Origin: an uncultured Bacteroidales bacterium
GTDB taxonomy: Bacteria > Bacteroidota > Bacteroidia > Bacteroidales > P3
DNA length: 34,772 nucleotides
Assembly: GCA_900314725.1 (NCBI GenBank)
Contig: OMWJ01000017.1
Coordinates: 1-34,772 of the forward strand
Direction: 5' to 3'
Shown: piece after piece, positions 1 to 34,772 of the stretch
Numbering within the stretch: position 1 is the first letter of the stretch
Layout: each line of letters opens with the position of its first letter
Position numbers and translations under genes: made by a program
The notes under the pieces: generated by a model
What the model saw: the letters and a program-made list of their open reading frames with translations, nothing else
What the model was told of the DNA's origin: nothing
Database searches by the model: none

Positions 1-10
1 TTTAGGAAAA

Positions 11-142
11 GAACCAAAAACAAGGCTTCGGTTGGAGTATAGACTACTACAGGAAAGGATAACCCCGCACTTCGTTACACTTCGTACGGAGCGAATGTAT
101 TTTTTCGATAAACTTTTTTAATAAAAAGCCAGACGTTTCACA
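11..142. repeat. Edge repeat copy C1 (degenerate)
   Basis: This stretch matches the two copies near 34.3-34.7 kb in order and orientation: gaaccaaaaacaagg (from 11), then aggaaag, then a GC-richer block at 61-93 (aaccccgcacttcg...gtacggagcg), then aacttttttaata and a short gacg/cgtc hairpin region. The block differs from the right-edge copies at a few bases, and the 12-bp palindrome there is imperfect here (ttcgtacgga). The first 288 bases hold no supported gene. After the repeat there is only AT-rich leader sequence up to the start at 289. Confidence 0.75.
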
Positions 143-288
143 ATATCGTCAAACATATAGTGAATGTTTTGCATAATTGCACTTATTATCGTGCGATGAA
201 AATAAATCATATTAAAAAACGTTTAAATAAAAAGGAGGATTCAGAAAAGCCTTTAAGTGTGTAGGAGAAATAAAAAAAGAAAACGAAT

Positions 289-1212
289 ATGAAACAGATT
301 GCAATTAACCTATATGTAGGTGGTTTATTATTGGTGCTTTTAAGTCTTAACTTATCAGCGCAAGAGACAGATGACAGTTATATTCCTTTGATCAACAAAC
401 AAGAAAGTCAGACTTGGATATATGACACATGGGGAGGCGAAGGTCCTTCAAGTTATAACCGTCTTACTATGGATAATCACGACAGTGTAATAGATGGAGT
501 ATCTTATTCCGTTGTCCATAGTTATAAGTATGATTACTATCATAACTATAGACCCGATACCATCATTGAAGAGGATTTTCTTTTGCGTGAGGAAAATCAG
601 AAGGTTTTTGTTTACAATTCTTATGGCGAGCGTCTATTATATGATTATTCCTTAAATATAGGAGATACATTTGCTTGTTCCTATGATTTGTCCATGAAAG
701 TTATCAGCATTGATACTTTAGATATTCTAATCAATGGACAGCGATGCAGGAAATGGTCATTTGCTTATTATTGGGAAGGAGACACAACAAACCTTTTTAC
801 TATGTCTGACGGAGTAGAATGGATAGAGGGTATAGGATCTACTAAAGGATTATTATTCTATGATGTAGCGAGTACTCTTATAGCAGGAGGAGGATATATG
901 AACGGCAGGCTTCGCTGCTATGAATATGAAGAAGATTTGATATATCATAAGGAATCATCTGATGATTGCGAAAATCATCTTCTTGGAATAGGAACTGTGG
1001 ATAAAGAATCGCTGCTTCTTTATCCAAATCCCGCAAAAGAAAGTATAACCCTTGAAGCAATGGAGGATATATTTATCTACAACTCTCTTGGCCAAATGGT
1101 AAGACAAATACCAAATCCAAAAGGCAAGACAACAATCTCTATTTCCGAACTGCCAAAAGGAATATACTATCTTAAATCAGGAGATAGACAACAAAAACTT
1201 ATAAAAGAATAA
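289..1212 (+). CDS. T9SS type A sorting domain-containing secreted protein
   Basis: A 307-residue protein of unknown function that is probably exported to the cell surface or outside the cell. Residues 1-25 form a signal peptide with a hydrophobic core ending in LSAQ. The C-terminal ~65 residues have the type A T9SS sorting pattern: LYPNPAKESITLE, a short strand with YNSLGQMV, ISISELPKGIYYLK, and a basic end (QQKLIKE). The middle part (about 26-240) is rich in Tyr, Asp and Trp and resembles the poorly characterised Bacteroidota cargo proteins; no catalytic motif was recognised. It stands alone, with a repeat region upstream and the R1 hairpin element directly after the stop. The export route is well supported; the activity is unknown. 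Confidence 0.85.
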   Translation: MKQIAINLYVGGLLLVLLSLNLSAQETDDSYIPLINKQESQTWIYDTWGGEGPSSYNRLTMDNHDSVIDGVSYSVVHSYKYDYYHNYRPDTIIEEDFLLREENQKVFVYNSYGERLLYDYSLNIGDTFACSYDLSMKVISIDTLDILINGQRCRKWSFAYYWEGDTTNLFTMSDGVEWIEGIGSTKGLLFYDVASTLIAGGGYMNGRLRCYEYEEDLIYHKESSDDCENHLLGIGTVDKESLLLYPNPAKESITLEAMEDIFIYNSLGQMVRQIPNPKGKTTISISELPKGIYYLKSGDRQQKLIKE

Positions 1213-1213
1213 G

Positions 1214-1336
1214 TTTTTCTTTTGATAAAAAAAGAGTTGGTTTAAAAAAATTAACTCTTGATGTTTAGGGTATAAAGAGTTGGTTTTAAAAAATTAAAAC
1301 CAACTCTTTTTTTGCGAAAACGAAGACATTTTTGAA
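1214..1336 (-). repeat. Intergenic inverted-repeat element R1
   Basis: This is one of three related elements, reverse-complemented relative to R2 and R3. It holds the invariant 14-nt core CTTGATGTTTAGGG at 1257-1270, with inverted arms around it. One 17-bp perfect pair is 1227-1243 with 1297-1313. A competing 15-bp perfect pair is 1274-1288 with 1295-1309. The 3' side carries cgaagac followed by a T run, which matches the outer arm of R2. The alignment to R3, 33 kb away, is close to continuous over about 100 bases. Confidence 0.85.
1274..1313 (+). terminator. Hairpin terminator inside R1
   Basis: A perfect 15-bp stem (1274-1288 with 1295-1309, loop aaaaat) runs into a T tract ending at 1313, about 60 bases after the stop at 1212. 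It is a credible intrinsic terminator for the T9SS cargo gene. The left arm is a direct repeat of 1231-1243, so an alternative pairing with the same right arm is possible. Confidence 0.65.
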
Positions 1337-1436
1337 TAAGTCTTTTTAGTATTGACAACATTCTTGAAAAGGGTAAAAAGAAGGATGATATAAAAAAATA
1401 ACTTCATAAAAATTAACTCATTTCAATAACTTGTAG

Positions 1437-1444
1437 TAATTTTG
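1437..1444 (+). promoter_or_regulatory. Promoter -7 box for korAB
   Basis: TAATTTTG fits the Bacteroidota -7 consensus TAnnTTTG and lies 58 bases before the korA start. No good TTTG -33 element is seen at the expected 19-21 base spacing, so only the -7 element is supported. The rest of 1337-1502 is AT-rich and shows no gene. Confidence 0.5.
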
Positions 1445-1502
1445 CAGAATGTTTTCGCAATTGAAAACAATAATATTGAAATAGGAACATACATTTAAAA
1501 TT

Positions 1503-3356
1503 ATGGCAACCAAAGATATTATAAGAAAAAACGATGCTGTTGTCAGATTTGCTGGCGATAGCGGTGATGGAATGCAACTTTCCGGAACTTTGTTTTCTGA
1601 TACTTCTGCCTTAGATGGAAATGATATAGCAACATTTCCTGACTATCCTGCAGAGATTCGCGCTCCTCACAACACAATAGCAGGTGTATCTGGTTTTCAG
1701 GTGCATATTGGAAAAAACATTTACTCTTCTGGTGATAAGGCAGACGTACTTATCTGTATGAATCCTGCATCGCTGAAATCTAATCTAAAATGGGCAACAA
1801 AGGGTGCTACTATCATTGTGGATTTAGATACTTTTACAGAAGATGCTATCAAGAAGGCAGGGTATGAAACCTCTCCATTGGATTCTGATGAGTACTCTTC
1901 ATACAATATTGTGAAGGCTCCTATTACTACTCTCACCTTGGAGGCAGTAAAAGACATATTCACAGACAGAAAGAGTGCATTAAAATGCAGAAATATGTTT
2001 GCCTTGGGAATGATATTCTTCATCTTCGGCAAACAGACAACACATGCAGACGAATATCTACAGACTAAATTCAAAAACAAACCCGAGGTAGTAGAAGCAA
2101 ACCAAAAGGTAATACGCGCAGGCTACAACTATTGCGAGAACATAGATGTTCAAGAAGTGCCTTTGCAAAGATTGGAAGTAGATACTGCAGAAATGCCAAA
2201 AGGAAAATACAGAAACATAACGGGAAATATAGCAACAGCTTGGGGTTTGCTTGCTGCTGCAGAGAAATCTCGCCTAAATCTTTTCCTTGGCTCCTATCCT
2301 ATCACTCCTGCTACTGATATAATGGTAGAGTTAGCAAAAAGAAAGAGTTTAGGAGCAAGAGTATTCCAAGCCGAAGATGAGATAGCAGGCATATGTTCAG
2401 CAATAGGAGCATCATTCGCTGGTGCTTTGGCTTGTACCTCTACTTCTGGTCCTGGACTGTCATTAAAGAGCGAAGCATTAGGCTTAGCGGTTATGACAGA
2501 ACTTCCTTTGGTGGTAATAGATGTTCAGCGTGGTGGCCCTTCTACAGGCTTACCTACAAAAACCGAACAAGCTGACCTAAACCAAGCTTTATTTGGCAGA
2601 AACGGTGAAGCACCTTGTATTGTTGTTGCTCCATCTACTTCTGCGAACTGCTTCTATTGGGCTTTTGAAGCTGCAAGACTTGCCTTGGAAACAATGACTC
2701 CTGTTATACTTCTTTCCGATGCTTATCTTGGAAACGGGTCTCAGTTGTTTAAAATACCAAATATGAGTGATTTCCCTGAGATTCACCCACCATTTGCAAA
2801 ACCTAATGACCCAGATTTCCAACCATACAGACGTGATCCTAAGACATTGGTTCGTCAATGGGCTGTTCCTGGAATGGATGGTTTAAGACACAGAATAGGT
2901 GGCTTGGAAAAGACTGACGGAAAGGGCGAAGTTTCAACAGACAACCTTAACCACGAGAAAATGGTTCATTATCGTAAAGAAAAAATAGACAGATTGGCTG
3001 AACGTCTTCCTTTACAAGAAGTCTATGGAGATGAAGATGCAGAACTACTTGTTGTAGGCTGGGGTGGAACACACGGAGCTTTAAAAACTGCTGTCAATGA
3101 ATTGAGAGCAGAAGGCAAGAAAGTAGCATATACACACTTCCACTATATCTCTCCTTTACCTAAGAACACAGAAGAGATACTTAGAAAGTATAAGAAAATC
3201 GTTGTATGTGAGTTAAATATGGGACAATTCGTAAATTACCTACGAATGAATTATCAAGGAATTATGTTCCATCAATACAACAAGGTTCAAGGCTTGCCTT
3301 TTGAGGTTACTGAATTGAAACAAGAGTTTAATAAAATAATGAACGGAGGAAATTAA
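1503..3356 (+). CDS. korA: 2-oxoacid:ferredoxin oxidoreductase, alpha subunit with fused gamma domain (KorA type)
   Basis: The alpha subunit of a thiamine-diphosphate enzyme that makes acyl-CoA, CO2 and reduced ferredoxin from a 2-oxoacid, most likely 2-oxoglutarate. At 617 residues it has the long form in which the gamma domain comes first (about 10-190, beginning VRFAGDSGDGMQLSG). The pyrimidine-binding domain follows, with LGSYPITPATDIM, QAEDEIAGI and the TSTSGPGLSLKSE loop, and a C-terminal domain with VGWGGTHGAL and HFHYISPLP. It is followed after two bases by the beta subunit. No separate gamma or delta ferredoxin-like subunit is present, as expected for this class. Substrate choice (2-oxoglutarate over other oxoacids) is inferred from architecture. 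Confidence 0.9.
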   Translation: MATKDIIRKNDAVVRFAGDSGDGMQLSGTLFSDTSALDGNDIATFPDYPAEIRAPHNTIAGVSGFQVHIGKNIYSSGDKADVLICMNPASLKSNLKWATKGATIIVDLDTFTEDAIKKAGYETSPLDSDEYSSYNIVKAPITTLTLEAVKDIFTDRKSALKCRNMFALGMIFFIFGKQTTHADEYLQTKFKNKPEVVEANQKVIRAGYNYCENIDVQEVPLQRLEVDTAEMPKGKYRNITGNIATAWGLLAAAEKSRLNLFLGSYPITPATDIMVELAKRKSLGARVFQAEDEIAGICSAIGASFAGALACTSTSGPGLSLKSEALGLAVMTELPLVVIDVQRGGPSTGLPTKTEQADLNQALFGRNGEAPCIVVAPSTSANCFYWAFEAARLALETMTPVILLSDAYLGNGSQLFKIPNMSDFPEIHPPFAKPNDPDFQPYRRDPKTLVRQWAVPGMDGLRHRIGGLEKTDGKGEVSTDNLNHEKMVHYRKEKIDRLAERLPLQEVYGDEDAELLVVGWGGTHGALKTAVNELRAEGKKVAYTHFHYISPLPKNTEEILRKYKKIVVCELNMGQFVNYLRMNYQGIMFHQYNKVQGLPFEVTELKQEFNKIMNGGN

Positions 3357-3358
3357 TC

Positions 3359-4378
3359 ATGATAGAACATTCAAACGTTGCTTTAACCAAAGCTGACTTT
3401 GCGTCAAATCAAATGGTAAAATGGTGTCCTGGATGCGGTGATCACGCTATTCTTGCTGCCGTTCATAATGTTTTCCCTAAGATTAATTATAAGAAAGAAG
3501 ATTACTGTATTGTCTCTGGTATAGGCTGTTCCTCTCGTTTTCCTTATTATGTTAATTCATATGGTTTTCATGGTATTCACGGAAGACCAGCAGCTATAGC
3601 AACAGGGGTAAAGATAGCCAATCCAAATCTTTCTGTTTGGATTACTTCAGGTGACGGTGATAGCACTGCCATTGGTGGAAACCACTTTATGCATCTTATC
3701 CGTAGAAATATGGATGTCAATCTGATAATGTTCAACAACAGAATATATGGCTTGACTAAAGGACAGTACTCTCCGACCACTAAACAAGGGCAGGTAACAA
3801 AGACTTCTCCGTTTGGCGTTATTGACTATCAACTTAATCCTGGCGAGTTGGTTCTTGGAGTAAGAGGTACTTTCTTTGCAAGAGCTATAGATTCTCAAAG
3901 TGCTTCTCTGCAAAAAGTCTGTGAGCGTATGGCTGCCCATGATGGTACTGCTGTTGTGGAAGTTCTTCAAAACTGTATGATATTTAACAACGGAACACAT
4001 GCTGACGTTACTGACAAAGATATTCGTGAAGACAGACAGCTATGGGTTGAACACGGCAAACCAATGATATTTGGTAAGAATAGAGACAAAGGTTTGGTTA
4101 TGGTTGGAAGAAGTCTTAAAGTTGTAAAACTTGGAAATGGTATCACCGAAAAAGATATTATGATTCACGACGAAACAACTGAGGACACAGGTATTCACCA
4201 CATGCTTGCACAAATGCGTCCGCCAGAGTTCCCTATGGTATTTGGTGTTATACGTGCAGTGAAGAAACCTACTTATAATGAAATGTTCAAAGCACAAGAA
4301 GAAGAACAGATACAACACGGTTCTGTTCATAATGTTGATGAACTGTTAAACTCAGGTGAAACTTGGGAGATAAAATAA
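3359..4378 (+). CDS. korB: 2-oxoacid:ferredoxin oxidoreductase, beta subunit (KorB type)
   Basis: The TPP- and [4Fe-4S]-binding beta subunit that pairs with the preceding korA. Cluster ligands are visible as WCPGCGDH near the N-terminus, GIGCSSRFPYY, and a later LQNCMIFNNG. The TPP/Mg motif is GDGDSTAIGGNHF followed by NRIYGLTKGQ. The length of 339 residues is normal for the two-subunit family. The start lies two bases after the korA stop, with a purine-rich aacggagga just before it, so the two are translated together. The C-terminus (PEFPMVFGVIRAV...) matches the family's end. Together with KorA it acts in the cytoplasm and supplies reduced ferredoxin. Confidence 0.92.
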   Translation: MIEHSNVALTKADFASNQMVKWCPGCGDHAILAAVHNVFPKINYKKEDYCIVSGIGCSSRFPYYVNSYGFHGIHGRPAAIATGVKIANPNLSVWITSGDGDSTAIGGNHFMHLIRRNMDVNLIMFNNRIYGLTKGQYSPTTKQGQVTKTSPFGVIDYQLNPGELVLGVRGTFFARAIDSQSASLQKVCERMAAHDGTAVVEVLQNCMIFNNGTHADVTDKDIREDRQLWVEHGKPMIFGKNRDKGLVMVGRSLKVVKLGNGITEKDIMIHDETTEDTGIHHMLAQMRPPEFPMVFGVIRAVKKPTYNEMFKAQEEEQIQHGSVHNVDELLNSGETWEIK

Positions 4379-4405
4379 CTGATTAGAAATAATGTCAAAA
4401 CTATT

Positions 4406-4438
4406 AAAGGTTGCGTTCAGTTTCGCAACCTTTTTTTT
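4406..4438 (+). terminator. Intrinsic terminator after korAB
   Basis: A 10-bp perfect stem, aaaggttgcg at 4406-4415 with its complement at 4424-4433, has an 8-base loop (ttcagttt). The T run continues to 4438. It lies 28 bases after the korB stop, between two convergent genes. Confidence 0.9.
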
Positions 4439-4442
4439 GTTA

Positions 4443-5522
4443 TTATTGTTTTTGTTTTACTTGAGGGTCAAGGTAGCCGTATATTATATCGGTAACAATG
4501 TTTATCAGTACTAAAAATATACAAACAACCAACAAAGAAGCCATAATCACAGGAAAGTCGTATGTCTCCAAACTATTGACTATCACAACTCCCATACCTT
4601 TCCAATCAAATATATATTCAACAAAAACAGCCCCAGCTACTAAAGAAGCGAACCACCCACTGACTGCCGTGATGACAGGATTGAGAGTATTCTTCAAAGC
4701 ATGATGATAGATGACCTGAAATGTTGAAAGCCCTTTTGCCTTAGCAGTACGTATATAATCTTGTTGAAAGACATCGTGCATAGTGCTTTTTGTCAGTTCT
4801 GTTATCACTGCCAAAGGACGAATACCAAGAGTAAGAGCTGGAAGGATAAGGTTCTTTAAACAAATATGTTCTCCCTCGCCCATGTCATCCACTACTTTCA
4901 AAGAACCGAACATAGAAAGATGTGTCCAATCCGATAGTTTGAAGGCAAAGAACCAGGCAATAATAATGGCAGCAAAGAAAGATGGCAAACTCATACCTAT
5001 AGAAGTAATGACCTGAATAAGTCTATCTACCCACGTGTTTATATATATGGAAGAAATACTTCCCAAAATAACTCCTACAACAAAGGCAAACAATATGCTA
5101 GCAAGAGCAAGGATGATAGTATTAGGCAATGCCTCTGAAAGCATTTCACTGACATTTCTTTTACTTTGATAGCTCTGCCTTAGATAAGGTTTTTTTAACA
5201 CTATCTTTGTTGTGCCTAGATTAAGAAGGGTTACAGCAGATGTGTATTTTTGTTTATCAAAATAGAAATAACTTGTTTGTGTAGTAGAGTAAAAAGAAAG
5301 AGGAGAAATATCGTTAAGGTAGTTAAAGTATTGAGTGCTTACAGGTCTATCCAAACCAAGTTCCTTGTGTATTCTATCAACACTTTCTTTGTCAGCCCTC
5401 TGCCCTAACATCATACGAGCAGGATCTCCGGGTAGTATATTAAAAAGAAAGAATACTAAGCTAACTACACCGAAGATAACTAACAAACCGTAACCTAATT
5501 TCCTTAGAACAAAAGAAAACAT
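4443..5522 (-). CDS. ABC transporter permease, DppB/OppB-like
   Basis: An inner-membrane permease of the binding-protein-dependent peptide/nickel type, 359 residues. The N-terminal TM helix and the FFLFNILPGDPARMMLGQRAD segment are typical of DppB-like subunits. After a roughly 100-residue periplasmic stretch there are five further TM helices. The EAA loop is recognisable around TAKAKGLSTFQVIYHHALKN, and the end (DIIYGYLDPQVK) is the usual family end. The gene lies 21 bases downstream of the DoxX-like gene and is probably co-transcribed with it. No second permease, ATPase or binding protein is nearby, so it is an orphan subunit in this window. The substrate cannot be told. Confidence 0.88.
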   Translation of the reverse strand: MFSFVLRKLGYGLLVIFGVVSLVFFLFNILPGDPARMMLGQRADKESVDRIHKELGLDRPVSTQYFNYLNDISPLSFYSTTQTSYFYFDKQKYTSAVTLLNLGTTKIVLKKPYLRQSYQSKRNVSEMLSEALPNTIILALASILFAFVVGVILGSISSIYINTWVDRLIQVITSIGMSLPSFFAAIIIAWFFAFKLSDWTHLSMFGSLKVVDDMGEGEHICLKNLILPALTLGIRPLAVITELTKSTMHDVFQQDYIRTAKAKGLSTFQVIYHHALKNTLNPVITAVSGWFASLVAGAVFVEYIFDWKGMGVVIVNSLETYDFPVIMASLLVVCIFLVLINIVTDIIYGYLDPQVKQKQ

Positions 5523-5543
5523 CTTTTAAACCCTTTAAACGTT

Positions 5544-6686
5544 TTAGAAGTTTCTCCAAGCAAACTTTTCTTTTACCACTGCTTTTTTAATATGAACCAA
5601 TCCCGGATTAGAACGTATCATTGCTTTTATTGCCTTATCATCACAGGAATAGAAAAGGTAATCCTGCAAAGAATATTTTTCAGAAAAATCATACCAATCT
5701 TTTGGACTTGTAGCAGTGATTAATATGATGTTATTTTTTTCTTTATCAAGTTTATTTACATACTGCATCAGACGTTTCATTCCCTTTTCACTTGCTGTCT
5801 TCAAATTCCAGACAGCAATAATATAAAGATCTTGTGTAGTATCCCCTATTACATCAAGGCTTTCATCTTTTACCTCACCTAACTCAACTAAAGAAAAACC
5901 ATCTGCTGCGATTGTATTTGTGTTTATTATTCTTTCCTTGCCTTCTACGTATGTCCAATGTTCTGCAAAGTCAGGGTCTTCTTCATAGGCTTTCATCAAA
6001 GTCCCCTCACCTTCGCTTGCCATTGAGAACTCTTTTTCTTCTCCTGTCGCATTGTTTTTGTAGGTTGCGTATGCTAAAGGTGGTTTTTGCTCATCAAGAG
6101 TTGGAGCCATTTTATTTCCAACCTTCCACGGACGAAAATCTATTATAGGTTCATACATTATGTTTCTAACAGAAAAGCCTACACCTAATATAAGTGCAGC
6201 AATAGTAACCACAAAAGGTAGTCTTTTAGAATAATCTTCTTTCGCTTTTTTGTCAAACATAAATATTCCCATTAGAATAACATCTAATACGATGTTTTTC
6301 CAAAATGTCTGCCAATTGGTCAGCTTTATCGCATCGCCGAAACAACCGCAATCATCAACATTATTTGTCAGTGCGTCTATCAATGTCGTTATTGTAAAGA
6401 AAAGCATAAACAACAAGGCAACCCAACGAACAGGCTTCTTGTAGATATGTAAAAACATTGTAACACCTATCGTGAATTCCATTACACACAAAAACACCGC
6501 TATTATTATCGGAAATGTAAGTGCATCGTTGAGCATAAAACCAAAGCCAAAAACATTAAGATATTCTTCCACTTTGTAAGCAGTCCCCATGGGATCCACT
6601 GCTTTCACAAAACCGGAAAACATAAAAACAAGTCCAAATATTCCTCTAAGGATATAATCTGTTAGTCGCGAAACTTTATCATTCAT
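5544..6686 (-). CDS. DoxX-like membrane protein with thioredoxin-like C-terminal domain (BT_3928-type)
   Basis: A 380-residue inner-membrane protein. The first half has a DoxX/MauE-like four-helix membrane domain: RGIFGLVFMFSGFVKAVDP at the N-terminus and the Cys pair DDCGCFGDAIKL before another helix (about 1-170). The second half (about 200-380) looks like a soluble thioredoxin-fold domain without a CxxC pair: DLYIIAVWNLKTAS, IILITATSPKDW, and SNPGLVHIK, which resembles the cis-Pro region. The family is common in Bacteroidota and its function is unproven; a role in envelope redox or electron transfer is an inference. The gene precedes the orphan permease and has a -7 box at 6707-6714. Confidence 0.78.
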   Translation of the reverse strand: MNDKVSRLTDYILRGIFGLVFMFSGFVKAVDPMGTAYKVEEYLNVFGFGFMLNDALTFPIIIAVFLCVMEFTIGVTMFLHIYKKPVRWVALLFMLFFTITTLIDALTNNVDDCGCFGDAIKLTNWQTFWKNIVLDVILMGIFMFDKKAKEDYSKRLPFVVTIAALILGVGFSVRNIMYEPIIDFRPWKVGNKMAPTLDEQKPPLAYATYKNNATGEEKEFSMASEGEGTLMKAYEEDPDFAEHWTYVEGKERIINTNTIAADGFSLVELGEVKDESLDVIGDTTQDLYIIAVWNLKTASEKGMKRLMQYVNKLDKEKNNIILITATSPKDWYDFSEKYSLQDYLFYSCDDKAIKAMIRSNPGLVHIKKAVVKEKFAWRNF

Positions 6687-6706
6687 ATCTTCTATTTATT
6701 TTTTTG

Positions 6707-6714
6707 CAAAGTTA
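6707..6714 (-). promoter_or_regulatory. Promoter -7 box for the DoxX-permease pair
   Basis: On the minus strand this reads TAACTTTG (TAnnTTTG) and lies 20 bases upstream of the start at 6686. No clear TTTG is seen at the -33 spacing. Confidence 0.5.
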
Positions 6715-6815
6715 GTCATAAATTTTCAATCTCTGCTTTATTTTATCAATAATTTAAAAAGGATTTTATCACTTGTTAATCTGACAGGTCTTGTCTTATT
6801 ATATAGTAAGCATGT

Positions 6816-6853
6816 AAAAAAATCCTCTTGCTTTTTAAAACAAGAGGATTTTT
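6816..6853 (-). terminator. Intrinsic terminator of the TPR gene
   Basis: A perfect 13-bp stem, 6818-6830 with 6841-6853, has a 10-base loop and a U run on the minus strand. It lies just after the TPR gene stop at 6871 and upstream of the next promoter. Confidence 0.85.
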
Positions 6854-6870
6854 ATATCTGATTTCAAAAA

Positions 6871-7596
6871 CTATTTTTCCAATATTGTTTCCATACGAGT
6901 AATGTATTTCTCTATTTGTTGGAATTCTGGAGATGCAGGGTGATTAGTCTTTATCATTTTATAAGTATCTAACGCACTCTTATAATCTTTCTTCATCTCG
7001 TACGCTGTAGCCAACTTCATCAATATAGCAGGTGTAGTAAAATCATTAACATTAGTTGTTGATGCTTTCTTGTAGTAGTTTATTGCTTCGTCAATTTGGT
7101 TTAACTCCATATAGCAATCACCTACTAAACATTTTGCTTGAGAAGCCATGTATGCATCTTTTGGAGAAAAAGATTTTAAATAATCTAATGCTTCTTTGTA
7201 TTTACCTTGTTCAAGATAGATTCTACCAGCGTAATATTTTGCTAATTTGCCTTGCTTTGTAGAAGAATAATCATCACCTATTGCAACAAAACCCATGTGT
7301 TTTCCATCACCCTTTAAAGCTTTATCATATTCACCTTGTATATAATACTGTTCAGCAGCAAACATAGAGTTAGCAGCTTCTTTCTCCTGTGAAGGAATAT
7401 ACCAGAAACTATATAGACAAATCACAACCACAACAGCAACAACAGAAAGCAAAACAATTAAAAGAGTCTTTTTGTTTTTGTTTATGAATTGTTCTGCCTT
7501 TGCAAGTATATCTCCAACTTGAAGGTTCTCATTTTTCTCAACATTTCCGTTGTTTTCCACAACAGTTTTCTTGTTTTCTGTGTCCTTAGTACTCAT
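6871..7596 (-). CDS. Membrane-anchored tetratricopeptide-repeat protein
   Basis: A 241-residue protein with a charged cytoplasmic N-terminus, one strong TM helix (about residues 44-66, LLIVLLSVVAVVVVICLY) and a TPR region beyond it. Repeats are seen as AEQYYIQGEYDKAL, AKYYAGRIYLEQGKYKEAL, AKCLVGDCYMELNQIDEAI and MKLATAYEMKKDYKSAL. The topology resembles YfgM-like periplasmic TPR anchors, which help protein assembly in the envelope; that role is only suggested here. The start MSTKDTENKK at 7596 is chosen; an in-frame ATG four codons upstream (7608) is equally open. It is a single-gene unit with its own -7 box and terminator. Confidence 0.8.
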   Translation of the reverse strand: MSTKDTENKKTVVENNGNVEKNENLQVGDILAKAEQFINKNKKTLLIVLLSVVAVVVVICLYSFWYIPSQEKEAANSMFAAEQYYIQGEYDKALKGDGKHMGFVAIGDDYSSTKQGKLAKYYAGRIYLEQGKYKEALDYLKSFSPKDAYMASQAKCLVGDCYMELNQIDEAINYYKKASTTNVNDFTTPAILMKLATAYEMKKDYKSALDTYKMIKTNHPASPEFQQIEKYITRMETILEK

Positions 7597-7652
7597 TATT
7601 TTAATCAATTATATTCTGTTAAACTTATTTTCCTATTTTTAATTTCAGTTTG

Positions 7653-7660
7653 CAAAAATA
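7653..7660 (-). promoter_or_regulatory. Promoter -7 box for the TPR gene
   Basis: TATTTTTG on the minus strand fits TAnnTTTG and lies about 45-57 bases upstream of the possible starts. No -33 TTTG is seen at the right spacing. Confidence 0.45.
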
Positions 7661-7740
7661 TATCAATTATTTCAAATAGAGAATTTTTTCAATGTTTTTT
7701 ATCAAAAATTCTATTAAATTAAAAAAAAAGTAACTTTTTT

Positions 7741-7772
7741 TTTGTTTGTTTAAATATAATGATGTAACTTTG
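7741..7772 (+). promoter_or_regulatory. Consensus Bacteroidota promoter for the DHOD-like/holB/PBP operon
   Basis: TTTG at 7741-7744, a 20-base spacer, then TAACTTTG at 7765-7772. This is an exact fit to the Bacteroidota primary-sigma consensus. Transcription should start about 5-8 bases further on, which leaves a short leader before the ATG at 7797. It therefore excludes the upstream in-frame ATG at 7746, which lies inside the promoter. Confidence 0.88.
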
Positions 7773-7796
7773 CCTCCTCTAAAAACTTTAATTGAG

Positions 7797-8783
7797 ATGG
7801 ATACAAGCGTTCAATATATGGGAAGGACTATAAAAAGTCCTATAATTGCAGGCAGTTGCGGTAAGACTGCTATCGTAGATAATGTAAAAAAATTAGAAGA
7901 TGCTGGCGTTGGTGCAGTTATTCTAAAGTCTCTTTTTGAGGAACAAGTAACTCAAGAGATAAGTAGCAATGTGTTATCTGCTCAAAATACTGGTGAATTC
8001 TTCGAAGCCTACAACTACATAGCAGAACATACAAAGCACAATCAGTTAAACAACTACTTGGAACTGATAAGAAAATCAAAAGAATGTGTTGATGTCCCTA
8101 TTATTGCAAGTATCAATTGTGTTTCTGCAAGTGAATGGTTGCAATTCGCTCAAAGCATTCAACAAGCAGGAGCAGACGGCATTGAATTAAATATGTTTAT
8201 TATGCCTTCTAATATCAACGTTTCAACAGAAGATGTTGATCAAGTTTATGAAAACACACTACAAATTCTAAAACGTGCTGTTCCTTCCTTGCCTATATCT
8301 CTAAAGATAAGTTCTTATTCTGCTTCCTTGGCTAAACTATGTCAAAAACTCTCTTGGATGGGAATTTCTGCTCTTTCTATATTCAACAGATTTATTGAAC
8401 ACGATATAGATATAGACACTCAAACAGTAAAACCTATAAATATTTTGAGTGATGAAAAAGAACTATACAATACAATTAGATGGACTGCTATCTTATCCAA
8501 ATTAATAAACTGTCCTTTGACTGCTGGAGGAGGTGTTCATAAACCAGAAGACCCTATAAAACTTATTCTTGCTGGAGCAAATACAGTACAAGTTGTATCT
8601 GCATTATATGAACAGGACTTTTCCTTTATTACTAAAGCTAATGAATTCCTAAAAAATTGGATGGAGAAAAATTCTTATAACCGTTTATCTGATTTTAAAG
8701 GTAGATTATCAATAGACAAGAATAGTACTGTTTCTGCATTTTACAGAGTGCAGTATATGAAATATTATGCAGGAATAGAATAA
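7797..8783 (+). CDS. Dihydroorotate dehydrogenase-like flavoprotein
   Basis: A 328-residue TIM-barrel protein related to class 1 dihydroorotate dehydrogenases. It starts MDTSVQYMGRTIKSPIIAGS, the usual beginning of the family, and continues with DAGVGAVILKSLFEEQ, VPIIASINC, GADGIELNMF, LPISLKIS, LTAGGGVHKPEDPIKLILAGA and VQVVSAL (FMN phosphate region). The segment that carries the catalytic Cys loop in true PyrD enzymes (NCPN-type) reads ELNMFIMPSN here, so pyrimidine synthesis by this protein is doubtful. It is best called DHOD-like with unknown substrate. It is the first gene after the consensus promoter; the longer frame back to 7746 is rejected for that reason. Confidence 0.82.
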   Translation: MDTSVQYMGRTIKSPIIAGSCGKTAIVDNVKKLEDAGVGAVILKSLFEEQVTQEISSNVLSAQNTGEFFEAYNYIAEHTKHNQLNNYLELIRKSKECVDVPIIASINCVSASEWLQFAQSIQQAGADGIELNMFIMPSNINVSTEDVDQVYENTLQILKRAVPSLPISLKISSYSASLAKLCQKLSWMGISALSIFNRFIEHDIDIDTQTVKPINILSDEKELYNTIRWTAILSKLINCPLTAGGGVHKPEDPIKLILAGANTVQVVSALYEQDFSFITKANEFLKNWMEKNSYNRLSDFKGRLSIDKNSTVSAFYRVQYMKYYAGIE

Positions 8784-8824
8784 TTCAAAAAAAATTATAG
8801 TAAAAACCAACAAACTTTATCATT

Positions 8825-9289
8825 ATGGAAGAACAAAACGTTACAAGTTTTTTTAGATTTGAGGATTTAAGAATTTATCACAAATCATTAGATTACTACA
8901 ACTGGCTAATGCAAAAGGTTCAATCAGCAGATGAATTCAACAGAAAAGTTATACTATTACCATTCTTAGATACTGCTGCTAAAATTTCTATGCAAATAGC
9001 TGATGGCTCATCTAATCCTAAATCAGAATTCATTGAATACTTAAAGTATGCCAAAGGCTTAGTAAGACAATGCGTTGTATTCACTACTATGGCTGCTAAT
9101 CATAATATTTTCAATGAAGAAGATGTTGAAAAATCAAGAGAAATGCTTATGGAAATGACAAAGATGTTAGGAGCAATGATTGTATCTTTTCAGCGTTCTA
9201 TAAATAATAGAAACTCTGATAACCCTCGTCAAAAGGATGACAGGGGTGTTGATGAGTTCCCTTCATCTGATTTGGAATTCAACTATTAA
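8825..9289 (+). CDS. Four-helix-bundle protein (23S rRNA intervening-sequence protein family)
   Basis: A 154-residue soluble helical protein. FRFEDLRIYHKSLDYYNWL at the N-terminus corresponds to the family's FEDLxVWQKA segment. AKISMQIADGSSNPKSEFIEYLKYAKG corresponds to the conserved N-I-A-E-G-S/EF.xFL region. The remaining two helices cover about 80-130, followed by a polar tail rich in Asn, Asp and Arg. The family includes proteins found in rRNA intervening sequences but is mostly chromosomal, as here, and its molecular role is unknown. It lies 41 bases after the DHOD-like gene and before holB, most likely in the same transcript. Confidence 0.75.
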   Translation: MEEQNVTSFFRFEDLRIYHKSLDYYNWLMQKVQSADEFNRKVILLPFLDTAAKISMQIADGSSNPKSEFIEYLKYAKGLVRQCVVFTTMAANHNIFNEEDVEKSREMLMEMTKMLGAMIVSFQRSINNRNSDNPRQKDDRGVDEFPSSDLEFNY

Positions 9290-9359
9290 TTATTTCTAAA
9301 AATACTCTATTATTGCTTGCCTTTTATGATTTAGTAGAAGCCTGCAATTATTATCAAAC

Positions 9360-10505
9360 ATGCAATTTTCTCAAATAAAAGGGCAAAATAATGTAATCAG
9401 GAAATTGATTTCTACAATTGATAGAAATCAATTTCCTCATGCTGTTTTAATTAATGGCAAAGATGGGTATGGTAATTTAGCTTTGGCTTTAGCCTTAGCT
9501 CAGTATTTGTCTTGTACAAACAAAAGTCAATCTAATGCTGACTCTTGTGGAGAATGTCCTTCGTGTAGGAAGTATCAGAAACTAATTCACCCGGATTTAC
9601 ATCTTATCTTTCCTACGAATACAACAAATAAAGTGAAAAAGGATAACAAATCTTCTCTTTTTTACTCAGAATTTAGAGAGTTTGTTTTCAACAATGGCGG
9701 CTATGGAGATTTAAACGACTGGCTCACTTTTTCTGGAGTAGAGGGCAAACAGGGTATCATCAATGTCGCAGATGCAAATGATATTGTATCACTATTGACT
9801 TTGAAAGCATATGAAGCCCAATATAAGATAATGGTTGTTTGGAATATTGATAAGATGAATACTCAAGCAAGCAACACTATACTGAAAATATTAGAAGAGC
9901 CTTATCCTAATACGGTTTTTATTTTTACTACTAAAAACAAAGAAAATATTTTACCAACAATTCTTTCAAGAGTTCAACAAATCAATATTGGACCTATTGA
10001 TAATGATATAATAGAACAAGAACTAAGAATTCTACACCCAGAATATTCAGAAGAAGAAATCAAAAAAGATGCTTTTTTAAGCGAAGGAAATATACTGAAC
10101 ATTCGACAAGCATATATAGATAAAGTCTCTGAATATTTTCAAATGTTTATAGAGTTGAATCGTCTGGCATTTTCATACAAAACAAAGGTGTCCGAGATTC
10201 TGACCTTTACTGAAACATTCAGCAAGATGTCAAAGGATATTCAAAAAGACTTTCTTGCTTATTGTTCAAAAACGATAGAAAAATGCTGGCAATACTCTAT
10301 TGGAATGCAGTTTCTACAGCATCCTTTGTATCTTGCAGAAGAAAAATTCAAGAAAAATTACCCAAAATTCATTACCAAAAACAATTTGGAAGGCATCTTT
10401 AACGTTTTAGAGAAGTCACAGAAAAATATAGATAGAAACGCCAACGTAAAAATCAATATGACGAATATGATAATAAAGTTAGGTGTTTTGTTTGAAAAAA
10501 GATAA
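9360..10505 (+). CDS. holB: DNA polymerase III subunit delta' (clamp loader)
   Basis: A clamp-loader AAA+-type subunit, 381 residues. Typical segments: QIKGQNNVIRKLISTIDRNQFPHAVL, a zinc-binding set (CTNKS...CGECPSCRKY, then HPDLHLIFP), the strand KIMVVWNIDKMNTQASNTILKILEEP, and the SRC-like motif written TILSRVQ. The P-loop region NGKDGYGNLALA lacks the usual GKT/S, which is normal for delta', a subunit that does not hydrolyse ATP. RicT follows 18 bases later. The order holB-ricT-gldH-PBP1A is, to my knowledge, recurrent in Bacteroidota. Confidence 0.85.
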   Translation: MQFSQIKGQNNVIRKLISTIDRNQFPHAVLINGKDGYGNLALALALAQYLSCTNKSQSNADSCGECPSCRKYQKLIHPDLHLIFPTNTTNKVKKDNKSSLFYSEFREFVFNNGGYGDLNDWLTFSGVEGKQGIINVADANDIVSLLTLKAYEAQYKIMVVWNIDKMNTQASNTILKILEEPYPNTVFIFTTKNKENILPTILSRVQQINIGPIDNDIIEQELRILHPEYSEEEIKKDAFLSEGNILNIRQAYIDKVSEYFQMFIELNRLAFSYKTKVSEILTFTETFSKMSKDIQKDFLAYCSKTIEKCWQYSIGMQFLQHPLYLAEEKFKKNYPKFITKNNLEGIFNVLEKSQKNIDRNANVKINMTNMIIKLGVLFEKR

Positions 10506-10523
10506 AAGCAGAATAAAATAAAT

Positions 10524-11768
10524 ATGGATAATACTGAAGAACAAACTCAACATACAAACGAAGAAATCAATACACCTGTAAATAAAGAATCTTCTTCTAT
10601 ACGTGCAAAACAAAGCATAATAGAAATAGAGCAAGATAGCAAGGGAGATACTTCTTTTTTCCTTGCAGAACAATTTGTTCACCCTTATTTTGATGAAGAC
10701 CCTTCTTTGGGTTTATTAAAAAAAGAATATAAAGAACCTTTAACTCTTTCTCATGGTTGTTCTGCCACACCTCAATCATACAAAACAGTAGAGAAACAAG
10801 AAAGAAACTCTTGCGAAAAACTTCACGTTACTAATTGGATGCGTAATGTTAAGCCTCCTTCAGCACAAGGCTATTTTGATTATGTAGAAGTTAGATTCAA
10901 AAATTCGCACAAAGATTTCTATAAAATACCTGACGGATTAGAAATAACGGAAGGTGATATTGTTGCTGTTGAAGGTACGCCTGGACATGATATCGGTATC
11001 GTTTCTCTTGCTGGAGAACTTTGCAGAATTCAAATGAAAAAGAAACGTGGTTTCAATATTGAAAATGTAAAAAAACTATATCGTAGAGCTAAGACTGCAG
11101 ACATTGAAAAATGGTTAGAGGTTATAAAGAAAGAGGAAAAAACTTTATTTGAAACAAGAAAACTTGCTTTGGATGAAAATCTTGATATGAAAATTAATGA
11201 TGTAGAGTATCAAGGTGATGGAACAAAAGCAATATTCTACTATACTGCAGACGACAGAGTAGATTTTAGACAACTTATTAAAGATCTTGCTGAAACTTTC
11301 CATATAAGAATAGAAATGAAGCAAATTGGAGCAAGACAAGAAGCTTCACGTTTAGGAGGTATTGGCACTTGCGGAAGAGAATTGTGTTGTTCTACTTGGT
11401 TAAACAATTTCACTTCTGTAGGTACCGCCGTTGCAAAAGTACAACAACTATTTCCTAATCCTCAAAAACTTGCTGGACAATGTGGAAAATTAAAATGTTG
11501 CCTAAATTATGAATATGATGTTTATCAAGATGCTTTAAAAGACTTTCCAGAAACAGGTATTGAGCTTGAGACTATCAAGGGAAAAGGTATTTATCATAAA
11601 CTTGATGTCTTGAAAAGAATATTTTGGTATTCCTATGAAAACTCTTCAGAACTTATTCCTATATCAGCTTATGATGTAAAGAAGATTATGGCAATGAATA
11701 AAAAGAACAAAAAGCCAGAAGATTTAGAGTCTTTTCAAGCTGAATTAACAAAAACAGAAAATCAATGA
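10524..11768 (+). CDS. ricT: PSP1-domain protein, RicT-like
   Basis: A 414-residue protein with the PSP1 C-terminal domain. After a polar N-terminus (about 1-110), the domain runs from FDYVEVRFKNSHKDFY through GDIVAVEGTPGHDIGIVSL. The Cys-rich centre follows: GTCGRELCCSTWL and QCGKLKCCLNYEYDVY. These cysteines match those that hold an Fe-S cluster in the Bacillus RicT (YaaT) complex, which affects RNA maturation by RNase Y. In Bacteroidota the role is not established. It has a low-complexity, Lys-rich C-terminus. Its TGA overlaps the gldH start (ATGA), which suggests coupled translation. Confidence 0.82.
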   Translation: MDNTEEQTQHTNEEINTPVNKESSSIRAKQSIIEIEQDSKGDTSFFLAEQFVHPYFDEDPSLGLLKKEYKEPLTLSHGCSATPQSYKTVEKQERNSCEKLHVTNWMRNVKPPSAQGYFDYVEVRFKNSHKDFYKIPDGLEITEGDIVAVEGTPGHDIGIVSLAGELCRIQMKKKRGFNIENVKKLYRRAKTADIEKWLEVIKKEEKTLFETRKLALDENLDMKINDVEYQGDGTKAIFYYTADDRVDFRQLIKDLAETFHIRIEMKQIGARQEASRLGGIGTCGRELCCSTWLNNFTSVGTAVAKVQQLFPNPQKLAGQCGKLKCCLNYEYDVYQDALKDFPETGIELETIKGKGIYHKLDVLKRIFWYSYENSSELIPISAYDVKKIMAMNKKNKKPEDLESFQAELTKTENQ

Positions 11769-12247
11769 ATAAACTTGTAATATATATTATTATAATGGTA
11801 TCTGCTTTGTTTGTTGCGTGTGATTCAAATGTTATCTTTGATGATAATCAAAAGGTAGATAACGGTATTTGGAATATGCAACAAAAGAAAACTTTTACAG
11901 TGAATATAAAAACAATAGACAGAACATCACTCTATCGGTTTGCAATAAACATTTCAAATACTAAAGATTACAAATATAACAACATATATTTTTTCCTTAC
12001 CACTATATACCCTGATGCAAGCATTAGTGTAGACACAATAGAGTGCGAGCTTACACACCCTGACGGAACTTGGAAGGGAAAAGAATTTGGAGGAGTTATA
12101 GATAATAGGTTTTGGTTTGCTCATAACGTTGAGTTTAAACAAAACGGAACCTATACTTTTAGACTACAACAAGCAACTACTGATACCAATCTTGTCGGAG
12201 TAAAAAACATCGGCTTACATATAGAGAAAATGCCTAACCAAAAATAA
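11765..12247 (+). CDS. gldH: Gliding motility/T9SS lipoprotein GldH
   Basis: A 160-residue lipoprotein. The hydrophobic N-terminus ends in the lipobox LFVAC, with the acylated Cys at residue 19, and the mature part is beta-rich. TLTHPDGTWKGKEFGG-like spacing is seen as ELTHPDGTWKGKEFGGVI, followed by FAHNVEFKQNGTYTFRLQQA, which is the signature GldH region. In Flavobacterium GldH is needed for gliding and for secretion by T9SS. It overlaps ricT by four bases and lies just upstream of a class A PBP. Its presence agrees with the three T9SS cargo proteins in the window. Confidence 0.85.
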   Translation: MNKLVIYIIIMVSALFVACDSNVIFDDNQKVDNGIWNMQQKKTFTVNIKTIDRTSLYRFAINISNTKDYKYNNIYFFLTTIYPDASISVDTIECELTHPDGTWKGKEFGGVIDNRFWFAHNVEFKQNGTYTFRLQQATTDTNLVGVKNIGLHIEKMPNQK

Positions 12248-12275
12248 GTTAATACTTTTCTTAAATTTTGATACC

Positions 12276-14570
12276 ATGCAAAACAGAGGAAGCCAAAAAG
12301 AAAATATAAAACAGGGCAATAATAACGATGCAAGAAAATATATTAAACGTATGTGGATTACCTATGGAGTATTCCTGCTATCTGTTACATTGTTTTTCAT
12401 TTTCCTCTCATTAGGTTTCTTAGGGTTTATGCCGTCATTTGAGCAATTAGAAAATCCTAATAGCAATCTCGCATCCGAAGTTTTTTCTGATGAAGGAGAA
12501 GTGTTGGGATATATTGGCATAGAAAACAGAACAAATATAGATTATAAAGAACTTTCACCTGCACTAATCAATGCTTTAAAAGCAACTGAAGACGCGCGTT
12601 TTGAAGATCATTGTGGTATAGATACACGGAGCCTTTTTAGAGTTTTATTTAAAACTATTATAGGAAGACAAAACAAAGGTGGAGGCAGTACCATAACTCA
12701 ACAACTTGCTAAAAACCTTTTCCCAAGAGAAAAGACTTCTAAACTTGGAACAGCATATTTTAAGTTAAAAGAATGGGTTGTTGCTGTTAAACTTGAAAGA
12801 CGTTATTCTAAACAGGAGATAATATCAATGTATCTCAATCTTGTTGATTATGGCTCTAACTCTTTTGGCATTAAAACTGCTGCTAACACTTTTTTTTCCA
12901 AACTTCCTAAAGAATTAAAAACAGAAGAAGCAGCAGTATTAGTGGGACTATTAAAAGCTCCTACAACTTACAATCCCATCCGTCATAACGATAAATCAAA
13001 AGAAAGAAGAAATATTGTTCTCTCTCAAATGCATAAATATGAATATATTTCAGATCAAGAATATGAAACTCTCATAAATTCAGAACTTACTACACACTTT
13101 AATCCGGCTACTCACGACAGAGGCGTTGCAACTTACTTTAGAGAAAAAGTCAGACAATTCATGGATGAATGGTGTAAAACTCATTATAAAAATAACGGAG
13201 AAAACTACGACGTTTATAGAGACGGCCTAAAAATATATACTACCATAAACTATAATATGCAAAAGAATGCAGAGGAGGCTGTAAATACTCATTTCAAAGA
13301 ACTACAAGCAGCCTTCTTTAATCAATGCAAAGGAAGAAAAGGAGCTCCATTCACAGGTATATCTCAATCTAATATAAATAAGTATTATGACCAATCTATG
13401 AAAACATCTGAGCGATATATTCAGATGGTAAAAGAAGGAGCAAGCGAGAAAGAAATAAAGAAAGTATTTAATACTCCTATTGAAATGGAGATATTTACTT
13501 GGAATGGAGAAAGAGACACTATTATGTCTCCTATGGATTCTATAAAATACTATAAATACTTTCTTAATACAGGCATGGTCTCTATAGAACCTCAAACTGG
13601 ACATATAAAGGTATATGTTGGAGGTATAAACTACAAATACTTCAAATTTGATAATGCTCAGTTAGGAAGAAGACAGATTGGTTCAACTTTTAAACCTTTT
13701 GTGTATGCTTGTGCTATGAAAGATAGCGAGATTACACCTTGCTTCCAAATAGAAAATTCACCTGTAACTTTCCCTGAATATGACAACTGGACTCCTAAAA
13801 ATTCAAATCATGCAAGAGAAGGACAAATGGTTAATCTTAAATGGGCCTTAGCAAATTCTGTCAATTACATTTCAGCAGCACTAATGAAAGACTATACATC
13901 TCCAAGCAGTGTAATTAATCTTGTACGACAAATGGGAATAAAAAATCCTATACAACCTGTTCCTTCTATATGTTTAGGAACTCCTGACTTGACTGTTATG
14001 GAAATGGCTGGTGCTATGGCTACTTTTGTTAATCAGGGAGTACACAAAGAACCTATATTCATAACAAAGATAACAAATAATAAAGGTATAGTTTTAGAAA
14101 CATTTACTTCTAAGAGTAACATCGCTTTAGATGAGAAAACATCTTATCTTGTTGTAAATCTTATGAAAGGTGTTGTAGATGGAGGAACCGGATCAAGATT
14201 AAGATATAAGTTTGGAATAAAAAGTACTATTGCTGGGAAAACAGGAACAACAGACAATAATTCAGATGGTTGGTTTATCGGTCTTAATCCAAAACTTGCG
14301 ACTGCTGTATGGGTCGGTGGAGAATATCGTAGTATTCACTTCTCTTCTATGACTTGGGGACAAGGAGCAGCAATGGCTCTCCCTGTTTATGGTTATTTTA
14401 TGGCTAAGTGTGAAAAGGATTCACATCTTGGATTCTATCAAGGAGGTTTTGCAAAACCTTCAGACTTAGAATATGATGATGACTGTAATGCTTCTGGCAA
14501 TGACCCTGTTGGAGGAGGATCAGATACCGTCGCTGTTAGTACAGCTGGAGAATATAATAAAGAATGGTAA
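12276..14570 (+). CDS. Class A penicillin-binding protein (transglycosylase/transpeptidase)
   Basis: A bifunctional peptidoglycan synthase of the PBP1A type, 764 residues. It has a short basic cytoplasmic N-terminus and a TM helix at about 29-51. The GT51 domain has catalytic Glu at 105 in TEDARFEDH and GGGSTITQQLAKNLF at 135-149. The transpeptidase domain has Ser470 and Lys473 in GSTFKPFVY, SVN at 528-530 and KTGTT starting at 655. It ends in a Gly/Asp-rich tail. It is the last gene of the operon, 28 bases after gldH, and faces the convergent metallo-hydrolase gene with no evident terminator between them. Confidence 0.93.
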   Translation: MQNRGSQKENIKQGNNNDARKYIKRMWITYGVFLLSVTLFFIFLSLGFLGFMPSFEQLENPNSNLASEVFSDEGEVLGYIGIENRTNIDYKELSPALINALKATEDARFEDHCGIDTRSLFRVLFKTIIGRQNKGGGSTITQQLAKNLFPREKTSKLGTAYFKLKEWVVAVKLERRYSKQEIISMYLNLVDYGSNSFGIKTAANTFFSKLPKELKTEEAAVLVGLLKAPTTYNPIRHNDKSKERRNIVLSQMHKYEYISDQEYETLINSELTTHFNPATHDRGVATYFREKVRQFMDEWCKTHYKNNGENYDVYRDGLKIYTTINYNMQKNAEEAVNTHFKELQAAFFNQCKGRKGAPFTGISQSNINKYYDQSMKTSERYIQMVKEGASEKEIKKVFNTPIEMEIFTWNGERDTIMSPMDSIKYYKYFLNTGMVSIEPQTGHIKVYVGGINYKYFKFDNAQLGRRQIGSTFKPFVYACAMKDSEITPCFQIENSPVTFPEYDNWTPKNSNHAREGQMVNLKWALANSVNYISAALMKDYTSPSSVINLVRQMGIKNPIQPVPSICLGTPDLTVMEMAGAMATFVNQGVHKEPIFITKITNNKGIVLETFTSKSNIALDEKTSYLVVNLMKGVVDGGTGSRLRYKFGIKSTIAGKTGTTDNNSDGWFIGLNPKLATAVWVGGEYRSIHFSSMTWGQGAAMALPVYGYFMAKCEKDSHLGFYQGGFAKPSDLEYDDDCNASGNDPVGGGSDTVAVSTAGEYNKEW

Positions 14571-14607
14571 CTTTCGCTAAGATTTTGATATTGATTAATA
14601 GGTCTTC

Positions 14608-15390
14608 TTATACTTCTATCTGCAAACCATCGTAAGCAAGATGAATGTTTTGTGGTAGTTGTTTTTCTACTTTTTCATAAGTACCTACTTCATGACTAAG
14701 ATGTGTTAAATAAGCTTCCTGCGGTTGAACTCTCTCTATTAAAGATATAGCTTCATCAATAGTAAAGTGAGAAAAATGTTCTTGTCGCCTAAGTGCATTT
14801 ACTACAAGTGTCTTTACCCCATAAAGTTTCTTTTCCTGTAACGCATCTATTGTCTTTGCATCTGTTACATAGGCTAAAGAACCTATTCTAAAAGCAAGCG
14901 TTGGTAGTTTCGCATGCATAACCTCAATAGGAATAATATCTAATTCTTTTATATTAAAATGTTTTGTGGTATAAGGATCTATCTCGTGCAAATTAAAATT
15001 AGGAACTCCTGGATATTGGGCATTCTCAAAAACATAATAATACATCTTTCTCATACCATTGAGGGCTTGTTTATTTCCGTAAATATCCATGGCCCTTTGT
15101 TGTAGATAATTAAAAGCTCTTATATCATCCAATCCTGCTGTATGATCTCTATGTTCATGAGTTATGAGTATAGCATCTAAATATTCTACACCTTCCCTTA
15201 ACATTTGATAACGAAAATCTGGACCAGAATCTATACAAATTCTCGTTCCTTTATCTGATTCTATCAAAGCGGAAGTACGAAGTCTTTTATCCCTACTGTC
15301 TTTAGACGAACAAACTTCACAATGGCACCCAATAATAGGTACGCCAAGTGAAGTCCCTGTTCCTAAAAAAGTAAGTTTTAAAGAGCCCAT
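14608..15390 (-). CDS. MBL-fold metallo-hydrolase, PhnP-like
   Basis: A 260-residue metallo-beta-lactamase-fold hydrolase. It begins MGSLKLTFLGTGTSLGVPIIGCHC; an ATG seven codons upstream (15411) lies deeper inside fabH and is less likely. Metal ligands are seen as THEHRDHTAG, a later VMHAK, YVTDAK and the C-terminal LTHLSHE. The GCHCEVCSS segment is typical of the PhnP-like branch, whose members act as phosphodiesterases on cyclic ribose phosphates or nucleotides. The substrate here is not known. It overlaps fabH by 13 bases and is the last gene of the lipid operon. Confidence 0.85.
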   Translation of the reverse strand: MGSLKLTFLGTGTSLGVPIIGCHCEVCSSKDSRDKRLRTSALIESDKGTRICIDSGPDFRYQMLREGVEYLDAILITHEHRDHTAGLDDIRAFNYLQQRAMDIYGNKQALNGMRKMYYYVFENAQYPGVPNFNLHEIDPYTTKHFNIKELDIIPIEVMHAKLPTLAFRIGSLAYVTDAKTIDALQEKKLYGVKTLVVNALRRQEHFSHFTIDEAISLIERVQPQEAYLTHLSHEVGTYEKVEKQLPQNIHLAYDGLQIEV

Positions 15391-16367
15391 TTTACCAATA
15401 CTGCTCCCCACGTAAATCCAGCTCCAAAAGAAGTTAGGATTAAATTGTCTCCTTTCTTGAATTTATTTTGGTTTTCATATATAAGCATAGGTATCGTTGC
15501 TGAAGTAGTATTACCCATCCTTTCTATGTTTACAAGCACTTGTTCCGGTTTTAGTTCCAATCTATCACCTGTTGCTTTTATTATTCGCAAGTTTGCTTGA
15601 TGTGGTAACAAGAAATCAATATCAGATTTTTGCATATTGTTTCTTTTCAGCAACTCTTCTGTAACCTCAGCCATCTTTACAACAGCCCACTTAAAAACAG
15701 CTTGTCCTTCTTGATAAATAAAATGCTGGCGATTCATAACAGTCTCTACTGTCGCAGGATAGCAAGAACCTCCTGCTACTTGATGCAAGTGTTTAACTCC
15801 CACTCCATCAGAGTAAAGTACTTCATCTATTACTCCTACGCCTTCCTCTTCACTTGCTTCTAAAAGAATAGCTGCTGCTGCATCCCCAAAAATTGGACAA
15901 GTTGCTCTATCTTGATAATCCACAATAGAAGTCATTTTTTCTGCTCCTATTACTATGGCTTTCTTTATCATACCTGCTTCAATATATTTCGCAGCAGTTG
16001 TTATTCCATAAACAAAGCCTGAGCAACCAGCATGCAAGTCAAAACCAAAACCTTTTCTTATGTTACATTTGTCTGCAATAATATTAGCTGTTGCAGGGAA
16101 CTGCATATCTGGTGTTACTGTACAACAAACAATAAGTTCTATTTCATCAGGAGAAAGATTCTTCTTCTTTAAGATATTATCCACAACAATCTTACCCATA
16201 TCCGAAGGTCCTTTGTGGTCTTTCAAAATATGACGCGTTTTAATACCAATACGGGTCATTATCCACTCATCAGAAGTATCAACCATTTTGGATAGCATTT
16301 CATTATCTATCACATCTTCTGGTACGTATCCTTCTACTGCAGTTATTATGGCTCTTGTTTTTGACAT
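15378..16367 (-). CDS. fabH: Beta-ketoacyl-ACP synthase III
   Basis: The enzyme that starts fatty acid synthesis by joining acetyl-CoA (or a branched acyl-CoA) with malonyl-ACP. At 329 residues it is full length. The catalytic triad is visible: Cys115 in LHAGCSGFVYG, His256 in LLPHQANLRI and Asn286 in ERMGNTTSATIP. The end FGAGFTWGAVLVKW is typical. It follows plsX by 11 bases and overlaps the metallo-hydrolase. The order DUF177-rpmF-plsX-fabH is widely conserved and links ribosome and lipid synthesis. Confidence 0.95.
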   Translation of the reverse strand: MSKTRAIITAVEGYVPEDVIDNEMLSKMVDTSDEWIMTRIGIKTRHILKDHKGPSDMGKIVVDNILKKKNLSPDEIELIVCCTVTPDMQFPATANIIADKCNIRKGFGFDLHAGCSGFVYGITTAAKYIEAGMIKKAIVIGAEKMTSIVDYQDRATCPIFGDAAAAILLEASEEEGVGVIDEVLYSDGVGVKHLHQVAGGSCYPATVETVMNRQHFIYQEGQAVFKWAVVKMAEVTEELLKRNNMQKSDIDFLLPHQANLRIIKATGDRLELKPEQVLVNIERMGNTTSATIPMLIYENQNKFKKGDNLILTSFGAGFTWGAVLVKWAL

Positions 16368-16378
16368 TTTCTTATCGA

Positions 16379-17323
16379 TTAATTGTTTGACTGCAATACT
16401 TTTTTCAAAGCATCCACAATCTTTGACTCATAAATTTTTTTGGACTGAAGCACCATAGATTTTATTGCTTTTTCATTTGAAATACCATGACCAACAATAA
16501 CTACTCCATTAGCTCCTAAAAGAGGAAGTCCTCCATATATTTCATAGTTGAAACGTGCTATAAATTCATCAACTAATCCTCTTTTGACAATTGTTCTTGC
16601 AAAAGATTCTATGTTCTTCATCAGTAAATTCCCTACAAAACCATCACAGACTATTACATCAACATTGTCTTTAAACACCTCTGATGGTTCTGCATTACCT
16701 ACGAAATTATATGAACTTTCTTTCATTAACTGATGTGCTGCTTTGCTCTGAAGATTTCCTTTACCTTCCTCTTCACCAATATTCAACAAAGCTACTCTCG
16801 GGTTCTTTATTCCTAAGGCACATTCTGCATAGTAACTTCCCAAAAGTCCAAACTGGTCTAAAACTTCCGGTTTAGTATCTGTATCAACACCAACGTCAAG
16901 CAAAATAGTTACACCTTCTTTTGCTTTTGGAACAAGTGCTGCAAGGCAAGGTCGCAAAACATTCTCCATTAAACCGACACTATACATTGTACCAACAAGC
17001 ATCGCTCCAGAATTACCTGCTGATGCAAATGTATCTATCAAGCCTTTCTTTAAATAACCAAAACCTACTGCCAAAGATGACATAGGTTTTTCTTTAAAAG
17101 CTTTGATAGGAGAATCGTGCATGTCAATGACCTGAGGACAATCCACTATCTGCAGATTATCCATTGTAGCACCTTGTTCTTTGATTATTTGTTCAATTTC
17201 TGTCTGCTTACCAAAAAGTAGCAACACATCTTCAGATGCAAGTTCTTGTTTTGCCAATATTGCACCTTGAACAATTGCTTTTGGGGCGAAATCGCCACCC
17301 ATAGCATCTAACCCTATTCTCAT
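16379..17323 (-). CDS. plsX: Phosphate acyltransferase PlsX
   Basis: A peripheral membrane enzyme that converts acyl-ACP to acyl-phosphate for phospholipid synthesis. At 314 residues it is normal length. Recognisable parts: MRIGLDAMGGDFAPKAIVQG at the start, HDSPIKAFKEKPMSSLAVG, FASAGNSGAMLVG, LLDVGVDTDTKP, LLNIGEEEGKGN, DVIVCDGFVGNLLMK and LLGANGVVIVGHG. It lies 22 bases after rpmF and 11 before fabH. Confidence 0.95.
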   Translation of the reverse strand: MRIGLDAMGGDFAPKAIVQGAILAKQELASEDVLLLFGKQTEIEQIIKEQGATMDNLQIVDCPQVIDMHDSPIKAFKEKPMSSLAVGFGYLKKGLIDTFASAGNSGAMLVGTMYSVGLMENVLRPCLAALVPKAKEGVTILLDVGVDTDTKPEVLDQFGLLGSYYAECALGIKNPRVALLNIGEEEGKGNLQSKAAHQLMKESSYNFVGNAEPSEVFKDNVDVIVCDGFVGNLLMKNIESFARTIVKRGLVDEFIARFNYEIYGGLPLLGANGVVIVGHGISNEKAIKSMVLQSKKIYESKIVDALKKVLQSNN

Positions 17324-17345
17324 AATGATGATAAGGTTTTAGTTC

Positions 17346-17540
17346 TTACTTAGAAGTCTTATCTTGTGCAGGTTCTATTGCTAATTTTCCTCTGTAATAT
17401 CCGCACTCAGGACAAACTCTGTGAGATTCTATAACTGCTCCACAGTTTGAACATGTTGCTAATTGAACTCCCTCCACTCTATCGTGTGATCTTCTTTTTG
17501 CTGTTCTCGTTTGTGAGAATCTGTGTTTTGGATGTGGCAT
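17346..17540 (-). CDS. rpmF: 50S ribosomal protein L32
   Basis: A 64-residue ribosomal protein. The start MPHPKHRFSQTRTAKRRSHD fits the L32 N-terminus. Two Cys pairs, CSNCG and CPECG, form a zinc ribbon, so this is the zinc-binding form. HRVCPECGYYRGK is diagnostic. It lies between DUF177 and plsX in the classic order. Confidence 0.96.
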   Translation of the reverse strand: MPHPKHRFSQTRTAKRRSHDRVEGVQLATCSNCGAVIESHRVCPECGYYRGKLAIEPAQDKTSK

Positions 17541-17559
17541 TTTATTCTATGTTTTTATT

Positions 17560-18075
17560 TTATTTTAAATCCTTCAACTTTGCCCACCTTGGGTCAAAGT
17601 CGTCTTTCTCTTCTATTTTTTGGTCATTAATAACCTCTAAAATTTCTATCATTTTCCTATCACAATCCTCCTCACTTTCGTGCATTGGTGAGATAGGTAT
17701 TTCCAATCTCAATTCCTCGTATATGTATAAAAGCAAGTCTATATCATTCTCATTTTCGGGAATTATCCTTTCATTTATGTCAGGTTCTGAATAGTCTTCA
17801 CCGAACTTAACATACAACACTGACTCTTTTTTTATTGGAAACTCAACTTTGGACAAGCACCTCGAACATATTAAACTCATCGTCCCATCAAAAGAGAAAT
17901 ATATTTCAATAAGTCTCTCGTTCTTGACTATCCTCATGCTCAGCTCACAACTCAAATCCTCAGCATCCTTACAATCAAACTTTTCAAATAACTCCCTATT
18001 CAAGTGTAAATTATAAATGTTTTCCCCATCCCTTAATTTACTGATTTGAATAATATAATCCTTCTCCTCAAACAT
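17560..18075 (-). CDS. DUF177 (YceD-like) protein
   Basis: A 171-residue cytoplasmic protein of the YceD/DUF177 family. The family mark is the CSRCL Cys pair near the middle (MSLICSRCLSKVEFPI), followed by an acidic stretch (DINERIIPENENDIDL), LYIYEELRLEIPISP, and the C-terminal DPRWAKLKDL, which is the usual end. DUF177 proteins stand next to rpmF in many bacteria and in plants affect 23S rRNA processing; the role here is inferred. It is the first gene behind a consensus promoter. Confidence 0.9.
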   Translation of the reverse strand: MFEEKDYIIQISKLRDGENIYNLHLNRELFEKFDCKDAEDLSCELSMRIVKNERLIEIYFSFDGTMSLICSRCLSKVEFPIKKESVLYVKFGEDYSEPDINERIIPENENDIDLLLYIYEELRLEIPISPMHESEEDCDRKMIEILEVINDQKIEEKDDFDPRWAKLKDLK

Positions 18076-18100
18076 ATACTTCTATCTCAATTTGAGTTTG

Positions 18101-18131
18101 CAAAAGTACAACTTTTTTATTATCTGACAAA
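18101..18131 (-). promoter_or_regulatory. Consensus promoter for the DUF177-rpmF-plsX-fabH operon
   Basis: Read on the minus strand: TTTG (18131-18128), a 19-base spacer, then TACTTTTG (18108-18101). The -7 box lies 25 bases upstream of the DUF177 ATG at 18075. Both elements match the Bacteroidota consensus. Confidence 0.87.
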
Positions 18132-18196
18132 ATATATGGATTTTTTTTTCAAATATTTTGATTTAAACCTATTAAAACAAAAATCATAGAACAGTA

Positions 18197-18676
18197 TTAA
18201 GAGATTTTAATATCCTTGATTTTTTGTCTTAGAACAGGATGAATAAAGTCAGGTAAAACTTCTTTCAAAGGTAGAAGAACAAAATCTCTTTTATGTAAAA
18301 GAGGGTGAGGAACTACTAAATCTTTTGTTTCTATTACCTCTTCATTATAAAATAATATATCTATATCTATTGTTCTTGACTGATAACCTACTTCATTACT
18401 ACGTTTTCTCCCTAAAATAAATTCTATTTCATGAATTTTTCTTAATGCTTCTTCACAAGATAGCTTTGTAGAATAGCAAGCAACGGTATTTATAAAAAAA
18501 TTTTCTGAAGTAAAGCCCCATGGTTTAGTTTCTATAAAGGAAGATTTTTTCAGAATTTTGCCTATTGCTTGTTCCAATAACTGATATGCTTTTTCTATTG
18601 TTTGTTTTCTATCGCCAAGGTTAGAACCTAAAGACAAAACAAGCAAGTTATCTATTTCAACATCTGGGTTATTCAT
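18197..18676 (-). CDS. folK: 2-amino-4-hydroxy-6-hydroxymethyldihydropteridine pyrophosphokinase
   Basis: The folate-pathway enzyme HPPK, 159 residues. It is identified by LVLSLGSNLGDRKQTIEKA, SSFIETKPWGFTSENFFINTV, the Arg/Asp segment RTIDIDILFYNEE (Mg2+ binding) and VVPHPLLHKRDFVLLPL. It is last in the minus-strand envelope cluster, 8 bases after the second DUF5683-like gene. That position looks accidental for function but suggests co-transcription. Confidence 0.93.
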   Translation of the reverse strand: MNNPDVEIDNLLVLSLGSNLGDRKQTIEKAYQLLEQAIGKILKKSSFIETKPWGFTSENFFINTVACYSTKLSCEEALRKIHEIEFILGRKRSNEVGYQSRTIDIDILFYNEEVIETKDLVVPHPLLHKRDFVLLPLKEVLPDFIHPVLRQKIKDIKIS

Positions 18677-18684
18677 CGCTATGA

Positions 18685-19527
18685 TTAGAAGTTTAACAAT
18701 ATATCTTTTATTTTCGAATTAAAATCCTTTGTCTTTAAATAATTATACTTTTCCGCAAGATACACTGCTCTTTTTTGTTGGCCTGTATATGTTGCAGCAA
18801 ATATTCCTGCTCCTCCTATCCAAGCGGTAAGATAATCTTTATGCCATGCTTGATAAATGCCGAAAGTAAGAACCCCTGCATTGATGACAAATGCAATAAT
18901 TCCTTCAAACCAATAACCAGAATACATGTGTCCTAAACCAGGAACAAAAGAAAGATGTTTTGCTTTTTTCTTACTTTTTTGTTTAGGAAGATGAGTGTAA
19001 AGACTATCTAATAAATATTTATCCCTTTCGTTAAGATAAGATACTTTATTTTCATATTTCAACACCTTGTCATAGGCTCTAATATAATCTTTAGCTTCAT
19101 TTAAATTCAAAATTTCAACAAGCAGCAAGTCTTTTGATGGATCTTCTTGTAACTCTAAATCCATCGACAACATCGCTTGATGGGCTAAATCAAACTCATC
19201 AGAAAGGTAGTAACAAAGAAGTATTTGATAATACAATGAATCTTTTTCCTCCAAAGACATGTTATATATAGGTATCCTTTGTAAGGTATAGGCAGACTGT
19301 TTATAATCTTCTTTGATTTTGTAGATATGGGCTTTTCTTTTTAAAGCCTGCTTTTGAACAAAAGCATCTTGTGAATAATAGAAGACACGTTCATACTCAA
19401 AAAGAGCATTGTCAAAATCCTCTTTTGCTAAATATTCTTCTGCTAAGACAAACTGTTGGCTATAAGCCAAAGGTATTTCTAAGAGGAATATGAATACTAT
19501 AAAGAATACTAATGTTCTGTTTTTCAT
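18685..19527 (-). CDS. TPR/DUF5683-like membrane protein (paralogue 2)
   Basis: A 280-residue envelope protein of unknown function. It has a signal peptide MKNRTLVFFIVFIFLLEIPLAYSQ, TPR-like helices (LAEEYLAKEDFDNALFEYERV and AYTLQRIPIYN), then a C-terminal membrane domain SFVPGLGHMYSGYWFEGI, VLTFGIYQAW, GGAGIFAATYTGQQ. The VPGLG-x-Y-x-G segment is the DUF5683/TM2-like mark and is shared with the gene just upstream, so the two are tandem paralogues. The coding start overlaps the upstream gene's end by about 68 bases. An ATG four codons earlier (19539) is also open. Confidence 0.7.
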   Translation of the reverse strand: MKNRTLVFFIVFIFLLEIPLAYSQQFVLAEEYLAKEDFDNALFEYERVFYYSQDAFVQKQALKRKAHIYKIKEDYKQSAYTLQRIPIYNMSLEEKDSLYYQILLCYYLSDEFDLAHQAMLSMDLELQEDPSKDLLLVEILNLNEAKDYIRAYDKVLKYENKVSYLNERDKYLLDSLYTHLPKQKSKKKAKHLSFVPGLGHMYSGYWFEGIIAFVINAGVLTFGIYQAWHKDYLTAWIGGAGIFAATYTGQQKRAVYLAEKYNYLKTKDFNSKIKDILLNF

Positions 19528-20353
19528 TAAAAGTATCATAGTTTAGTTTTACACTTACATAAGACCCGTAAATATTTCCTATATAGAAAACACTTCCTAT
19601 CGTACCAAAAAGTATCGTTTTCCAATTTCCCAATCCATGTCTTATCCAATTTTCTGCTGTTATTAAAGCAAAAGAACCGACAGTTATAAAAGAACTTATT
19701 CCTTCTCCAAGATTACCTGCATATATCTTACCTAATCCGGGAACGATTGCAGAAAGGCAGGCAGACAATAAAGGTGATTTTCTTTTATAGCTCTTTACAG
19801 ATAAAAATATACTATCTAATTCTTTTTCTTTGCTTGATAAAATATAAGAAGAATAAGAAAAACTTTTTCTATACTTTTCATACGAATCAAAATCTCTCAG
19901 TAAAAGAGAATAGCCTGCTTGTTCAAAAGCATACAATTCAGAATGAGGCGAAAGCAAATCTTCATATTCTTTAAGGTTAGAGTAAGCTCGCTTATATTCT
20001 CCTTCATAAGCGATTGAAAGAGAAGAAAAGAAAACTGATGATGGCTTAAAGCCAGATTCATTCCCTACTCTATCAAACATATCTACAGCTTTATTCAGCG
20101 AACGATTAGAATAAAATACCCAGCCTCTTAAAAAGTTTATCGTGTCTAAAGATTGATGAGAATAGTCTTTATCTAAGAAATCTCTCTCTGCCCATGTCTT
20201 TGCATCTTCTTTCATATTATTACCTATGAGGTAACGAATAAACTCAAAATCTTTTTCTGCCGTATTCTGAGAATAAGAAAAACAAGGAAATAAAACAATA
20301 AGGACGCACAAACACACTAACACGCTTATCTTCTTTTCAACACGATAAAACAT
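19460..20353 (-). CDS. TPR/DUF5683-like membrane protein (paralogue 1)
   Basis: A 297-residue protein with the same layout as its downstream neighbour: a signal peptide (MFYRVEKKISVLVCLCVLIV up to FSYSQN), a helical repeat region with an acid-rich middle (about 30-190), and a C-terminal membrane domain with SAIVPGLGKIYAGNLGEGI, GSFALITAENWIRHG and GTIGSVFYIGNIYGS. The start at 20353 places the signal peptide at the N-terminus and leaves 31 bases after the yidD stop; the longer frame (20407) overlaps yidD and is less likely. The function is unknown; an envelope role alongside YidD is inferred from position. Confidence 0.7.
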   Translation of the reverse strand: MFYRVEKKISVLVCLCVLIVLFPCFSYSQNTAEKDFEFIRYLIGNNMKEDAKTWAERDFLDKDYSHQSLDTINFLRGWVFYSNRSLNKAVDMFDRVGNESGFKPSSVFFSSLSIAYEGEYKRAYSNLKEYEDLLSPHSELYAFEQAGYSLLLRDFDSYEKYRKSFSYSSYILSSKEKELDSIFLSVKSYKRKSPLLSACLSAIVPGLGKIYAGNLGEGISSFITVGSFALITAENWIRHGLGNWKTILFGTIGSVFYIGNIYGSYVSVKLNYDTFNEKQNISILYSIHIPLRNTFGL

Positions 20354-20384
20354 GTTTATTTGTTTGTCTTTATTCCTATTATAT

Positions 20385-20843
20385 TTATCTGTCTTTATCC
20401 GTATCACGTTTCGTTTTCTTTGTTGAGTAAATGAAGACGTCTTCTAAGTGTTTGCCCGTGTGTATATCAAAATAATCCAAACCTTTGCCTGCCAATGCTA
20501 CTCTATTACAACGCATAAGTCTATCTGTTGTGCATAAAACACCTTTAAATAATCCATATTGCTTTATTAGTTCTTTACTGTAGGCTGAGCATGATGGAGA
20601 ATAAGCACAAGTTCGGGACACAACAGGAGATAATCCTTTTTGATAAACAAACATTGCCGAAGAAAAAACGTGATAAACCAAATTCTTTGACTTAGTCTGT
20701 TTAAAACCATAAACAACTTCTCTATCTTTAAATTGATTGTTTGCATAAGAGTGCTGTCTAAGTAATTCTATATCTCCATTATCTTGAGCAAACAAAATCT
20801 CAAAAACACTAATAAGAGTTAAAAAAAAGAATATCCTTTTCAT
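20385..20843 (-). CDS. YidD-family protein with signal peptide
   Basis: A 152-residue protein. Residues 58-115 match the YidD core: FVYQKGLSPVVSRTCAYSPSCSAYSKEL (with Cys79 and Cys85), YGLFKGVLCTTDRLMRC (Cys112). Canonical YidD is about 70-90 residues, cytoplasmic and attached to the membrane by an amphipathic helix, and assists YidC. This one has a clear signal peptide (MKRIFFFLTLISVFEILFAQ), a roughly 37-residue linker before the core and a 35-residue basic tail. It should therefore be exported, which does not fit the known role. It sits one base after the LolA-like gene and before the two DUF5683-like genes. Confidence 0.82.
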   Translation of the reverse strand: MKRIFFFLTLISVFEILFAQDNGDIELLRQHSYANNQFKDREVVYGFKQTKSKNLVYHVFSSAMFVYQKGLSPVVSRTCAYSPSCSAYSKELIKQYGLFKGVLCTTDRLMRCNRVALAGKGLDYFDIHTGKHLEDVFIYSTKKTKRDTDKDR

Positions 20844-20844
20844 A

Positions 20845-21558
20845 CTACTCTATTTTTATTCCTTCTATTGTTTGAGCAGAGTCTGGAATCTGAAAATCAA
20901 AATACTTGCTTGTTGCTTGGCTATCATATTTTATATTAGAAAAAATCTGACGCCGTATTATGGTATCATTACCTGCTGTAACACTTATTTCTGTTATGTT
21001 TTGAGGAAAGAAAAAACGTGGAAAAGCTATATAATTTTGGTAATATATTTTTTTGTTTTCTACTCCCTCTTTATTGAAATAACCACAATATATAGGCTTA
21101 TCATCCTGATAAACCATTATTATCTTAGATATTTCTTTATGTTCTTGCTGAGGAAGAAAAGTCTTCACAATGCGAGTTGAATCTTTTTCTTGCTTATTTA
21201 GTATGAAACCTAATTGAGATAAACCTAAATCATATCTGTTGTTTGAAGAAAAGATTGCCAAGATTTCGTTCTTAGTACTTTGATTAGGCGAAACCGTTGT
21301 CCAAGCCGTGTTCTCACTTGGCAGATATGAAGAGACCTCCCCCAAAGAATTAGTTATTGTAAATATTTCTTGAGGAACAAGTATGTGAGTAACCAATCTT
21401 CCATTACTTTGATAGTATATTTCTTTCTTGATTGTCAGCACTTGCTTATTTACAAGTTGTTGAATTGTTACCTCTGCTTGTATTTTGTTTTGACAATAAG
21501 CAAATGAAAATACAAAAAGCACAAATGAAAAAAACAATATTTGTCTTTGTACTTTCAT
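20845..21558 (-). CDS. Exported LolA-like protein
   Basis: A 237-residue secreted protein with signal peptide ending in FSFAYCQ (a lipobox-like Cys is present but not in the standard position, so it may be soluble or lipidated). The mature part is beta-rich with repeated strands: IYYQSNGRLVTHILVPQEIFTITNSLGEVSSYLP, then WTTVSPNQSTKNEILAIFSS. This pattern resembles the open-barrel LolA/LolB fold. Later IYCGYFNKEG and NYIAFPRFFFPQNITEI fit a substrate-binding sheet. The fold is inferred; a role in lipoprotein transfer is not shown. It lies 39 bases after the TM2 gene. Confidence 0.5.
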   Translation of the reverse strand: MKVQRQILFFSFVLFVFSFAYCQNKIQAEVTIQQLVNKQVLTIKKEIYYQSNGRLVTHILVPQEIFTITNSLGEVSSYLPSENTAWTTVSPNQSTKNEILAIFSSNNRYDLGLSQLGFILNKQEKDSTRIVKTFLPQQEHKEISKIIMVYQDDKPIYCGYFNKEGVENKKIYYQNYIAFPRFFFPQNITEISVTAGNDTIIRRQIFSNIKYDSQATSKYFDFQIPDSAQTIEGIKIE

Positions 21559-21597
21559 TTGTGCTTTATTTTTGTTAAACTTCTGAATGTTGAAATT

Positions 21598-22035
21598 CTA
21601 CATCCACATAAAGTAGTTGCTATTGCCACAATATTTTCCAATATTGTTGCTAACACCATCAACAATCAAAACAATGAAGTCAATCAGTGGAACTACACCA
21701 AAGATGCCACAACAAGTAACACCATAGTACAACCACATTAGGTTTGAACTTCCTAAGTACATTCTATGAATGCCTATACCTCCAAGGAAAAAGTCCAAAA
21801 CTGCAGCAACAACCCAATTTTTGCCACCGCCACCTCTTAGCATTGACATCTCTGAATTAAGTCCCAGGTCTAAATTCAATGTATTCAATGAAGACATATC
21901 AAAGTTATTAAAACTTAATTCTACTGCTTGATTGAAAGCATTGTCAATAGCATTGTTGTCTAATTCGTATTTATCAGCAAAAGTCAAAGAAACCATGCCA
22001 AATAAAGCGAACATACAAACGAATAACTTTTTCAT
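21598..22035 (-). CDS. TM2 domain protein with signal peptide
   Basis: A 145-residue protein. It has a signal peptide (MKKLFVCMFALFGMVSLTFA), a short polar part with Asn/Leu-rich sequence (about 22-68), a GGGG linker and a TM2 domain: AAVLDFFLGGIGIHRMYLGS, then a second helix CGIFGVVPLIDFIVLIVDGV. The DFFLGGxGxHRxYLG pattern is diagnostic of TM2. Function is unknown. It heads the minus-strand envelope cluster; the next gene follows after 39 bases with no obvious terminator. Confidence 0.85.
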   Translation of the reverse strand: MKKLFVCMFALFGMVSLTFADKYELDNNAIDNAFNQAVELSFNNFDMSSLNTLNLDLGLNSEMSMLRGGGGKNWVVAAVLDFFLGGIGIHRMYLGSSNLMWLYYGVTCCGIFGVVPLIDFIVLIVDGVSNNIGKYCGNSNYFMWM

Positions 22036-22123
22036 AGTTGTATTGTTTAAGTTATGCAGGTTACTGAAACATAAAATAATAGCAACGAGAAGAACCTGCT
22101 TTACTCTCTTTACTAATTGTCTG

Positions 22124-22131
22124 CAAAGATA
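22124..22131 (-). promoter_or_regulatory. Promoter -7 box upstream of the TM2 gene
   Basis: TATCTTTG on the minus strand fits TAnnTTTG and lies 88 bases upstream of the start, so the leader would be about 80 bases. No matching TTTG is found at -33. This may drive the whole envelope cluster, since no later promoter was seen before 18197. Confidence 0.4.
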
Positions 22132-22138
22132 AAGAATT

Positions 22139-23059
22139 TTATTTAAGTGGCATATTTTTTCTTAATTTTATTTGTTTTCTCAACTTAGGCAAGTCTTTTA
22201 AAGTTATCAAAATAACAGACAATAAAACCAAGCCTATACCTACGAGTAATCTAAGAGTAAGACTTCCTTCAAAAACAAAAATACTTATGACAACAGCAGT
22301 AACAGGTTCTAATGCTCCCACAATAGCTGTGGGTGTAGAACCAATCTTAGGAATTGCAATATTAAGAAAGGTCATTGCTATAATAGTAGGCACAAGTCCC
22401 AAGAATAACAACCAACAAAGCGAACTTATAGTTTGAATTCTTATAATATTGTTTGCAGGATTAAACAAAGAAAACATAAAAACACATATAGCCGCAATCA
22501 GCATTATATAAAAAGTCATCTTGAATGGATTCATCTTTATTCTTGTCCTATTCACTATAACTATATAAACAGCATAGGTTAAAGAAGAAAGCAACACCAA
22601 TATGACTCCAATGGTGGATAGTTTTATTCCTCCTTCTCCCTGATATAAAAGAGCTATCCCTAATATGCTTAGAGCTATGGAAGCAATCACAACAAAAGAA
22701 GATTTCTCCTTAAAAAACACAGCCATAATAACTGCCACCATAACAGGATAAGAGAAAAGAATGGTAGAGGCTATACCCGAATCCATATAGTTAAAAGAAG
22801 AGTATAAAGTCAGAGCCGAAGCTGAGAATATAGCACCCAAGGAAGACAGAACTTTAAATTCAAGTTTTGTAATTTTAAAACTCTCCTTTTGTATTAAAAG
22901 AATAACAGCCAATATAGCGACAGCAAAAATAAAGCGGTAAAAAATAACACTTGCAGGATTAAAACCTTCTTTGTATAAGAACAACGCTCCTAATGGATTG
23001 GTTCCATAAGCAACGGCAGCTGTTATTCCTGCAAAATAGCCTTGTAGTTTTATATTCAT
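22139..23059 (-). CDS. EamA/DMT-superfamily transporter
   Basis: A 306-residue inner-membrane protein with about ten TM helices in two EamA repeats. The first repeat includes GITAAVAYGTNPLGALFLYKEG and ILFSYPVMVAVIMAVFFKEK; the second includes VLLSSLTYAVYIVIVNRTR and VGALEPVTAVVISIFVFEGSL. Those two acidic segments near the ends of each repeat (Y-P-x-x-V, E-P-x-x-A) are typical of DMT exporters of metabolites. The substrate cannot be told. The start MNIKLQGYFAG (23059) is preferred; an in-frame ATG 13 codons upstream (23098) is also open. Confidence 0.87.
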   Translation of the reverse strand: MNIKLQGYFAGITAAVAYGTNPLGALFLYKEGFNPASVIFYRFIFAVAILAVILLIQKESFKITKLEFKVLSSLGAIFSASALTLYSSFNYMDSGIASTILFSYPVMVAVIMAVFFKEKSSFVVIASIALSILGIALLYQGEGGIKLSTIGVILVLLSSLTYAVYIVIVNRTRIKMNPFKMTFYIMLIAAICVFMFSLFNPANNIIRIQTISSLCWLLFLGLVPTIIAMTFLNIAIPKIGSTPTAIVGALEPVTAVVISIFVFEGSLTLRLLVGIGLVLLSVILITLKDLPKLRKQIKLRKNMPLK

Positions 23060-23211
23060 AATATATTGTTCAACTGTTTTATTTGGGATTTTTGGCATAT
23101 AAACGAATAATTTTGAAATTTATTCTTTGAGCTTTGGCTTAAAAAACTTGTTTCTTTTATTATTTTTTCAACTTTTTTTGAATTAGTGCTTAGTATGAAC
23201 CAAAAAATTAG

Positions 23212-23219
23212 TATTTTTG
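23212..23219 (+). promoter_or_regulatory. Promoter -7 box for the 1396-residue cargo gene
   Basis: TATTTTTG fits TAnnTTTG and lies 19 bases before the ATG. A TTTG is present upstream at 23177-23180 but the spacer of 31 is too long for a standard -33. Confidence 0.45.
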
Positions 23220-23238
23220 TAATCTCTTATACAAATAT

Positions 23239-26200
23239 ATGAAGAATAAACTACATCTCTTGATTTTCTTTTTTTGTCTTTTAAGTTCTTTACTTATATT
23301 AGGACAAAACAGGCCTTGCTTCGAAAAGAATTTAGGTCAATGGAATGATAGTATTCTTTACAGAACTCACTTTAAAGAAGGTGATATCTACATTAGAGAA
23401 GAGAAGATAACCGTCTTAGTCAAGGACACAAACAACTCTTCTTTTCATCCTCACGGAAAAAAGACCAATTCAGAGAACTTTTCTGTTTTTTCCCTTAAAC
23501 CTTTAAATGCAAAAAAAAGCGATATAAAAGAAAGAAACAAAGTAGATTTCTACACCAATTACTTTATTGGCAACGATAAAACGAAGCATCTAAGCAGAGT
23601 TCCTTGCTATCAAAACATAATATACGAAAACATTTACAATAATATTGATTGGGAGATTGAAACAAGTGAAGACTTTGTAAAACATACTTTTATTGTTCAT
23701 CCTTCAGGTAAGATTGAAGATATTTCAATAGAATATGTAGGAGTAGATAGTTTAAAAATAATAAATGATCAACTGCATATTTTCACCAAGTATGGTGAAA
23801 TCATAGAACAAAGTCCTTACATTTTTCAAAACAAGGATGGTATTACCAAAAGGATTCAAGGGAATTATCTTGTAAAAGACAACATCCTTAACTATCGTGT
23901 TGAAGATTATGACAAAAGTCTTGATTTACTAATAGATCCAGGGCTTGTTTTCTCCACCTATTCTGGTTCTCATTCTGATACTTGGGGAATGACTTCCTGC
24001 TATGATGAGATAGGGAGAATAATAAGTGGAGGTATTGTTGATGGAGGAGCATATCCTATCACAGAAGGAGCTTATGATGACACATTCTCTGGCTCTTGGG
24101 ATTGTGTTATTACCAAATATAATGATGATGCTTCTGCTCCTGTCTTCTCTACTTTTTTAGGAGGAGCAAAAGGAGAAATGCCACATAGCATGACAGTAAA
24201 TCGTAATGGGGAACTAATTGTTTTTGGCACAACATCAAGTGGTGGCTTTCCTACCTCTGACAATGCTTTTCAACAAGATTTAAATGGCGGTGAAGGATTT
24301 ATCTATGAAACTTCTATAGACTATTCTTCAGGTTCTGATATTTTCATCACCTGTCTTTCTCCTTTGGGAGATTCCTTGATAGCCTCAACTTTTTTGGGAG
24401 GAAGTGGTAATGACGGGGTTAATTTCAAGAACCATTTCGCTACAGATGTACTTATTCTGTATGATGGCAACGATTCCCTGTATGCGAACTACGGAGACAT
24501 AGCAAGAGGCGAAGTAATCACCGATAAAGACAATAACGTTTATATTGCAAGTTGCACCTTTTCAGATGATTTCCCTGTAAGCATTGGAGCATACCAAGAT
24601 ACAAACAGAGGTAAGCAAGATGCTATTGCAGCCAAGTTAGACAGATCGCTATCCACTCTATTATATTCAACTTATATAGGAGGCATGGAGGATGATGCAG
24701 CCTATTCTATAGACTTAGACACCGCAAACAGATTATATATTACAGGAGGAACAATTTCTTCGGACTTTCCTACAAGCCAAGATGCTTACAATTCCTCTTT
24801 CAATGGAGGAAATGTAGATGCTTTTCTTTGTGTTCTTTCTCCTGATGGAACAGTCTTAGAACACTCATCATTTTTTGGTTCCAATCAGTACGACCAATCT
24901 TTCTTCATTCGCTTAGATAATGACTACTATCCTTACATCTTCGGACAAACAAAAGCTGATGGTTCTACATTGGTTCATAATGCGGGCTATAGTATTCCAA
25001 ATAGCGGACAGTTTGTTGCCAAGTTCTCTACAACATTGGATTCTCTGCATTGGAGTACTGTCTTTGGTTCTGGCGAAGGAATGATTAATATCTCACCTTC
25101 TGGATTTGCCATTGATGTTTGCGGAAGAATATATTGTGCAGGCTGGGGAAGAGTGTTCAAATATATGAAAAACACATTGGGCTATACCTCCTTGGGAACA
25201 GAAAACCTGCAAACTACAGCAAATGCTTTTTCTTCCATTACCGACGGTCAGGATTTTTACATCATGGCTTTAGAACCCGATGCCTCTGCTTTGAATTACG
25301 CTACTTATTTTGGAGAAGTAAGCAGTGTGATTACTGAAGGTATAGATCATGTTGATGGAGGCACTTCTCGTTTTGACAGATATGGCAACCTATATCAGAC
25401 AATATGTGCTTCGTGTCGTGGAAGTCAAGGATTGCCAACAAGTTCCAATGCTTATAGTTCTACCAATCCTTCTTCTAATTGTAATATGGGTTCCTTGAAA
25501 TTTGAAGTCAATAATGACTTTGCTGTTGCTAACTTCGCCGTACCAAAACCTAAATGTAAGAATACTGCAATAAATTTTGTCAATCTCTCACGTGGAGACA
25601 GTTTCCTTTGGGATTTTGGAGACGGAAGCCAATCCACTTTAGAAAACCCTTCGCATACTTATCAGCAATGCGGATTATTTGCCGTTAGGCTTATAGTTAA
25701 CAAAAACAATGGTTGCAGATTGACAGACACTATAACCAAAAATATTCTCATCTTAGGAGATACGTCATATTTCTTAGACACTGTGGTAACCTGTTCGGGA
25801 GTTCCTGTGCAAGTAGGCTTGGATTTTTTCTGCAATTCTACAGATGGCGTTACATATTCTTGGTATCCTAACGAAAATCTCTCCGATTCAACAATTGTCA
25901 ATCCTTATTACCATGCTTCGGAATCTACTTTACTTCGCATGATAATAAGTGTTGATGGTTGCACTGACACTATCTATCAACAAGTAAATACTTATAAGTT
26001 GTTTAACCTTGTGGATTCTCTTCATTTTTGCTCACTCCCTTACGAATATCTTATACCTACAGAAGATGATTTAGAAATAAAAGCCTCGCTTTATAGAGAT
26101 TTTCATCTATTGGAGCCTATTTATGACGGAAAGATCACCATAAGAGACACTTCCTGTTTTCTTTATCTTGCCTACACTAAAGACAACTGTACAAGCATAG

Positions 26201-27429
26201 ATAGTATATATCTACACTATACTGGCTATGACTTTGATTTGCAAATTATTTCCACAGGTTGTAGAGAAGATAATAATGGCTCGGCTGAAGTTATATCCCA
26301 TAGTTTTCCTACTCCTGTTCATTATCTTTGGTCATGTTCAAACAAAGACACCTGCAAAGTGGAGAATCTTTCTATTGGCAGTTACACCATAAGGGTTTCA
26401 GGCGAAAACGGTTGCTTTTTAGAGAAAACTTTTGAGGTTGGCTCTTATAATACTCTTGATGTTGAAGTTGAAAAAACCGACAACTACTGTTTAGGAATGA
26501 ACAATGGAGAGATAAAACTCCATATCAGCGGAGGCTTATCTCCTTATAGCGTAACTTGGAATGATGGAAGTACGGATACAATACTTCAAAACCTTGCCTC
26601 AAACACTTACACTTACAATGTATATGACAACACAGGCTGTCTGTTTAGCGGAAGTGTGGCAATCAAAGCCGAAGATACTCTGTACCTTTCTCTGTCAAGC
26701 ACGCTCAACAACTGCCTTACAGGTTGCTCAGCCCAAATAACGAGTTATATGAGCGGAGGTACTGAGCCTTATTCTTATAGTTGGAGTAATGGAATGACAA
26801 CTCAAAATGTCTATGATATTTGCAATGGTTACTATTCCTTAGAGGTTACGGATGAGAGGGGTTGCAAAGTATCTTCAAACATAGAGGTAAGCAATATAAA
26901 CATCTTTGAGAACTTCTCTGCATGGGCTGATACTTACAACATATATGACGGAGCTACTGTTCATCTTTTTGCTACCGACATAGAGGGTCTAAGTTATCAA
27001 TGGACTCCAGCAAATGATCTTTCCTCTCCTTACTCTCCTTCAACCTCAGCAACTTTATATGAAAGCACAGACTTCAGCGTTTTTGCCACTGACAACAAAG
27101 GTTGCAACAAGGAAGCCTCACTACATATAGAGGTAGAAGTTGTCAATTGTGGAGAACCTAATATTTTTGTGCCTAATGCTTTTACTCCTAATGCCGATGG
27201 AGTAAATGATGTCATACAGGTAACGGGAGACTATATCGCATCACTTGAATTTGCTATATATAATCGCTGGGGAGAGAAAGTCTTTTCAACAAAAAACACA
27301 GACGAAGTTTGGGACGGAACATTCAGAGGAAAGATCTGCCAAGCCGGAGTTTATTTCTACAAACTGCAGGTTGATTGTGAAGGTGGAAAAACGTTTGTCA
27401 AAGGCGGAGACATAACACTTATAAGGTAA
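23239..27429 (+). CDS. Large T9SS type B cargo protein with SBBP-like, PKD and SprB-like repeats
   Basis: A 1396-residue surface or secreted protein. It has a signal peptide (MKNKLHLLIFFFCLLSSLLI...). An N-terminal domain (about 28-240) begins CFEKNLGQWNDSILYRT, typical of SBBP-repeat proteins. Beta-propeller-like SBBP repeats follow (about 240-750, e.g. FSTFLGGAKGEMPHS, IYIASCTFSDDFPVS, YSTYIGGMEDDAAYS). A PKD domain is at about 780-835 (FLWDFGDGSQSTLENPSHTY). Three SprB-like repeats are at about 1000-1230, each ending near GC (SGENGC, YDNTGC, TDERGC). A type B C-terminal domain (about 1304-1396) has FVPNAFTPNADGVNDVIQV and YNRWGEKVF. Adhesion is plausible from the domains; no partner is known. 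The RNase H gene follows after 13 bases. Confidence 0.9.
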   Translation: MKNKLHLLIFFFCLLSSLLILGQNRPCFEKNLGQWNDSILYRTHFKEGDIYIREEKITVLVKDTNNSSFHPHGKKTNSENFSVFSLKPLNAKKSDIKERNKVDFYTNYFIGNDKTKHLSRVPCYQNIIYENIYNNIDWEIETSEDFVKHTFIVHPSGKIEDISIEYVGVDSLKIINDQLHIFTKYGEIIEQSPYIFQNKDGITKRIQGNYLVKDNILNYRVEDYDKSLDLLIDPGLVFSTYSGSHSDTWGMTSCYDEIGRIISGGIVDGGAYPITEGAYDDTFSGSWDCVITKYNDDASAPVFSTFLGGAKGEMPHSMTVNRNGELIVFGTTSSGGFPTSDNAFQQDLNGGEGFIYETSIDYSSGSDIFITCLSPLGDSLIASTFLGGSGNDGVNFKNHFATDVLILYDGNDSLYANYGDIARGEVITDKDNNVYIASCTFSDDFPVSIGAYQDTNRGKQDAIAAKLDRSLSTLLYSTYIGGMEDDAAYSIDLDTANRLYITGGTISSDFPTSQDAYNSSFNGGNVDAFLCVLSPDGTVLEHSSFFGSNQYDQSFFIRLDNDYYPYIFGQTKADGSTLVHNAGYSIPNSGQFVAKFSTTLDSLHWSTVFGSGEGMINISPSGFAIDVCGRIYCAGWGRVFKYMKNTLGYTSLGTENLQTTANAFSSITDGQDFYIMALEPDASALNYATYFGEVSSVITEGIDHVDGGTSRFDRYGNLYQTICASCRGSQGLPTSSNAYSSTNPSSNCNMGSLKFEVNNDFAVANFAVPKPKCKNTAINFVNLSRGDSFLWDFGDGSQSTLENPSHTYQQCGLFAVRLIVNKNNGCRLTDTITKNILILGDTSYFLDTVVTCSGVPVQVGLDFFCNSTDGVTYSWYPNENLSDSTIVNPYYHASESTLLRMIISVDGCTDTIYQQVNTYKLFNLVDSLHFCSLPYEYLIPTEDDLEIKASLYRDFHLLEPIYDGKITIRDTSCFLYLAYTKDNCTSIDSIYLHYTGYDFDLQIISTGCREDNNGSAEVISHSFPTPVHYLWSCSNKDTCKVENLSIGSYTIRVSGENGCFLEKTFEVGSYNTLDVEVEKTDNYCLGMNNGEIKLHISGGLSPYSVTWNDGSTDTILQNLASNTYTYNVYDNTGCLFSGSVAIKAEDTLYLSLSSTLNNCLTGCSAQITSYMSGGTEPYSYSWSNGMTTQNVYDICNGYYSLEVTDERGCKVSSNIEVSNINIFENFSAWADTYNIYDGATVHLFATDIEGLSYQWTPANDLSSPYSPSTSATLYESTDFSVFATDNKGCNKEASLHIEVEVVNCGEPNIFVPNAFTPNADGVNDVIQVTGDYIASLEFAIYNRWGEKVFSTKNTDEVWDGTFRGKICQAGVYFYKLQVDCEGGKTFVKGGDITLIR

Positions 27430-27442
27430 AACTAAAAATACT

Positions 27443-28084
27443 ATGAGAAAAAGACAAAAATACTACGTTGTCTGGGTAGGCAGAAAGACAGGTATCTTCT
27501 CTTCTTGGGAGGAATGTGAAAAGAGCGTAGAGGGGTTTGAAAAAGCCAAATACAAATCCTTTGACACCATGAAAGAAGCCCAAGAAGCTTTTTCCATAGT
27601 CGGCTACAATTTCCTTGAACACAAAAAAGAAAAACCGGCAATAAAGCGTAGTCCTAATACGCTTCTTAATGATGGACTGCCTATTATTGATGCTATTTGC
27701 ACCGATGCAGCCTGCAGTGGTAATCCTGGAGAGATGGAATATCAGGGAGTTTATATTAAAACCGGTCAAAGACTTTTTTCTTACCATTCTCCTATTGGTA
27801 CTAATAACATAGGTGAGTTTCTTGGATTGGTTCATGGTCTTTCTTACCTTAAACGCCACAACTATCCTCAGCCTCTCTACACCGACAGCGTCAATGCTAT
27901 AAAATGGGTCAGAGAAAAGAAGTGTAAGACAAAACTACCTTTGAATGCCAAGACAGAAAAACTGTTTGAATACATTCATAGAGCAGAACATTGGCTGCAA
28001 ACCAACACCTACACGACAAAAATCCTGAAATGGGACACTGAAAATTGGGGAGAAATCCCCGCAGATTTCAACCGAAAAAAGTAA
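27443..28084 (+). CDS. RNase HI with N-terminal viroplasmin-like domain
   Basis: A 213-residue ribonuclease H. Residues 1-50 form the small RNA/DNA-hybrid-binding viroplasmin-type domain: KYYVVWVGRKTGIFSSWEEC and KYKSFDTMKEAQEAF. The catalytic domain (about 82-213) has Asp88 in CTDAACSGNPG, Glu125 in NNIGEFLGLVHGL, Asp148 in LYTDSVNAIKW and a last acidic residue (probably Asp208) in WGEIPADFNRKK. This layout is common in Bacteroidota and in eukaryotic RNase H1. It removes RNA from RNA-DNA hybrids. It lies 13 bases after the cargo gene and R2 follows its stop. Confidence 0.92.
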   Translation: MRKRQKYYVVWVGRKTGIFSSWEECEKSVEGFEKAKYKSFDTMKEAQEAFSIVGYNFLEHKKEKPAIKRSPNTLLNDGLPIIDAICTDAACSGNPGEMEYQGVYIKTGQRLFSYHSPIGTNNIGEFLGLVHGLSYLKRHNYPQPLYTDSVNAIKWVREKKCKTKLPLNAKTEKLFEYIHRAEHWLQTNTYTTKILKWDTENWGEIPADFNRKK

Positions 28085-28099
28085 GTCTTAATCCTGCTG

Positions 28100-28184
28100 A
28101 AAAAAGTCTTCGTTTTAAGAAAAAAAGATCAAGTCTTTATACCCTAAACATCAAGTCTTTTTTTCTTAAAACGAAGACTTTTTT
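28100..28184 (+). repeat. Intergenic inverted-repeat element R2 (29-bp perfect arms)
   Basis: Arms 28100-28128 and 28156-28184 are exact reverse complements over 29 bases and flank a 27-base loop. The loop holds the invariant core CCCTAAACATCAAG at 28142-28155 and a direct repeat tcaagtctt at its two ends. The element lies between two convergent genes (stop 28084 plus strand, stop 28260 minus strand) and could stop transcription from both sides. Confidence 0.92.
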
Positions 28185-28259
28185 GAACAAAGGTTAATAT
28201 ATTGATATTCAACACTAAAACAATGGTTAAAAATATTATAAACAGGTTCTGTACATTTC

Positions 28260-29441
28260 CTACTCTATCCTCAGTTTTAGGAATAGATTTTTTGTTTTCC
28301 AAGCATAGAAGACAAATCCTAAGATATGCACTATAGAAATAGAGATAAAGATAACGCTATACCCTAAATGTTCTGCTACAAAACCTCCCAAAAGAATACC
28401 TAAACCTACTCCCAAATCCCATGAAGTAAGAAGGGTGGAGTTGGCTGTTCCTCTTTCGTTGTGTTGTGCTATCTTCACTATCATATTTTGGAAGGCTGGG
28501 TACATGTGGCCGTTGCCTAAGCCTATCAATATCGCAGAGAGATAGTAAGCAAACGAAGAAGGGAAGAAAGCAAAACTAAAATATCCTATGGTAGAAATAA
28601 TTATTCCAACAAAAGCATTATGAGTCAGTCTGCCTTGTTTTAATGCTTTGTTGCCTTGCAGACGAGAAAGAATCAAACCTATTGAAAGCAACATAAAATA
28701 AGTTCCTGTTCCTGTTGTAATGTTCAAGACGTCTTTGCTGTATATAGCGAGGTAGTTGCTCAAGACTCCGTAACAAAGACTGAAAAACACCATATTCACC
28801 GCCAAGAACCAACCTTTAGTCAAGAAAAATCTGTCCAATGAAATCTTTCTTGTGTTTTTCACCAACTCTCTCTGAGGTATGCGTACCGAATAGGAGACAA
28901 AGAAGCCTATGAATGCAAATATAACAGCTAACCAAAAAAGAATATCAAAATTATGAGTGTATTTATATACAAAGACTCCGACTGTAGGTGCTATGGCTGT
29001 TGCTATATTGTTGCTAAGTCCATAGAAACCTATACCCTCATTTCTTCTTGAAGAGGGCAAAACATCTATTGCTACCGTGCTGTTTGATACTGTGCATGCT
29101 CCGAAAGGAGCTCCATGCAGAGTTCTTATGATAGCAAAAAGGATTAGCGAACTTGCCAACAAATATCCTGCGAAAAAGACAGAATAGACGAAGAAACAGA
29201 GTATCAAGACTTTCTTTCTGTTGAATGTATCCACAACATAACCGCTGAAAGGTCTAAAGAATAAAGCTGTAACTACATAACCTGAAAGAACTAATCCAAT
29301 AATATCCTTACTTGCATGAAAATGTTCGCTCAAATATATTGGAAGCAAGGGCGTAAGAAGATAGAAAGCAAAAAACAAAGAGAAGTTTGCTATCATCACC
29401 TTTATGTATTCACTATTCCAAAGTTTTTCTTTAGGCTCCAT
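28260..29441 (-). CDS. Major facilitator superfamily transporter
   Basis: A 393-residue inner-membrane protein with about 12 TM helices. Motif A is visible: GYVVTALFFRPFSGYVVDTFNRKK (the G-x-x-x-D-x-x-x-R/K-K loop between helices 2 and 3). Later landmarks are RTLHGAPFGACTVS, GFYGLSNNIATAIAPTVG and LIGLGNGHMYPAFQNM, of the drug/sugar exporter type. The substrate is not known. The start MEPKEKLWNSEYIKV (29441) is chosen because the longer frame (29468) begins inside the tRNA terminator. Confidence 0.88.
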   Translation of the reverse strand: MEPKEKLWNSEYIKVMIANFSLFFAFYLLTPLLPIYLSEHFHASKDIIGLVLSGYVVTALFFRPFSGYVVDTFNRKKVLILCFFVYSVFFAGYLLASSLILFAIIRTLHGAPFGACTVSNSTVAIDVLPSSRRNEGIGFYGLSNNIATAIAPTVGVFVYKYTHNFDILFWLAVIFAFIGFFVSYSVRIPQRELVKNTRKISLDRFFLTKGWFLAVNMVFFSLCYGVLSNYLAIYSKDVLNITTGTGTYFMLLSIGLILSRLQGNKALKQGRLTHNAFVGIIISTIGYFSFAFFPSSFAYYLSAILIGLGNGHMYPAFQNMIVKIAQHNERGTANSTLLTSWDLGVGLGILLGGFVAEHLGYSVIFISISIVHILGFVFYAWKTKNLFLKLRIE

Positions 29442-29465
29442 ATTCAGAATGTTTAACTCCACAAA

Positions 29466-29499
29466 CAAAAAAAGATGTAAAACCTTAAGCCTTACATCT
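29466..29499 (-). terminator. Intrinsic terminator of tRNA-Asn
   Basis: An 8-bp stem (29473-29480 with 29492-29499) is followed on the minus strand by a six-U run (29472-29467). It lies 9 bases after the tRNA 3' end. It also overlaps the longest frame of the MFS gene, which supports the internal start. Confidence 0.82.
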
Positions 29500-29508
29500 C
29501 TCTTTCTT

Positions 29509-29585
29509 TGGCGCTCCCACTAGGACTTGAACCTAGGACCCCATGATTAACAGTCATGTGCTCTAACCAACTGAGCTACGGAAGC
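29509..29585 (-). tRNA. tRNA-Asn (anticodon GTT)
   Basis: A full cloverleaf is seen on the minus strand. The acceptor is GCTTCCG paired with TGGGAGC (two G-U pairs). The D arm holds GCTCAGTTGGTTAGAGC. The anticodon stem-loop is CATGA-CTGTTAA-TCATG with anticodon GTT, and the T arm is CTAGG-TTCAAGT-CCTAG. The discriminator is G and the CCA end is encoded (29511-29509). The body without CCA is 74 bases. It has a consensus promoter upstream and a terminator downstream. Confidence 0.97.
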
Positions 29586-29605
29586 GTGTCCCTTTAAAAC
29601 GTTTG

Positions 29606-29637
29606 CAAAATTATAATCTTTTTTAATTCTGACCAAA
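29606..29637 (-). promoter_or_regulatory. Consensus promoter for tRNA-Asn
   Basis: On the minus strand: TTTG (29637-29634), a 20-base spacer, TAATTTTG (29613-29606). The -7 box is 20 bases from the tRNA 5' end. The rest of 29638-29794 is very AT-rich with no gene seen. Confidence 0.88.
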
Positions 29638-29794
29638 TTTTTTGAAAAAAAAATAGGTAAAATTTTTAATGAATATTATAATCTCTTGATAATAAGATAT
29701 TAAATAAAAAGTAATGTTGAATATTAATGAATAGAGAATAAAAAGATGTAGCATATAATACTGTTATTATAGTATTCAAAATAAAATTTTGTTA

Positions 29795-29802
29795 TAATTT
29801 TG
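29795..29802 (+). promoter_or_regulatory. Promoter -7 box for the small membrane protein
   Basis: TAATTTTG fits TAnnTTTG and lies 26 bases before the ATG at 29829. No good -33 TTTG at 19-21 bases. Confidence 0.5.
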
Positions 29803-29828
29803 CAGACAGCAAAAAAAGGAAAACAGCA

Positions 29829-30275
29829 ATGAAACAGTATTTAGACAGTTTAAAGACTATATGGTTAGTCAGTTTTATAGCCAATGCTTTTGTTTTGGTA
29901 GTTGTATGCTTGTATATCTTTTCACCAATAGCGACTACAGGGTATAATCTTTTATTCATTAGACTTGCATACGCAATACAATTGATTGCAGTTGTGCTTT
30001 CTTTGTTCGCAAGCAGGAGATACAGAAACAAAGTGCAAACTCTAAAAAACATAGAAAACGTAAATGACAGACTGTCTGCATATAAAAAACTCTACAAACA
30101 GACTCTTTTGTTTTCAAGTCTGTTGTTTTTAGTTTCCTCTCTTGCCTTGTTTCTGTCAAGCTCCACAGAGTTTATAATCATTCCTATTGCCCTACTCCTT
30201 TTATTGTTTTTGAAACGCCCCTATCTTATAAAACTCAAAATGGAACTTGCTCTATCTAACGAAGATGTAAAATAA
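29829..30275 (+). CDS. Small four-helix membrane protein, unknown
   Basis: A 148-residue protein not recognised. About four hydrophobic helices are visible: WLVSFIANAFVLVVVCLYIF (about 12-31), LAYAIQLIAVVLSLFA (about 46-61), TLLFSSLLFLVSSLALFLSS (about 92-111) and EFIIIPIALLLLLFLK (about 113-129). The loop between helices 2 and 3 is basic (RRYRNKVQTLKNIENVNDRLSAYKKL), so it is probably cytoplasmic. It stands alone with a -7 box in front and faces the convergent cargo gene. Good codon structure and promoter support a real gene. Confidence 0.65.
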   Translation: MKQYLDSLKTIWLVSFIANAFVLVVVCLYIFSPIATTGYNLLFIRLAYAIQLIAVVLSLFASRRYRNKVQTLKNIENVNDRLSAYKKLYKQTLLFSSLLFLVSSLALFLSSSTEFIIIPIALLLLLFLKRPYLIKLKMELALSNEDVK

Positions 30276-30297
30276 GAAAAAAATAATTCTAACAGCT

Positions 30298-31866
30298 CTA
30301 TCTAATAACTTCAAAACTGCCGGTGAAATCCATAGTGTCTTTGCCGTTGGTCGCTGTAAATCTATAGAAATAAGTTCCACTTGGAGCATTGACCTTGTGA
30401 GGTGAGAAGAAGTCTTCAAAGTTCTTGATATTCATTTTATCATATATCTTTTTGCCAGAACGATTATATATCACCAGATGAGTATGTGTGTAACATTCTT
30501 GTTCTAACAAATCCTTGATTTCAAAGACATCATTTATTCCATCACCATTTGCCGTCACAACAGTAGGAAATCTCAGGTTGATAACCCGCAAATCCAAGAC
30601 AATAACACTGTCACAACCCTCAATAGTCGTGAGTGTTTGGGTATATATTCCTGTTTCTTTTTCCGAAAAATTATTTTCTAAATATGTTTTGCCTTTTAGT
30701 ATTTGTGCGTGTATAGTGTCTGAATAAGAAGGATGCGTTACTACATTCACAGAAAAAATAGTGTCGATAAAATTTATAGAGTCTTTGTAAGAAAATATAT
30801 GAACACCTCCATTATTTATTGCATTATCTCTAAAATACAAAGGAAAATCTTCCTCACATGCAGAAATATCAACAAGAGTATCAAAAGGAGTAAATTCGTT
30901 TATTACCGATATATTTATAGTATCGTATGCATAACAAATTTCTTTCACTTCTAAGGAATCCAATATATAGAAAGCATTACTAAAACCTCCTGTTGAAGCT
31001 TGAATAGCTTTAAGTTCTATCTCTATAGTGTCGTTTGGTACATAAAATCTCTCAGTTCTGCTGTGATGAAAATTGTTCCCTCCTTGAAGAAATGTCTGAT
31101 AAAGAAAATAGTCGCAAGACCAATACCAATAATCTACCTCTCCATTATCAAAATGTGCTGCAAGCATATTCTCTTCGTAAATTTGGGAGTTTATATACAG
31201 TCTCTTTAGAGTGGAAGCCCAGCCCTGTTGATAACAATTATGAACGGGATTTCTATCAGAATAATAAAACACATAGTCTTTTTGAGGACTTACTTGAAAC
31301 TTTGTTTTATATATTGTTATAGTATCTTGTTGATGTGCTTTGTCATGAGGTACTACCATAAGAGCATTAGTTCCATTGCTTATGGATGTTACAACGTTAT
31401 TAGCAAATGTTGTATGACATATATCAGAAACAAAATCCGACGTAGAAACACCTATATTATAGTGACCACTATTATATAGAAGCGTATCTGATATTGATAA
31501 AGAACTATCCACGCTAAAACCTGTAAAACCATCATCAAAATATGGATTAGGAATATAATTGGTATCTCCTATAAATCCAGCCTTGACTACATATTGATTA
31601 GTATCTCCGGGCTGCAGAGTTACTGTTATTGTTGGCGAACAAGAATCTATTATTTGCCCATTGCAATACCAAGTATAATAGTCTGCACTATCATCAGTGG
31701 AAAGTGTTATCTGTATAGGGTCTGTAGAAAATAGAGCAGTATCTCTTGGAATAATACTTATACTGCATTCATTTTCTTGACAATAAGCAGAAAATGACGC
31801 CATAAAAGCAACTATTAATAATAGTATTCTTTTGACAGAAAAAATAATTCCAAAAGTTTTATCCAT
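30298..31866 (-). CDS. T9SS type B cargo protein
   Basis: A 522-residue exported protein. The N-terminus has a signal peptide (KRILLLIVAFMASFSAYC; the start MDKTFGIIFSVKR gives a basic region before it). The middle has Ig-like segments, e.g. ITLSTDDSADYYTWYCNG and YVVKAGFIGDTNYIPNPYFDDGF, which resemble the usual beginnings of gliding-motility-tail proteins. The C-terminal ~90 residues form the type B sorting domain: PTVVTANGDGINDVFEIKD, HLVIYNRSGKKIYD, and GTYFYRFTATNGKDTMDFTG with the end FEVIR. Function is unknown. It lies 46 bases downstream of the SAM-hydrolase gene and is probably transcribed with it or from a weak promoter between them. Confidence 0.85.
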   Translation of the reverse strand: MDKTFGIIFSVKRILLLIVAFMASFSAYCQENECSISIIPRDTALFSTDPIQITLSTDDSADYYTWYCNGQIIDSCSPTITVTLQPGDTNQYVVKAGFIGDTNYIPNPYFDDGFTGFSVDSSLSISDTLLYNSGHYNIGVSTSDFVSDICHTTFANNVVTSISNGTNALMVVPHDKAHQQDTITIYKTKFQVSPQKDYVFYYSDRNPVHNCYQQGWASTLKRLYINSQIYEENMLAAHFDNGEVDYWYWSCDYFLYQTFLQGGNNFHHSRTERFYVPNDTIEIELKAIQASTGGFSNAFYILDSLEVKEICYAYDTINISVINEFTPFDTLVDISACEEDFPLYFRDNAINNGGVHIFSYKDSINFIDTIFSVNVVTHPSYSDTIHAQILKGKTYLENNFSEKETGIYTQTLTTIEGCDSVIVLDLRVINLRFPTVVTANGDGINDVFEIKDLLEQECYTHTHLVIYNRSGKKIYDKMNIKNFEDFFSPHKVNAPSGTYFYRFTATNGKDTMDFTGSFEVIR

Positions 31867-31912
31867 ATATTACTATTGACAATAAAAGGTAGTATTTTGT
31901 TGCAAAATAAGT

Positions 31913-32698
31913 TTATTTAATAAATATATCAATATTGTTTCCGACTTTATAGCCAAGTAGTTTTGCAAAGTTACCTTCTCTTAATGCAAGTTCAAGATTA
32001 CCTGTTACGGAAATGGTTAGTAGAGCATCTCCTTTGGAATTAACATCTTGATAACTCAAAGCAAGTTTGTTTATAATATAGTGATTACCTATAGGCAACT
32101 CAAACTGTTTTCCTCCAAGAATTCTTTCAAACTCTTTGTCATCTATATTTAAATAAGCATTACCATAATCATCTATATAAACAATAGTGCAACGTATTAT
32201 GTTATCTCTTATATATGCCAAAGAAGAAGTGCTTTTTATGGCAAACTCTTCTTGCTTTTCGCCTATGGTTTCTAAAGAGTGTGTGTTGGCAAGTATCTTT
32301 GTTATCTTACAGAAGTTGTCCCACACTGCAAAAGTGTAGAAATCTCCATCGGAATAGATATGTTTTGTATTGTATATTTCTACATCTATATCCTCAAAAA
32401 TCAAAGATGGCAAACCGTTATCAGTACAGATATAGAACTGATTATTTGCTTTTACAACAATGAAAGCATAGTCTTTGCTTTCAAAAGTGTTTATATCTAT
32501 AATATGTATCGTGTTTTCAGGAAAATTTAAACAAGCATTCTTTACAACAAAAGCAGCAGGAAGAATATCAAATTTCTTTATACCATGGGTTATATCCACT
32601 ATGTTTACATCTGGAATATCCTTAAACAAGCGTGATTTCACCAACCCAGCATAAAAATCTTTTTCTCCCCAATCTGTAGTAAGCGTAACTATTTGCAT
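31913..32698 (-). CDS. SAM hydroxide adenosyltransferase (DUF62 family)
   Basis: A 261-residue protein of the duf-SAM hydrolase family, which splits S-adenosylmethionine into adenosine and methionine. It begins MQIVTLTTDWGEKDFYAGLVKS, the family's normal start. Other marks are VDITHGIKKFDILPAAFVV, NTIHIIDINTFESKDYAFIVV, CTDNGLPSL, VYIDDYGNAYLNID and the C-terminal LELALREGNFAKLLG. The Asp in TTDWG and the Arg/His pair typical of the active site (ITHG) are present. The long frame to 32800 is rejected: it crosses the -7 box at 32737-32744 and adds 34 residues with no family match. Confidence 0.87.
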   Translation of the reverse strand: MQIVTLTTDWGEKDFYAGLVKSRLFKDIPDVNIVDITHGIKKFDILPAAFVVKNACLNFPENTIHIIDINTFESKDYAFIVVKANNQFYICTDNGLPSLIFEDIDVEIYNTKHIYSDGDFYTFAVWDNFCKITKILANTHSLETIGEKQEEFAIKSTSSLAYIRDNIIRCTIVYIDDYGNAYLNIDDKEFERILGGKQFELPIGNHYIINKLALSYQDVNSKGDALLTISVTGNLELALREGNFAKLLGYKVGNNIDIFIK

Positions 32699-32736
32699 AG
32701 ATTTGATTTTAGTTGAATGTTTATTTTTTCCTTTTG

Positions 32737-32744
32737 CAAAGTTA
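32737..32744 (-). promoter_or_regulatory. Promoter -7 box for the SAM-hydrolase gene
   Basis: TAACTTTG on the minus strand, 38 bases upstream of the start at 32698. It faces a plus-strand box at 32785-32792, so the two genes share a divergent control region. Confidence 0.5.
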
Positions 32745-32784
32745 CATCTTTTTTCTTTATAATTATTAATTCTAAACTTTTTTC

Positions 32785-32792
32785 TATCTTTG
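32785..32792 (+). promoter_or_regulatory. Promoter -7 box for the PAP2 gene
   Basis: TATCTTTG fits TAnnTTTG, 26 bases before the ATG at 32819. It lies inside the longest frame (ATG 32717) and so argues against that upstream start. Confidence 0.55.
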
Positions 32793-32818
32793 CAATACAA
32801 AAAAAAGACACAATCTTT

Positions 32819-34054
32819 ATGCGTTTATCTCCATACAATATAGCTAAAAAGAATAATCTTAGTGTAAAAAATATTGTCATCTTTCTTGTATTTCTAAGTC
32901 TTTGTCCATTTCTTTCAGCACAAAATATAAAAAAAAATAAGTTTGATAAATTCTTAGACAACAAGATTACAAATATAACCCTGCTTTCGGCTCCTCTTTT
33001 TGCTGAAGGACTGTTTTTTAAGAATGATAAGATAGACTTTAGAAACTTTCAACAGATACATCATCCAAACTTTCATACACAGATAGATAATTACACTCAA
33101 TATTTTCCTTTGGCTCTAACCTTTGGACTTAAAACTGCAGGAGTAGAAAGCCATTCTTCTTGGAAGCAATTTCTGTTCTCTACATTTATGTGCTACGCTT
33201 TAGACTACTCTATTGTGAAAACGATGAAACATAATATTTATGAAAAACGTCCTGATATTTCTGGCAACAACTCTTTTCCTTCTGGCCATACTTCGTTTGC
33301 TTTTATGAATGCTCATATTTTTGTAAAAGAATATGCACAAGACAATATCTTGTATTCTTCTTTAGCATATTCCATGGCAACATTTACAGCCTGCATGAGA
33401 GTTATGAATCAAAGACATTGGGTTGGTGATGTCTTGGCAGGAGCAGGCATAGGCTTGTTCTCCGCAGAAAGCATTTATTGGCTAAGCGATAAACTCTTCA
33501 ACAATAGAAATAATATTCCTTTGCAAGAATACAGCTTTTCTCAAAAACGTTGGTTTTTCAATATATCCACAACCTATAACTTTTCTTTCAATAAATATGA
33601 AATAAAAGACAAAGGACCTATGAAATTCTTGAATGGCGGTGCTGTAGGATTAGAGGGAGAATATTTTTACAATCCATATTTAGGCTTAGGGCTGAATGGA
33701 GACTATGCTTGTTACAGATACTACGCTCCTAATGCATGGGAAAAGTATGATATAGCTTTGTATTCTCTCAACCTTTCCCACTATTTTGCATTGCCATTAA
33801 ACAACCGTTGCTCTGTCGGTGGCAGACTTGGAATAGGCTTGAACTACTTAGAACACTATAAAAAGTTTTATCACCGTGTCCCTTTCCAAACAAATTTCAG
33901 ATATAACTTAGGCTTAAATGCTTCTCTGCGTCTTACAGAAAACACCATATTCAGACTCTATGCAGATTACACACATACAAAGATTGATGTAGAAAACGAA
34001 AATATTCCCTTCAAAACCATTAACATTGGCTCGTGTATAGTGCTGACTTTGTGA
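32819..34054 (+). CDS. PAP2-family phosphatase with C-terminal predicted outer-membrane beta-barrel
   Basis: A 411-residue protein. The start MRLSPYNIAKKNN at 32819 gives a signal peptide ending FLSAQ. The PAP2 domain (about 60-220) shows all three motifs: KHNIYEKRP (K-x6-RP), FPSGHTSF (PSGH), and RVMNQRHWVGD (R-x5-H-x3-D). The last part (about 240-411) is strand-rich with alternating aromatic residues, e.g. RWFFNISTTYNFSFN, GAVGLEGEYFYNP, GLGLNGDYACY, GRLGIGLNYLEH, FRLYADYTHTK, and ends TINIGSCIVLTL. That pattern fits a small outer-membrane beta-barrel. A phosphatase tied to the outer membrane is inferred; lipid A or another lipid phosphate could be the substrate. Confidence 0.82.
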   Translation: MRLSPYNIAKKNNLSVKNIVIFLVFLSLCPFLSAQNIKKNKFDKFLDNKITNITLLSAPLFAEGLFFKNDKIDFRNFQQIHHPNFHTQIDNYTQYFPLALTFGLKTAGVESHSSWKQFLFSTFMCYALDYSIVKTMKHNIYEKRPDISGNNSFPSGHTSFAFMNAHIFVKEYAQDNILYSSLAYSMATFTACMRVMNQRHWVGDVLAGAGIGLFSAESIYWLSDKLFNNRNNIPLQEYSFSQKRWFFNISTTYNFSFNKYEIKDKGPMKFLNGGAVGLEGEYFYNPYLGLGLNGDYACYRYYAPNAWEKYDIALYSLNLSHYFALPLNNRCSVGGRLGIGLNYLEHYKKFYHRVPFQTNFRYNLGLNASLRLTENTIFRLYADYTHTKIDVENENIPFKTINIGSCIVLTL

Positions 34055-34095
34055 TATATCCTCATATCAAAGAATCTATCACAAATCTTGCTCAA

Positions 34096-34192
34096 AAAAG
34101 TCTTCGTTTTAAAAAATTAAAACCAACTCTTTACACCCTAAACATCAAGAGTTAAATTTTTTAAACCAACTCTTTTTTTCATCAAAAGAAAA
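34096..34192 (+). repeat. Intergenic inverted-repeat element R3
   Basis: The left arm aaaaagtcttcgttttaa is that of R2. The core CCCTAAACATCAAG is at 34136-34149, and the right half matches R1 in reverse. Pairing is aactctt 34125-34131 with aagagtt 34147-34153, or that same aagagtt with aactctt 34168-34174 followed by a T run. The element follows the PAP2 stop by about 40 bases. Confidence 0.85.
34147..34179 (+). terminator. Hairpin terminator inside R3
   Basis: aagagtt (34147-34153) pairs with aactctt (34168-34174), and a T run continues to 34179. It could end the PAP2 transcript. A competing stem uses the same left arm with 34125-34131. The stem is only 7 bp and AT-rich, so the call is moderate. 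Confidence 0.45.
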
Positions 34193-34265
34193 AATCGTTT
34201 TTTCTATATTCATTTTGCTTTATCGTCTTTTTTGATGTTCATTTTCTTTAAAAGAAAACAGCGTC

Positions 34266-34284
34266 AAAGTCCTGAATGGACTTT
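34266..34284. repeat. REP-like hairpin with TGAAT loop, copy 1
   Basis: aaagtcc-tgaat-ggacttt, a perfect 7-bp stem with a TGAAT loop, framed by gcg...cgc. A sister hairpin is at 34439-34455 with a changed but still paired base pair. Confidence 0.7.
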
Positions 34285-34294
34285 CGCAAAACAA

Positions 34295-34430
34295 GAACCA
34301 AAAACAAGGTCGCTTACAGAATTTGTCTTTTATAGGAAAGAATAACCCCGCACTTCGTTTCACTCCGTACGGAGCGATTTTTCTTTTGCGGAAAACTTTT
34401 TTAATATAAAACAGCCTTACGCTTCACAGC
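34295..34430. repeat. Edge repeat copy C2
   Basis: A direct repeat of about 136 bases whose second copy lies exactly 266 bases further on (34561-34696). The GC-richer block at 34344-34376 contains a 12-bp perfect palindrome ctccgtacggag (34363-34374). The degenerate copy C1 is at the left edge of the window, in the same orientation. Confidence 0.9.
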
Positions 34431-34438
34431 AGCGTCAG

Positions 34439-34455
34439 ACGTCCTGAATGGACGT
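34439..34455. repeat. REP-like hairpin with TGAAT loop, copy 2
   Basis: acgtcc-tgaat-ggacgt, a perfect 6-bp stem with the same loop as the hairpin at 34266-34284. The A-T pair there is C-G here, a compensatory change. The surrounding gcgtca...tcgc is also shared. Confidence 0.7.
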
Positions 34456-34463
34456 TTCGCACC

Positions 34464-34485
34464 AAAGTCGGCGAAAGACGACTTT
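34464..34485. repeat. Small hairpin between C2 and C3
   Basis: aaagtcg (34464-34470) pairs with cgacttt (34479-34485) around an 8-base loop gcgaaaga. Part of the spacer in the 266-base repeat unit. Confidence 0.55.
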
Positions 34486-34560
34486 TCTGTTAAAGACTTT
34501 TTTCTATGTTCATTTTCTTTAAAAGAAAAAGAACCAAAAGAAGCGTTCTTTTTTGGAAAA

Positions 34561-34702
34561 GAACCAAAAACAAGGTAGCTTACAGAATTTGTCTTTTACA
34601 GGAAAGAATAACCCCGCACTTCGTTTCACTCCGTACGGAGCGATTTTTCTTTTGCGGAAAACTTTTTTAATATAAAACAGCCTTACGCTTCACAGCGTAA
34701 GG
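34561..34702. repeat. Edge repeat copy C3
   Basis: Second copy of the direct repeat. The same palindrome is at 34629-34640. It ends in an intact hairpin ccttacgc-ttcaca-gcgtaagg (34681-34702), of which copy C2 has only the left arm. No gene is supported anywhere in 34055-34772. Confidence 0.9.
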
Positions 34703-34722
34703 CTCAACGAATTAAAATTAAA

Positions 34723-34750
34723 AAAAATGATAAACCTTATTAAAGGTTTA
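34723..34750 (-). terminator. Possible terminator for a minus-strand gene beyond the window
   Basis: An 8-bp stem (34731-34738 with 34743-34750, loop of four) is followed on the minus strand by TCA and a T run. A minus-strand frame open from the window end stops at 34740 within this stem. It could be the end of a neighbouring gene, but too little is visible. Confidence 0.35.
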
Positions 34751-34772
34751 GTTTGTAGATTATTCCTCTACT

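Follow-up and report, generated by a model that had tools for sequence, protein, structure and literature searches.

R1 to R3 and their shared core

The window, which is the full 34,772-nt stretch of contig OMWJ01000017.1, carries three copies of a repeat, R1 to R3, each just past a stop codon (Table 1). The R1 array begins 14 bp past the stop of ORF 289-1212, the C-terminus of which resembles a T9SS sorting domain. R2 sits between the convergent ORFs 27443-28084 (+) and 28260-29468 (-), and the R3 array lies ~39 bp past the stop of ORF 32717-34054. The model match at R1 spans 1223-1313 (83.0 bits), with a weaker match on the + strand nearby (1272-1347), and Tandem Repeats Finder reported a period of 22 at 28128-28184 in R2. 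The sole Rfam match in the window is a tRNA at 29512-29585.

The initial annotation described an invariant core shared by the three copies, flanked by two kinds of arms. Both the shared core and the two kinds of arms were recovered as described. The core, CCCTAAACATCAAG, has three exact copies in the window, and the genome-wide search proposed for further copies returned 28 exact matches in the 1.96-Mb genome, compared with 0 for the reversed core pattern. The claimed invariance applies to the word part, AAACATCAA, which is constant, but not to the CCCT linker, which varies: among 15 sites with one mismatch to the core, counted whether or not they lie inside arrays, 11 differ at positions 1-4, 4 at position 14 and 0 at positions 5-13. 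The invariance is also partly produced by searching with the core itself. The core is one linker and one word of a larger word grammar, and R1 to R3 belong to a dispersed family of intergenic elements that are typically ~86 bp long.

Table 1 Positions of the arrays and core matches in the window.
Feature	Position	Strand	Description
R1 array	1227..1313	-	four words, R-F-F-F on the core strand, ~87 bp
R1 linker and word (core)	1257..1270	-	exact core match
Extra words flanking R1 (CGAAGAC, AAGTCTT)	1319..1347		off the main lattice
R2 array	28098..28188	+	four words; model match 78.6 bits
R2 linker and word	28142..28155	+	exact core match
R3 array	34093..34180	+	four words; model match 81.5 bits
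R3 linker and word	34136..34149	+	exact core match

Word spacing in this genome and its relatives

The element was examined by a model search of its own genome, from which the best 150 of 179 matches were listed and 93 array places were examined. Words of ~14 bp occur in both orientations on a single 21.5-bp lattice, equal to two turns of the DNA helix (603 word pairs, 93 arrays); the lattice score reached 0.677 at 21.4-21.5 bp, while the maximum over 40 random placements was 0.166. The word spacings in the 93 arrays were 21, 22, 43 and 64-65 for FF pairs, 25, 47 and 68 for RF pairs and 18, 39-40 and 61 for FR pairs, with minor spacings of 15, 36 and 58 across the family. The commonest form among the own-genome arrays has four words and spans ~86 bp. 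The first and last words are mostly inverted relative to each other, and runs of A and T bound the array. Those runs were all that flanked the words in an alignment of 94-nt stretches from 28 copies, in which no leader or tail subunits were seen.

The slot and half-swap tests were conducted with 80 of the 93 arrays, model matches shorter than 80 bp being left out. The word in slot A was reverse or near-palindromic in 66 of the 80 own-genome arrays, that in slot B forward or near-palindromic in 71 and that in slot D forward or near-palindromic in 75. Slot C was mixed (37 forward, 31 reverse), and the order R-F-F-F was found in only 24 of the 80 and R-F-R-F in 16. Of the 19 loci that the model search found in relatives, 13 were included in the slot survey and 6 short ones were left out. 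Linkers are a few bp long, near-constant in length and freer in sequence than the words. Word identity was 0.81 and linker identity 0.58, an excess of 0.24 compared with 0.17 by permutation; the higher conservation of words reached p<=0.05 in 5 of 17 arrays and was not significant in the other 12. Different arrays inside one genome can use unrelated words.

The same period was found with other words in related genomes. In ORF-masked intergenic DNA from 13 same-genus genomes, 41 of 155 segments were periodic, and in 38 of these 41 the period was 21 or 22 bp exactly; shuffled controls gave 0.2 at 21/22 and 5.0 when all lags were counted. Lags of 13, 17 and 23 were found in the other three segments, so 21 is the only multiple of three among the periods. 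The 21/22-bp period was detected in 11 of the 13 genomes, with differing words, and the count in other orders and classes was 1/99. Tandem Repeats Finder assigned a period of 21 or 22 to 33 of 45 intergenic repeats in the genus sample and a period of 23 to 1 of the 45. In the own genome, the plain lag test assigned a 21/22 lag to just 6 of 63 segments and other lags to 3 more. The family is narrow by sequence: the R1 sequence model had matches in 3 of the 13 same-genus genomes and no match in 27 further genomes. The relatives' loci and the genus genomes are not independent sets, as they overlap at G005/L158, G012/L142, G013/L141, G007/L140 and G008/L138. L165 and L166, apparently from outside Bacteroidota, were excluded from the locus set. 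The window region upstream of korA was unrecognisable by eye in 11 related loci, and hence no empty site could be read from them.

Pairing, gene context and mode of copying

The initial annotation proposed either a structured RNA, in which the arms compensate for each other's changes around an invariant loop, or a protein-binding DNA element, and stated that all three copies form inverted repeats. This is true of R2, whose near-perfect 30-pair outer stem has 29 Watson-Crick pairs and one G-U, and R1 forms a good hairpin; however, the outer words of R3 are of different types, with only 4 of 7 positions matching. At -10.8 kcal/mol, R3 also has the weakest predicted fold of the 28 exact-core copies, most of which have stable predicted folds. 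An association was found between the neighbouring words A and B (p = 0.0014), but no co-variation was detected between the outer words A and D (5.26/7 paired vs 5.20 permuted, p = 0.43, 27 copies, L026 being left out for an indel). Folding was no better with an array's own halves than with halves swapped between the 80 arrays (z = 0.1); for the 28 exact-core copies alone, z was -1.6 (18/300 permutations). A long-range pairing constraint is thus absent over the family. The covariation check proposed earlier gave no support family-wide and a weak excess in the exact-core set alone, where 79.0% were paired by the 30-pair count vs 77.0% in shuffles and the covariation score was 0.113 vs 0.089 (5/500 shuffles for each). 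Relatedness can give an excess of this size, and at the three columns separating the word types 12, 14 and 14 of the 28 copies are unpaired. In addition, Rfam showed no match at R1 to R3 at gathering thresholds, and of the 11 exact-core copies in codirectional gaps, 3 have the core on the same strand as the genes and 8 have it on the other strand. With outer words not co-varying, halves exchangeable and R3 folding worst, we consider a structured RNA very improbable. Protein-binding DNA is the better half of the earlier proposal, as two-turn phasing equal for both orientations suggests a constraint at the DNA level, although the binding itself remains putative. Related gut bacteria preserve the spacing as the words change, which gives a hint of a DNA-level ruler and not of a folded RNA.

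With their foldable words bounded by an A run on one side and a T run on the other, the arrays could also serve as bidirectional intrinsic terminators that stop transcription from either side. The position of R1 to R3 after stop codons, with R2 between convergent ORFs, and the stable predicted folds of most exact copies are consistent with such a role. The location at 3' ends of genes, correctly noted for the window, is nevertheless not family-wide. The 93 arrays comprise 25 in convergent, 44 in codirectional and 19 in divergent ORF gaps, 2 inside called ORFs and 3 that lie at a contig edge or lack a neighbour. An ORF 3' end adjoins 69 of the 93 on at least one side, and 30 of the 44 codirectional arrays are closer to the upstream 3' end. 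On the other hand, the 19 divergent cases among 88 classified arrays are not expected of terminators, the proportions of the classes differ little from those among background gaps of at least 100 bp (8/24/14 in the same order, raw counts), the halves carry no pairing constraint and termination does not require a fixed two-turn period. Terminators are an unlikely explanation. It is somewhat doubtful, too, that the arrays are a non-functional minisatellite or MITE-like element in which slippage, with strand switching at inverted words, made the two-turn unit as a by-product of copying. Flips of the hairpin loop between AAAAAATT and AATTTTTT, array-specific words together with dispersed copies of common vocabulary, the exchangeable halves and the 12 of 17 arrays without significant word conservation all agree with this origin. 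Slippage alone, however, neither holds the unit length to 21-22 across 38 of the 41 arrays nor preserves one lattice for both orientations, and no match was found to Y1_Tnp, the transposase family that the search covered. A RAYT/Y1 transposase was rejected on 0 matches to PF01797 in the genome, with the control positive in 5 of 14 genomes. Words spaced by 6-8 bp linkers look like the core sites of recombination, and shuffling by a tyrosine recombinase was considered for this reason; it was rejected since the genome has only two integrase-family genes, presumably the number expected of a XerC/XerD pair. Carriage by phages or plasmids was likewise rejected, as the R1 stretch had no match in either and one 23-base pattern had none in viral contigs.

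Translation of the 21-bp arrays of G010 can give LKSSF-like peptides, but a heptad-coding origin was rejected as a general cause because a period of 22 bp breaks the codon frame and such arrays cannot hold a reading frame. A-tract curvature was set aside, as some arrays (L142, L149) show no A tracts by eye. CRISPR repeats and spacers are about 25-40 bp and occur with cas genes, sizes that words of ~14 bp and linkers of a few bp do not fit.

Possible phased binding sites and known repeat systems

We tentatively favor the explanation that these elements are phased arrays of binding sites for a putative DNA-binding protein and that they spread in a MITE-like manner. Each word would be a contact site for an architectural or regulatory protein, the units of which may pack side by side along one helix face. 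Words would drift together with their protein, copies might spread and homogenise via gene conversion or MITE-like movement, and terminator activity at some 3' ends could arise incidentally from the A/T-run boundaries. This explanation is favored by the single lattice for both orientations (0.677 vs 0.166), by the 21/22-bp period in 38 of 41 periodic segments and 11 of 13 genus genomes, and by the greater conservation of words than linkers (0.81 vs 0.58). It is weakened by the unrelated words within a genome, which are unexpected for a single sequence-specific protein, and by the significance of word conservation in only 5 of 17 arrays. The mixed slot C with R-F-F-F in only 24 of 80 arrays, the 6 of 63 segments in the own-genome lag test and the narrow sequence family (3/13 genus genomes, 0/27 others) weaken it as well. 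With more reserve still, we suggest that the arrays may represent a genus-wide class of gut Bacteroidales elements set by geometry, with a two-turn lattice, mostly <=~4 units and species-specific vocabularies, and that they may be the DNA ruler of a putative fast-evolving DNA-binding or array-building protein.

Dispersed repeats in bacteria are mostly identified from their sequence, whereas here the spacing persists and the sequence turns over. Ordinary homology searches consequently miss the arrays, with the model reaching 3 and the period test 11 of the 13 genus genomes. Since about a quarter of the sampled genus intergenic segments of at least 70 bp carry a 21/22-bp array (38/155), the arrays are relevant to annotation and to promoter and terminator work in these uncultured bacteria. 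Should a protein underlie the spacing, the arrays would provide many ready-made probes for it; should a copying mechanism underlie it, they would be a clean record of a two-turn duplication origin.

In the literature searched, which covered few subscription papers and no preprints, phased arrays of 21/22 bp were not described for this group. Porphyromonas gingivalis has 22-bp direct repeats. The survey of prokaryote satellites reports species-specific non-coding tandem families, and its main text mentions neither Bacteroidetes nor 21 bp nor 22 bp (PMC6749651). TAACTGA direct repeats are abundant between genes in some bacteria, including five Bacteroidetes, with no known mechanism; according to the available part of that report they are simple 7-bp repeats, near start codons in the main species, with no two-turn lattice described (PMC4679880). 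REP/BIME elements with RAYT are likewise many short, dispersed, intergenic palindromic units of alternating orientation (PMC3733652, PMC2817692), but the present genome has no Y1_Tnp match and its arrays keep to the 21.5-bp lattice. The nearest known system is the BrickBuilt MITE of P. gingivalis, which in the part of the source available has a 23-nt unit, leader and tail subunits, 19 copies in ATCC 33277 and homologues in P. gulae, with no BLASTn match beyond (PMC4596501). BrickBuilt and the present arrays are dispersed, largely intergenic elements of Bacteroidales with short tandem units, mostly inverted ends and stem-loop potential (PMC4596501). BrickBuilt is described there as always intergenic; of our 93 arrays, 88 are intergenic, 2 fall within a called ORF and 3 are unclassified, and their ends are mostly, not always, inverted (A reverse-type in 66/80, D forward-type in 75/80). 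Compared with that account of BrickBuilt and its 23-nt unit, the arrays described here have a 21/22-bp unit, use many words in both orientations and have a period common to the genus while the words differ.

Core copies and the extended family

The initial annotation had described a 14-nt core shared by three elements (R1, R2 and R3), and this exact 14-mer does occur at three sites in the window. Searching the whole genome (29 contigs, 1.96 Mb) revealed many further copies: there are 28 exact sites, with none for the reversed 14-mer used as a control, and 74 sites with two or fewer mismatches versus 7 for the control. The exact 14-mer was not found in the genomes of 60 relatives, 13 of them of the same genus, nor in 60 further genomes of the phylum. 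The supposed invariance of the core stands in part. At 15 one-mismatch sites, positions 5-13 were never changed, while changes fell at positions 1-4 (11) and position 14 (4). Since the changes avoid positions 5-13, AAACATCAA is taken as constant and the preceding CCCT, judging from these presumptive array sites, would behave as a variable linker.

These arrays are intergenic elements of ~14-bp words, forward (F) or reverse (R), in slots A-D with short linkers between. By sequence similarity, the family extends beyond the core-bearing copies. In a search of the same genome at E<=0.1, model R1, a sequence-only model built from 28 aligned exact-core copies, gave at least 179 matches (150 of 3491 first-look candidates scored). 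The 93 places inspected comprise 28 with the exact core, 5 with a near match to it and 60 others. A small vocabulary makes up these arrays, the commonest of 412 words including AACCAACTCTTTT, AACGAAGACTTTT, AACCAAGTCTTTT, GATCAACTCTTTT and CATCAACTCTTTT and the commonest linkers ACACCCT, GCATAT and TAGTAT. The core thus combines a linker (ACACCCT) with a single word. Counted within stretches of 320 bp, arrays most often had four words (37/93), followed by five (24), three and six (13 each), seven (4), and one and two (1 each).

Spacing of the words within and across genomes

Word-centre distances in the 93 arrays were 21/22, 43 and 64-65 when both words are forward, 25/47/68 when a reverse word precedes a forward one and 18/39-40/61 in the opposite order; flanking words add a minor set of 15, 36 and 58. 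One lattice fits both orientations: the phase score over 603 pairs peaked at 0.677 at 21.4-21.5 bp, and 40 random placements gave at most 0.166. A four-word array is ~86 bp long. Among 80 arrays, slot A was reverse or near-palindromic in 66, and slots B and D were forward or near-palindromic in 71 and 75, respectively; the end words are therefore mostly inverted to each other. Slot C was mixed (forward 37, reverse 31), the patterns R-F-F-F and R-F-R-F accounting for 24 and 16 arrays.

The period was also surveyed using neither words nor model. ORFs of at least 100 aa were masked, and the best self-match lag within 12-35 was taken for each intergenic segment of at least 70 bp, with 0.60 as the threshold for periodicity. 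In 13 genomes of the same genus, 41 of 155 segments were periodic, at 21 bp in 24, 22 in 14 and 13, 17 and 23 in one each; dinucleotide-shuffled sequence yielded 5.0 over all lags and 0.2 for 21/22. The signal was present in eleven of the 13 genomes, the two negative ones offering 1 and 6 segments. Elsewhere the survey gave 6/104 segments in other genera of the family, 3/55 in other families of the order and 1/99 in other orders and classes. Lags of 21/22 made up 23 of 25 periodic segments in an earlier, smaller sample and 18 of 19 at Bacteroidales loci around korA (92 segments, 31 loci; genomes partly overlapping the 13). In the window's own genome, this test placed 6/63 segments at 21/22 and a further 3 at different lags, a low count that we ascribe to arrays mixing 21 with 22 and both orientations.

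Tandem Repeats Finder, an independent method, assigned a period of 21 or 22 to 33/45 intergenic repeats in the genus sample, 7/9 in the own sample, 8/24 in other genera of the family, 1/9 in other families of the order and 1/4 in class and phylum; within genus ORFs it was 7/19. Repeats with a period of 21, 22, 42 or 44 numbered 36 in the genus; they were 40-91 bp long except for one of 161 bp, and 12 measured 79-91 bp. In one 20-kb stretch of genome G013, 4/6 repeats of period 21/22 were 85-87 bp, about four units. The geometry of the arrays, their dispersal and their range within the sample are demonstrated.

Model R1 at E<=0.001 matched three of the 13 same-genus genomes (G007, 7 matches; G008, 2; G010, 15) and had no match in 27 other genomes searched. 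Inspected matches carry different words on a 21-bp unit. R-F-F-F or its reverse complement stood at neighbouring positions in 6/13 relatives' loci (L119, L120, L122, L123, L127, L133), although the model derives from R-F-F-F arrays and favours such loci. The L125 array has seven words in a single orientation, one frame being readable as a heptad peptide. That of L162 (best run 0.98 self-match; 11 units counted, the outer ones degenerate) is likely a recent expansion. The longer near-palindromic words of L183, L182, L149 and L177 include CATATG, CATAATGGCATTATG, CTATGTTGGCAACATAG and TTGCAAGTCGGACTTGCAA.

Positions of arrays and neighbouring features in the window and in relatives' loci
Feature	Genome	Position	Description
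R1	window	1227-1313 (-)	four-word array
R2	window	28098-28188 (+)	four-word array
R3	window	34093-34180 (+)	four-word array
ORF	window	289-1212	directly upstream of R1
Contig-end repeats	window	1-288; 34276-34772	second repeat family
L125	G010	about 1501-1670	array with an exact 21-bp unit in which AAATCAAGTTT, AAACGAAGTTT and their variants alternate
L162		about 6722-6810	tandem array of AAAAGGTATATAGGTTTTCCCT, 22-bp unit, almost without mismatch
L183	G013		longer near-palindromic words, 22-bp spacing
L182	G012		longer near-palindromic words, 22-bp spacing
L149			longer near-palindromic words, 22-bp spacing
L177	G007		longer near-palindromic words, 22-bp spacing

Pairing between the arms

The arms had been proposed to change yet still pair, and the larger set of copies argues against this. 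In 27 exact-core copies, outer words A and D paired at 5.26 of 7 positions versus 5.20 with right ends dealt randomly (p = 0.43), and were fully paired in 8 copies versus 7.6 under random dealing. Adjacent words A and B did associate (6.22 versus 5.85, p = 0.0014). Exchanging right halves between 80 arrays left the predicted energy unchanged (z = 0.1; 151/300 permutations at least as low), with z = 0.4 for the 52 arrays without the exact core and z = -1.6 (18/300) for the 28 with it. Among predicted folds of these 28, that of R2 is the strongest (-36.9) and that of R3 the weakest (-10.8).

With R2's 30-pair stem mapped on the 28 copies, 79.0% of positions paired versus 77.0% in shuffles (5/500), 38 cells were altered on both sides versus 27.1 (3/500) and the covariation score was 0.113 versus 0.089 (5/500), but there was no such excess for A/D or for the halves of the 80 arrays. 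At three columns separating word types, 12, 14 and 14 of the 28 copies were unpaired. We read the excess as a weak association within one subfamily rather than a maintained stem.

Genomic setting and possible origins

From korA in named records, the window belongs to an uncultured gut Bacteroidales genus, seemingly with Candidatus Scybalousia scybalohippi among its members; matches at identical coordinates suggest that the latter corresponds to genome G007. The C-terminus of the ORF upstream of R1 resembles a T9SS sorting domain. A second repeat family, with three occurrences by eye, lies at both contig ends; its pattern is CCCCGCACTTCGTT..CACT.CGTACGGAGCGA with AACTTTTTTAATA, and it is possibly the reason for the assembly break there.

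The 93 arrays lie in convergent (25), codirectional (44) and divergent (19) settings, with 2 within ORFs and 3 unclassified; background gaps of at least 100 bp in ten 20-kb stretches were 8/24/14. In 30 of the 44 codirectional gaps the array is closer to the upstream stop. This would suit terminators, which we consider improbable, and promoter avoidance fits it equally well.

The two-turn period holds for either orientation in this genome and recurs across species with differing words; on the sequence evidence, its best explanation is something measuring DNA along the helix. We tentatively favor a putative DNA-binding protein, which would contact the words in phase along the helix; its existence, a function and any mobility of the arrays we infer. 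Neutral copying with a two-turn unit is a rather unlikely alternative that ranks next, ahead of terminators. Words are on average better kept than linkers (mean identity 0.81 versus 0.58), but the difference reached p<=0.05 individually in only 5/17 arrays, as such copying would allow. Very improbable, and ranked last, is a structured RNA: the slight pairing excess of the exact-core copies speaks for it, while the chance-level pairing of A with D and the neutral exchange of halves speak against it.

Arrays phased at 21/22 bp were not found reported in the publications searched. Among the elements of the order described there, BrickBuilt, a MITE of Porphyromonas gingivalis with a unit of 23 nt, comes closest; the arrays here depart from it in the length of the unit, in how diverse the words are and apparently in their subunits (PMC4596501).
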